This document shows, piece after piece, positions 1 to 64,000 of a DNA stretch of 64,000 nt; the stretch's first letter is position 1, and each line of letters opens with the position of its first letter. The stretch covers positions 25,549,693 through 25,613,692 of the forward strand of contig NC_067205.1 of NCBI RefSeq assembly GCF_026262505.1, read 5' to 3'. Below the pieces are notes generated by a model. It made no database searches. It saw only the letters and a program-made list of their open reading frames with translations, and was not told the DNA's origin. The position numbers and the translations under genes are program-made. The DNA is from Trichomonas vaginalis G3. Taxonomy: Eukaryota; Parabasalia; Trichomonadida; Trichomonadidae.

Positions 1-35
1 CGATTTGGATAATTTTGTTTTTTGCACAACAATGA

Positions 36-390
36 AGAGGAGTTCTTCCATGTTTGCTTAAAAAAGCAATATTGGATAATCATCCAACACAAAATATTAT
101 TTTTATGAAAATGATCATAGATTCATGCGTGAATTGTCAGGAATTAACTAATCCAGAAAATGGGAAATGACACTTTTTGTTGTGAATTATGCCATCTTAG
201 GCCGCGAAAAAATCTGAGGAATTGTTTTGATAAGACCAATAGAATAAGGTGCGTTTGATGATTGATTAATAGAAAATTAATGAATGCAGGAACTTGCATT
301 GGCTGTAAGATCACAGAATTTATAAATGGGAAGTCTCATCAATATGATATAAAATCGGTTGAGAATTTTTATTGTTCTTTCAAAAACAAA
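36..390 (+). pseudogene. Possible decayed cysteine-motif (CxxC) coding fragment
   Basis: No intact gene is visible, but successive short open stretches carry Cys pairs. A CVNC motif lies at 126-137, a C-C-x-x-C cluster at 178-192 and a CIGC motif at 295-306. The first cluster is in frame 3; the second and third share frame 1 and are separated by stops at 256-261. A one-base shift near 163-168 would join the first two. This is what a degenerated zinc-binding or Cys-rich gene would look like. I do not recognise the family, and chance in AT-rich DNA is possible. Confidence 0.2.
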
Positions 391-741
391 TCGGTTGTTA
401 ACCGATGAAATTGATGAATTGTGCTTATCCACAATTGTTATTTAAAATTGTAATTGATCGACCATTGACCATCAAAAAAATTTAATCTGAAAAGGTTATC
501 GTCTTGATTTATAGTTCTATTCAGCAACTTTTATTTAAGCATAATTACTAATTTTGTCTATTTTGAATATGCTTCAAACTTAGTCTAATATCAAATCTCT
601 TCAACGAAATGATTTTATACAATATTATTAACTCCGAATCAAAAAAGAATTGAATAAAAACTGCTTTCTGACATAGACAAAACCCAATTTGCCGGAATTT
701 GAGAGCAGATCAACAAGTATTCAAATTTCAACCTCAAAATA

Positions 742-1622
742 ATGCTTGCGGCGCTCTTATTCGTTCGTCAAGTTCCTAGAATCCCTAGGTACCATAGGCA
801 AATCCCACAGTTCAGCGTTGGACGTCCACATAAGTTCGTTCACGACAGATACGAGACATTTCGTCGTTATCCATTACCAAAACCACATCGTCGCCACCAG
901 AGAATCCCAATGCGCCAGCCAGATGAAAACATTTTCATCCCATTCATTGGAGAAGTCCCACTTCCAGAAATTAAGTTACCACCTCTTCCAGAGATCAAGT
1001 TACCACCACTCCCACAGATCAGATTACCAGAAATCAAGTTACCAGAGATCAGACTCCCATGGCTCCAATTGCTCCAGTAATTCCACCAATCATCCCACCA
1101 GCACCAGCTCCAGCTGGCATTGTTAATGATGACCAGATGAGACGTATGGGCTGGACCAACTATAACCTTGGCGATCTCAACAGCTGCCTTGCCAGATTCG
1201 AAATCAACAACCCAGCCAGAATCCGCCACTTCATTTCCCAGTGCTCCCACGAGTCAGGCAATGGCCGCTGGACACGCGAAATCGCTAACGGTTGGGCATA
1301 TGAAGGCCGCCGCGATCTCGGCAACACACAGCCAGGCGATGGCCCACGTTTCAAGGGCGCTGGCTACCTCCAGTTGACAGGCCGTGCTAACTACCAGAAC
1401 TTCGCTAACTACATTCAGGACCAGGGTGTCATGCAGGGCGTTGACTACGTCGCTGACCGCTACCCATGGACATGCAGTGGCTACTGGTGGATGCGCAACG
1501 GAATGAACGGTCTCTGCGATAGCGGTGCTAGTGTCGAACAGGTCACACGCCGTGTTAACGGAGGCTACAACGACCTTGAAGATCGCCGCGCCAAGTACAA
1601 CCTCGCTTGCACCATCTTCTAA
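742..1622 (+). CDS. GH19 chitinase/lysozyme-like hydrolase with proline-rich N-terminus; apparent frame break near 1058
   Basis: The domain at 1059-1622 (187 codons from its own ATG) is a family 19 glycoside hydrolase of the bacterial/phage endolysin type. It has the catalytic-Glu motif SHESGNG (Glu codon 1251-1253), the block [15 protein letters not shown], and [15 protein letters not shown], where most relatives have FKGRG. GH19 enzymes cut beta-1,4 bonds in chitin or peptidoglycan; in a trichomonad the likely use is lysis of bacterial walls in a vacuole or outside the cell. Just upstream, 742-1080 in another frame encodes a Pro-rich repeat ([18 protein letters not shown]...) that would run straight into the Pro-rich start of the GH19 frame ([19 protein letters not shown]). 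One missing base near 1058 would join them. So the real gene probably starts at 742 and this copy is frameshifted by error or mutation; alternatively translation starts at 1059. No clear signal peptide is seen. Likely acquired laterally from bacteria. Confidence 0.8.
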
Positions 1623-1668
1623 AAAATTATTCACCATTTTAAAATAAATGAATGGTAGCTTAAGGGTG

Positions 1669-1705
1669 CACCCGTATGTACGTTTATTTAAGAGGAGGAG
1701 GATTA
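1669..1705 (+). repeat. 37 bp direct repeat, copy 1
   Basis: The sequence beginning CACCCGTATGTACGTTTATT and ending GGAGGAGGATTA recurs at 2051-2087 with one mismatch (A versus G). It sits immediately inside the left end of the putative TTAA element and may be a subterminal repeat of it. Confidence 0.75.
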
Positions 1706-2050
1706 CCCTCTCAATTTTGAGGGATTCGTTAGTTTATTTTCTCGATGAATATGCAATAAAATTTGATTTTTACCTTATCAATATACTTCATATAATATAC
1801 ACATGTTCATGTAAAAACTTTTTTGCAAAATCCTCAGGAATTAAGGGATTTTTGAATTTTAAGAATTTTTTTCGAATTTTTTCGAAAAAAAAATATTTTC
1901 AGAACAGCCTTAACGGCTAAGATTTAGGAACAATGTTAAGTATCAAAAAGAAAGGAGGTCTGATATAGACAACATATATCGTTGAAGGTTGAAAAAATCT
2001 CTAATATTTGAGCCCAAAATTTCAAATTTTAATTTTTTGAAAAAAGAGGC

Positions 2051-2087
2051 CACCCGTATGTACGTTTATTTGAGAGGAGGAGGATTA
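2051..2087 (+). repeat. 37 bp direct repeat, copy 2
   Basis: Second copy of the repeat at 1669-1705, 36 of 37 bases identical, 382 bp downstream and in the same orientation. Confidence 0.75.
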
Positions 2088-2708
2088 TATTTTTGAAAGG
2101 GTGAAACATTATGAATATGTTAATTATATAATAATATGTATTATTATAAAAAAGAAAAAATAAAGCACGTTAAAATTTTTCTTTCTTGATTTTTTACAAA
2201 ATCTACTTAGAATTATGCAAAATATGACTAAATAATTATAAATTTCAAGTTAAATTTTAATTTTGATAAATAATTTAAATTTCAAAATATCAAGTTCAGT
2301 TCGACTATGTATGTAGTAATTCCTCAATAAAGTGCCAAAACCCTATTAAAATATATGAACATTTTCAACATTTTAATGTTTTTATTTAAAAATTTGTTGG
2401 AATATGAGCTTCAAACAATTATTATGTAAATAAAAATAATTAAATATATGTATTTATTCGTATTACAACCGTAGTAAGTTGATTCTTCCTTTCTTCTACT
2501 GAGTTTTGAATTTGATTTCGAATTGGAAAGAGATTCAAAGGGAAAATACTAGCGGATAAAAACTACCTCCATGAAAGGGTCATAATGGAGTCAAGTTGTA
2601 TTTTTTGATATTTTTTGCTTTTCGAGCCTAAATAGGTAGCCAAGATAATGCCTAAAAATAAGGTTCTAAATTCTGAAGTTTACATGATCCTCTCGTGTGC
2701 ACCCTTAA

Positions 2709-3948
2709 TAATTTTTATTATTAGTTCTTGAAAATAAAGATTTCAATTTTTCAATCTTTGAAGTTCAGATTGTTTCAGAGGAAATTTATTTATTATTTGA
2801 GCTAACATTAATGTTTTTTATCACGATGTTAGATGTTGTTTATAATATAAAATTGCGAATTGTTATTTTTGAATAATCAAGCTTTTTTATGTTGGCAAAT
2901 CAATAGAAATTTAGCTATACTATTGAATGCATGGATTTAGATTTCAGAAAAATAAATCATCATGCCAATCTTTGCTGAATTCCGAAAGTTAGATGTGAAA
3001 TAGTTATAGTAATTCCTGTGATAGAAAAGATAAGTTTGAGTATTATATTTCTTCATGTTTAAAACATGGTTAACCTCTCATAATGAAAACACAAATCCAT
3101 TATTTAATAGAGCCTATGGGGCACAGAGTTTTCTTTTAGGCATTAAAAACTATGCTTGCTTGTCAGAAATAAATCAACTAGCTTGGCTGAACTATATCTC
3201 ACAAAATATATGATACATCTTATTATATTATTTCAAATGATGCTATTTCAAACAAATCTAATGCAACAAGGAGATAATACGAATAAATGCTGCTTTATGA
3301 TTTTAATGTATTATTCATAGAAAATTGGAAAGATTATTTGCAAGACTGTAAAAGTATTAGTCTCAAATTAAGTGGAGGATGATAATGGGTGCAAAATTAT
3401 TAAATATTAAGTAATATCATTGGAATTACTTTATTTGATTAAATGGCAAGCAAATGGATACACATGCCTTACTATTTCCTTTAACATTCGCATAAAGCTG
3501 CGCAACAAAAAGTTATTTTTGTATTGATGATACTTCGGAATCAGATTGAATGGATAGTTCAATAGAGTTATATAGCTTAGTAGACATAAGCATCTAAATT
3601 TTATGCGCATTGGTCTCAAAATCCTAGACAGAACTGATTTTAGAAATGAGAAAAATGACAAAGTATGAATTTTCATCCGATTTTATGGTGCCTTGAATTA
3701 CTTTCCTCAAAGGCTGTTTAATGTTGTTAATAATTTAAATTATTATGGAAATTTTCACAACAAAATTGTGTTGGCAAAGATTTTTTTTTCGGTGATAAAA
3801 ATAATTTTTTCTGTACTTGTAATCCAAAGAAATTTCAAGTGACATCCTTCAAAATTATAGATATACGTATCAGGATATAAATCAGCACAAAAAAATTTTT
3901 AGCACTTTTCACCGTAAAAAATTTCACCGGTGACATCAATTTTCATTA
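2709..3948. other. AT-rich intergenic DNA with only short uncertain ORFs
   Basis: No supported gene. A 52-codon ORF at 3055-3213 (+), starting MFKTWLTSHNENTNPLFN, has a protein-like composition and could be a gene fragment. An 81-codon ORF on the - strand at 3431-3676 looks like chance. No RNA gene or repeat array was recognised. Confidence 0.5.
3943..3948 (+). promoter_or_regulatory. Initiator-like TCATTA just upstream of the 3949 start
   Basis: TCATTA directly precedes the ATG at 3949. Trichomonad class II genes are known to use an Inr of consensus TCA(+1)Y(T/A) very close to the start codon, and this fits. It supports 3949 as the true start. Confidence 0.5.
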
Positions 3949-4506
3949 ATGTTCAAGAAGAAAGACAATGGCCGCGACAAGTTCCAGATTCTTATTGCAA
4001 CAGTAAGAGGCAAACTTGTCAATGTAAAACAAATGCATGAATACGCTGCAAGAGCTCTAATCCGCGCTATAGAATCCGGAAAGAAAGTTGATATCAGATC
4101 CAAGGTAATGAGCGAATATAAATTAAAACAACAGCTCGATGCAATGAATCTAATTGCCGAAAATGGTCGCGAACTCTTAAAATGTTATGCTGACCTTTGG
4201 ACTGATCATCCATCCGAGTCTCTTCAGAACCAGTACATTGAAATCTTTTCATATAGGGAGATGGTTAACATGCCTCAGGTTGTTGAACATTGGAATAATT
4301 TTCCAATCAAAGGAGCTTCTCAAGAATTAAAGGAGTACGAGGAGCTTCTTGATGATGATGAAATCGCTGAATATTTGAATGATTTCGCCAGTGTAAACAA
4401 AATTAATGATAAAGGTAAAGAATATTTAAGGATCCTTTATCCTTGCGGTAATGTACTTGATATGATTCCAACAGGAACACCAATGTATCCACCACCTCCA
4501 AATTAA
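3949..4506 (+). CDS. Small helical protein, possibly IST1-like
   Basis: A 185-residue, mostly helical protein. The first ~85 residues (LVNVKQMHEYAARALIRAIE, then a KKVDIRSKV segment, then a helix with LIAENGRELLKCYADL) loosely follow the pattern of the IST1 N-terminal domain: a basic amphipathic helix, a conserved segment near the middle and an ExxELL-type helix. IST1 proteins are ESCRT-III relatives that bind Vps4 in multivesicular-body sorting. The second half is acidic (YEELLDDDEIAEYLNDFA) and the C-terminus is Pro-rich (YPPPPN). The start is supported by an initiator-like TCATTA five bases upstream and by the uninterrupted frame. The gene is real on length and composition, but the family assignment is tentative. 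Other small helical scaffold proteins cannot be excluded. Confidence 0.75.
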   Translation: MFKKKDNGRDKFQILIATVRGKLVNVKQMHEYAARALIRAIESGKKVDIRSKVMSEYKLKQQLDAMNLIAENGRELLKCYADLWTDHPSESLQNQYIEIFSYREMVNMPQVVEHWNNFPIKGASQELKEYEELLDDDEIAEYLNDFASVNKINDKGKEYLRILYPCGNVLDMIPTGTPMYPPPPN

Positions 4507-5348
4507 TTTAATTTATATTTGTATTATTTATAAATTCATCAAAATATCTGAATTTCAGCAATTATTTGTACTAAATTTATAGTTTTAATGAAAAATAGTT
4601 AAAACGACTTTTATAAAATTTGCCAGATTAACTTTTACCAAATCTTTTTGATGCGACAGCACCACAGAATGAAGATGCGATCCATGCATCTGTATTAAAT
4701 GTTGTTTGGATGACCGTGCTGAATTCAACATTAGAATACAAGAGATTTCAACTATTATTGCTAGAGTGCACTACGAGATTCCATCCCATATGCATGATAG
4801 CTCCGAATTATCCGTTCGTATTTTACACAAGAAGTAATTCTTCAATCAGTAAATATCTATTAATGACAATAAATAATGAACCTTCAGTAGGGGTATATAT
4901 TGAAAACCATATTTGTATCGGATATGCTTAAAAATATTCTAATTTCAGATGCAAATTTCATCAACCCAATTCCAATTGATATAACATTGTGCTCATATAT
5001 GAAACAATAAATTTCAAAGTATTATTATATATACAATTGTTTCCCTATAATGCAGATGGACATATTCAACACTTGGCAGGCTCCAAAAAATATATATAGC
5101 ATATTTTAATCTCATATCATTTGTTCTCAAGGAACACTTGTAGTCATATAGGTACAACATTGTTTAACTGATTTCACTCTCATAATTTGCTTAAATCAAG
5201 GATAAATTTGCATTTTAATTGAAAAAATTTTGTTTGCATAAAAGAAGATAATGCATAATTGCAAAAATATATAAATGAATGAACGCTAGCGTCAAAAATT
5301 TTTATAACGTAATTTTTCTCTTTCAAAAGTTTTAGATTGTTGTTTTTA
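4507..5348. other. Intergenic DNA with one uncertain open stretch
   Basis: AT-rich, no supported gene. In the + frame, 4632-4931 is open for 100 codons and has only an internal ATG at 4710 (73 codons). Its composition (LFDATAPQNEDAIHASVLNVV...) is protein-like, so it may be a truncated gene remnant. I do not recognise it. Confidence 0.4.
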
Positions 5349-7292
5349 ATGAGGAACGCTGGTATAAAAATCGATGCTACTCGTGCCAAATATGACACCG
5401 GTAAAGCAGCGATTGAACATGCCGGTTTAATTCCAGTTAAGAATGACGAAAAAGCTCCATTTGTTTGGATTGATGGAATTTTAAAGCCCGATGATGCTTT
5501 AGACTACGATCCTGGGCAAATATTAGGTAAAATACCAGGTATGGACTACATTTGCTACAAATCTACGCTTTTTAAATGCTTAAACCACATTCGCAATTTC
5601 TTTCCTCAGCAGTATGAAGTATTTCCAAGAACTTTTGTTCTGCCAGATGAATTCCCAGAGTTCCAAAGGGAGCACATGCATATCTGTGGAAGGACAGGAG
5701 TCGCTCCAACTTGGGTTTTGAAACCAAAAAACGGATGTTGCGGAAATGGCATCCAAATCATTCAATCAGTACATGAAGTCCAAGATAACAAAGTACAAGG
5801 TGTCATTCAACAGTATGTTAATCCTTATTTGATCGATGGGAAAAAATTTGATTTCAGATTTTACGTTTTTATTGCTTCATTAAGTCCACTAACAGTATTT
5901 CTTTACAACGAAGGCATCGCAAGATTCTGTTCAGAACCTTTTCAAATGCCAAATAAATCCAACAAAGATACAAAGTTTATGCACCTTACGAACACAGCTA
6001 TTAATGTAGAAAATGGTGCTGTTGATGCCAGCGTTTTCACTAAGAAAGCAACAGATATTTTGCAAATAATCGAAAATCAGCATCATAATCGTGATATAAT
6101 CTGGGAAAGAATAAGCGAATGCGCACGTGCAGTAATCATTGGTATACTTCCTAAGGTTCTTGCTTCATTGCCGAAAAAGAAAATGGGAACAAATTCATTA
6201 TTGAAGCCATTTTTGACAAACCGAATATCTCATTTGCATAATCTGCAAGAAGAAGTTGCAGAAGCACAATGTGAAGAGGAAGTTCCTGAACCAGTTGAAC
6301 CGGAAATTCCAGAAGAAAATCTTCCTTCAGTTTTATCAAATTCATATGATATTCAGCTCAAATCAGAACGAAACTACAAGAAACATATGTTCCAAACATC
6401 TGTTAAAGCAGATATTATTAAACATCAGACAAATATGATCTTAATGCCTGGATTTGGAAATAAAAATACAGATTGTCCGCCGCTGATTGTCGGCTCCATC
6501 GTAACTTATAGAATTAACCCCACATCTCAATATGGTCCTTTAATTGTTCAGAGAAGATACGATTTTACTACCAACAGGCTTAAGAGTATCAATGCGAAAT
6601 CACCAAAATCATATTATTTTACAAAAGGAGGCAAAGTTGTTCAAAAAACTCAAAATCTGAAGGCGAAAATCTTTTTGCCGCCAGCGAAACAGAGATACCC
6701 ATCTCCAACAAAGGATATTGAATCAAAGCCAGAGCCAATTCCTGAGATAAAGCGCGAAGAAAAAATTTATGAACCAGAAAAGATCGAAGTCAAGCAAAAT
6801 ACATTCGAAGAGAGATTCAGTGAAGAGGAAGAAGAAAAGCAGGCTCCAAAAGAAGCAGAAAAGAAGAGCCCTCTTAAACCATTACCTCTAAAGAAGAGAT
6901 TTAACCACGTTCTAGGTATTGATATCATGCTCGATGCAAATATGAATCCACAGGTCCTGGAATTGAATGATAGACCTTCTTTGAGTGTAACTGTAGATTT
7001 CGAAAAAGATTTGAAGGAATCGTTACTCTGCGAGACGTTCGAACATATCTCTCCAAATGGAGAAGTGTTAGGCAACAGCGAAAAGTCTGGTTGGCAACAA
7101 ATTTTCCCACTTCCAAAATCTCACCCTAATTACACTGTTTGGGCTCCAATTTATGAGAAGGCAAAGAAACCCAATAACAAGGGAGAGATTGAAGGAATTC
7201 CTGTTAACATTCGGCCCAGAACAACTGAACAAAAATATTATAATTTCGAAAAGACAAAGGAGAAGAAGAGGTCGAAGAAAAAAGCAAAATAA
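5349..7292 (+). CDS. Tubulin-tyrosine ligase-like (TTLL) amino-acid ligase with large internal insertion
   Basis: 647 residues from the ATG at 5349. TTLL enzymes are ATP-grasp ligases that add tyrosine, glutamate or glycine to tubulin and other proteins; in a flagellate the expected site is axonemal or cytoskeletal microtubules. Motifs in order: WVLKPKNGCCGNGIQI (nucleotide-binding loop, ~residue 121), KKFDFRFYVFIAS (~170), FMHLTNTAIN (~209; usually HLTNYSI), and near the C-terminus HVLGIDIMLDANMNPQVLELNDRPSL (~residue 521), which holds the acidic/Asn metal-binding residues. A low-complexity insertion of roughly 235 residues (~278-515, Glu/Pro/Lys-rich) splits the ATP-grasp core just before this last motif, where relatives are usually continuous. 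The tail is very basic (KKRSKKKAK). Glutamylase is more likely than tyrosine ligase by subfamily size, but the substrate cannot be read from the sequence. Confidence 0.9.
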   Translation: MRNAGIKIDATRAKYDTGKAAIEHAGLIPVKNDEKAPFVWIDGILKPDDALDYDPGQILGKIPGMDYICYKSTLFKCLNHIRNFFPQQYEVFPRTFVLPDEFPEFQREHMHICGRTGVAPTWVLKPKNGCCGNGIQIIQSVHEVQDNKVQGVIQQYVNPYLIDGKKFDFRFYVFIASLSPLTVFLYNEGIARFCSEPFQMPNKSNKDTKFMHLTNTAINVENGAVDASVFTKKATDILQIIENQHHNRDIIWERISECARAVIIGILPKVLASLPKKKMGTNSLLKPFLTNRISHLHNLQEEVAEAQCEEEVPEPVEPEIPEENLPSVLSNSYDIQLKSERNYKKHMFQTSVKADIIKHQTNMILMPGFGNKNTDCPPLIVGSIVTYRINPTSQYGPLIVQRRYDFTTNRLKSINAKSPKSYYFTKGGKVVQKTQNLKAKIFLPPAKQRYPSPTKDIESKPEPIPEIKREEKIYEPEKIEVKQNTFEERFSEEEEEKQAPKEAEKKSPLKPLPLKKRFNHVLGIDIMLDANMNPQVLELNDRPSLSVTVDFEKDLKESLLCETFEHISPNGEVLGNSEKSGWQQIFPLPKSHPNYTVWAPIYEKAKKPNNKGEIEGIPVNIRPRTTEQKYYNFEKTKEKKRSKKKAK

Positions 7293-7766
7293 AATGTTAT
7301 GTATGTATTATTATTTCAATTGATGTCTATGTTTTTTCGTTATATTATATTTTGAAAATTTTTTTTTGCTTTGTTTGAACATTGTGCCTTTGGATATCAT
7401 TTATATCTAGAAATTTAAGATCTTTGGACCATTTATCTCTATTTTCAAGTATAATCAAAATAGCATTCAAATTCGCGAATGTTTTGGTTGGTTGATTAAT
7501 GCATAAAATACGTATTCTATCATGAGAAAGTGTTGGTTTTGTTAGTGGAATAGCTTGTCTTGGCATATTCATTTTTCAATTTTAAAATTAATTTACATTG
7601 TCGATCAAAAAATTTTGAATATTGATATTTTGAAGGGTGATTATTATTTTAACAACACTTTTAGAAACGATGCATTTTCTTACAATAATGTAAACTTCTG
7701 AAAAGAAGAATATCCATTGAAAAAAGTGCGAAACAATCTCAAAAAGTGACGCTAGACTTGAATGCA
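7293..7766. other. Intergenic region between the TTLL and helical-repeat genes
   Basis: AT-rich spacer of ~470 bp. Apart from the 75-codon - strand ORF at 7345-7572, listed separately, I see no feature. Confidence 0.5.
7345..7572 (-). CDS. Small uncertain ORF
   Basis: 75 codons from an ATG, starting MNMPRQAIPLTKPTLSHDRI. The composition is more protein-like than most short ORFs here, with a balanced hydrophobic/charged mix and an ILCINQPTKTFANLNAILII core that could form strands or a helix. It lies opposite to both neighbours, converging with the TTLL gene. No family is recognised, no initiator motif is seen, and it may be chance. Confidence 0.25.
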   Translation of the reverse strand: MNMPRQAIPLTKPTLSHDRIRILCINQPTKTFANLNAILIILENRDKWSKDLKFLDINDIQRHNVQTKQKKIFKI

Positions 7767-9458
7767 ATGAGTATACTGGCGCCAAATCACTGCCAGTTGC
7801 TCACAGTTCAAGAGATACTTCCTATTATTGAAACTCTTAATGTTAATCAAGAGTTAAAGGATTTATCCGAGACTTTTTTGGAATTTCTTTCATTTAACGT
7901 TTCTGTTCTTTTAAAAATGGTCTTAGAAGATACCAAATACGATGCAATCATATATCAGAAGATCATGACAATATTTCAATCGAATGTAAGAGAAATCAGA
8001 AAAATTTTGGCAGTTAATGACGAAGTTGCACGAGAAATATATGATTTTGCCAAAGGAGAGTGTTATATTACAGAAACCAAGAAAGTTCTTAGATTTTCTT
8101 TGATTTTGAACCAAATTATCATAAAAACGGAATTTGACTTTCTTGGGAAAATACCAAATCCGAAAGTATTCATGACCTCTTTACTCAAGCTTTCCAGATT
8201 CATGTCAATGGAGACATTTTTAAATCAACTTTTAACAAATAAAACAATTTTAGAGAATTTCGCTTCATTTTTTGAAACGGCGAAACTCGGACAGGCATTT
8301 CATGCATTAATTCACAAGGAAGGTCCCCACACCGAGCAATACCTGACTCTACTCACTGATTTTGCAATTTCGTTATCGCCTGACAGCAAACTCCTGCATT
8401 CTATTACAAAGCAGTCGATGATAACTACGCTATTTACGATCGCTCGTACTACTCTCTCAAAGAATTCCGCTGCTTTGGCGTTCGAATACATCGCAATGAA
8501 CCATTTAAACGATTTTTTCGATGACGATACAGCATTTCTTATTAACAGCCAATTACCCGTTGTCTGTAAGTATATTACGACCCACGCAAAGAATTTTGAC
8601 TGCGCAACGAGATGCGCTGTTGATCTCTTGATTTCTATCTGTAACAGTATATCTAATTACGTAGAAGAGGAAGAAGAATACTACGAAGACGAAGAATCAC
8701 CCATAAAAACGTCAATTTCTTGCACTTTTTCAGAAGAATACCGAAAAGTCAAATTTAAAGCAGCTGAAGAGAAAAAAGGACACTTCTTACCTCTGGCCGA
8801 CAACAGAATGAAATCTAGACCCGATTTTCCGTTTCAAACAACTTCAAATTTGGCAATAAACTCAATTTCGCCATCAAAACTATTCGATCCTAATATCAAA
8901 GGCGTGTACAATATAAATAAGCCAACGTTCAATGGATTTACCAAAGAAGCGATGGCGAATTTTAATTTATCTTCTCTGGTTCAAAGTTGTCCAATTTTTT
9001 CTGGTTTGGCGCCTATTGACGAATGTGAGGATGAATCGCAAAGCTCTGTTACTTCTCCAACAAATTTCAAAGTTGAAAAAAGAATAACTTCAGATTATGA
9101 GCCAATTATAGACGCTGCACAAGCATTATTAAAGTCCTCCTTTGATAAACCTTATATTACATTCCTGCAAGCATCAATTTTGGACCTTCTGAGCGTTATT
9201 GACGAAATTGAAGGTTTAATTCCGAAGTTATTCAAAAACTTTAACATAATTGAAGGAGTTGACAAGATGAGAAGTACTAATTGTGAGATATTTGAAGGAT
9301 ATATCCATGAAATATGCAGATTACTTAAGAATTACGACGAATTCACTGAAATTATTGAAAATATTTCACCAGATTGGGAAGAAAAAGAAGCTTTGTATAC
9401 TGATTTAGAAGAGTTGCCCGAAATGCCTCATCAACCAGGCTCTCTTAATGCTGAATAA
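7767..9458 (+). CDS. Alpha-helical protein, possible SAPS-like (PP6 regulatory) relative
   Basis: 563 residues from the ATG at 7767; the frame opens slightly further upstream but only through a GTG. The N-terminal ~290 residues are helical repeats. The stretch FDFLGKIPNPKVFMTSLLKLSRFMSMETFLNQLLT (two parts of it, ~residues 125-160) is reminiscent of the SAPS-domain pattern in which a long helix is followed by a dispensable-for-binding MDLLLRL helix. SAPS proteins are regulatory subunits of PP6/Sit4 phosphatases. An acidic patch (YVEEEEEYYEDEES, ~residue 298) and a disordered Ser-rich linker follow. A second helical block starts near residue 448 (YEPIIDAAQALLKS) and the protein ends in an acidic tail. 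The family resemblance is weak: treat it as a conserved-looking helical protein of unknown function. Confidence 0.8.
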   Translation: MSILAPNHCQLLTVQEILPIIETLNVNQELKDLSETFLEFLSFNVSVLLKMVLEDTKYDAIIYQKIMTIFQSNVREIRKILAVNDEVAREIYDFAKGECYITETKKVLRFSLILNQIIIKTEFDFLGKIPNPKVFMTSLLKLSRFMSMETFLNQLLTNKTILENFASFFETAKLGQAFHALIHKEGPHTEQYLTLLTDFAISLSPDSKLLHSITKQSMITTLFTIARTTLSKNSAALAFEYIAMNHLNDFFDDDTAFLINSQLPVVCKYITTHAKNFDCATRCAVDLLISICNSISNYVEEEEEYYEDEESPIKTSISCTFSEEYRKVKFKAAEEKKGHFLPLADNRMKSRPDFPFQTTSNLAINSISPSKLFDPNIKGVYNINKPTFNGFTKEAMANFNLSSLVQSCPIFSGLAPIDECEDESQSSVTSPTNFKVEKRITSDYEPIIDAAQALLKSSFDKPYITFLQASILDLLSVIDEIEGLIPKLFKNFNIIEGVDKMRSTNCEIFEGYIHEICRLLKNYDEFTEIIENISPDWEEKEALYTDLEELPEMPHQPGSLNAE

Positions 9459-9664
9459 TCATATTAATTTTTTTATTATGTTGTTTTATGTTTTATTCAT
9501 GTATTTTTTATTAAAAAGATTTGTTTTTATTTCTGTAACACATATAATCCTTTTTCTCTTTCGATAAGATGTGATAAAAGAAAAACGATCAACATAACAT
9601 AGAATCAGCCATTCATATATGCATTTAATGGATACCATTAATTTAATTGCTAGCTAATAGCACG

Positions 9665-9679
9665 AAAAATAATAATTAT
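9665..9679 (+). repeat. 15 bp flanking duplication, left copy
   Basis: AAAAATAATAATTAT directly abuts the left end of the transposon and is repeated exactly at 13093-13107 next to its right end. The following T (9680) could be counted in either the duplication or the element. This is the signature of a target-site duplication. Confidence 0.7.
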
Positions 9680-10498
9680 TGTTATAGACCGAAAATAGAT
9701 TTTTTCGGTTTTCTCTTCAAATAATTGAAAGAATGATACTATTATAGGTTTATTATATTATATAGCATATAATCATGCTATAGCCGAAAATTATAAGTTT
9801 TGAGAAGATTGAATATAACACAAATAAATTTGAATGTAAGTTAAATTGCTTGTTGTTTTTAATATCTATTTAATGTGAAATCCAATATTGCAAAATTCAA
9901 ATTGAATGATTGAAAGAACAGAAAAAGTCATTCTTTTCAATTTCGAATATGTTTCATTGTATTTATAATTATATGGCAAATAAGATATTCAAACTTGATT
10001 TTTGAAGGAAAATTCACAAAATTGAATATATTCAAATAATTTTTATTCAAAAATAAACTAGTTATTTGAGTTTAATACTAATTATCTATTCAAACTACAA
10101 AGTTTGTAATTTAAAATATTTTGTGAGATCAGATTGAATTAATTCAAGGTTCTTTTCAATTAATATTCATGACCATATTACGCATTTTCGAACATTCTAA
10201 ACCAAATATATAAAAATGGGAGACGAATGTTAAATTTGCTAGACATGGGGGAGTTGTCTGCAAAGTTTTAGCTCTTATCTCTAACAAAAAATTAATTTTT
10301 AAAAAAATGACCGAATACGTTTCACAGCGAGAAAAAATAAAAGGCAAGATAGAATTTTCTAGACATAAAGAAGTTGTTTACCGAGTTTTAGCTCTTATCT
10401 CTAACAAAAAATTAATTTTTAAAAAAATGACCGAATACGTTTCACAGCGAGAAAAAAATAAAAGGCAAGATAGAATTTTCTAGACATAAAGAAGTTGT
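9680..10498 (+). repeat. Left terminal inverted repeat
   Basis: Matches the reverse complement of 12274-13092. It ends internally with two ~120 bp tandem units (the AGTTTTAGCTCTTATCTC block at ~10264 and ~10384) and a degenerate start of a third at ~10504. It includes a small palindrome, TATAGCAT/ATGCTATA, at 9761-9782. Confidence 0.9.
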
Positions 10499-10915
10499 CT
10501 ACCAAGTGTCAGCTGTTACTTCTTCTCAATACTGATATAAAATAAAAATCTTTATTATTTATTTAACCTTTATTGTTTCATTAAACTTCATTTATTTTAT
10601 ATTATAGTTTTATTCTTTTAGCTACTTGTAAAATAATCTAATTTTATATCATCATTTTACCGGATTATTCTTCAGTACATCGATTGTGTATCTAAAATAA
10701 TATCATTATCCTTATTCTGTTTTTTCCAAAATTCTTTTAAATATCTTTTTTGGTTAGATTACTTTATACTTTTTACTTTTATTTTTTAATTTCAAAAAAA
10801 AATTTGGTGATTGTTCTATTCTGTTACAATGTGCATTATCATATTCTAATGAATTATTCATTACATACATTTAAAAAAACTTGTTAAAAATGAAATTAAA
10901 AAATTATGTTTATTA

Positions 10916-11890
10916 TTACGCTGTGAATGTGTCAACAGCGGTCATGCCTGTATCTGTATCCCATATTTGCCACAACCTTTCTGTATCTGCATTTGTGTAT
11001 TTCGGTTTCAGCTGATACATTTGATTTGGCGTGTAATTTGTTCCAGTTAATGGATTAATTGGGAGATCTTCATGCGGTGTGTTATTATTGTACTCCCAAA
11101 TAAAGGCAGGAATAGCCTGAATGCTTTGGCAGCGCTCCAATGTCGGCCAGAATCTCTCAATCTTCCCATTTTGGTAGGGAGAATGAGAGTCTGTATGCCG
11201 CCATTGGACGCCCCAAAGATCAAGTAGATCTTGAAAGGCGCCCCTATTTTCTGAACCGTTGTCGGTCCAGAAACAATAAGGGGCGCCAAATTCAATGAAG
11301 GCGGAAGCCGCAACGTTCGCTGTCGTCGCTGCCAGCATATCTGGTATTTGTATACACGCTAGGACTTTGCGGCTAAAATCGTTGATTATGCCATAAATAT
11401 ACTGGCCACGAACACCCCTAAAATAATGAACATCTGCGTGCCAGATAAGATTGGGTGAAAGCGCCCAATATCTTACTGCTGTTTCTGGCCCGGCATGCTC
11501 TAATCGCGTCTTGGTGAAATGATTTTCTTTGAAGTATCTGCGTACTTCTCTATAAGATACATCAATTTGTTGTAATTTCAAACGTTTCCATTGTTTTGTT
11601 TGACCACAGGGAAAGGCCTAGTGGTCATGTATCACAGCAAGAGCTTTGATTTGGTCGTAGGGATTGACCCTACGACCTTTCTTGCCTTTAGGCAATGGGA
11701 TATTCTGTAAGCTAAATTGATTTTGTAAAAAAGATTTTGAAACATCTAAATATTTGAAATCATTTGATTGAAGGGTTGGGGCGATGGGAACATGGGTGCA
11801 AGCTTCTTCCCATGTCATTTTACCTTCTTCAATCTGATTGGAAATACAAATTAGGTAAATTCGATCGACATACCCTTTGTAAGGATTCAT
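10916..11890 (-). pseudogene. DDE (rve-type) integrase/transposase interrupted by one in-frame TAG
   Basis: Transposase of the element. It reads from the ATG at 11890 to the TAA at 10916-10918, about 324 codons, with a single amber stop at 11618-11620; the two halves are in the same frame. The N-terminal ~90 residues hold a basic helix and a linker (PLPKGKKGRRVNPYDQI). The C-terminal half is the integrase core: WHADVHYF (first Asp, ~11430), GIINDFSRK, FWTDNGSE (second Asp, ~11260) and PYQNGKIERFWPTLE (Glu, ~11160), with 34 residues between the second Asp and the Glu. The catalytic triad is therefore intact. Integrases of this type cut and join the element's ends. The TAG could be a null mutation, an assembly error or, less likely, read through. 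It lies between the N-terminal domain and the core. Confidence 0.85.
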
Positions 11891-12069
11891 TCTAATGAAG
11901 TACGTTAACAATCAAAATATTCTATAAGTGTCTAGTATGGAATTCAAAAGAATAAAGAAAATGGTAACGTAAATAAACGTATTATGAAATAATTTATAAT
12001 TAAAATGAAAAAAAGAAAAAATAATAAGTAAAGTGAGTGGAAATGAAAATTAAAATCAGTGAACAGTTT

Positions 12070-12560
12070 TATTTTTTTCTCGCTGTGAAACGTATTCGGT
12101 CATTTTTTTAAAAATTAATTTTTTGTTAGAGATAAGAGCTAAAACTCGGTAAACAACTTCTTTATGTCTAGAAAATTCTATCTTGCCTTTTATTTTTTTC
12201 TCGCTGTGAAACGTATTCGGTCATTTTTTTAAAAATTAATTTTTTGTTAGAGATAAGAGCTAAAACTCGGTAAACAACTTCTTTATGTCTAGAAAATTCT
12301 ATCTTGCCTTTTATTTTTTTCTCGCTGTGAAACGTATTCGGTCATTTTTTTAAAAATTAATTTTTTGTTAGAGATAAGAGCTAAAACTCGGTAAACAACT
12401 TCTTTATGTCTAGAAAATTCTATCTTGCCTTTTATTTTTTCTCGCTGTGAAACGTATTCGGTCATTTTTTTAAAAATTAATTTTTTGTTAGAGATAAGAG
12501 CTAAAACTTTGCAGACAACTCCCCCATGTCTAGCAAATTTAACATTCGTCTCCCATTTTT
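12070..12560 (+). repeat. Four ~120 bp tandem units in the right arm
   Basis: The block CTCGCTGTGAAACGTATTCG recurs at 12079, 12200, 12321 and 12441, periods 121, 121 and 120. Period variation is in a T-run. The left arm has only two full units, so the arms differ in copy number. Subterminal tandem repeats like these often bind the transposase. Confidence 0.9.
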
Positions 12561-13092
12561 ATATATTTGGTTTAGAATGTTCGAAAATGCGTAATATGGT
12601 CATGAATATTAATTGAAAAGAACCTTGAATTAATTCAATCTGATCTCACAAAATATTTTAAATTACAAACTTTGTAGTTTGAATAGATAATTAGTATTAA
12701 ACTCAAATAACTAGTTTATTTTTGAATAAAAATTATTTGAATATATTCAATTTTGTGAATTTTCCTTCAAAAATCAAGTTTGAATATCTTATTTGCCATA
12801 TAATTATAAATACAATGAAACATATTCGAAATTGAAAAGAATGACTTTTTCTGTTCTTTCAATCATTCAATTTGAATTTTGCAATATTGGATTTCACATT
12901 AAATAGATATTAAAAACAACAAGCAATTTAACTTACATTCAAATTTATTTGTGTTATATTCAATCTTCTCAAAACTTATAATTTTCGGCTATAGCATGAT
13001 TATATGCTATATAATATAATAAACCTATAATAGTATCATTCTTTCAATTATTTGAAGAGAAAACCGAAAAAATCTATTTTCGGTCTATAACA
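12274..13092 (-). repeat. Right terminal inverted repeat
   Basis: Reverse complement of 9680-10498, apparently without mismatches where compared by eye. The outer end is CTATAACA. Confidence 0.9.
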
Positions 13093-13107
13093 AAAAATAA
13101 TAATTAT
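13093..13107 (+). repeat. 15 bp flanking duplication, right copy
   Basis: Exact copy of 9665-9679 immediately outside the right terminus. Beyond it the sequence (ATACGATAACGC) no longer matches the left flank, so the duplication is bounded. Confidence 0.7.
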
Positions 13108-13108
13108 T

Positions 13109-13868
13109 ATACGATAACGCTGTAGAAGTTGTATGAAGTATATTGAACAAATCTAACTTTCCTTAGAAAATGAATAACTAAAGGTTTATTCAAATGTATA
13201 AAGGAGAATTAAAATTTGGTAGCGCATTTTTTTTATATTCGGACAAAATTGAGCTAAAACAATGGTTGATCATAACGATGTATAACTAATTCAAATAATT
13301 GATTTCATCTTAGAGGTGATTGAGTGTACATTTCGCATTTGATTCTCAGCTTAGAATCAAAAAAAAATTGAATATCTATAATATACTAATAGTACCGATT
13401 TTAAATTCTAATTCTATTGATCAATTTCGATCAAACAAAATTGATAGAGCTGAATTATAAGAAAATTACATATTATGGATCATATTTATTTTTATATAAA
13501 ATTTGTTTCAATGATTTTCTGTGCCACTTCAAAATCAGAAACATTCAAATTGATTGACGATAAGATCAAATAATCAATTAAAAATTGAATATAAATCGAA
13601 TGCTATAATTCTTTAACAATATAACTCTTTTTGAGGAATGATATTTTTCGAAAAAGCGCGTCAAACAATTTGAATACCCTATTGAAAAATATTTTTGGAT
13701 GATAAAATCTTTATTTAAAAAGTGTTTTGCAATAGTGGCAAGACTATAAAAAATAAAGAAAAAGTGATAATTATAATGTCTTTTTTTTATCATTGAATTT
13801 AAATTTACAAGTTTACAAAAAACGAAAAAAAAATCTTGAGGATAAAAAAAAGGAGAAGGCTAAAATAA
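13109..13868. other. AT-rich intergenic DNA upstream of the PAS membrane-protein gene
   Basis: About 760 bp with poly-A and poly-T runs and no supported gene. A 71-codon - strand ORF at 13578-13793 looks like chance. No clear initiator motif is visible directly before 13869. Confidence 0.5.
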
Positions 13869-16800
13869 ATGCTTCAGGACATAGCAAAAAACTTTTATGA
13901 CCTGGCATTTGAAATTAGATACAGATCTCCTTTATCATATAGCTTAAGGTGGGTTCGCGATGTTTTACGTTTTGCCCAAATCGTCATCTTCATGAGTGAC
14001 TTTTGTAAAGTCAAAGAGATTAATACGCGTACTCCGACATTCATAAGGATCTTAAACAACGCAGGGTTACTCAATTTCTGTTTTGATTTTTCAGTCATTC
14101 CTGTTTTCTTAAATTTATTGCAATTAATTTTACTATGCTCGTTCTTCTGGTTCGTTTATTACAATTGCCTGAAGGTCAAGAATGGAAAATATGTATCGAA
14201 AAATATACTATTCGTCATTGTTTTCGGATTTGAATTTTTATTTCCAGTATTTCAAATTCAATTCTTTTTCAGATTCACGCAACAGTTTCTCTTGATCCTA
14301 CAGAAGAATTCAATCCTCAGTATTTTCTCATTTCTTCTTTTAGTTACCAATATCATCATTTGTTTTTGCTTCGATTACATATCCTCAGTCTTTTTTCGAC
14401 CCAAAGTCATCGTCACTACAGCATTGATTGACAATTTCACGGGAGCCACAGAACTTTTAATTTTCTGGTGTCGTTTTATAGTTATCACTGTCCAATTACT
14501 CTTGAGCCAATACAGGGTTTTCATTATTGAGCTCATAATGTACTCTTGGTATCCGATTGTCGTCATAATTATTTTGGAAAAGAGAATTTCAATCGGAGTC
14601 CACGTAAATATAATTGGCGCCATACTTAACGACAGCCCTCTGTTTGCGGCTCCTTTCGTTTTACTTGCGAATCTGCATCCACATAATTATTTACCTCCAG
14701 GAGCGATTTTAGTCTCGTGTATCCTCATTTACTCGCTCACATTCATCTTGTACAAGATATTCATGCGCAAATACGCTTCCTTGATCTTCAATCAGAAGTA
14801 CGATCCTCCTTGGTGGCTTCCAATCAAGAATTCCCTTGTTATGAGGACAGCCGCCGAGAATGAAGCCGATGTCGAAGCGTTTGAAGACTACATTGTTCTC
14901 AGAATGAAGCAAGATCCAGAAGAAATGATCGAAGTGGTCAGATTTTTAGGAATATTCAGGTCTCAGAGAGAGAAGATCATGTTGATGTTCTCCAAGTACA
15001 AGGAGACATCGATATACTACGACTACCAGTTCTATCTGTTCAACAGGATCTTCGAGAGCTACGAAAACAAACCTCCTTCCCACTACATCCAAATTCTCGA
15101 TGATTTGCAGCGAAACTTCTACATCTGCCTTAGTTTGTTCTGGCAGAAACGCTCCGAGCACAATCTGTTCATCGCATTCATTTTCGGCATCAAGACAGCT
15201 CTGATACACGTAGAACTGATCAACTTCATTCAGTACCTCTGTTTCATATTCCAGTACGATCCATACGTCCACCAAGCGTACGCAGAGATTCTTCTGATCG
15301 CTGAGGGAGATGCCAGGCAGTCTGTCTTGTACAGGAGATACACTTCGATGCTGAAGGACAACTCCAAGTCTGTTGCTGATCCGATTTTCAAGTCTGTCGC
15401 CGCTTACTATCCGATATCTAATGACAGGTACTTGGAAGAGAACACGAACTCTAACTCAGCAACGTCGTCGAAGAGCGATCTTGGCTCTCTGTACTCGTAT
15501 TCCCATTTGAGATTCCATATCGACGAGAAGGTGATTTACAGAGATGAAGACAGCGACAATTCATTGATGGCAATGTTTGTTCAGAAATGTACGAATGTCA
15601 AATCATATTCAGTACTTATTTCGATGATTTTGCTGTTTATGTGGACAATTACATTCATTTTGCTTCAGACGAAAGGAGATGCGTATCTATTTGAGTACAT
15701 CATGAATGTCAAAGAACGCGTGAAAGAAACAATTGACTTGTCAATCAGATTGACATCAGGAATAATTCTGCAGCCAATTTTGTTGGAAAACAACAAAACA
15801 AACTCTCTCAATTGCCAGAAAATGAAAGAAAATGTGTATAACTATTTGCAGAGTTACTCATTCACTTTCAAAGAAGATTACTACTACGTATCCAAAGCAA
15901 TCTCTCTGATATCGAGTTACATCGCAACAATTCCTGATGACAAATGCCAGGTTTTGAAAAATGACACAAAGATAATCATGGACAGTTTGGAGGGAATCAA
16001 ACTGAACTACGAGTACTTCCACGGTAACTACACAATATATATGGCAAACGACGACGCTATTGTCATATACTGGAGGTTCTTCGTCTACCTCATCCTGGCG
16101 TATTTAGTTGGTCTGACATTAACCGTTTATTTGATGTATCTTTCTGTCAAATTTACACTGACAAATTTGCCACAACCTGTGCAAGAATTTTTGGGATCAA
16201 AAGAGAGGTTGTCGATGCTTTTGTTGAAGAAATCTCTCGAGAGCTGGGATTTGTTCAAGTTCTTGTTCCCTGACCCAAGAAAACCAACTCAACCCCCTGT
16301 TAAACCAGAAACCCCCCCTGTTTCAACTCGAAGAATAAAAGTGACAAAATATTCAAGTGCTACTAATATCCAGATGAATCAGAGCACAAATTCATCACAC
16401 CACGTCAACTTGAAAGATGCAAAAGTATCAATCTCTTTCATCGGTGCAGACAATATCTTAAAACCGTCAATGTTTGGTCTGATGTCACCTTTTGTAATTT
16501 CATCTACTACTAATTCCAGCGAAGTCAGCTCTGAGAACTCGGAGAGCTGGGACAATTCTAGTTCCAACAGGAATGACGACGCATATGTCATCCCCGAAAC
16601 TGTTGAGAACTACGACATTGTTTCCAAAATGATTGACCACAATTCGAAAGAATTCAAAACAGTTATTTTGGCGCTTTTGATTATTTACACTTTGCCGTAT
16701 TTAGTTATGATGTTTTTCAACATTTACGAGCGAGTTGTTTTGGAGTTCCAAAGAACAAACTCCAGGAAATACTTGAACAGAATGGTAGAAAACATCTCCA

Positions 16801-18026
16801 CACTCCACAACCTTCCGCAAGAGATCTACATCGACAACCACACGAATCTGACATTGGTTGTCCTGGAGAGATCAGCGCAACTCAACCAGAAACTGTCTAT
16901 TTACTCAAGAGGACTGGGTCCTTTCCTGGAGGATTCAGATAAGATTTCTTACACTTCCCAGACAGGTTTGCTGGCTTTCTCGTCATGTACTTTCATTTTC
17001 TCTATTCTGACATGTTTCGTCATATACGACATCGACTGGCACGTCACTCTCGGATTCAACAGCTTGTTCCACTTCCCCAGCGGATACTTGGAGGACATAA
17101 ACAAACCGAGAGACAACGACATCGATTTGAAACTGCCGAAAGAGTCGATCATCTGCCTGATTGTTACAAATGACACATCTGGAGTAATAACAAACATCTC
17201 GCAGAACTGCGCTGATCTCATAAATGTCCAGCCGATAGACGTAATTGGTAGGAAATACGATGAAGTGTTTCCTCTCGATTCAGAAAAAAATCGGTTATTT
17301 TACATTTCGCAGAAAAAAGTGAAAAAGTACGTTGAAAGCAGGTATTCGACAGGAAAGATTGTCAGGATCGCATTGTACGACATGCAGAGTGACAATTCGC
17401 CAAGATCGGTTTTGTCAAACCGTCTGACAAAATGTCTTCCATGTCAAATTGCGAAATTTTTCTGCGAAAAAGGAGCTTTTCACTACAAATTCAAAAACTC
17501 ATTTATTGTTGTTGTCACATTCGATTCGACAACATTTAATCCAACGATTGATCATGTATTTATGGATTCCTCCAATATTTTGCAGTCTTACAACTCAATC
17601 ATGCTTCTTCGAGTCAACGGAAGCCAGATTTTCTACTTCTGCTACTCGAGCGACAGAAACATCCCGATTCTGTTCACGAAAGACTTGATCTACCCTCCGT
17701 CCAGCAGCAGCTTGAAGGCGCTCGCAACAAGTAACAACCAGAACCAGCAGCAGAGTCCAATAAGAAACGTTGTAATCACGAAGAGCGAATTCACTGCTGA
17801 TATAATGACTGATTACACTGAACCTTACATCTCGCTGAATTACCAGAAGAAGATTGGCCAGATGAGGGCTGGATTTGCACTGGAGGAGAAGTCGCTTTTG
17901 ATAATGGATGACTGCATAAAGATTGGAAAGAAAGAACTTTGCCAAAGAAAGGAAATAAGTAGAGGAATAAGAGGAACAGTTGTTAAGTTTGCGGATATTC
18001 CTCTCCTCATTCAAGAACTGCGTTAA
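13869..18026 (+). CDS. Multi-pass membrane protein with PAS domain, cyclase-family architecture without cyclase domain
   Basis: 1385 residues. The N-terminal ~300 residues hold a cluster of hydrophobic segments (e.g. LLQLILLCSFFWFVYYNCL). A cytosolic helical region follows (~300-560). Next come a membrane segment at ~577-599 (YSVLISMILLFMWTITFILL), a luminal/extracellular loop with several NxS/T sites (~600-725), and further segments at ~730-759, ~930-957 and ~1030-1054. After the last one a PAS domain begins near residue 1096 (SGVITNISQNCADLINVQPI ... VIGRKYDEVF). Trichomonad receptor-type adenylyl/guanylyl cyclases have this order of membrane block, PAS, then catalytic domain. Here the ~200 residues after the PAS show no cyclase core (no FxDIxGFT-like metal site) before the stop. 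It may be a cyclase-family member that lost catalysis, a sensor subunit, or a truncated gene. Ligand unknown. Confidence 0.85.
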   Translation: MLQDIAKNFYDLAFEIRYRSPLSYSLRWVRDVLRFAQIVIFMSDFCKVKEINTRTPTFIRILNNAGLLNFCFDFSVIPVFLNLLQLILLCSFFWFVYYNCLKVKNGKYVSKNILFVIVFGFEFLFPVFQIQFFFRFTQQFLLILQKNSILSIFSFLLLVTNIIICFCFDYISSVFFRPKVIVTTALIDNFTGATELLIFWCRFIVITVQLLLSQYRVFIIELIMYSWYPIVVIIILEKRISIGVHVNIIGAILNDSPLFAAPFVLLANLHPHNYLPPGAILVSCILIYSLTFILYKIFMRKYASLIFNQKYDPPWWLPIKNSLVMRTAAENEADVEAFEDYIVLRMKQDPEEMIEVVRFLGIFRSQREKIMLMFSKYKETSIYYDYQFYLFNRIFESYENKPPSHYIQILDDLQRNFYICLSLFWQKRSEHNLFIAFIFGIKTALIHVELINFIQYLCFIFQYDPYVHQAYAEILLIAEGDARQSVLYRRYTSMLKDNSKSVADPIFKSVAAYYPISNDRYLEENTNSNSATSSKSDLGSLYSYSHLRFHIDEKVIYRDEDSDNSLMAMFVQKCTNVKSYSVLISMILLFMWTITFILLQTKGDAYLFEYIMNVKERVKETIDLSIRLTSGIILQPILLENNKTNSLNCQKMKENVYNYLQSYSFTFKEDYYYVSKAISLISSYIATIPDDKCQVLKNDTKIIMDSLEGIKLNYEYFHGNYTIYMANDDAIVIYWRFFVYLILAYLVGLTLTVYLMYLSVKFTLTNLPQPVQEFLGSKERLSMLLLKKSLESWDLFKFLFPDPRKPTQPPVKPETPPVSTRRIKVTKYSSATNIQMNQSTNSSHHVNLKDAKVSISFIGADNILKPSMFGLMSPFVISSTTNSSEVSSENSESWDNSSSNRNDDAYVIPETVENYDIVSKMIDHNSKEFKTVILALLIIYTLPYLVMMFFNIYERVVLEFQRTNSRKYLNRMVENISTLHNLPQEIYIDNHTNLTLVVLERSAQLNQKLSIYSRGLGPFLEDSDKISYTSQTGLLAFSSCTFIFSILTCFVIYDIDWHVTLGFNSLFHFPSGYLEDINKPRDNDIDLKLPKESIICLIVTNDTSGVITNISQNCADLINVQPIDVIGRKYDEVFPLDSEKNRLFYISQKKVKKYVESRYSTGKIVRIALYDMQSDNSPRSVLSNRLTKCLPCQIAKFFCEKGAFHYKFKNSFIVVVTFDSTTFNPTIDHVFMDSSNILQSYNSIMLLRVNGSQIFYFCYSSDRNIPILFTKDLIYPPSSSSLKALATSNNQNQQQSPIRNVVITKSEFTADIMTDYTEPYISLNYQKKIGQMRAGFALEEKSLLIMDDCIKIGKKELCQRKEISRGIRGTVVKFADIPLLIQELR

Positions 18027-18229
18027 CAATGTAATATATGTATGTATTTTTGTTTATTTTGTATTATTCATAAAATATTAATATTCATATTAGGTTTAAA
18101 ATTAATTTAGAAAAATTGAACAAATTCTTGAAATAATATCACCTCCTATATTTGGTCCACTTGAGATTCATTGAGAAATCAAAACTTTTTTGACAAGAAT
18201 TTCTTTATAAAAAAACAATACTTTATATT

Positions 18230-19573
18230 TTATTTTTTGGAAGAAGATGAATAAGCATAATATGAATAAGAATATGAAACAGAATGCTCTTCCTCCTTTT
18301 CTTGCACCGGTTCTTCTTTATTTTGTTCTTGTTTTATTTCCTCTTTCTTTGAAGATTTTGAGTAAGAGTATGAAACAGAGTGTTCTTCTTCTTTCTTTTG
18401 TTCAATTTCCTCTTTCTTTGGTTCTTCTTTCTTTAGAGATTTTGATTTTGAGTAAGAGTAAGAAACATAATTTTCTTTTTCTTTATTTTGTTCTGATTCC
18501 TCTTTCTTTGGCTCTGTTTTCTTTGGAGAAGAAGATTTTGAGTAAGAATATGAGACAGATTTTTCTTTTTCTTCCTTTGGAATTTCCACAGCTGATTCAG
18601 ACTTTCCTTTAGTGCTTGAATCAGATGAAGATTCACTTTTATCTTCTTTTTGTTTTTCTTTATTATTTTGTTCATTTTTATCTTGTTTTTTGCTTGAAGT
18701 CGAGTAAGATACTTCTTTTTCTGGTAGTTGAGGTTGTTCTGGTTCTTCTTTATCCAGTTGAGGCGGATAAGGAATAAATTTTGATGAGTTTGGAATAACA
18801 GTAATTGTTGGTGCTGGTTTTTTATTTTGTGCAATCTTTTGTGCTTCTTTGTTAGCGTCAATCATTCTTCTGTACTGGATGACATCGAATGTTGTGATGT
18901 TCTTCCTGATCAAGCAACTGTGCAATCCCAGCAACAAAGTTATGAAATATTCAATTCCGAGGAGCATAAAAAGGAGAAGCCCATGGAAAACATACCAAAC
19001 AGCAGCGGGAATCTTTTTCTTAGCCCCATAAAATGCTTCGGCATTAGCAAGCATTGATCTGGCGGAGTTTTCTTGTTTCATTCCCATTCCCATGACGACA
19101 TATATGGATAAGGCCGATTCTATCATGGAAGCAAGGAGAAGGAAGATAATTCCGAATAGGAAATAGTTGTAGTTGTCGTTTGTGACGCAATTATTTAAGA
19201 AAAAGCAGTGATGATCAAAATCTAGCCTGCAAAGATTGCATGAGCGACAATGTTTTGCTCCTTGTATGACAGTTCGCTTACACCATCTACACCTGATGGC
19301 GTTATCTTTTGTATCATCTGGTAAGACTGAAGATCTATGTTTTTCAAGCGCGGCGCGAATTAATAAGCAATTGAATATGAGCCAAAGAACACAAAATATT
19401 GGTGTGCAGATTGCTCTTTCTGTTGGATAAAGAGATGGAAAAATAAATAAGAAATAACCTGCAATCATAAGGAAAAATCCAACCCATGACAATATTTGCT
19501 CTCCATGTAATGGTTTTGTAAATCCATTTCTAGTATTAATCAGTGGCGCTGGCGGATCTTCATCACCATTCAT
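18230..19573 (-). CDS. DHHC-type protein S-palmitoyltransferase
   Basis: 447 residues. Two membrane segments near the N-terminus (~30-77), then the cysteine-rich domain CRWCKRTVIQGAKHCRSCNLC with DHHC at ~121-124 (DFDHHCFFLNNCV), then two more segments (~138-165 and ~192-219). DHHC enzymes transfer palmitate to cysteines of membrane-associated proteins through an acyl-Cys intermediate on the DHHC cysteine; the four-pass topology places the domain in the cytosol, typically on Golgi or plasma membrane. The C-terminal half (~270-447) is low complexity, rich in Lys, Glu, Gln and Ser, with four spaced copies of a V-S-Y-S-Y-S motif (e.g. SVSYSYSKSSS). This tail is unusual for the family. The gene converges with the PAS membrane-protein gene; only ~200 bp separate their stops. 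Start chosen at the first ATG. Confidence 0.93.
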   Translation of the reverse strand: MNGDEDPPAPLINTRNGFTKPLHGEQILSWVGFFLMIAGYFLFIFPSLYPTERAICTPIFCVLWLIFNCLLIRAALEKHRSSVLPDDTKDNAIRCRWCKRTVIQGAKHCRSCNLCRLDFDHHCFFLNNCVTNDNYNYFLFGIIFLLLASMIESALSIYVVMGMGMKQENSARSMLANAEAFYGAKKKIPAAVWYVFHGLLLFMLLGIEYFITLLLGLHSCLIRKNITTFDVIQYRRMIDANKEAQKIAQNKKPAPTITVIPNSSKFIPYPPQLDKEEPEQPQLPEKEVSYSTSSKKQDKNEQNNKEKQKEDKSESSSDSSTKGKSESAVEIPKEEKEKSVSYSYSKSSSPKKTEPKKEESEQNKEKENYVSYSYSKSKSLKKEEPKKEEIEQKKEEEHSVSYSYSKSSKKEEIKQEQNKEEPVQEKEEEHSVSYSYSYYAYSSSSKK

Positions 19574-19914
19574 AAAATCTTTGCAAATTCAACAATTTCA
19601 ATTTTCTTGAAATCCAACTATCTGAAACAAGGTTAAACATGATGAAATTTGTCAAAAATTTTTGCATATCAATTTTGATAATCCTCCTTTTTGTAAATCG
19701 ATTTTTGAAAGGTTTTCCGATAAATGGAATAGAATAGCAATGAATTTATAATGATGACCAAGCAAGTCGAGATAATAGTTACATGTAAAGTTTGGTGTAC
19801 TACCTGTTGCAATAACAACAAAAGAACAAAAATAACAAAAATTAATTTGTTATTAAAATTGATAAAAACAAAAAAAAAAATAACATTTTACACATTACAA
19901 GAAATCTATAAGAA
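19574..19914. other. Short AT-rich spacer
   Basis: About 340 bp between the kinase stop and the DHHC gene start, both on the - strand. It contains A-rich runs on the + strand and no recognisable feature. Confidence 0.5.
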
Positions 19915-21123
19915 TTATTGTAGAGGGTTAACGCCTTTTCTGACGCAAATGATATTAGATTTGTGGATGTTCATTGCCATCACAGGTTTAAGAGACATGT
20001 AAGTATTTCTTCTCTTCTCCTTAAGTGGAGAATTGAGTGCAGGAAGGTTAGATCCTTCTTGTTGCGGCTTCTGGATCTTTACCTGGCTTAGAGTAGTCAG
20101 TTTTAGATTGGATGCAGTACCAATGCTGACTCTGGACTTCTGTACTTGTGGATTGCTAACGTTTGTCTTCAAAATTTTGTAAATTGTTGTCGCAGCTGTG
20201 AAACGTCCAGCCATTAAATCGTCTTGGAGAGTAGTGATATCTGTACCTGTTTCAGCAACGCATTTAACAATAATTTGGTCAATAGTAAATTGAGATTCGC
20301 CGGAATGATGTAGAGTTATTTTTTGGCCACTAAGCCATGGATGTTCTGCAATCTGTTCTAATGACCAGCGAGATTTTGGATCTTTTACTAATATCTTGGA
20401 TAAAAGATCTCTAAGATCAGGAGACAAATAAGAAGGGAATGTAACAGCGCCATGGACGATATTCGAACAGATTTCGGGTATGTCTTCGGCATCAAACGGT
20501 CTTATACCAGCTGTGATGAAATATAAAAAGACGCCGGCACTCCAGATATCTGATTTCTCGGTTACGACATCGTGAAGGATTACTTCAGGTGCCATATATG
20601 CTGGTGAACCAACTGGTGGTAACTTTGTCGGTTTATTTGGATCGTAATAGGTACTAACACCAAAATCAACGATTTTGATGTTAAAATATCGATCTAGAAG
20701 TATATTGTCAGCCTTTATATCGCGATGAAGAATATGGTGAACACTATGGAGATACGATAAAGCAGAAATTAATTGCGCAAAGTATCTTTTTGCATGATTT
20801 TCTGTGACAGGTTTTGTTGGGTTGATAAAGCTTTCGAATGATCCATTTTCAGCGAGGTCAATAACGGCATAATAATTATTTTCATCGCTGAAAACATCAT
20901 AAAGTGCTGAAATATACGGATTTTCGATACTTCTGAGAATTTCTGCTTCATGTTCAAAGATTTGACGTTGATTTGATGTTGTCATTGTTGTTTTTGGATA
21001 TCCTTTGATTGCAACAGGCAAACCAAGGATTTTGTGCTTTGCATAGAATACTTCTGATGATGCTCCTTTACCAATAGAGTAGCATATTTCATAAGTGTCT
21101 AGTAATGAGTGTTCTTCATTCAT
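19915..21123 (-). CDS. Ser/Thr protein kinase, CAMK/SNF1-MARK-like, with C-terminal UBA-like segment
   Basis: 402 residues. The catalytic domain spans about residues 11-268: Gly-rich loop IGKGASSEVFYAKH, VAIK lysine, HRDIKADN catalytic loop, DFGVSTYYD metal-binding Asp, and APE in SPAYMAPEVILHD. The activation segment and DIWSAGVFLYFITAG helix are typical of CAMK/SNF1-related kinases. All catalytic residues are present, so it should be active. Downstream, FTIDQIIVKCVAETGTDITT and the following helices (DDLMAGRFTAATTIYKIL) resemble the UBA-like autoinhibitory domain found after the kinase domain in AMPK-related kinases, including the TAxTxIYxxL ending. The remaining tail is basic. Substrates cannot be inferred. 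Start is the first ATG in frame. Confidence 0.93.
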   Translation of the reverse strand: MNEEHSLLDTYEICYSIGKGASSEVFYAKHKILGLPVAIKGYPKTTMTTSNQRQIFEHEAEILRSIENPYISALYDVFSDENNYYAVIDLAENGSFESFINPTKPVTENHAKRYFAQLISALSYLHSVHHILHRDIKADNILLDRYFNIKIVDFGVSTYYDPNKPTKLPPVGSPAYMAPEVILHDVVTEKSDIWSAGVFLYFITAGIRPFDAEDIPEICSNIVHGAVTFPSYLSPDLRDLLSKILVKDPKSRWSLEQIAEHPWLSGQKITLHHSGESQFTIDQIIVKCVAETGTDITTLQDDLMAGRFTAATTIYKILKTNVSNPQVQKSRVSIGTASNLKLTTLSQVKIQKPQQEGSNLPALNSPLKEKRRNTYMSLKPVMAMNIHKSNIICVRKGVNPLQ

Positions 21124-21689
21124 TGTTAATAAAAAAAGGTATTCAAATAATTTTTCTCATAAAATGATGCCAAATGCTATAGTCAGTGTTATGCTATATA
21201 ATCTTTAGAAAAATTGAATAGCAGATAAAATATCTCCACAAAAATTGCATAGCATCTGCTATTTGACCAGAATTCCAAAAATGTTTGTTATACATTGTAT
21301 ATCATTTTTAACTGATTTTTATTCATCTTCGTTACTGAATTATCGTTATATCAATGGTCAAAAATCTCATTGAACTTTGATGAGCAATTCTATTTGATAG
21401 CATATCAAGCAAAACTCCTCTAAATCAATTATTACACAAAATTTAAGTAAATGGATGATTTTTTTAGAAAAAAAAAATCAATTTTCTTGGTCTAAGTCTG
21501 TATAGCTTACATACTCACAGAAAGTTGAGAAAATCTCACTAATGGCAATTGAATTGCATTTTAAGTTATTGATAACAATAAATCCTTTATTATAAATTCG
21601 AAGATAGAAATACGTAAATAGAACGAGAATTATTGTCAAATAAAACTATTTTAATAGAAATATTGCTTTTTGCTTTTTTTTTCAAAAAC
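21124..21689. other. AT-rich spacer with a small inverted repeat
   Basis: No gene supported. A 10 bp inverted pair, AATAGCAGAT at 21217-21226 and ATCTGCTATT at 21254-21263, could form a hairpin with a 27-base loop. Its role is unknown and chance is possible. Confidence 0.4.
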
Positions 21690-22898
21690 TTAGGCCTGAG
21701 AATCGATGAGTGGAGTATCATCGATCTTGTCCTCCTTAACAGCTGCCTGAACGACTGCATCTGGGTACTTGAAGCAAGGGATGCGAAGGATCTTGTTGTA
21801 GAGGAGCATACCAGTGAACAAGAGGCAGAAACCAGAGAACTGCATCCAGCTCCATGGTGTAAGTTCTTCACCAAGTGTTGGGTGCTTGTGGCCGACTTCT
21901 CTGCCAGAGTATGAGTAGAAGATGATAACCTGAACTACCCAAATGCACAATGTACGGAGGCCTTCGAGAATTGTTCTTACAACGGCACTTGTGATGTTTG
22001 TAACAAACATGCCAGTGACGTTGTACAAGAGGATGACGATAACGTAGAAGATAACGAAAACAAGGATCATCTTGTTGTTAGCGATCATCTTGAATGTATC
22101 GATAGTATCTTCGTGGATACCGTTGCCTTCTGGAGAGTGAATCAAAGATGTGATTGGAAGGAAGACGGCGCAGGTGATGATTGTGCCCCACATACCTTCA
22201 AGACCGACGATAAGAACTGGAGAGGCTGTCATATCGTGGAGAAGGAAGTCTTCAACGACAATCTGTGAGGCTTGGATGATTTGAGAGCCAACTGTAAGAG
22301 CAATAGCCATGATGACTTGGCCTGTTGTAACACCAGCCTTGCCAACACCTGTGGAGCAAACAGCAGCAACACCGACAACTGTTAAAGCAATGCAGATTAA
22401 TAAAACGGACCACCACATGTAGGCGTATGTTGGGCGCTTGAGAATGAACTGGCAGAAGATTGAGGAGAAGAGAACCATAGAACCACGAAGCATTTGCCAG
22501 ACTGAAGCGTTGATGTAAAGAAGACCGATATTCATAAGAGATGTTGCAAGAAGATCACAGCATGCTGGACCTGCGACGTAAAAATACATTTTCCAATCAC
22601 TGCCTTTGTTTGTTGTTTCATCTGTTTCGCCATTTGTAACTAAAGATTGTGTTTCTTCCTGTTTCTTTCCTCTGTTCAAGCAGCGCTGAACTTCATAAAC
22701 AACAAGTGCTAAACACATACCAACGAACATTGAGTTTGTTTGGAACCATGGTTTGGAGAATTTATGCGGATTTTCGTAAATATCGCGTCCGACTGCTCTT
22801 TGTTCGAAGAGAAGCTTCTGTGTGACGACTGTGGCTGTGCCGAAAATCAGCATGCCAGGAATAGCAATATTGCGTTGCCAAGCTGGAACAGAGGCCAT
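21690..22898 (-). CDS. SLC35F-type drug/metabolite-superfamily transporter
   Basis: 402 residues with about ten hydrophobic segments, a typical DMT/nucleotide-sugar-transporter-like layout. Recognisable points: an early segment IAIPGMLIFGTATVVTQKLL; PWFQTNSMFVGM (~50), which resembles SLC35F6-like proteins; the internal motif WQMLRGSMVLFSSIF (~135), the family's conserved helix-4 start; a second-half helix EGMWGTIITCAVFLPI; and RTILEGLRTLCIWVVQVI in the penultimate part. The C-terminus is hydrophilic. SLC35F members sit in Golgi, lysosome or mitochondrial membranes; substrate is not deducible. The initiator-like TCAAATGG at the start codon supports this start. Codon usage has more G/C in third positions than its neighbours, suggesting good expression. 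Confidence 0.9.
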   Translation of the reverse strand: MASVPAWQRNIAIPGMLIFGTATVVTQKLLFEQRAVGRDIYENPHKFSKPWFQTNSMFVGMCLALVVYEVQRCLNRGKKQEETQSLVTNGETDETTNKGSDWKMYFYVAGPACCDLLATSLMNIGLLYINASVWQMLRGSMVLFSSIFCQFILKRPTYAYMWWSVLLICIALTVVGVAAVCSTGVGKAGVTTGQVIMAIALTVGSQIIQASQIVVEDFLLHDMTASPVLIVGLEGMWGTIITCAVFLPITSLIHSPEGNGIHEDTIDTFKMIANNKMILVFVIFYVIVILLYNVTGMFVTNITSAVVRTILEGLRTLCIWVVQVIIFYSYSGREVGHKHPTLGEELTPWSWMQFSGFCLLFTGMLLYNKILRIPCFKYPDAVVQAAVKEDKIDDTPLIDSQA

Positions 22899-22902
22899 TT
22901 GA
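22899..22902 (-). promoter_or_regulatory. Initiator-like TCA abutting the transporter ATG
   Basis: On the - strand the start reads TCAAATGG, with the TCA one base before the ATG. The same TCAAATGG occurs at the PP5-type gene (25209-25216). It resembles a trichomonad Inr but has A instead of a pyrimidine after TCA. Confidence 0.35.
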
Positions 22903-23796
22903 CACTTTTATTTCACTTCAATCTTCAACCTCCTTTCTCAATTTTTTATCGTTTCTTGAATTCTCCAATAGTAATGCGTTTCCAAAATTGTGGATTTTGG
23001 TATGATTTTGTGTGGTGTTTATGAATATTCTGAAGATTCTTGAATTTACTTGATTGGAGTGAATGTGAAATTCGTAAAAATGTAGAATCTGATGTCATTG
23101 TTGTTATCAATTGCTTAAAGTCTTGTATCTGACTTTGTTCTATATCAATTTTAACATGATTGAAAGTAAATTAAAATTGAATATTAAAATTATTTTAGAA
23201 TAAGCTTTTTATAATGAAATAAACTGTATACCATAATGCATAATAACAAAATGTTGAATGATGAACACTTGAATTCATATTCTTCAATCAAAAAATAATG
23301 ATTTTTAAAATAAATTTTTAGATTTTGGATTTAAAATCGAATTTTTCGAATTGATAGTAGAAATGGAATATAAATCCATCTTATCAATTATCATAATTTT
23401 TTTCAAAAAATTATTATCAAAAAAATTAACTTTTCATATTTATAAAAATCAACAACAAAAACAAAAAAATTAAAATAGATAAACATTTATATTTTTTGAA
23501 ATAATAAGAATACAAATAAAATTACCTCTAAATTACTGATTATTTTTAATTTTGAAATATTATTTCTAAGAATTTATCAATCATGAGCAATAATATAAAC
23601 AATCTTACACATAAGCAATCTCGTATTCATTAATTTTTAATAATTTATTGATCAATAATTTTCAAATTAATCAAGACTAAAAAATGTAAAATAATAAAAC
23701 CAAACAAAAAAATATTTCCAATAAATTCATTACAGGGTAAATTAAAAAAAAATCAATGAAAGTTATTTTATATAAAAAAAAATTGGAGTAAAAAAT
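22903..23796. other. Very AT-rich intergenic region
   Basis: About 890 bp upstream of the transporter and downstream of the phosphatase gene. It has long A/T runs and no ORF, RNA gene or repeat that I can support. Confidence 0.5.
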
Positions 23797-25212
23797 TTAG
23801 AAGAAGCTACCAAATGAAGCGTACTTCATTGGTCTGTATTTGTCTGGGAATGGAAGTGCGTTGAACTTCTTGTAGTCCTTTCCTAGGATCTTTCCGTCCT
23901 CTCCGTAGTTCAGAGCGAGGACTGCTCCCTCGTTACCCATCTGTCCGATGTAGTTTGGAGCAGAGAAAACTGTGACGCACTTTCCATCGTGCATTTCGCG
24001 ATATCCCTCCTGCATAACTTGGTGGGAGCGGATTACTAACTCCAGACCCCAGCGCTTGCAGAATTTGGCTGTAATATCTGGTCCGAATGTCCTGGTGAGG
24101 CCTCTTGGTGATGGAGCGAGGCCGTTGTTGTCCATTGGATCTGACCAGAGGATATCGTTGATTGGACCATTCTCTGGTGGCTGGCAGAATCTGTTCAGCT
24201 TCTGTACGTCTTCAAGTGTGACGTTGTCGTCTGTAACAATACCACCGTGGACGATAAGCGTATTTCCGTTGATTAAGTGGCCAAGAGGTAAGGAATTGAA
24301 CATCTTTGTGCATTCATTGTATGTATCTCTGTTGTATTTGTCGGTGCATTCGCCTTCGAAGCCGTATAGATGGTTCATGTTGATTGTTTCGTGATTTCCT
24401 CTGTTGAGGTAGATGGATTCTGGGTCGGAGATCTTGAGAGCCATGAGAAGTGTCAAGATTTCAACACCCTGTGAGCCACGATCGACGTAATCGCCGTTGA
24501 ATAAGTATGGGGTTTCTTTTGTTGGCCAGCCAAACTTTTCAAAGAGATTGACGACATCTTGGAACTGGCCGTGGGTATCTCCGACAACATGGAATTTGCC
24601 AGCGTGCTTGAGTTCGACGATATTTGACATTTTGTTGTTCAGTTCTTCGATTGCGTGGACAAGGGCCTTGAAGACTTCTCTGTGAAGGCGGACGTCCTTA
24701 CGTAAGTTATCAAGTGTAGATTTCAAAAATTCTTTGTTAAATTCGGGGATTTCAACTGGTTCTGGCGGTGGAGCTTGCTCGATTTGTTGGATTGAATCGC
24801 CTTCTTGGACAGCCATAGCTTGTAAAAGCTGATTTCTCTTAAATTCAGAACGAAGTTTTTCTGCATCTTGCCTAAATTTCTTTTCTGAAGGCATTATCTT
24901 GCAAAGTTGCACCATATCATTGTAAGCGCCAATGAAATCAAGCTCAAGAAGCTTTGCATTAGCACGTCTGTAGTAAGCTTTAGCGTTTGAAGGATCAAGA
25001 TTGATTGCTTCTGTAGCATGATTAATAGCATCTGTAGCGCGCTCAAGGAGACCTTCACAAATGCAAAGATTTAAGCAAATTGAAATTTTAAGTTGTTTTT
25101 CTTCTTCTGGGCAGGATTCAAGTGCTTTTGTGTAAAGATCATGAGCTTCGAAATATTTCTTCTGGCGAAATGCTGTATTACCCTCCTCTTTAAGTTCAGC
25201 AGAACTGACCAT
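23797..25212 (-). CDS. PP5-type serine/threonine phosphatase with N-terminal TPRs
   Basis: 471 residues. Residues ~5-110 form three tetratricopeptide repeats (AELKEEGNTAFRQKKYFEAH, the AKAYYRRANAKLLELDFIGA repeat). The PPP catalytic domain follows from ~175: GDTHGQ (Thr rather than Ile as in other PPPs, typical of PP5), GDYVDRG, RGNHE, and later HGG and FSAPNY. All metal-binding residues are present. In other eukaryotes PP5 binds Hsp90 through the TPRs, which also inhibit the catalytic site until a partner or lipid releases them. Length is close to the usual ~480-500 residues. The initiator-like TCAAATGG at the start supports the chosen ATG. Confidence 0.96.
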   Translation of the reverse strand: MVSSAELKEEGNTAFRQKKYFEAHDLYTKALESCPEEEKQLKISICLNLCICEGLLERATDAINHATEAINLDPSNAKAYYRRANAKLLELDFIGAYNDMVQLCKIMPSEKKFRQDAEKLRSEFKRNQLLQAMAVQEGDSIQQIEQAPPPEPVEIPEFNKEFLKSTLDNLRKDVRLHREVFKALVHAIEELNNKMSNIVELKHAGKFHVVGDTHGQFQDVVNLFEKFGWPTKETPYLFNGDYVDRGSQGVEILTLLMALKISDPESIYLNRGNHETINMNHLYGFEGECTDKYNRDTYNECTKMFNSLPLGHLINGNTLIVHGGIVTDDNVTLEDVQKLNRFCQPPENGPINDILWSDPMDNNGLAPSPRGLTRTFGPDITAKFCKRWGLELVIRSHQVMQEGYREMHDGKCVTVFSAPNYIGQMGNEGAVLALNYGEDGKILGKDYKKFNALPFPDKYRPMKYASFGSFF

Positions 25213-25216
25213 TTGA
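25213..25216 (-). promoter_or_regulatory. Initiator-like TCA abutting the phosphatase ATG
   Basis: On the - strand the sequence is CTTTACTCAAATGG, with TCA one base before ATG. It is the same arrangement as at the transporter gene. Confidence 0.35.
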
Positions 25217-25579
25217 GTAAAGAAAAAAATTTTTTTTTCTTCTCAAAGAATTTTTAGTTTGGAAAATTTGATCGCCTCTGTTAGTTCACTGACATTGATT
25301 TGGCAAAATTATTCCCTACAAGATTCTCTATCAATACTGCACCACATGTATTTAAAAATCATGGAATTCTCCAAAAAAAAAACTTACAAATGTTTCATAT
25401 CTCATTAATCTCATACATATATTTAGCAAGCACCATATGATAAAAATTTGAAGTTTGATGCCGGGAAGAACATCAGTTGATTAGGATTTAAGAAAAATAT
25501 TTCGACTTTTAAAGAATAAATTTTATTTCATATATAAAATATATCAATGGTGAAAAATAAATTTCATGATATAATAAAT
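25217..25579. other. AT-rich spacer between the giant gene's stop and the phosphatase gene
   Basis: About 360 bp. No coding or RNA feature recognised. Confidence 0.5.
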
Positions 25580-26905
25580 TTAAGACCTAGCGAGGATGAT
25601 TAAGTATGAAATTGCTAGGATGATGAATGCGAATGTGAGTGCATCGACTCGTAAAATAAGCCTCCTGAGGTCGAATGACTCGTGTTCAATGAGTAACTCT
25701 TCTTCTTCATCTTCCTCTTCATTTTCATCGTCTGATTTGCTTGCCTCAACTATTGCTGATTCTGGCGCCTCTTCCTCCTCAGCAATTTGTACATCTCTTG
25801 TAACTGCAACTACATCTTCCTCTTCCTCGTTAAGTTCCTTCTCTTCTAATTTCAATTGTAATTCCTTGTTCTTATCAGCGAGTTCGTCAACCTTCTGCAT
25901 CAGAAGTTGTACGTTCTGTTGGAGAACAATGTATTCTGTTTCTCTATGTTCGATTACTCTGTGCTCCAAAACTTCAAGTCTGCTGATAATTACTTGTATC
26001 TGTTCTGTGAATGTATTGTTCATTACTATTATTTGTGTATTCTGTTCTCTATAAAGTGTTTCTAATTGAATAATTCTCTGTTCAATTTGAATGATTGTTT
26101 CCTTGTCGACTTTGCTCTTGAGAATGACTAAGATGGCATTCAACTTCTCATTGATTCTGTCAAGATCTTGTGGTGCCTCTGACAACTTAGCCTCTTGTGT
26201 GTCATTGAATTTGTCTGCAAGATCTTGGACTCTGTCGGCTAACTGTTTGACTGCATCATCGAGTTTACTGTCTCTGTCATACTGAGCATCGTCTCTGTTC
26301 TTCAGTTCATTAACCTGTTGTTTGATATTTTCAATTTCTTCATCTTGTTTGTTATCTTTGTTGTCATTGTTATTAATCTGATCTTGGATGGCCTTGAGTA
26401 AGTTCTTTAGATCTTCTATGTCATTCATATTCTTATCATCGCCAGCCTTGATCTTGTTATCAATGTCATCAAATCTGTCATTAAGTGACTGAACAAGTGC
26501 TTTGTTCTTTGCAGCACGCTGTTCATCTTCTTGCTTCTTTTGTTCTGTATCTTTGATGTGGTCCATAATTGCTTTAATGTCTTCTTCTTGCTTATTGTCC
26601 TTATTGTCAAGTCTTACAACAAGGGCCTTAAGAACATCATCATCCGCTTTAGTATTTATGAGGTTGTTGAGAGCTATAAGAGCATCGTTAACACCTTGGA
26701 GATCTTGTGCACCTTGTGTGACTTTGGCAACCTCATTATTTCTTATCTGATCTTTAAGTTCTTTAAGTTTATCTTCGAGATCGTTGAGAGTATCTTCATT
26801 GGCAGTAACCTTGTCATCAAGAAGTGCATCTTTATCGTAAAGTTGCCTAAGTTTATCAGAAAGATCCATAATGTATTCATCTTGTTTGTTATCGCGAGCA
26901 TCATT
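25580..26905 (-). other. Unique C-terminal segment with tail anchor of the giant protein
   Basis: 441 codons open in one frame after the TAA at 26906-26908; the first Met (MDLSDKLRQLYD) is at 26869. It is a diverged version of the array unit, then heptad-rich coiled coil (QIIVMNNTFTEQIQVIISRL), an acidic stretch (EEEEAPESAIVEASKSDDEN), and a final hydrophobic helix ALTFAFIILAISYLIIL followed by ARS and the stop. A C-terminal membrane helix with almost nothing after it is a tail anchor: the coiled coil would face the cytosol. The segment could also be a separate 429-residue protein if the TAA is genuine. Confidence 0.8.
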
Positions 26906-29900
26906 TTAAGCGGTAACATTATTCAATTCATTAACTTTCTTTTGAAGTTCCTTGAGAGCATCGTTCAACTCAGAAAGTGTTGGAGCATTCTCATCTTCTG
27001 GTGTGGCAGCGACAAGGTCGATGTCACGTGCTTGGACTTCACCAACACCCTCTTCTTCTGGATGCATCTCATTTTGCAATTCATTGATCTTGTCTTGCAA
27101 TTCGTTAAGCTTGTCTTGAAGGGCTTGATACTCGTTCAACTTGTCCTTGAGCTCGTTGAGATCGTCATCTTGCTTGTTGTCCTTGTCCTCGTTGGCGTTC
27201 TGGCGATCGTTGAGAGCATCGAGTTGCTCCTTGAGTGCCTTGAGGTCTTTCTCGTTCTTGTCGTCGCCGTCTTGGATCTTGTTGTCGAGATCGTTGAACT
27301 TGTCGTTCAAGTTCTGGACAAGTGCCTTGTTCTTGGCAGCACGCTGCTCGTCTTCCTCCTTCTTTCTGTCTTCCATCTCTTGGATCTTGTCGGCGAGTGC
27401 CTTGAGATCCTCATCTTGCTTGTTGTCCTTGTTGTCGTTGCGGTTCAACCTGTCTTCGAGGGCCTTGAGAGCATCGTCGTCGGCCTTCTCCTTGATGAGG
27501 TTGTTGAGAGCATTGAGAGCGTCGTTGACACCCTGGAGATCTTCGGCACCTTGGGTAGCCTTGGCTTCCTCGGCGTCTCTGATCTTGTCCTTGAGATCCT
27601 GGAGTCTGTCGGCGAGGGACTTGATTGCTTCTTCGTTGGCCTTGTCCTTCTCGTCCTGAGCGGCATCCTTGTCCTTGAGTTCTTGGATGGCGCCTTCAAG
27701 GTTCTTGTCCTTCTCGTCCTGAGCGGCATCCTTGTCCTTGAGTTCTTGGATGGCGCCTTCAAGGTTCTTGTCCTTCTCGTCCTGAGCGGCATCCTTGTCC
27801 TTGAGTTCTTGGATGGCGCCTTCAAGGTTCTTGTCCTTCTCGTCCTGAGCGGCATCCTTGTCTTGGAGACCCTTGACCTTGTCTGCAAGATCCATGATGT
27901 ACTCGTCTTGCTTGTTGTCGCGGTTGTCTGTGTTGTCGGCCTTGTCGTTAAGCTCCTTGACCTTGTCTTCGAGAGCCTTAAGAGCATCGTTGACGTTCTT
28001 GAGGTCTTCGGCGCCTTGGGCTGCATTAGCCTCATCGACAGCCTTGATCTTGTCATCAAGAGAGTTCAACTTGTCCTTGAGCTCGTTGAGATCGTCATCT
28101 TGCTTGTTGTCCTTGTCCTCGTTGGCGTTCTGGCGATCGTTGAGAGCATCGAGTTGCTCCTTGAGTGCCTTGAGGTCTTTCTCGTTCTTGTCGTCGCCGT
28201 CTTGGATCTTGTTGTCGAGATCGTTGAACTTGTCGTTCAAGTTCTGGACAAGTGCCTTGTTCTTGGCAGCACGCTGCTCGTCTTCCTCCTTCTTTCTGTC
28301 TTCCATCTCTTGGATCTTGTCGGCGAGTGCCTTGAGATCCTCATCTTGCTTGTTGTCCTTGTTGTCGTTGTTGTTCAACCTGTCTTCGAGGGCCTTGAGA
28401 GCATCGTCGTCGGCCTTCTCCTTGATGAGGTTGTTGAGAGCATTGAGAGCGTCGTTGACACCCTGGAGATCTTCGGCACCTTGGGTAGCCTTGGCTTCCT
28501 CGGCGTCTCTGATCTTGTCCTTGAGATCCTGGAGTCTGTCGGCGAGGGACTTGATTGCTTCTTCGTTGGCCTTGTCCTTCTCGTCCTGAGCGGCATCCTT
28601 GTCCTTGAGTTCTTGGATGGCGCCTTCAAGGTTCTTGTCCTTCTCGTCCTGAGCGGCATCCTTGTCCTTGAGTTCTTGGATGGCGCCTTCAAGGTTCTTG
28701 TCCTTCTCGTCCTGAGCGGCATCCTTGTCTTGGAGACCCTTGACCTTATCTTCTAATGCTTGAAGAGCATCGTTAACGTTCTTAAGGTCTTCATCTTGCT
28801 TGTTATCTTTGTTATCGTTATCTTCAGCCTTAGCTGCAAGATCGTTGAGCTTCTCTTGAAGTTCCTTGAGAGCATCGTTCAACTCAGAAAGTGTTGGAGC
28901 ATTCTCATCTTCTGGTGTGGCAGCGACAAGGTCGATGTCACGTGCTTGGACTTCACCAACACCCTCTTCTTCTGGATGCATCTCATTTTGCAATTCATTG
29001 ATCTTGTCTTGCAATTCGTTAAGCTTGTCTTGAAGGGCTTGATACTCGTTCAACTTGTCCTTGAGCTCGTTGAGATCGTCATCTTGCTTGTTGTCCTTGT
29101 CCTCGTTGGCGTTCTGGCGATCGTTGAGAGCATCGAGTTGCTCCTTGAGTGCCTTGAGGTCTTTCTCGTTCTTGTCGTCGCCGTCTTGGATCTTGTTGTC
29201 GAGATCGTTGAACTTGTCGTTCAAGTTCTGGACAAGTGCCTTGTTCTTGGCAGCACGCTGCTCGTCTTCCTCCTTCTTTCTGTCTTCCATCTCTTGGATC
29301 TTGTCGGCGAGTGCCTTGAGATCCTCATCTTGCTTGTTGTCCTTGTTGTTTGTTGTTCAACCTGTCTTCGAGGGCCTTGAGAGCATCGTCGTCGGCCTTC
29401 TCCTTGATGAGGTTGTTGAGAGCATTGAGAGCGTCGTTGACACCCTGGAGATCTTCGGCACCTTGGGTAGCCTTGGCTTCCTCGGCGTCTCTGATCTTGT
29501 CCTTGAGATCCTGGAGTCTGTCGGCGAGGGACTTGATTGCTTCTTCGTTGGCCTTGTCCTTCTCGTCCTGAGCGGCATCCTTGTCCTTGAGTTCTTGGAT
29601 GGCGCCTTCAAGGTTCTTGTCCTTCTCGTCCTGAGCGGCATCCTTGTCCTTGAGTTCTTGGATGGCGCCTTCAAGGTTCTTGTCCTTCTCGTCCTGAGCG
29701 GCATCCTTGTCTTGGAGACCCTTGACCTTGTCTGCAAGATCCATGATGTACTCGTCTTGCTTGTTGTCGCGGTTGTCTGTGTTGTCGGCCTTGTCGTTAA
29801 GCTCCTTGACCTTGTCTTCGAGAGCCTTAAGAGCATCGTTGACGTTCTTGAGGTCTTCGGCGCCTTGGGCTGCATTAGCCTCATCGACAGCCTTGATCTT

Positions 29901-32900
29901 GTCATCAAGAGAGTTCAACTTGTCCTTGAGCTCGTTGAGATCGTCATCTTGCTTGTTGTCCTTGTCCTCGTTGGCGTTCTGGCGATCGTTGAGAGCATCG
30001 AGTTGCTCCTTGAGTGCCTTGAGGTCTTTCTCGTTCTTGTCGTCGCCGTCTTGGATCTTGTTGTCGAGATCGTTGAACTTGTCGTTCAAGTTCTGGACAA
30101 GTGCCTTGTTCTTGGCAGCACGCTGCTCGTCTTCCTCCTTCTTTCTGTCTTCCATCTCTTGGATCTTGTCGGCGAGTGCCTTGAGATCCTCATCTTGCTT
30201 GTTGTCCTTGTTGTCGTTGTTGTTCAACCTGTCTTCGAGGGCCTTGAGAGCATCGTCGTCGGCCTTCTCCTTGATGAGGTTGTTGAGAGCATTGAGAGCG
30301 TCGTTGACACCCTGGAGATCTTCGGCACCTTGGGTAGCCTTGGCTTCCTCGGCGTCTCTGATCTTGTCCTTGAGATCCTGGAGTCTGTCGGCGAGGGACT
30401 TGATTGCTTCTTCGTTGGCCTTGTCCTTCTCGTCCTGAGCGGCATCCTTGTCCTTGAGTTCTTGGATGGCGCCTTCAAGGTTCTTGTCCTTCTCGTCCTG
30501 AGCGGCATCCTTGTCTTGGAGACCCTTGACCTTGTCTGCAAGATCCATGATGTACTCGTCTTGCTTGTTGTCGCGGTTGTCTGTGTTGTCGGCCTTGTCG
30601 TTAAGCTCCTTGACCTTGTCTTCGAGAGCCTTAAGAGCATCGTTGACGTTCTTGAGGTCTTCGGCGCCTTGGGCTGCATTAGCCTCATCGACAGCCTTGA
30701 TCTTGTCATCAAGAGAGTTCAACTTGTCCTTGAGCTCGTTGAGATCGTCATCTTGCTTGTTGTCCTTGTCCTCGTTGGCGTTCTGGCGATCGTTGAGAGC
30801 ATCGAGTTGCTCCTTGAGTGCCTTGAGGTCTTTCTCGTTCTTGTCGTCGCCGTCTTGGATCTTGTTGTCGAGATCGTTGAACTTGTCGTTCAAGTTCTGG
30901 ACAAGTGCCTTGTTCTTGGCAGCACGCTGCTCGTCTTCCTCCTTCTTTCTGTCTTCCATCTCTTGGATCTTGTCGGCGAGTGCCTTGAGATCCTCATCTT
31001 GCTTGTTGTCCTTGTTGTCGTTGTTGTTCAACCTGTCTTCGAGGGCCTTGAGAGCATCGTCGTCGGCCTTCTCCTTGATGAGGTTGTTGAGAGCATTGAG
31101 AGCGTCGTTGACACCCTGGAGATCTTCGGCACCTTGGGTAGCCTTGGCTTCCTCGGCGTCTCTGATCTTGTCCTTGAGATCCTGGAGTCTGTCGGCGAGG
31201 GACTTGATTGCTTCTTCGTTGGCCTTGTCCTTCTCGTCCTGAGCGGCATCCTTGTCCTTGAGTTCTTGGATGGCGCCTTCAAGGTTCTTGTCCTTCTCGT
31301 CCTGAGCGGCATCCTTGTCTTGGAGACCCTTGACCTTGTCTGCAAGATCCATGATGTACTCGTCTTGCTTGTTGTCGCGGTTGTCTGTGTTGTCGGCCTT
31401 GTCGTTAAGCTCCTTGACCTTGTCTTCGAGAGCCTTAAGAGCATCGTTGACGTTCTTGAGGTCTTCGGCGCCTTGGGCTGCATTAGCCTCATCGACAGCC
31501 TTGATCTTGTCATCAAGAGAGTTCAACTTGTCCTTGAGCTCGTTGAGATCGTCATCTTGCTTGTTGTCCTTGTCCTCGTTGGCGTTCTGGCGATCGTTGA
31601 GAGCATCGAGTTGCTCCTTGAGTGCCTTGAGGTCTTTCTCGTTCTTGTCGTCGCCGTCTTGGATCTTGTTGTCGAGATCGTTGAACTTGTCGTTCAAGTT
31701 CTGGACAAGTGCCTTGTTCTTGGCAGCACGCTGCTCGTCTTCCTCCTTCTTTCTGTCTTCCATCTCTTGGATCTTGTCGGCGAGTGCCTTGAGATCCTCA
31801 TCTTGCTTGTTGTCCTTGTTGTCGTTGTTGTTCAACCTGTCTTCGAGGGCCTTGAGAGCATCGTCGTCGGCCTTCTCCTTGATGAGGTTGTTGAGAGCAT
31901 TGAGAGCGTCGTTGACACCCTGGAGATCTTCGGCACCTTGGGTAGCCTTGGCTTCCTCGGCGTCTCTGATCTTGTCCTTGAGATCCTGGAGTCTGTCGGC
32001 GAGGGACTTGATTGCTTCTTCGTTGGCCTTGTCCTTCTCGTCCTGAGCGGCATCCTTGTCCTTGAGTTCTTGGATGGCGCCTTCAAGGTTCTTGTCCTTC
32101 TCGTCCTGAGCGGCATCCTTGTCTTGGAGACCCTTGACCTTGTCTGCAAGATCCATGATGTACTCGTCTTGCTTGTTGTCGCGGTTGTCTGTGTTGTCGG
32201 CCTTGTCGTTAAGCTCCTTGACCTTGTCTTCGAGAGCCTTAAGAGCATCGTTGACGTTCTTGAGGTCTTCGGCGCCTTGGGCTGCATTAGCCTCATCGAC
32301 AGCCTTGATCTTGTCATCAAGAGAGTTCAACTTGTCCTTGAGCTCGTTGAGATCGTCATCTTGCTTGTTGTCCTTGTCCTCGTTGGCGTTCTGGCGATCG
32401 TTGAGAGCATCGAGTTGCTCCTTGAGTGCCTTGAGGTCTTTCTCGTTCTTGTCGTCGCCGTCTTGGATCTTGTTGTCGAGATCGTTGAACTTGTCGTTCA
32501 AGTTCTGGACAAGTGCCTTGTTCTTGGCAGCACGCTGCTCGTCTTCCTCCTTCTTTCTGTCTTCCATCTCTTGGATCTTGTCGGCGAGTGCCTTGAGATC
32601 CTCATCTTGCTTGTTGTCCTTGTTGTCGTTGTTGTTCAACCTGTCTTCGAGGGCCTTGAGAGCATCGTCGTCGGCCTTCTCCTTGATGAGGTTGTTGAGA
32701 GCATTGAGAGCGTCGTTGACACCCTGGAGATCTTCGGCACCTTGGGTAGCCTTGGCTTCCTCGGCGTCTCTGATCTTGTCCTTGAGATCCTGGAGTCTGT
32801 CGGCGAGGGACTTGATTGCTTCTTCGTTGGCCTTGTCCTTCTCGTCCTGAGCGGCATCCTTGTCCTTGAGTTCTTGGATGGCGCCTTCAAGGTTCTTGTC

Positions 32901-35900
32901 CTTCTCGTCCTGAGCGGCATCCTTGTCCTTGAGTTCTTGGATGGCGCCTTCAAGGTTCTTGTCCTTCTCGTCCTGAGCGGCATCCTTGTCCTTGAGTTCT
33001 TGGATGGCGCCTTCAAGGTTCTTGTCCTTCTCGTCCTGAGCGGCATCCTTGTCTTGGAGACCCTTGACCTTGTCTGCAAGATCCATGATGTACTCGTCTT
33101 GCTTGTTGTCGCGGTTGTCTGTGTTGTCGGCCTTGTCGTTAAGCTCCTTGACCTTGTCTTCGAGAGCCTTAAGAGCATCGTTGACGTTCTTGAGGTCTTC
33201 GGCGCCTTGGGCTGCATTAGCCTCATCGACAGCCTTGATCTTGTCATCAAGAGAGTTCAACTTGTCCTTGAGCTCGTTGAGATCGTCATCTTGCTTGTTG
33301 TCCTTGTCCTCGTTGGCGTTCTGGCGATCGTTGAGAGCATCGAGTTGCTCCTTGAGTGCCTTGAGGTCTTTCTCGTTCTTGTCGTCGCCGTCTTGGATCT
33401 TGTTGTCGAGATCGTTGAACTTGTCGTTCAAGTTCTGGACAAGTGCCTTGTTCTTGGCAGCACGCTGCTCGTCTTCCTCCTTCTTTCTGTCTTCCATCTC
33501 TTGGATCTTGTCGGCGAGTGCCTTGAGATCCTCATCTTGCTTGTTGTCCTTGTTGTCGTTGTTGTTCAACCTGTCTTCGAGGGCCTTGAGAGCATCGTCG
33601 TCGGCCTTCTCCTTGATGAGGTTGTTGAGAGCATTGAGAGCGTCGTTGACACCCTGGAGATCTTCGGCACCTTGGGTAGCCTTGGCTTCCTCGGCGTCTC
33701 TGATCTTGTCCTTGAGATCCTGGAGTCTGTCGGCGAGGGACTTGATTGCTTCTTCGTTGGCCTTGTCCTTCTCGTCCTGAGCGGCATCCTTGTCCTTGAG
33801 TTCTTGGATGGCGCCTTCAAGGTTCTTGTCCTTCTCGTCCTGAGCGGCATCCTTGTCCTTGAGTTCTTGGATGGCGCTTCAAGGTTCTTGTCCTTCTCGT
33901 CCTGAGCGGCATCCTTGTCCTTGAGTTCTTGGATGGCGCCTTCAAGGTTCTTGTCCTTCTCGTCCTGAGCGGCATCCTTGTCCTTGAGTTCTTGGATGGC
34001 GCCTTCAAGGTTCTTGTCCTTCTCGTCCTGAGCGGCATCCTTGTCTTGGAGACCCTTGACCTTGTCTGTAAGATCCATGATGTACTCGTCTTGCTTGTTG
34101 TCGCGGTTGTCTGTGTTGTCGGCCTTGTCGTTAAGCTCCTTGACCTTGTCTTCGAGAGCCTTAAGAGCATCGTTGACGTTCTTGAGGTCTTCGGCGCCTT
34201 GGGCTGCATTAGCCTCATCGACAGCCTTGATCTTGTCATCAAGAGAGTTCAACTTGTCCTTGAGCTCGTTGAGATCGTCATCTTGCTTGTTGTCCTTGTC
34301 CTCGTTGGCGTTCTGGCGATCGTTGAGAGCATCGAGTTGCTCCTTGAGTGCCTTGAGGTCTTTCTCGTTCTTGTCGTCGCCGTCTTGGATCTTGTTGTCG
34401 AGATCGTTGAACTTGTCGTTCAAGTTCTGGACAAGTGCCTTGTTCTTGGCAGCACGCTGCTCGTCTTCCTCCTTCTTCTGTCTTCCATCTCTTGGATCTT
34501 GTCGGCGAGTGCCTTGAGATCCTCATCTTGCTTGTTGTCCTTGTTGTCGTTGCGGTTCAACCTGTCTTCGAGGGCCTTGAGAGCATCGTCGTCGGCCTTC
34601 TCCTTGATGAGGTTGTTGAGAGCATTGAGAGCGTCGTTGACACCCTGGAGATCTTCGGCACCTTGGGTAGCCTTGGCTTCCTCGGCGTCTCTGATCTTGT
34701 CCTTGAGATCCTGGAGTCTGTCGGCGAGGGACTTGATTGCTTCTTCGTTGGCCTTGTCCTTCTCGTCCTGAGCGGCATCCTTGTCCTTGAGTTCTTGGAT
34801 GGCGCCTTCAAGGTTCTTGTCCTTCTCGTCCTGAGCGGCATCCTTGTCCTTGAGTTCTTGGATGGCGTCTTCAAGGTTCTTGTCCTTCTCGTCCTGAGCG
34901 GTATCCTTGTCTTGGAGACCCTTGACCTTATCTTCTAATGCTTGAAGAGCATCGTTAACGTTCTTAAGGTCTTCATCTTGCTTGTTATCTTTGTTATCGT
35001 TATCTTCAGCCTTAGCTGCAAGATCGTTGAGCTTCTCTTGAAGTTCCTTGAGAGCATCGTTCAACTCAGAAAGTGTTGGAGCATTCTCATCTTCTGGTGT
35101 GGCAGCGACAAGGTCGATGTCACGTGCTTGGACTTCACCAACACCCTCTTCTTCTGGATGCATCTCATTTTGCAATTCATTGATCTTGTCTTGCAATTCG
35201 TTAAGCTTGTCTTGAAGGGCTTGATACTCGTTCAACTTGTCCTTGAGCTCGTTGAGATCGTCATCTTGCTTGTTGTCCTTGTCCTCGTTGGCGTTCTGGC
35301 GATCGTTGAGAGCATCGAGTTGCTCCTTGAGTGCCTTGAGGTCTTTCTCGTTCTTGTCGTCGCCGTCTTGGATCTTGTTGTCGAGATCGTTGAACTTGTC
35401 GTTCAAGTTCTGGACAAGTGCCTTGTTCTTGGCAGCACGCTGCTCGTCTTCCTCCTTCTTTCTGTCTTCCATCTCTTGGATCTTTCGGCGAGTGCCTTGA
35501 GATCCTCATCTTGCTTGTTGTCCTTGTTGTCGTTGTTGTTCAACCTGTCTTCGAGGGCCTTGAGAGCATCGTCGTCGGCCTTCTCCTTGATGAGGTTGTT
35601 GAGAGCATTGAGAGCGTCGTTGACACCCTGGAATCTTCGGCACCTTGGGTAGCCTTGGCTTCCTCGGCGTCTCTGATCTTGTCCTTGAGATCCTGGAGTC
35701 TGTCGGCGAGGGACTTGATTGCTTCTTCGTTGGCCTTGTCCTTCTCGTCCTGAGCGGCATCCTTGTCCTTGAGTTCTTGGATGGCGCCTTCAAGGTTCTT
35801 GTCCTTCTCGTCTCTGAGCGGCATCCTTGTCCTTGAGTTCTTGGATGGCGCCTTCAAGGTTCTTGTCCTTCTCGTCTGAGCGGCATCCTTGTCTTGGAGA

Positions 35901-38900
35901 CCCTTGACCTTGTCTGCAAGATCCATGATGTACTCGTCTTGCTTGTTGTCGCGGTTGTCTGTGTTGTCGGCCTTGTCGTTAAGCTCCTTGACCTTGTCTT
36001 CGAGAGCCTTAAGAGCATCGTTGACGTTCTTGAGGTCTTCGGCGCCTTGGGCTGCATTAGCCTCATCGACAGCCTTGATCTTGTCATCAAGAGAGTTCAA
36101 CTTGTCCTTGAGCTCGTTGAGATCGTCATCTTGCTTGTTGTCCTTGTCCTCGTTGGCGTTCTGGCGATCGTTGAGAGCATCGAGTTGCTCCTTGAGTGCC
36201 TTGATTTCTCGTTCTTGTCGTCGCCGTCTTGGATCTTGTTGTCGAGATCGTTGAACTTGTCGTTCAAGTTCTGGACAAGTGCCTTGTTCTTGGCAGCACG
36301 CTGCTCGTCTTCCTCCTTCTTTCTGTCTTCCATCTCTTGGATCTTGTCGGCGAGTGCCTTGAGATCCTCATCTTGCTTGTTGTCCTTGTTGTCGTTGTTG
36401 TTCAACCTGTCTTCGAGGGCCTTGAGAGCATCGTCGTCGGCCTTCTCCTTGATGAGGTTGTGAGAGCATTGAGAGCGTCGTTGACACCCTGGAGATCTTT
36501 CGGCACCTTGGGTAGCCTTGGCTTCCTCGGCGTCTCTGATCTTGTCCTTGAGATCCTGGAGTCTGTCGGCGAGGGACTTGATTGCTTCTTCGTTGGCCTT
36601 GTCCTTCTCGTCTCTGAGCGGCATCCTTGTCCTTGAGTTCTTGGATGGCGCCTTCAAGGTTCTTGTCCTTCTCGTCCTGAGCGGCATCCTTGTCCTTGAG
36701 TTCTTGGATGGCGCCTTCAAGGTTCTTGTCCTTCTCGTCCTGAGCGGCATCCTTGTCTTGGAGACCCTTGACCTTGTCTGCAAGATCCATGATGTACTCG
36801 TCTTGCTTGTTGTCGCGGTTGTCTGTGTTGTCGGCCTTGTCGTTAAGCTCCTTGACCTTGTCTTCGAGAGCCTTAAGAGCATCGTTGACGTTCTTGAGGT
36901 CTTCGGCGCCTTGGGCTGCATTAGCCTCATCGACAGCCTTGATCTTGTCATCAAGAGAGTTCAACTTGTCCTTGAGCTCGTTGAGATCGTCATCTTGCTT
37001 GTTGTCCTTGTCCTCGTTGGCGTTCTGGCGATCGTTGAGAGCATCGAGTTGCTCCTTGAGTGCCTTGAGGTCTTTCTCGTTCTTGTCGTCGCCGTCTTGG
37101 ATCTTGTTGTCGAGATCGTTGAACTTGTCGTTCAAGTTCTGGACAAGTGCCTTGTTCTTGGCAGCACGCTGCTCGTCTTCCTCCTTCTTTCTGTCTTCCA
37201 TCTCTTGGATCTTGTCGGCGAGTGCCTTGAGATCCTCATCTTGCTTGTTGTCCTTGTTGTCGTTGTTGTTCAACCTGTCTTCGAGGGCCTTGAGAGCATC
37301 GTCGTCGGCCTTCTCCTTGATGAGGTTGTTGAGAGCATTGAGAGCGTCGTTGACACCCTGGAGATCTTCGGCACCTTGGGTAGCCTTGGCTTCCTCGGCG
37401 TCTCTGATCTTGTCCTTGAGATCCTGGAGTCTGTCGGCGAGGGACTTGATTGCTTCTTCGTTGGCCTTGTCCTTCTCGTCCTGAGCGGCATCCTTGTCCT
37501 TGAGTTCTTGGATGGCGCCTTCAAGGTTCTTGTCCTTCTCGTCCTGAGCGGCATCCTTGTCCTTGAGTTCTTGGATGGCGCCTTCAAGGTTCTTGTCCTT
37601 CTCGTCCTGAGCGGCATCCTTGTCTTGGAGACCCTTGACCTTGTCTGCAAGATCCATGATGTACTCGTCTTGCTTGTTGTCGCGGTTGTCTGTGTTGTCG
37701 GCCTTGTCGTTAAGCTCCTTGACCTTGTCTTCGAGAGCCTTAAGAGCATCGTTGACGTTCTTGAGGTCTTCGGCGCCTTGGGCTGCATTAGCCTCATCGA
37801 CAGCCTTGATCTTGTCATCAAGAGAGTTCAACTTGTCCTTGAGCTCGTTGAGATCGTCATCTTGCTTGTTGTCCTTGTCCTCGTTGGCGTTCTGGCGATC
37901 GTTGAGAGCATCGAGTTGCTCCTTGAGTGCCTTGAGGTCTTTCTCGTTCTTGTCGTCGCCGTCTTGGATCTTGTTGTCGAGATCGTTGAACTTGTCGTTC
38001 AAGTTCTGGACAAGTGCCTTGTTCTTGGCAGCACGCTGCTCGTCTTCCTCCTTCTTTCTGTCTTCCATCTCTTGGATCTTGTCGGCGAGTGCCTTGAGAT
38101 CCTCATCTTGCTTGTTGTCCTTGTTGTCGTTGTTGTTCAACCTGTCTTCGAGGGCCTTGAGAGCATCGTCGTCGGCCTTCTCCTTGATGAGGTTGTTGAG
38201 AGCATTGAGAGCGTCGTTGACACCCTGGAGATCTTCGGCACCTTGGTAGCCTTGGCTTCCTCGGCGTCTCTGATCTTGTCCTTGAGATCCTGGAGTCTGT
38301 CGGCGAGGGACTTGGATTGGCGGCTTCCTTCGTTGGCCTTGTCCTTCCTTCTCGTCCTGAGCGGCATCCTTGTCCTTGAGTTCTTGGATGGCGCCTTCAA
38401 GGTTCTTGTCCTTCTCGTCCTGAGCGGCATCCTTGTCCTTGAGTTCTTGGATGGCGTCTTCAAGGTTCTTGTCCTTCTCGTCCTGAGCGGTATCCTTGTC
38501 TTGGAGACCCTTGACCTTATCTTCTAATGCTTGAAGAGCATCGTTAACGTTCTTAAGGTCTTCATCTTGCTTGTTATCTTTGTTATCGTTATCTTCAGCC
38601 TTAGCTGCAAGATCGTTGAGCTTCTCTTGAAGTTCCTTGAGAGCATCGTTCAACTCAGAAAGTGTTGGAGCATTCTCATCTTCTGGTGTGGCAGCGACAA
38701 GGTCGATGTCACGTGCTTGGACTTCACCAACACCCTCTTCTTCTGGATGCATCTCATTTTGCAATTCATTGATCTTGTCTTGCAATTCGTTAAGCTTGTC
38801 TTGAAGGGCTTGATACTCGTTCAACTTGTCCTTGAGCTCGTTGAGATCGTCATCTTGCTTGTTGTCCTTGTCCTCGTTGGCGTTCTGGCGATCGTTGAGA

Positions 38901-41900
38901 GCATCGAGTTGCTCCTTGAGTGCCTTGAGGTCTTTCTCGTTCTTGTCGTCGCCGTCTTGGATCTTGTTGTCGAGATCGTTGAACTTGTCGTTCAAGTTCT
39001 GGACAAGTGCCTTGTTCTTGGCAGCACGCTGCTCGTCTTCCTCCTTCTTTCTGTCTTCCATCTCTTGGATCTTGTCGGCGAGTGCCTTGAGATCCTCATC
39101 TTGCTTGTTGTCCTTGTTGTCGTTGTTGTTCAACCTGTCTTCGAGGGCCTTGAGAGCATCGTCGTCGGCCTTCTCCTTGATGAGGTTGTTGAGAGCATTG
39201 AGAGCGTCGTTGACACCCTGGAGATCTTCGGCACCTTGGGTAGCCTTGGCTTCCTCGGCGTCTCTGATCTTGTCCTTGAGATCCTGGAGTCTGTCGGCGA
39301 GGACTTGATTGCTTCTTCGTTGGCCTTGTCCTTCTCGTCCTGAGCGGCATCCTTGTCCTTGAGTTCTTGGATGCCCTTCAAGGTTCTTGTCTTCTTGTCC
39401 TGAGCGGCATCCTTGTCCTTGAGTTCTTGGATGGCGCCTTCAAGGTTCTTGTCCTTCTCGTCCTGAGCGGCATCCTTGTCCTTGAGTTCTTGGATGGCGC
39501 CTTCAAGGTTCTTGTCCTTCTCGTCCTGAGCGGCATCCTTGTCCTTGAGTTCTTGGATGGCGCCTTCAAGGTTCTTGTCCTTCTCGTCCTGAGCGGCATC
39601 CTTGTCTTGGAGACCCTTGACCTTGTCTGCAAGATCCATGATGTACTCGTCTTGCTTGTTGTCGCGGTTGTCTGTGTTTGTCGGCCTTGTCGTTAAGCTC
39701 CTTGACCTTGTCTTCGAGAGCCTTAGAGCATCGTTGACGTTCTTGAGGTCTTCGGCGCCTTGGGCTGCATTAGCCTCATCGACAGCCTTGATCTTGTCAT
39801 CAAGAGAGTTCAACTTGTCCTTGAGCTCGTTGAGATCGTCATCTTGCTTGTTGTCCTTGTCCTCGTTGGCGTTCTGGCGATCGTTGAGAGCATCGAGTTG
39901 CTCCTTGAGTGCCTTGAGGTCTTTCTCGTTCTTGTCGTCGCCGTCTTGGATCTTGTTGTCGAGATCGTTGAACTTGTCGTTCAAGTTCTGGACAAGTGCC
40001 TTGTTCTTGGCAGCACGCTGCTCGTCTTCCTTCTTTCTGTCTTCCATCTCTTGGATCTTGTCGGCGAGTGCCTTGAGATCCTCATCTTGCTTGTTGTCCT
40101 TGTTGTCGTGTTGTTGTTCAACCTGTCTTCGAGCGGCCTTGAGAGCATCGTCGTCGGCCTTCTCCTTGATGAGGTTGTTGAGAGCATTGAGAGCGTCGTT
40201 GACACCCTGGAGATCTTCGGCACCTTGGGTAGCCTTGGCTTCCTCGGCGTCTCTGATCTTGTCTTGAGATCCTGGAGTCTGTCGGCGAGGGACTTGATTG
40301 CTCTTTCGTTGGCCTTGTCCTTCTCGTCCTGAGCGGCATCCTTGTCCTTGAGTTTCTTGGATGGCGCCTTCAAGGTTCTTGTCCTTCTCGTCGCTGAGCG
40401 TCATCCTTGTCCTTGAGTTCTTGGATGGCGTCTTCAAGGTTCTTGTCCTTTCTCGTCCTGAGCGGTATCCTTGTCTTGGAGACCCTTGACCTTATCTTCT
40501 AATGCTTGAAGAGCATCGTTAACGTTCTTAAGGTCTTCATCTTGCTTGTTATCTTTGTTATCGTTATCTTCAGCCTTAGCTGCAAGATCGTTGAGCTTCT
40601 CTTGAAGTTCCTTGAGAGCATCGTTCAACTCAGAAAGTGTTGGAGCATTCTCATCTTCTGGTGTGCAGCGACAAGGTCGATGTCACGTGCTTGGACTTTC
40701 ACCAACACCCTCTTCTTCTCGGATGCATCTCATTTTGCAATTCATTGATCTTGTCTTGCAATTCGTTTAAGCTTGTCTTGAAGGCTTGATACTCGTTCAA
40801 CTTGTCCTTGAGCTCGTTGAGATCGTCATCTTGCTTGTTGTCCTTGTCCTCGTTGGCGTTCTGGCGATCGTTGAGAGCATCGAGTTGCTCCTTGAGTGCC
40901 TTGAGGTCTTTCTCGTTCTTGTCGTCGCGTCTTGGATCTTGTTGTCGAGATCGTTGAACTTGTCGTTCAAGTTCTGGACAAGTGCCTTGTTCTTTGGCAG
41001 CACGCTGCTCGTCTTCCTCCTTCTTTCTGTCTTCCATCTCTTGGATCTTGTCGGCGAGTGCCTTGAGATCCTCATCTTGCTTGTTGTCCTTGTTGTCGTT
41101 GCGGTTCAACCTGTCTTCGAGGGCCTTGAGAGCATCGTCGTCGGCCTTCTCCTTGATGAGGTTGTTGAGAGCATTGAGAGCGTCGTTGACACCTGGAGAT
41201 CTTCGGCACCTTGGGTAGCCTTGGCTTCCTCGGCGTCTCTGATCTTGTCCTTGAATCCTGGAGTCTGTCGGCGAGGGACTTGATTGCTTCTTCGTTGGCC
41301 TTGTCCTTCTCGTCCTGAGCGGCATCCTTGTCCTTGAGTTCTTGGATGGCGCCTTCAAGGTTCTTGTCCTTCTCGTCCTGAGCGGCATCCTTGTCCTTGA
41401 GTTCTTGGATGGCGCCTTCAAGGTTCTTGTCCTTCTCGTCCTGAGCGGCATCCTTGTCCTTGAGTTCTTGGATGGCGCCTTCAAGGTTCTTGTCCTTCTC
41501 GTCCTGAGCGGCATCCTGTCCTTGAGTTCTTGGATGGCGCCTTCAAGGTTCTTGTCCTTCTCTCCTGAGCGGCATCCTTGTCTTGGAGACCCTTGACCTT
41601 GTCTGCAAGATCCATGATGTACTCGTCTTGCTTGTTGTCGCGGTTGTCTGTGTTGTCGGCCTTGTCGTTAAGCTCCTTGACCTTGTCTTCGAGAGCCTTA
41701 AGAGCATCGTTGACGTTCTTGAGGTCTTCGGCGCCTTGGGCTGCATTAGCCTCATCGACAGCCTTGATCTTGTCATCAAGAGAGTTCAACTTGTCCTTGA
41801 GCTCGTTGAGATCGTCATCTTGCTTGTTGTCCTTGTCCTCGTTGGCGTTCTGGCGATCGTTGAGAGCATCGAGTTGCTCCTTGAGTGCCTTGAGGTCTTT

Positions 41901-44900
41901 CTCGTTCTTGTCGTCGCCGTCTTGGATCTTGTTGTCGAGATCGTTGAACTTGTCGTTCAAGTTCTGGACAAGTGCCTTGTTCTTGGCAGCACGCTGCTCG
42001 TCTTCCTCCTTCTTTCTGTCTTCCATCTCTTGGATCTTGTCGGCGAGTGCCTTGAGATCCTCATCTTGCTTGTTGTCCTTGTTGTCGTTGCGGTTCAACC
42101 TGTCTTCGAGGGCCTTGAGAGCATCGTCGTCGGCCTTCTCCTTGATGAGGTTGTTGAGAGCATTGAGAGCGTCGTTGACACCCTGGAGATCTTCGGCACC
42201 TTGGGTAGCCTTGGCTTCCTCGGCGTCTCTGATCTTGTCCTTGAGATCCTGGAGTCTGTCGGCGAGGGACTTGATTGCTTCTTCGTTGGCCTTGTCCTTC
42301 TCGTCCTGAGCGGCATCCTTGTCCTTGAGTTCTTGGATGGCGCCTTCAAGGTTCTTGTCCTTCTCGTCCTGAGCGGCATCCTTGTCCTTGAGTTCTTGGA
42401 TGGCGCCTTCAAGGTTCTTGTCCTTCTCGTCCTGAGCGGCATCCTTGTCCTTGAGTTCTTGGATGGCGCCTTCAAGGTTCTTGTCCTTCTCGTCCTGAGC
42501 GGCATCCTTGTCTTGGAGACCCTTGACCTTGTCTGCAAGATCCATGATGTACTCGTCTTGCTTGTTGTCGCGTGTTTCTGTGTTGTCGGCCTTGTCGTTA
42601 AGCTCCTTGACCTTGTCTTCGAGAGCCTTAAGAGCATCGTTGACGTTCTTGAGGTCTTCGGCGCCTTGGGCTGCATTAGCCTCATCGACAGCCTTGATCT
42701 TGTCATCAAGAGAGTTCAACTTGTCCTTGAGCTCGTTGAGATCGTCATCTTGCTTGTTGTCCTTGTCCTCGTTGGCGTTCTGGCGATCGTTGAGAGCATC
42801 GAGTTGCTCCTTGAGTGCCTTGAGGTCTTTCTCGTTCTTGTCGTCGCCGTCTTGGATCTTGTTGTCGAGATCGTTGAACTTGTCGTTCAAGTTCTGGACA
42901 AGTGCCTTGTTCTTGGCAGCACGCTGCTCGTCTTCCTCCTTCTTTCTGTCTTCCATCTCTTGGATCTTGTCGGCGAGTGCCTTGAGATCCTCATCTTGCT
43001 GTTGTCCTTGTTGTCGTTGTTTTCAACCTGTCTTCGAGGGCCTTGAGAGCATCGTCGTCGGCCTTCTCCTTGATGAGGTTGTTGAGAGCATTGAGAGCGT
43101 CGTTGACACCCTGGAGATCTTCGGCACCTTGGGTAGCCTTGGCTTCCTCGGCGTCTCTGATCTTGTCCTTGAGATCCTGGAGTCTGTCGGCGAGGGACTT
43201 GATTGCTTCTTCGTTGGCCTTGTCCTTCTCGTCCTGAGCGGCATCCTTGTCCTTGAGTTCTTGGATGGCGCCTTCAAGGTTCTTGTCCTTCTCGTCCTGA
43301 GCGGCATCCTTGTCCTTGAGTTCTTGGATGGCGTCTTCAAGGTTCTTGTCCTTCTCGTCCTGAGCGGTATCCTTGTCTTGGAGACCCTTGACCTTATCTT
43401 CTAATGCTTGAAGAGCATCGTTAACGTTCTTAAGGTCTTCATCTTGCTTGTTATCTTTGTTATCGTTATCTTCAGCCTTAGCTGCAAGATCGTTGAGCTT
43501 CTCTTGAAGTTCCTTGAGAGCATCGTTCAAACTCAGAAAGTGTTGGAGCATTCTCATCTTCTGGTGTGGCAGCGACAAGGTCGATGTCACGTGCTTGGAC
43601 TTCACCAACACCCTCTTCTTCTGGATGCATCTCATTTTGCAATTCATTGATCTTGTCTTGCAATTCGTTAAGCTTGTCTTGAAGGCTTGATACTCGTTCA
43701 ACTTGTCCTTGAGCTCGTTGAGATCGTCATCTTGCTTGTTGTCCTTGTCCTCGTTGGCGTTCTGGCGATCGTTGAGAGCATCGAGTTGCTCCTTGAGTGC
43801 CTTGAGGTCTTTCTCGTTCTTGTCGTCGCCGTCTTGGATCTTGTTGTCGAGATCGTTGAACTTGTCGTTCAAGTTCTGGACAAGTGCCTTGTTCTTGGCA
43901 GCACGCTGCTCGTCTTCCTCCTTCTTTCTGTCTTCCATCTCTTGGATCTTGTCGGCGAGTGCCTTGAGATCCTCATCTTGCTTGTTGTCCTTGTTGTCGT
44001 TGTTGTTCAACCTGTCTTCGAGGGCCTTGAGAGCATCGTCGTCGGCCTTCTCCTTGATGAGGTTGTTGAGAGCATTGAGAGCGTCGTTGACACCCTGGAG
44101 ATCTTCGGCACCTTGGGTAGCCTTGGCTTCCTCGGCGTCTCTGATCTTGTCCTTGAGATCCTGGAGTCTGTCGGCGAGGGACTTGATTGCTTCTTCGTTG
44201 GCCTTGTCCTTCTCGTCCTGAGCGGCATCCTTGTCCTTGAGTTCTTGGATGGCGCCTTCAAGGTTCTTGTCCTTCTCGTCCTGAGCGGCATCCTTGTCCT
44301 TGAGTTCTTGGATGGCGCCTTCAAGGTTCTTGTCCTTCTCGTCCTGAGCGGCATCCTTGTCCTTGAGTTCTTGGATGGCGCCTTCAAGGTTCTTGTCCTT
44401 CTCGTCCTGAGCGGCATCCTTGTCCTTGAGTTCTTGGATGGCGCCTTCAAGGTTCTTGTCCTTCTCGTCCTGAGCGGCATCCTTGTCCTTGAGTTCTTGG
44501 ATGGCGCCTTCAAGGTTCTTGTCCTTCTCGTCCTGAGCGGCATCCTTGTCCTTGAGTTCTTGGATGGCGCCTTCAAGGTTCTTGTCCTTCTCGTCCTGAG
44601 CGGCATCCTTGTCCTTGAGTTCTTGGATGGCGTCTTCAAGGTTCTTGTCCTTCTCGTCCTGAGCGGCATCCTTGTCCTTGAGTTCTTGGATGGCGCCTTC
44701 AAGGTTCTTGTCCTTCTCGTCCTGAGCGGCATCCTTGTCCTTGAGTTCTTGGATGGCGTCTTCAAGGTTCTTGTCCTTCTCGTCCTGAGCGGCATCCTTT
44801 GTCCTTGAGTTCTTGGATGGCGTCTTCAAGGTTCTTGTCCTTCTCGTCCTGAGCGGCATCCTTGTCCTTGAGTTCTTGGATGGCGTCTTCAAGGTTCTTG

Positions 44901-47900
44901 TCCTTCTCGTCCTGAGCGGCATCCTTGTCCTTGAGTTCTTGGATGGCGCCTTCAAGGTTCTTGTCCTTCTCGTCCTGAGCGGCATCCTTGTCTTGGAGAC
45001 CCTTGACCTTGTCTGCAAGATCCATGATGTACTCGTCTTGCTTGTTGTCGCGGTTGTCTGTGTTGTCGGCCTTGTCGTTAAGCTCCTTGACCTTGTCTTC
45101 GAGAGCCTTAAGAGCATCGTTGACGTTCTTGAGGTCTTCGGCGCCTTGGGCTGCATTAGCCTCATCGACAGCCTTGATCTTGTCATCAAGAGAGTTCAAC
45201 TTGTCCTTGAGCTCGTTGAGATCGTCATCTTGCTTGTTGTCCTTGTCCTCGTTGGCGTTCTGGCGATCGTTGAGAGCATCGAGTTGCTTTGAGTGCCTTG
45301 AGGTCTTTCTCGTTCTTGTCGTCGCCGTCTTGGATCTTGTTGTCGAGATCGTTGAACTTGTCGTTCAAGTTCTGGACAAGTGCCTTGTTCTTGGCAGCAC
45401 GCTGCTCTCTTCCTCCTTTTTCTGTCTTCCATCTCTTGGATCTTGTCGGCGAGTGCCTTGAGATCCTCATCTTGCTTGTTGTCCTTGTTGTCGTTGTTGT
45501 TCAACCTGTCTTCGAGGGCCTTGAGAGCATCGTCGTCGGCCTTCTCCTTGATGAGGTTGTTGAGAGCATTGAGAGCGTCGTTGACACCCTGGAGATCTTC
45601 GGCACCTTGGGTAGCCTTGGCTTCCTCGGCGTCTCTGATCTTGTCCTTGAGATCCTGGAGTCTGTCGGCGAGGACTTGATTGCTTCTTCGTTGGCCTTGT
45701 CCTTCTCGTCCTGAGCGGCATCTCCTTGTCCTTGAGTTCTTGGATGGCGCCTTCAAGGTTCTTGTCCTTCTCGTCCTGAGCGGCATCCTTGTCCTTGAGT
45801 TCTTGGATGGCGTCTTCAAGGTTCTTGTCCTTCTCGTCCTGAGCGGTATCCTTGTCTTGGAGACCCTTGACCTATCTTCTAATGCTTGAAGAGCATCGTT
45901 AACGTTCTTAAGGTCTTCATCTTGCTTGTTATCTTTGTTATCGTTATCTTCAGCCTTAGCTGCAAGATCGTTGAGCTTCTCTTGAAGTTCCTTGAGAGCA
46001 TCGTTACACTCAGAAGTGTTGGAGCATTCTCATCTTCTGGTGTGGCAGCGACAAGGTCGATGTCACGTGCTTGGACTTCACCAACACCCTCTTCTTCTGG
46101 ATGCATCTCATTTTGCAATTCATTGATCTTGTCTTGCAATTCGTTAAGCTTGTCTTGAAGGGCTTGATACTCGTTCAACTTGTCCTTGAGCTCGTTGAGA
46201 TCGTCATCTTGCTTGTTGTCCTTGTCCTCGTTGGCGTTCTGGCGATCGTTTGAGAGCATCGAGTTGCTCCTTGAGTGCCTTGAGGTCTTTCTCGTTCTTG
46301 TCGTCGCCGTCTTGGATCTTGTTGTCGAGATCGTTGAACTTGTCGTTCAAGTTCTGGACAAGTGCCTTGTTCTTGGCAGCACGCTGCTCGTCTTCCTCCT
46401 TCTTTCTGTCTTCCATCTCTTGGATCTTGTCGGCGAGTGCCTTGAGATCCTCAATCTTGCTTGTTGTCCTGTTGTCGTTGTTGTTCAACCTGTCTTCGAG
46501 GGCCTTGAGAGCATCGTCGTCGGCCTTCTCCTTGATGAGGTTGTTGAGAGCATTGAGAGCGTCGTTGACACCCTGGAATCTTCGGCACCTTGGGTAGCCT
46601 TGGCTTCCTCGGCGTCTCTGATCTTGTCCTTGAGATCCTGGAGTCTGTCGGCGAGGGACTTGATTTTGCTTCGTTGTGCCTTGTCCTTCTCGTCCTGAGC
46701 GGCATCCTTGTCCTTGAGTTCTTGGATGGCGCCTTCAAGGTCTTGTCCTTCTTCGTCCTGAGCGGCATCCTTGTCCTTGAGTTCTTGGATGGCGCTTCAA
46801 GGTTCTTGTCCTTCTCGTCCTGAGCGGCATCCTTGTCCTTGAGTTCTTGGATGGCGCCTTCAAGGTTCTTGTCCTTCTCGTCCTGAGCGGCATCCTTGTC
46901 CTTGAGTTCTTGGATGGCGCCTTCAAGGTTCTTGTCCTTCTCGTCCTGAGCGGCATCCTTGTCTTGAGACCCTTGACCTTGTCTGCAAGATCCATGATGT
47001 ACTCGTCTTGCTTGTTGTCGCGGTTGTCTGTGTTGTCGGCCTTGTCGTTAAGCTCCTTGACCTTGTCTTCGAGAGCCTTAAGAGCATCGTTGACGTTCTT
47101 GAGGTCTTCGGCGCCTTGGGCTGCATTAGCCTCATCGACAGCCTTGATCTTGTCATCAAGAGAGTTCAACTTGTCCTTGAGCTCGTTGAGATCGTCATCT
47201 TGCTTGTTGTCCTTGTCCTCGTTGGCGTTCTGGCGATCGTTGAGAGCATCGAGTTGCTCCTTGAGTGCCTTGAGGTCTTTCTCGTTCTTGTCGTCGCCGT
47301 CTTGGATCTTGTTGTCGAGATCGTTGAACTTGTCGTTCAAGTTCTGGACAAGTGCCTTGTTCTTGGCAGCACGCTGCTCGTCTTCCTCCTTCTTTCTGTC
47401 TTCCATCTCTTGGATCTTGTCGGCGAGTGCCTTGAGATCCTCATCTTGCTTGTTGTCCTTGTTGTCGTTGTTGTTCAACCTGTCTTCGAGGCCTTGAGAG
47501 CATCGTCGTCGGCCTTCTCCTTGATGAGGTTGTTGAGAGCATTGAGAGCGTCGTTGACACCCTGGAGATCTTCGGCACCTTGGGTAGCCTTGGCTTCCTC
47601 GGCGTCTCTGATCTTGTCCTTGAGATCCTGGAGTCTGTCGGCGAGGGACTTGATTGCTTCTTCGTTGGCCTTGTCCTTCTCGTCCTGAGCGGCATCCTTG
47701 TCCTTGAGTTCTTGGATGGCGCCTTCAAGGTTCTTGTCCTTCTCGTCCTGAGCGGCATCCTTGTCCTTGAGTTCTTGGATGGCGTCTTCAAGGTTCTTGT
47801 CCTTCTCGTCCTGAGCGGTATCCTTGTCTTGGAGACCCTTGACCTTATCTTCTAATGCTTGAAGAGCATCGTTAACGTTCTTAAGGTCTTCATCTTGCTT

Positions 47901-50900
47901 GTTATCTTTGTTATCGTTATCTTCAGCCTTAGCTGCAAGATCGTTGAGCTTCTCTTGAAGTTCCTTGAGAGCATCGTTCAACTCAGAAAGTGTTGGAGCA
48001 TTCTCATCTTCTGGTGGCAGCGACAAGGTCGATGTCACGTGCTTGGACTTCACCAACACCCTCTTCTTCTGGATGCATCTCATTTTGCAATTCATTGATC
48101 TTGTCTTGCAATTCGTTAAGCTTGTCTTGAAGGGCTTGATACTCGTTCAACTTGTCCTTGAGCTCGTTGAGATCGTCATCTTGCTTGTTGTCCTTGTCCT
48201 CGTTGGCGTTCTGGCGATCGTTGAGAGCATCGAGTTGCTCCTTGAGTGCCTTGAGGTCTTTCTCGTTCTTGTCGTCGCCGTCTTGGATCTTGTTGTCGAG
48301 ATCGTTGAACTTGTCGTTCAAGTTCTGGACAAGTGCCTTGTTCTTGGCAGCACGCTGCTCGTCTTCCTCCTTCTTTCTGTCTTCCATCTCTTGGATCTTG
48401 TCGGCGAGTGCCTTGAGATCCTCATCTTGCTTGTTGTCCTTGTTGTCGTTGCGGTTCAACCTGTCTTCGAGGGCCTTGAGAGCATCGTCGTCGGCCTTCT
48501 CCTTGATGAGGTTGTTGAGAGCATTGAGAGCGTCGTTGACACCCTGGAGATCTTCGGCACCTTGGGTAGCCTTGGCTTCCTCGGCGTCTCTGATCTTGTC
48601 CTTGAGATCCTGGAGTCTGTCGGCGAGGGACTTGATTGCTTCTTCGTTGGCCTTGTCCTTCTCGTCCTGAGCGGCATCCTTGTCCTTGAGTTCTTGGATG
48701 GCGCCTTCAAGGTTCTTGTCCTTCTCGTCCTGAGCGGCATCCTTGTCCTTGAGTTCTTGGATGGCGCCTTCAAGGTTCTTGTCCTTCTCGTCCTGAGCGG
48801 CATCCTTGTCCTTGAGTTCTTGGATGGCGCCTTCAAGGTTCTTGTCCTTCTCGTCCTGAGCGGCATCCTTGTCCTTGAGTTCTTGGATGGCGCCTTCAAG
48901 GTTCTTGTCCTTCTCGTCCTGAGCGGCATCCTTGTCTTGGAGACCCTTGACCTTGTCTGCAAAGATCCATGATGTACTCGTCTTGCTTGTTGTCGCGGTT
49001 GTCTGTGTTGTCGGCCTTGTCGTTAAGCTCCTTGACCTTGTCTTCGAGAGCCCTTAAGAGCATCGTTGACGTTCTTGAGGTCTTCGGCGCCTTGGGCTGC
49101 ATTAGCCTCATCGACAGCCTTGATCTTGTCATCAAGAGAGTTCAACTTGTCCTTGAGCTCGTTGAGATCGTCATCTTGCTTGTTGTCCTTGTCCTCGTTG
49201 GCGTTCTGGCGATCGTTGAGAGCATCGAGTTGCTCCTTGAGTGCCTTGAGGTCTTTCTCGTTCTTGTCGTCGCCGTCTTGGATCTTGTTGTCGAGATCGT
49301 TGAACTTGTCGTTCAAGTTCTGGACAAGTGCCTTGTTCTTGGCAGCACGCTGCTCGTCTTCCTCCTTCTTTCTGTCTTCCATCTCTTGGATCTTGTCGGC
49401 GAGTGCCTTGAATCCTCATCTTGCTTGTTGTCCTTGTTGTCGTTGCGGTTCAACCTGTCTTCGAGGGCCTTGAAGCATCGTCGTCGGCCTTCTCCTTGAT
49501 GAGGTTGTTGAGAGCATTGAGAGCGTCGTTGACACCCTGGAGATCTTCGGCACCTTGGGTAGCCTTGGCTTCCTCGGCGTCTCTGATCTTGTCCTTGAGA
49601 TCCTGGAGTCTGTCGGCGAGGGACTTGATTGCTTCTTCGTTGGCCTTGTCCTTCTCGTCCTGAGCGGCATCCTTGTCCTTGAGTTCTTGGATGGCGCCTT
49701 CAAGGTTCTTGTCCTTCTCGTCCTGAGCGGCATCCTTGTCCTTGAGTTCTTGGATGGCGCCTTCAAGGTTCTTGTCCTTCTCGTCCTGAGCGGCATCCTT
49801 GTCCTTGAGTTCTTGATGGCGCCTTCAAGGTTCTTGTCCTTCTCGTCCTGAGCGCATCCTTGTCTTGGAGACCCTTGACCTTGTCTGCAAGATCCATGAT
49901 GTACTCGTCTTGCTTGTTGTCGCGGTTGTCTGTGTTGTCGGCCTTGTCGTTAAGCTCCTTGACCTTGTCTTCGAGAGCCTTAAGAGCATCGTTGACGTTC
50001 TTGAGGTCTTCGGCGCCTTGGGCTGCATTAGCCTCATCGACAGCCTTGATCTTGTCATCAAGAGAGTTCAACTTGTCCTTGAGCTCGTTGAGATCGTCAT
50101 CTTGCTTGTTGTCCTTGTCCTCGTTGGCGTTCTGGCGATCGTTGAGAGCATCGAGTTGCTCCTTGAGTGCCTTGAGGTCTTTCTCGTTCTTGTCGTCGCC
50201 GTCTTGGATCTTGTTGTCGAGATCGTTGAACTTGTCGTTCAAGTTCTGGACAAGTGCCTTGTTCTTGGCAGCACGCTGCTCGTCTTCCTCCTTCTTTCTG
50301 TCTTCCATCTCTTGGATCTTGTCGGCGAGTGCCTTGAGATCCTCATCTTGCTTGTTGTCCTTGTTGTCGTTGTTGTTCAACCTGTCTTCGAGGGCCTTGA
50401 GAGCATCGTCGTCGGCCTTCTCCTTGATGAGGTTGTTGAGAGCATTGAGAGCGTCGTTGACACCCTGGAGATCTCGGCACCTTGGGTAGCCTTGGCTTCC
50501 TCGGCGTCTCTGATCTTGTCCTTGAGATCCTGGAGTCTGTCGGCGAGGGACTTGATTGCTTCTTCGTTGGCCTTGTCCTCCGTCCTGAGCGGCATCCTTG
50601 TCCTTGAGTTCTTGGATGGCGCCTTCAAGGTTCTTGTCCTTCTCGTCCTGAGCGCATCCTTGTCCTTGAGTTCTTGGATGGCGTCTTCAAGGTTCTTGTC
50701 CTTCTCGTCCTGAGCGGTATCCTTGTCTTGAGACCCTTGACCTTATCTTCTCTAATGCTTGAAGAGCATCGTTAACGTTCTTAAGGTCTTCATCTTGCTT
50801 GTTATCTTTGTTATCGTTATCTTCAGCCTTAGCTGCAAGATCGTTGAGCTTCTCTTGAAGTTCCTTGAGAGCATCGTTCAAACTCAGAAAGTGTTGGAGC

Positions 50901-53900
50901 ATTCTCATCTTCTGGTGTGGCAGCGACAAGGTCGATGTCACGTGCTTGGACTTCACCAACACCTCTTCTTCTGGATGCATCTCATTTTGCAATTCATTGA
51001 TCTTGTCTTGCAATTCGTTAAGCTTGTCTTGAAGGGCTTGATACTCGTTCAACTTGTCCTTGAGCTCGTTGAGATCGTCATCTTGCTTGTTGTCCTTGTC
51101 CTCGTTGGCGTTCTGGCGATCGTTGAGAGCATCGAGTTGCTCCTTGAGTGCCTTGAGGTCTTTCTCGTTCTTGTCGTCGCCGTCTTGGATCTTGTTGTCG
51201 AGATCGTTGAACTTGTCGTTCAAGTTCTGGACAAGTGCCTTGTTCTTGGCAGCACGCTGCTCGTCTTCCTCCTTCTTTCTGTCTTCCATCTCTTGGATCT
51301 TGTCCGGCGAGTGCCTTGAGATCCTCATCTTGCTTGTTGTCCTTGTTGTCGTTGTTGTTCAACCTGTCTTCGAGGGCCTTGAGAGCATCGTCGTCGGCCT
51401 TCTCCTTGATGAGGTTGTTGAGAGCATTGAGAGCGTCGTTGACACCCTGGAGATCTTCGGCACCTTGGGTAGCCTTGGCTTCTCGGCGTCTCTGATCTTG
51501 TCCTTGAGATCCTGGAGTCTGTCGGCGAGGGACTTGATTGCTTCTCGTTGGCCTTGTCCTTCTCGTCCTGACGGCATCCTTGTCCTTGAGTTCTTGATGG
51601 CGCCTTCAAGGTTCTTGTCCTTCTCGTCCTGAGCGGCATCCTTGTCCTTGAGTTCTTGGATGGCGCCTTCAAGGTTCTTGTCCTTCTCGTCCTGAGCGGC
51701 ATCCTTGTCCTTGAGTTCTTGGATGGCGCCTTCAAGGTTCTTGTCCTTCTCGTCCTAGCGCATCCTTGTCCTTGAAGTTCTTGGATGGCGCCTTCAAGGT
51801 TCTTGTCCTTCTCGTCCTGAGCGGCATCCTTGTCCTTGAGTTCTTGGATGGCGCCTTCAAGGTTCTTGTCCTTCTCGTCCTGAGCGGCATCCTTGTCCTT
51901 GAGTTTTGGATGGCGCCTTCAAGGTTCTTGTCCTTCTCGTCCTGAGCGGCATCCTTGTCCTTGAGTTCTTGGATGGCGTCTTCAGGTTCTTGTCCTTCGT
52001 CCTGAGCGGCATCCTTGTCCTTGAGTTCTTGGATGGCGCCTTCAAGGTTCTTGTCCTTCTCGTCCTGAGCGGCATCCTTGTCCTTGAGTTCTTGGATGGC
52101 GTCTTCAAGGTTCTTGTCCTTCTCGTCCTGAGCGGCATCCTTGTCCTTGAGTTCTTGGATGGCGTCTTCAAGGTTCTTGTCCTTCTCGTCCTGAGCGGCA
52201 TCCTTGTCCTTGAGTTCTTGGATGGCGTCTTTCAAGGTTCTTGTCCTTCTCGTCCTGAGCGGCATCCTTGTCTCTGAGTTCTTGGATGGCGCCTTCAAGT
52301 TCTTGTCCTTCTCGTCCTGAGCGGCATCCTTGTCTTGGAGACCCTTGACCTTGTCTGCAAGATCCATATTGATGTACTCGTCTTGCTTGTTGTCGCGGTT
52401 GTCTGTGTTGTCGGCCTTGTCGTTAAGCTCCTTGACCTTGTCTTCGAGAGCCTTAAGAGCATCGTTGACGTTCTTGAGGTCTTCGGCGCCTTGGGCTGCA
52501 TTAGCCTCATCGACAGCCTTGATCTTGTCATCAAGAGAGTTCAACTTGTCCTTGAGCTCGTTGAGATCGTCATCTTGCTTGTTGTCCTTGTCCTCGTTGG
52601 CGTTCTGGCGATCGTTGAGAGCATCGAGTTGCTCCTTGAGTGCCTGAGGTCTTTCTCGTTCTTGTCGTCGCCGTCTTGGATCTTGTTGTCGAGATCGTTG
52701 AACTTGTCGTTCAAGTTCTGGACAAGTGCCTTGTTCTTGGCAGCACGCTGCTCGTCTTCCTCCTTCTTTCTGTCTTCCATCTCTTGGATCTTGTCGGCGA
52801 GTGCCTTGAGATCCTCATCTTGCTTGTTGTCCTTGTTGTCGTTGTTGTTCAACCTGTCTTCGAGGGCCTTGAGAGCATCGTCGTCGCCTTCTCCTTGATG
52901 AGGTTGTGAGAGCATTGAGAGCGTCGTTGACACCCTGGAGATCTTCGGCACCTTGGGTAGCCTTGGCTTCCTCGGCGTCTCTGATCTTGTCCTTGAGATC
53001 CTGGAGTCTGTCGGCGAGGACTTGATTGCTTCTTCGTTGGCCTTGTCCTTCTCGTCCTGAGCGGCATCTCTTGTCCTTGAGTTCTTGGATGGCGCCTTCA
53101 AGGTTCTTGTCCTTCTCGTCCTGAGCGGCATCCTTGTCTTGAGTTCTTGGATGGCGTCTTCAAGGTTCTTGTCCTTCTCGTCCTGAGCGGTATCCTTGTC
53201 TTGGAGACCCTTGACCTTATCTTCTAATGCTTGAAGAGCATCGTTAACGTTTCTTAAGGTCTTCATCTTGCTTGTTATCTTTGTTATCGTTATCTTCAGC
53301 CTTAGCTGCAAGATCGTTGAGCTTCTCTTGAAGTTCCTTGAGAGCATCGTTCAACTCAGAAAGTGTTGGAGCATTCTCATCTTCTGGTGTGGCAGCGACA
53401 AGGTCGATGTCACGTGCTTGGACTTCACCAACACCCTCTTCTTCTGGATGCATCTCATTTTGCAATTCATTGATCTTGTCTTGCAATTCGTTAAGCTTGT
53501 CTTGAAGGGCTTGATACTCGTTCAACTTGTCCTTGAGCTCGTTGAGATCGTCATCTTGCTTGTTGTCCTTGTCCTCGTTGGCGTTCTGGCGATCGTTGAG
53601 AGCATCGAGTTGCTCCTTGAGTGCCTTGAGGTCTTTCTCGTTCTTGTCGTCGCCGTCTTGGATCTTGTTGTCGAGATCGTTGAACTTGTCGTTCAAGTTC
53701 TGGACAAGTGCCTTGTTCTTGGCAGCACGCTGCTCGTCTTCCTCCTTCTTTCTGTCTTCCATCTCTTGGATCTTGTCGGCGAGTGCCTTGAGATCCTCAT
53801 CTTGCTTGTTGTCCTTGTTGTCGTTGTTGTTCAACCTGTCTTCGAGGGCCTTGAGAGCATCGTCGTCGGCCTTCTCCTTGATGAGGTTGTTGAGAGCATT

Positions 53901-56900
53901 GAGAGCGTCGTTGACACCCTGGAGATCTTCGGCACCTTGGGTAGCCTTGGCTTCCTCGGCGTCTCTGATCTTGTCCTTGAGATCCTGGAGTCTGTCGGCG
54001 AGGGACTTGATTGCTTCTTCGTTGGCCTTGTCCTTCTCGTCCTGAGCGGCATCCTTGTCCTTGAGTTCTTGGATGGCGCCTTCAAGGTTCTTGTCCTTCT
54101 CGTCCTGAGCGGCATCCTTGTCCTTGAGTTCTTGGATGGCGCCTTCAAGGTTCTTGTCCTTCTCGTCCTGAGCGGCATCCTTGTCCTTGAGTTCTTGGAT
54201 GGCGCCTTCAAGGTTCTTGTCCTTCTCGTCCTGAGCGGCATCCTTGTCTTGGAGACCCTTGACCTTGTCTGCAAGATCCATGATGTACTCGTCTTGCTTG
54301 TTGTCGCGGTTGTCTGTGTTGTCGGCCTTGTCGTTAAGCTCCTTGACCTTGTCTTCGAGAGCCTTAAGAGCATCGTTGACGTTCTTGAGGTCTTCGGCGC
54401 CTTGGGCTGCATTAGCCTCATCGACAGCCTTGATCTTGTCATCAAGAGAGTTCAACTTGTCCTTGAGCTCGTTGAGATCGTCATCTTGCTTGTTGTCCTT
54501 GTCCTCGTTGGCGTTCTGGCGATCGTTGAGAGCATCGAGTTGCTCCTTGAGTGCCTTGAGGTCTTTCTCGTTCTTGTCGTCGCCGTCTTGGATCTTGTTG
54601 TCGAGATCGTTGAACTTGTCGTTCAAGTTCTGGACAAGTGCCTTGTTCTTGGCAGCACGCTGCTCGTCTTCCTCCTTCTTTCTGTCTTCCATCTCTTGGA
54701 TCTTGTCGGCGAGTGCCTTGAGATCCTCATCTTGCTTGTTGTCCTTGTTGTCGTTGCGGTTCAACCTGTCTTCGAGGGCCTTGAGAGCATCGTCGTCGGC
54801 CTTCTCCTTGATGAGGTTGTTGAGAGCATTGAGAGCGTCGTTGACACCCTGGAGATCTTCGGCACCTTGGGTAGCCTTGGCTTCCTCGGCGTCTCTGATC
54901 TTGTCCTTGAGATCCTGGAGTCTGTCGGCGAGGGACTTGATTGCTTCTTCGTTGGCCTTGTCCTTCTCGTCCTGAGCGGCATCCTTGTCCTTGAGTTCTT
55001 GGATGGCGCCTTCAAGGTTCTTGTCCTTCTCGTCCTGAGCGGCATCCTTGTCTTGGAGACCCTTGACCTTGTCTGCAAGATCCATGATGTACTCGTCTTG
55101 CTTGTTGTCGCGGTTGTCTGTGTTGTCGGCCTTGTCGTTAAGCTCCTTGACCTTGTCTTCGAGAGCCTTAAGAGCATCGTTGACGTTCTTGAGGTCTTCG
55201 GCGCCTTGGGCTGCATTAGCCTCATCGACAGCCTTGATCTTGTCATCAAGAGAGTTCAACTTGTCCTTGAGCTCGTTGAGATCCTCATCTTGCTTGTTGT
55301 CCTTGTTGTCGTTGTTGTTCAACCTGTCTTCGAGGGCCTTGAGAGCATCGTCGTCGGCCTTCTCCTTGATGAGGTTGTTGAGAGCATTGAGAGCGTCGTT
55401 GACACCCTGGAGATCTTCGGCACCTTGGGTAGCCTTGGCTTCCTCGGCGTCTCTGATCGTGTCCTTGAGATCCTGGAGTCTGTCGGAGGGACTTGATTGC
55501 TTCTTCGTTGGCCTTGTCCTTCTCGTCCTGAGCGGCATCCTTGTCCTTGAGTTCTTGGATGGCGCCTTCAAGGTTCTTGTCCTTCTCGTCCTGAGCGGCA
55601 TCCTTGTCCTTGAGTTCTTGGATGGCGTCTTCAAGGTTCTTGTCCTTCTCGTCCTGAGCGGCATCCTTGTCTTGGAGACCCTTGACCTTGTCTGCAAGAT
55701 CCATGATGTACTCGTCTTGCTTGTTGTCGCGGTTGTCTGTGTTGTCGGCCTTGTCGTTAAGCTCCTTGACCTTGTCTTCGAGAGCCTTAAGAGCATCGTT
55801 GACGTTCTTGAGGTCTTCGGCGCCTTGGGCTGCATTAGCCTCATCGACAGCCTTGATCTTGTCATCAAGAGAGTTCAACTTGTCCTTGAGCTCGTTGAGA
55901 TCGTCATCTTGCTTGTTGTCCTTGTCCTCGTTGGCGTTCTGGCGATCGTTGAGAGCATCGAGTTGCTCCTTGAGTGCCTTGAGGTCTTTCTCGTTCTTGT
56001 CGTCGCCGTCTTGGATCTTGTTGTCGAGATCGTTGAACTTGTCGTTCAAGTTCTGGACAAGTGCCTTGTTCTTGGCAGCACGCTGCTCGTCTTCCTCCTT
56101 CTTTCTGTCTTCCATCTCTTGGATCTTGTCGGCGAGTGCCTTGAGATCCTCATCTTGCTTGTTGTCCTTGTTGTCGTTGCGGTTCAACCTGTCTTCGAGG
56201 GCCTTGAGAGCATCGTCGTCGGCCTTCTCCTTGATGAGGTTGTTGAGAGCATTGAGAGCGTCGTTGACACCCTGGAGATCTTCGGCACCTTGGGTAGCCT
56301 TGGCTTCCTCGGCGTCTCTGATCTTGTCCTTGAGATCCTGGAGTCTGTCGGCGAGGGACTTGATTGCTTCTTCGTTGGCCTTGTCCTTCTCGTCCTGAGC
56401 GGCATCCTTGTCCTTGAGTTCTTGGATGGCGCCTTCAAGGTTCTTGTCCTTCTCGTCCTGAGCGGCATCCTTGTCTTGGAGACCCTTGACCTTGTCTGCA
56501 AGATCCATGATGTACTCGTCTTGCTTGTTGTCGCGGTTGTCTGTGTTGTCGGCCTTGTCGTTAAGCTCCTTGACCTTGTCTTCGAGAGCCTTAAGAGCAT
56601 CGTTGACGTTCTTGAGGTCTTCGGCGCCTTGGGCTGCATTAGCCTCATCGACAGCCTTGATCTTGTCATCAAGAGAGTTCAACTTGTCCTTGAGCTCGTT
56701 GAGATCGTCATCTTGCTTGTTGTCCTTGTCCTCGTTGGCGTTCTGGCGATCGTTGAGAGCATCGAGTTGCTCCTTGAGTGCCTTGAGGTCTTTCTCGTTC
56801 TTGTCGTCGCCGTCTTGGATCTTGTTGTCGAGATCGTTGAACTTGTCGTTCAAGTTCTGGACAAGTGCCTTGTTCTTGGCAGCACGCTGCTCGTCTTCCT

Positions 56901-59900
56901 CCTTCTTTCTGTCTTCCATCTCTTGGATCTTGTCGGCGAGTGCCTTGAGATCCTCATCTTGCTTGTTGTCCTTGTTGTCGTTGTTGTTCAACCTGTCTTC
57001 GAGGGCCTTGAGAGCATCGTCGTCGGCCTTCTCCTTGATGAGGTTGTTGAGAGCATTGAGAGCGTCGTTGACACCCTGGAGATCTTCGGCACCTTGGGTA
57101 GCCTTGGCTTCCTCGGCGTCTCTGATCGTGTCCTTGAGATCCTGGAGTCTGTCGGCGAGGGACTTGATTGCTTCTTCGTTGGCCTTGTCCTTCTCGTCCT
57201 GAGCGGCATCCTTGTCCTTGAGTTCTTGGATGGCGCCTTCAAGGTTCTTGTCCTTCTCGTCCTGAGCGGCATCCTTGTCTTGGAGACCCTTGACCTTGTC
57301 TGCAAGATCCATGATGTACTCGTCTTGCTTGTTGTCGCGGTTGTCTGTGTTGTCGGCCTTGTCGTTAAGCTCCTTGACCTTGTCTTCGAGAGCCTTAAGA
57401 GCATCGTTGACGTTCTTGAGGTCTTCGGCGCCTTGGGCTGCATTAGCCTCATCGACAGCCTTGATCTTGTCATCAAGAGAGTTCAACTTGTCCTTGAGCT
57501 CGTTGAGATCCTCATCTTGCTTGTTGTCCTTGTTGTCGTTGTTGTTCAACCTGTCTTCGAGGGCCTTGAGAGCATCGTCGTCGGCCTTCTCCTTGATGAG
57601 GTTGTTGAGAGCATTGAGAGCGTCGTTGACACCCTGGAGATCTTCGGCACCTTGGGTAGCCTTGGCTTCCTCGGCGTCTCTGATCGTGTCCTTGAGATCC
57701 TGGAGTCTGTCGGCGAGGGACTTGATTGCTTCTTCGTTGGCCTTGTCCTTCTCGTCCTGAGCGGCATCCTTGTCCTTGAGTTCTTGGATGGCGCCTTCAA
57801 GGTTCTTGTCCTTCTCGTCCTGAGCGGCATCCTTGTCCTTGAGTTCTTGGATGGCGCCTTCAAGGTTCTTGTCCTTCTCGTCCTGAGCGGCATCCTTGTC
57901 CTTGAGTTCTTGGATGGCGCCTTCAAGGTTCTTGTCCTTCTCGTCCTGAGCGGCATCCTTGTCCTTGAGTTCTTGGATGGCGCCTTCAAGGTTCTTGTCC
58001 TTCTCGTCCTGAGCGGCATCCTTGTCTTGGAGACCCTTGACCTTGTCTGCAAGATCCATGATGTACTCGTCTTGCTTGTTGTCGCGGTTGTCTGTGTTGT
58101 CGGCCTTGTCGTTAAGCTCCTTGACCTTGTCTTCGAGAGCCTTAAGAGCATCGTTGACGTTCTTGAGGTCTTCGGCGCCTTGGGCTGCATTAGCCTCATC
58201 GACAGCCTTGATCTTGTCATCAAGAGAGTTCAACTTGTCCTTGAGCTCGTTGAGATCGTCATCTTGCTTGTTGTCCTTGTCCTCGTTGGCGTTCTGGCGA
58301 TCGTTGAGAGCATCGAGTTGCTCCTTGAGTGCCTTGAGGTCTTTCTCGTTCTTGTCGTCGCCGTCTTGGATCTTGTTGTCGAGATCGTTGAACTTGTCGT
58401 TCAAGTTCTGGACAAGTGCCTTGTTCTTGGCAGCACGCTGCTCGTCTTCCTCCTTCTTTCTGTCTTCCATCTCTTGGATCTTGTCGGCGAGTGCCTTGAG
58501 ATCCTCATCTTGCTTGTTGTCCTTGTTGTCGTTGTTGTTCAACCTGTCTTCGAGGGCCTTGAGAGCATCGACATCGGATGTTTCTTTCACCACATTCTCT
58601 AATTCTTGTAACTTTTTATTTAGATCATCATTTAATTGAGCCCATTTATCTGCGTTCGCTGCTTCTTTTTCTAAAATGTCATTATCTAATTTATTTATCA
58701 ATTTCTTCAACTCCTCAATATCAGCATTTTGGGTTTCATCTAATTTTTCATTTTCTGCTAATCTTTGCAAAATATTGCTTAAATCATCTTTAAGTGAAGC
58801 ATTTTCTTTTTCAATTTGCTCAATTTTCTCATTGAGATCTTGTAACGTAGGTCCTGGATCTTCATCAGGCACAGCACATTCTAATTGAATATCCCTTGCC
58901 TGTATTTCTCCAATTGCCTCTTCTTCTGGATGAACTACTTTTTCAAGTTCATCATATTTATCCTGAAGATCATTGAACTTTTGATTCATTTGATCAAGAC
59001 GATCTTTGAGTTCGTTGATTCTTTGATCGTGATTAACAAGATCATCGTCTTGTTTGTTGTCTTTGTCTTCGTTGTTGTTTTGGCGATCATTAAGGGCATC
59101 AAGTTGTTCCTTAAGTGCTTTAAGATCGTCCTCGTTCTTTTTATCGCCTTCTTGGATGAGATTGCCGAGATCGTTGAACTTGTCATTAAGATTGTCAACA
59201 AGAACTTTGTTCTTGGCAAGACGTTGTTCATCTTCTTCTTTCTTCTTGTCTTCCATCTCTTGGATCTTGTCTTTAAGTGCATTGATGTCTTCGTCTTGTT
59301 TGTTGTCATTATTATCATTATGATTCAATCTCTCTTCGAGTGCTTTAATAGCATCTTCATCAACTTTATCTTCAAGAAGATTGTTGATAGCATTGATGCG
59401 ATCATTAACACCAGCAAGATCTTCTGCACCTTGAGCAGCTTTGGCTTCTTCGGTGTCTTTAAGTTGATCTTTAAGTTCTTGAAGTTTATCTTGAAGATCT
59501 TTGAGGGCTTGATTTTGGAAAGAATCATTGTCTTTAAGAGTTTGAAGATCTTGGTCTTGTTGATTATCTTTCTCATTATTTGCATTAACTTTGTCTTCAA
59601 GTTCTTTCAGAGCATTGTCGCGTGCAGCATCTTTGGCATCTTTGTCTTGATCTTTGTCGTTAAGAGTGTTGATTTGATCCTTAAGAGCATTAAGATCTTC
59701 GTCTTGCTTGTTGTCTTTGTCTTCGTTGGCGTTCTGGCGATCATTAAGGGCATCGAGTTGTTCCTTAAGTGCTTTGATGCCATCTTCGTTCTTCTGATCT
59801 CCTTCTTGGATCTTGTTGTCAAGGTCATTGAACTTGTCATTCAAGTTTTGGACAAGAGCACGGTTCTTCTCGGCACGTTGCTCGTCTTCTTCTTTCTTCT

Positions 59901-62900
59901 TGTCTTCCATCTCTTGGATCTTGTCTTTAAGTGCATTGATGTCTTCGTTTTGCTTGTTATCGTTGTTATCGTTGTTGTTAAGTCGTTCTTCAAGAGCTTT
60001 AACGGTATCGTCGTTAGCCTTGTCCTTAAGAAGATTGTTGAGGGCATCAAGACGATCGTTGACACCGGCAAGATCTTCGGCACCTTGAGCGGCTTTGGCT
60101 TCTTCGTTAGCTTTGATCTTGTCGTCAAGGGCTTGAAGTTGATCCTTAAGTGCATTGATGTTTTCGTCTTGTTGATTGTCTTTATCGTTATTAGCATTTA
60201 ATTTGTCTTCAAGATATTTAAGAGAAGAATCTCTAGCATCATCTTTAATTTGATTAGCTTGTTCCTGTTCGGTTAAAGATTGAAGTTGATTCTTAAGAGT
60301 TTGAAGATCTTGGTCTTGTTGATTATCTTTCTCATTATTTGCATTAACTTTGTCTTCAAGTTCTTTCAGAGCATTGTCGCGTGCAGCATCTTTGGCATCT
60401 TTGTCTTGATCTTTGTCGTTAAGAGTGTTGATTTGATCCTTAAGAGCATTAAGATCTTCGTCTTGCTTGTTGTCTTTGTCTTCGTTGGCGTTCTGGCGAT
60501 CATTAAGGGCATCGAGTTGTGCTTTGAGTGCTTGGATATCATTCTCGTTCTTCTGATCACCTTCCTGAACTTGATTGTTAAGGTCGTTGAAGCGGTCGTT
60601 AAGACTGTCAACAAGAACTTTGTTCTTGGCAAGACGTTGTTCATCTTCTTCTTTCTTCTTGTCTTCCATCTCTTGGATCTTGTCTTTAAGTGCATTGATG
60701 TCTTCGTCTTGCTTGTTGTCTTTGTTGTTGTTATCGTCGATCTTGTTGTTGAGAGCATCGAGACGATCGTTGACACCGGCAAGATCTTCGGCACCTTGAG
60801 CGGCTTTGGCTTCTTCGTTGGCTTTGATCTTGTCGTCAAGGGCTTGAAGTTGATCCTTAAGTGCATTGATGTCTTCATCTTGTTCGTTATCCTTAGCTTC
60901 ATTGGCATTAGCTCTGTCTTCTAGTGCTTGAACTTTGTCTCCAAGATTTTGAACGTCTTGATCTTGTTTGTTGTCTTTGTCTTCGTTAGCGTTCTGGCGA
61001 TCATTCAGAGAATCAAGTTGTTCTTTGAGTGCTTTGATGCCATCTTCGTTCTTCTGATCTCCTTCTTGGATCTTGTTGTCAAGGTCATTGAACTTGTCAT
61101 TCAAGTTTTGGACAAGAGCACGGTTCTTCTCGGCACGTTGCTCGTCTTCTTCTTTCTTCTTGTCTTCCATCTCTTGGATCTTGTCTTTAAGTGCATTGAT
61201 GTCTTCGTTTTGCTTGTTATCGTTGTTATCGTTGTTGTTAAGTCGTTCTTCAAGAGCTTTAACGGTATCGTCGTTAGCCTTGTCCTTAAGAAGATTGTTG
61301 AGGGCATCAAGACGATCGTTGACACCGGCAAGATCTTCGGCACCTTGAGCGGCTTTGGCTTCTTCGTTAGCTTTGATCTTGTCGTCAAGGGCTTGAAGTT
61401 GATCCTTAAGTGCATTGATGTTTTCGTCTTGTTCGTTATCCTTAGCTTCAATGCCTTTCAGAACTTCATCTTGATTGTTGTCTTTGGCGTCGTTAGCGTT
61501 AGTCTTCTCTTCAAGAGCTGCTAATTTGTCACCAAGGTCTTTGATAGCTTGGTCTTGCTTAGCATCGACATCGTTCAACTTGTTGTCAAAGTCGTCGAGG
61601 TTGAGCTGGAGATCACGCGTCTTAACGGCACCTTGCTCTTCAAGCTCGGCAACTTTGTCTTGAAGTGCTTTAATGTCTTCATCTTGCTTGTTATCGTTAG
61701 AATCGTTAGCATCAATTTGGACCTTGAGTGCTTTGAGCTCATCATCATTCTTTTGGTTGGAGGTATTTACCTTATCTTCAAGCTCTTTGATAGCATTGTC
61801 TCTGGCAGCATCTTTATCGTTGAGAGAGTTGACTTGATCTTTGAGGGAATTAAGATCTTCATCTTGTTTGTTATTTTTGTCTTGAAGTTCTTTAAGAGCA
61901 TTATCACGAGCTGCGTCTTTAGAATCTTTTTCTTGTTCTTTTTCATTAATTGCATTAATTTGGTCCTTAAGGGCATTAAGATCTTCATCCTGTTTGTTGT
62001 CTTTGTCTTCATTAGCGTTCTCACGATCATTAAGAGCATCGAGCTGTTCTTTGAGTGCTTTGATATCATTTTCATTCTTCTGGTCACCTTCCTGAACTTG
62101 GTTGCCAAGATCATTGAACTTGTCGTTGAGGCTGTCGACAAGAACTTTGTTCTTAGCGAGTCTTTGTTCATCTTCTACTTTCTTCATCTCATCCATGTCG
62201 TTGAGGCGGTCGACAATAGATTTGATGTCTTCATCTTGTTTGTTGTCTTTGTTGTTGTTTTCGTTGATCTTATCATTGAGTGCGTTGAGGCGGTCATTTA
62301 CACTCTGAAGATCTTCTGCACCTTGAGCAGCTTTAGCTTCTTCGTTTGCCTTGAATTTATCGTCAAGGGCTTTAAGTTGGTCCTTAAGAGCATTTATATC
62401 TTCGTCTTGTTTGTTGTCTTTGCTCTCCTGAGCATTGATCTTGTCTTCAAGACCTTTAAGAGCTTCATCTTGTTTGTTGTCTTTGTCTTCCAAAGCATTG
62501 AATTTCTCATCTTGTTTGTTGTCTCGATCGTTGTTAGCATCGGCTTTATCACTAAGTTCCTTGATCTTTTCTTCGAGGTTTTTAATAGCTTGGTCTTGCT
62601 TCGCGTCGACATCATTTAACTTATTGTCGAAATCATCGAAGTTAAGTTGGAGATCGCGAGATCTAACAAGTCCTTGGCCTTCAAGATCTTGAATACGATC
62701 CTGTAAAGTCTTAATATCCTCATCTTGTTTAGTATCTTTTTCTTCATTAGCCTTTTCTTGATTGGAAAGAGCATTAAGTTTGCTAGTAAGCTCTTTAATA
62801 TCTTCTTGATTCTTATTAGACTGATCTTTGTTGTCATTATCTCCTTGCTTCATTAGATTTTCCAAGTCATTAAATCTATCTTGGAGATTCTGTAAATTCT

Positions 62901-63645
62901 TATCATTATTATTATCTCTTTCTTCATTGTTTTGTTGATTCTTCTTTGCTTCATCTTCATTTTGATCAATTTTATCTTTTAACGAATTAATTAAATTATT
63001 AAGATCTTGAATATCTTTAGCATTTTTTTCATTATTATTATCATAGTTATTCGCTTTTTCTTTGATGTCATTAATTTGATTTTGCAGATCATCGGCTTTT
63101 TCCTTGGCCTTTTCTGATTCTGCGCTAGCATTATCTTCTAGCATAAGTAATTTCTCTTGAGCATTCTTTAATTTCTCTTCTTCATCATTTAAACGTTGTT
63201 CTACTAAAACTATTTCATTATGTACGTTAGTAACATTTTGTTCGATATTAGTAACATTAGCAATTGTTTTCATTTGTTCGATTATTGTTTGATAATTTTC
63301 TTCTAAAATAAGAACTCTTTCATCAATTGAGTCGATATTATCACTATTTTTATCGCACTGTTCTTGTAGTTCTTTAATATGATCTCCAATACAATTATTA
63401 ATAGTGGTTGTAATGGATTGATTCTGTACGTCAAATTCTTCCCTAATTTTCATAATTTCATTTGTCACGTAATGGGATGTTTTCGTAAATTCTTCTTTCA
63501 TACTTGCGATTTCTTTAAGATTTTGAGTAATTTTGAAATCAATTTCACCAATTTTTTGGTCTCCTTTGTTAAATTGTAAAATAGCCTTTTTTATTACCTT
63601 TAACTTTGATTCCAATTCAATTATTTTGTCTTGAGCTTCAGTCAT
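25580..63645 (-). CDS. Giant tail-anchored tandem-repeat coiled-coil protein (one gene, frame interrupted)
   Basis: Start ATG at 63645 (MTEAQDKIIELESK) and stop TAA at 25580-25582, about 12,690 codons if continuous. The sequence is almost entirely charged amphipathic helix: Lys, Asp, Glu, Asn, Gln, Ala, Leu. The main unit has no Pro, Trp, Cys or His. Order: diverged N-terminal coiled coil (to ~58569), homogenised array of 268-residue units (to ~26909), unique C-terminal coiled coil and a terminal hydrophobic helix with only three residues after it. The motif DNKQDE recurs every few dozen residues and probably marks register breaks. In this sequence the frame is lost at ~55487 and ~29346 (2-nt deletions), at many sites from 33.9 to 53.3 kb, and by a TAA at 26906-26908. 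Continuity of coiled-coil coding on the same strand across all breaks argues for one gene. Function is unknown; a giant golgin-like tether or cytoskeletal filament anchor fits the layout. Confidence 0.8.
26906..26908 (-). other. In-frame TAA separating array from C-terminal anchor
   Basis: The - strand reads ...NELNNVTA, TAA, NDARDNKQDEYIMD... without a frame change. Aligned to array units (ELNDKADNTDNRDNKQDEYI), the stop replaces one residue, an Asn in the array consensus. A single substitution therefore removes the tail anchor from the encoded giant protein. Confidence 0.85.
44222..44990 (-). repeat. Expanded 63 bp sub-repeat, about 12 copies
   Basis: Each 63 bp encodes 21 residues (three heptads) of the type DAAQDEKDKNLEGAIQEL plus KDK. 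Most 804 bp units carry one to three copies; here about twelve are in tandem, with Ala/Asp alternation at one site (LEGAIQ versus LEDAIQ). Confidence 0.85.
51560..52330 (-). repeat. Second expanded 63 bp sub-repeat, about 12 copies
   Basis: Same 21-residue repeat as at 44222-44990, about twelve copies, with several single-base indels. Length polymorphism is expected here. Confidence 0.8.
58569..63645 (-). other. Diverged N-terminal coiled-coil region of the giant protein
   Basis: About 1690 residues in one open frame. It has the same ingredients as the array (DNKQDED, ALKDKIQEMEDKKKEEDEQR, NLNDKFNDL), but copies differ clearly in sequence and codons are more A/T-rich. The first ~250 residues are unique coiled coil (VTNIEQNVTNVHNEIVLVEQ). 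Punctuating RDLQL/RDIQL motifs occur near 62655, 61610 and 58890. This looks like the older, unhomogenised part of the gene from which the array unit was amplified. Confidence 0.85.
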
Positions 63646-64000
63646 TATCAGTAAAGAATGGAATCGTCAAAATGAGCCGTTGACTTTTGTAAACTTGTAA
63701 AAAATTTATTCAGCTTTTGAAGGATAAAATTATTTTTTATATCCATATAGTAATCATAAAACTTGAATATTAAAATTTTTGATCCAGTAATGATAAACAT
63801 TTTTGAGAAGAAAGAGTCTGCATATTTTATTAATTTTTGAATACACTCTCAATTTATTGTCTGTAGGCACTTTAAGTAAATATGGTTTGAAATTGAAAAA
63901 TATGTAAGATTCAAATTTTGATTTTTTCGCATAAAATGGATTTTATGAGGATTTTTCCCTCAATATTTGATATCAATATTTTAGTAGTTCAATTAATTGA
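63646..64000. other. Upstream flank of the giant gene
   Basis: AT-rich, no ORF of note. The sequence before the giant gene's ATG on the - strand (CTTTACTGATAATG) has no clear TCA initiator. Its promoter should lie here. Confidence 0.4.

What the first reader, a model, noticed from the sequence alone, without database searches (positions are those of the whole stretch)
25580..63645. A ~38 kb gene for a giant tail-anchored coiled-coil protein
Seen: about 12,690 codons of continuous charged heptad-type coding on one strand, with an ATG and unique N-terminus, a repeat core and a unique C-terminus ending in a 17-residue hydrophobic helix plus ARS. Known: giant golgins such as giantin are long coiled coils with a C-terminal membrane anchor, and trichomonads build large striated fibres (costa, parabasal filaments) and an unusual Golgi (parabasal body). 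Inference: it may be a membrane-anchored tether or filament, perhaps 1 micrometre or more if fully extended. This is the strongest candidate here for an undescribed system.
Basis: partly seen in the sequence, partly recalled or inferred. Interest (0 to 1): 0.8.

Follow-up and report, generated by a model that had tools for sequence, protein, structure and literature searches.

The report
Giant repeat gene, broken in assembly
A very long repeat-built gene of the parasite Trichomonas vaginalis encodes a giant rod-like (coiled-coil) protein, but as assembled it is not one open gene: its middle is full of sequencing-type errors and a stop codon cuts off the end that carries the membrane anchor.

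Summary
The locus is real: a minus-strand gene runs from ATG at 63645 to a stop at 25580 in Trichomonas vaginalis (180.85-Mb assembly, contig C3), coding mostly for proline-poor, heptad-periodic helix. It is not "12,690 continuous codons". That figure is the span divided by three; ATG and final stop are in different frames, and the first stop comes after 2,786 codons. The middle (about 33.9-55.5 kb) carries 96 mostly 1-nt indels. Two 7.35-kb copies there differ by 1 substitution but 85 indels, so the breaks are consensus noise and the array length is uncertain. An in-frame TAA (26906-26908), outside that zone, cuts off the 441-codon tail with its single C-terminal hydrophobic helix. Paralogs on C1 and C4 have a sense codon there, so the tail ancestrally shared this frame. 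Diverged repeats and paralogs show purifying selection (omega 0.08-0.33 in 9 of 12 comparisons). GC3 rises from about 0.2 to over 0.7 and tracks copy identity (rho 0.86), suggesting gene conversion. One paralog fuses the coil to two Ras/Rab-type GTPase stretches. Best reading: a megadalton, ancestrally tail-anchored cytosolic scaffold or tether. Golgin membership is unsupported, and the anchor is unproven in this allele.

The parts
63670..63675 (-). TCATTT, matching the T. vaginalis Inr consensus TCAYTW (consensus recalled), starting 30 nt upstream of the ATG
   Evidence: weak: 2 of 10 neighbouring ORFs have one within 60 nt of their first in-frame ATG
55285..63645 (-). 5' ORF of the giant gene: 2,786 codons from ATG plus stop; unique residues 1-147, diverged repeats to about 1,680, then near-identical repeats
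33878..55485 (-). noisy repeat core: 96 indels in 20.9 kb aligned to flanking copies, about 72 frame switches
46110..53456 (-). 7.35-kb higher-order block, copy 1 (module order u3AKVYu13AK / u3AKVYu4AKVYu5AK / u3AKVYu5AK)
38756..46109 (-). 7.35-kb higher-order block, copy 2: same module order, 1 substitution and 85 indels from copy 1; recent duplication or assembly duplication
29351..33877 (-). clean repeat core, open in one frame, 1,508 codons, no hydrophobic segment; one frame break at its 3' edge (about 29,350)
26909..29350 (-). last repeats before the tail, open in one frame
26906..26908 (-). in-frame TAA separating the core from the anchored tail
   Evidence: paralog alignment runs across it
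25580..26905 (-). tail ORF, 441 codons plus stop; residues 1-236 are diverged repeats (best matches 56-61% identical), residues after 277 without match in the genome search
25589..25639 (-). 17-residue hydrophobic helix, the only candidate transmembrane segment in the parts scanned (N-terminal ORF, clean core, tail), followed by RS
   Evidence: Kyte-Doolittle mean 2.45 over 19 residues; maximum 0.41 in the N-terminal ORF and 0.03 in the clean core; helical in a low-confidence model; no dedicated TM predictor was run

Best explanation
This is one repeat-expanded protein-coding gene of Trichomonas vaginalis. Its product is a cytosolic, almost entirely helical, polar-core coiled coil of roughly 10,000-12,700 residues (about 1.2-1.45 MDa; up to 1.5-1.9 micrometres if fully extended). 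The ancestral protein ended in a single C-terminal hydrophobic helix, i.e. tail-anchored topology. Length grows by unequal exchange of 63-bp, ~0.8-kb and multi-kb repeats, which are kept alike by gene conversion. Shown: coding, periodicity, purifying selection on diverged repeats, hydrophobic C-terminal helix, paralogs, frame breaks. Inferred: single transcript, rod assembly, membrane attachment, gene conversion. Most likely function (inferred): a rod anchored at one end to an endomembrane, acting as scaffold or tether near Rab-marked membranes. In this assembly the TAA would give a soluble rod without anchor unless it is an error or an allele.
For: No stop for 2,786 codons from the ATG, and further long open stretches in the accurate zones. 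Omega 0.08-0.33 in 9 of 12 comparisons of diverged repeats and paralogs; of the other 3, two had saturated dS and one was a self-overlap and was dropped. Tail against core: pN 0.34-0.38 with pS 0.75-0.87. Periodicity in 11 of 11 N-terminal windows. The indels are noise: two 7.35-kb copies differ by 1 substitution and 85 indels, and their separate indel counts against the clean copies (43 and 37) add up to about that number, so few if any are shared. C1 and C4 paralogs align across the TAA with a sense codon (C1 also). The tail has one hydrophobic helix at the extreme C-terminus. The C1 paralog carries Ras-family domains, PF00071 E=9e-85, two stretches. GC3 against identity: rho=0.86 over 31 windows.
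Against: The sequence as given is broken: about 73 frame switches and a TAA outside the noisy zone. Expression, a single transcript and membrane insertion are untested. The public protein set returned the tail as a separate 429-aa protein that begins at the first Met after the TAA (P0001), and did not return the N-terminal ORF at all. The C1 and C4 copies have no hydrophobic C-terminal helix (19-residue maxima over their last 100 residues 0.18, 0.96 and 0.21), and the C4 copy is split in two. No homolog outside this genome was found, so function cannot be transferred.
Confidence: 0.5

Rival explanations
1. Giant soluble coiled-coil cytoskeletal rod: the TAA at 26906-26908 is the true end of the gene in this strain, and the downstream 441-codon ORF is a relic or a separate small gene. 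The protein builds a filament or striated fibre rather than a membrane tether.
For: The TAA lies outside the indel-rich zone; the database's tail protein starts after it; the C1 and C4 copies end without a hydrophobic helix. Trichomonads build striated fibres from coiled-coil proteins, and a large coiled-coil protein P477 is associated with the atractophore (review passages, PMC13071381).
Against: Paralogs show the frame once ran through the site. The tail stays open for 441 codons (0 of 2,000 mononucleotide shuffles do) despite saturated synonymous divergence from the repeats. No Inr-like site in the 192 nt upstream of the TAA (weak).
Confidence: 0.27
2. Non-functional or satellite-like array: a once-coding gene now decaying, expanded by recombination and not expressed.
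For: In-frame TAA; a frame break near 29,350 consistent with the one 2-nt deletion seen in the flanking zone; near-identical recent copies; a split C4 copy.
Against: Long open frames in the accurate zones; omega 0.08-0.33 in 9 of 12 comparisons; few if any shared indels between the duplicate blocks; 5' ORF intact for 2,786 codons.
Confidence: 0.13
3. Several separate genes: repeat copies or the tail are transcribed as independent units and the giant is an annotation illusion.
For: No single ORF exists; C4 holds a 957-codon stand-alone copy starting at an ATG inside a repeat.
Against: Breaks concentrate in one noisy zone and few if any are shared by the duplicate blocks. Only 2 Inr-like sites occur on the coding strand of the whole array, though the motif is a weak marker here.
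Confidence: 0.1

Closest known systems
Tail-anchored golgins (giantin, golgin-84, CASP)
   Same: Long coiled coil, cytosolic, single C-terminal transmembrane anchor (layout in PMC4707255, passages seen)
   Different: No golgin family among the Pfam matches at E<=10; several times longer than giantin (its size recalled); near-identical tandem repeats; anchor separated by a TAA in this assembly; Golgi location unknown
Trypanosome NUP-1
   Same: Giant, lineage-restricted coiled coil with near-perfect tandem repeats between unique ends (17 repeats of 144 aa; PMC3313915, passages seen)
   Different: NUP-1 has no predicted transmembrane helix and is >400 kDa; no homology shown; location here unknown
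Trypanosomatid giant cytoskeletal proteins (FAZ10, ClpGM6)
   Same: Repetitive high-mass proteins; the authors suggest FAZ10's repeats may not have been correctly assembled (PMC5358337, passages seen)
   Different: No homology shown; those sit at the flagellum attachment zone
T. vaginalis P477 and costa/parabasal-filament coiled-coil proteins
   Same: Large or coiled-coil structural proteins of trichomonads (PMC13071381, passages seen)
Hydrogenosomal C-tail-anchored proteins of T. vaginalis
   Same: Cytosolic domain plus extreme C-terminal hydrophobic helix
   Different: Reported ones have TMDs of 19-23 aa and 2-7 positive residues after the TMD (PMC3174187, passages seen); here 17 hydrophobic residues and one positive residue

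Membership tests
Tail-anchored golgin (giantin type) | Predominantly coiled coil facing the cytosol | tested here: met
   Periodicity in 11 of 11 N-terminal windows and tail 1-240, not in tail 241-441; no hydrophobic N-terminal segment. Cytosolic side is inferred from the lack of a signal-like segment
Tail-anchored golgin (giantin type) | C-terminal TM anchor in the same polypeptide | tested here: inconclusive
   Hydrophobic helix present, but an in-frame TAA separates it in this assembly
Tail-anchored golgin (giantin type) | Sequence similarity to a golgin family | tested here: not met
   No golgin Pfam family at E<=10 for the tail or the 2,719-residue N-terminal ORF (HMMER filters drop many weak matches)
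Tail-anchored golgin (giantin type) | Golgi localisation | not testable with these tools
   needs tagging
Hydrogenosomal tail-anchored protein | TMD of 19-23 residues followed by 2-16 residues with 2-7 positive charges | tested here: not met
   17 hydrophobic residues then RS: one positive residue (rule from PMC3174187 passages)
KASH/nesprin-type nuclear anchor | KASH domain at the C-terminus | tested here: not met
   Not among Pfam matches at E<=10; only two residues follow the hydrophobic helix
Intermediate-filament / striated-fibre proteins of trichomonads | Assembles into filaments or sits in costa or parabasal fibres | not testable with these tools
   No comparison sequences or localisation data held

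The most novel reading that the evidence does not exclude
A single polypeptide of at least 10,000 residues (more than 1.1 MDa) forming a membrane-anchored coiled-coil rod 1.5-1.9 micrometres long, a sizeable fraction of the cell's length. It would be a length-adjustable ruler or tether whose reach evolves by repeat exchange and gene conversion, in a small family that also includes a double Rab-type GTPase fused to the same coil.
Probability: 0.2. Interest if true: 0.75.

Novelty: new member of a known kind. Interest (0 to 1): 0.45.

Why it matters
If the anchor and core are one protein, it would be among the longest coiled coils known (general knowledge, not checked here) and a direct handle on how trichomonads position their Golgi and fibres. 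Even without the anchor, it is a clear case where a chromosome-scale assembly hides a giant gene behind uncorrected repeat noise. It is also a within-gene test of GC-biased gene conversion: GC3 rises with copy identity along one reading frame.

Tried and rejected
Homologs elsewhere: three protein searches (N-terminal ORF residues 1-500; tail; tail 240-441) found only the window's own tail. Candidate caps (7,977 and 7,991 scored) and length limits apply, so absence is not proven; the N-terminal ORF did not find even itself.

Pfam on tail and N-terminal ORF: nothing credible. PDB by sequence, tail only: one chance-level match, E=0.68. Fold search with the N-terminal model (mean pLDDT 72.8): 580 matches at E<=10, none at E<=0.001, the 50 listed being mostly coiled-coil or helical segments of unrelated proteins. 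The tail model is low confidence (pLDDT 57.5) and was not searched.

Promoter and polyadenylation motifs: not discriminating. Inr-like site in 2 of 10 neighbours; TAAA within 63 nt from the stop onward in 10 of 10, and the internal TAA is also followed by AA.

Codon bias as a sign of high expression: rejected, because GC3 changes inside one ORF and follows repeat identity.

Periodicity control: the shuffles used a coarser period grid than the observed value; repeated on the same grid, with the same result.

MAFFT comparison of the two 7.35-kb copies drifted in the 63-bp units and was replaced by a global alignment. In one search one translation printed in a wrong frame was ignored.

Literature: ten searches; judged by titles and starts of abstracts, no listed paper is on this gene. 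Nine papers were looked into, as outline or passages only, none whole.

Full report
Where it is. The window is C3:25549693-25613692 of a 180.85-Mb, 86-contig assembly; C3 is 27,737,965 bases. A triosephosphate isomerase gene of that genome is identical over 252 of 252 residues to PDB 3qst, which I recall as T. vaginalis. The size fits the ~180-Mb, six-chromosome G3 assembly (PMC12316389, passages). Of ten neighbouring ORFs, those with domains above the curated cut-off are eukaryote-like (tubulin-tyrosine ligase, DHHC, protein kinase, calcineurin-type phosphatase with TPR) or an integrase core; four have no Pfam match.

What the sequence shows. The gene lies on the minus strand, ATG 63645 to stop 25580. 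Reading from the ATG, the first stop comes after 2,786 codons. The span is 38,066 nt, not a multiple of three. A codon-usage frame path needs about 73 switches (76 segments, two of them flank artefacts): about 72 between 55,486 and 33,877, plus one at about 29,350. There is also one in-frame TAA at 26906-26908.

Why most breaks are noise. Aligning 53 tiles of 400 nt of the noisy zone to the flanking copies gave 96 indels, 84 of them 1 nt, 68 next to an identical base, and 31 mismatches, 25 of them one type. Control tiles of the flanking zones gave 1 indel and 6 mismatches in 17 tiles, and 0 indels and 36 mismatches in 9. Module order shows a three-part block occurring twice. The two 7.35-kb copies differ by 1 substitution and 85 indels. 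Against the clean copies they show 43 and 37 indels and 12 and 15 mismatches, so the substitutions are largely shared and the indels are not. Inherited frameshifts would be shared; independent consensus errors would not. The same fact means the duplication could itself be an assembly product, so the gene is about 30.7 or 38.1 kb long, or something else.

The TAA. This break is different: a single in-frame stop outside the noisy zone, immediately before the tail. Two diverged relatives, on C1 and C4, align on both sides of it and carry a sense codon there. The whole-genome search with the C1 coil returns the giant locus at 44% identity across the site (window 26702-26974) with '1 TAA'. The tail beyond it is open for 441 codons (0 of 2,000 shuffles are), with pN 0.34-0.38 against pS 0.75-0.87 relative to four stretches of the repeats. 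So tail and core were one frame ancestrally, at least for the part the relatives retain (tail residues to about 77; they end there). Whether this strain now makes the anchored form cannot be decided here. The public protein set lists a 429-aa tail protein starting at the first Met after the TAA, on two contigs; whether the second is an independent assembly is unknown.

Protein. Hydrophobic periodicity (3.50-3.60; power exactly at 3.50 is lower in most windows, as expected with stutters) exceeds all 300 same-grid shuffles in 11 of 11 N-terminal windows and in tail 1-240; tail 241-441 does not show it. Proline is 0.1% in the N-terminal ORF. In the N-terminal ORF, the clean core and the tail the only strong hydrophobic segment is the last helix; the noisy core was not scanned. 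Single-sequence models of the first 350 residues and of the tail are almost all helix but of moderate and low confidence. Diverged repeats and paralogs gave omega 0.08-0.33 in 9 of 12 comparisons; two were saturated and one was a self-overlap. These pairs are not independent, and several dS values are near saturation.

Repeat evolution. GC3 is 0.20-0.23 in the unique N-terminus (2 windows), 0.19-0.52 in diverged repeats (15), 0.69-0.77 in near-identical repeats (10) and 0.26-0.40 in the tail (4). Across these 31 windows of 100 codons GC3 correlates with identity to the nearest other copy (Spearman 0.86; windows are not independent). Codon selection for expression should act on the whole gene, so GC-biased gene conversion in the homogenised core is the better explanation (inference).

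Family. In this genome the coil occurs at three places in the searches made (hit lists are lower bounds): this locus; C4, a 957-codon copy whose best matches are 96-99% identical (others lower) plus a 486-codon diverged piece 2.5 kb downstream; and C1, a 1,055-codon ORF with two Ras-family GTPase stretches (PF00071, E=9e-85) fused to a diverged coil. None of these copies has a hydrophobic C-terminal helix. Tail residues beyond 277 match nothing else in the genome search, though a permissive pairwise BLASTP stretches the coil similarity further.

Function. The GTPase fusion and the C-terminal helix both point to membranes, so I favour an endomembrane scaffold or tether over a fibre, with low certainty. 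The hydrogenosomal tail rule (TMD 19-23 aa, 2-7 positive residues after it; PMC3174187) is not met. No golgin family matches. Layout resembles giantin (PMC4707255) and repeat build resembles NUP-1 (PMC3313915), which are likenesses, not memberships.

Verdict. The strongest open question is the codon at 26906-26908.

Noticed in passing
C1:22247713-22250880 (-), locus L012: 1,055-codon ORF with two Ras/Rab-type GTPase stretches fused to a coiled coil related to the giant's; possibly an unusual membrane-scaffold architecture.
   Followed up: partly
C4:34922109-34928980 (+), loci L009-L010: A 957-codon near-identical core copy and a 486-codon diverged piece, same strand, separated by about 2.5 kb without a long open frame; looks like one former gene split by an insertion.
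   Followed up: partly
C3:25618894-25620870 (+), locus L033, just outside the window: 658-codon ankyrin-repeat ORF with a C-terminal hydrophobic stretch seen by eye, another candidate tail-anchored protein 5.6 kb upstream of the giant's ATG.
   Followed up: partly
window 10233-10518 and 12067-12508: 120/121-bp tandem repeats, apparently in opposite orientation, on either side of an integrase-core ORF (10916-11617, PF00665): likely a mobile element.
   Followed up: no
window 13869-18026 (+): 1,385-codon ORF with no Pfam match at E<=0.01.
   Followed up: no
window 25580-63645: GC3 rises from about 0.2 to over 0.7 inside one reading frame in step with repeat identity.
   Followed up: yes
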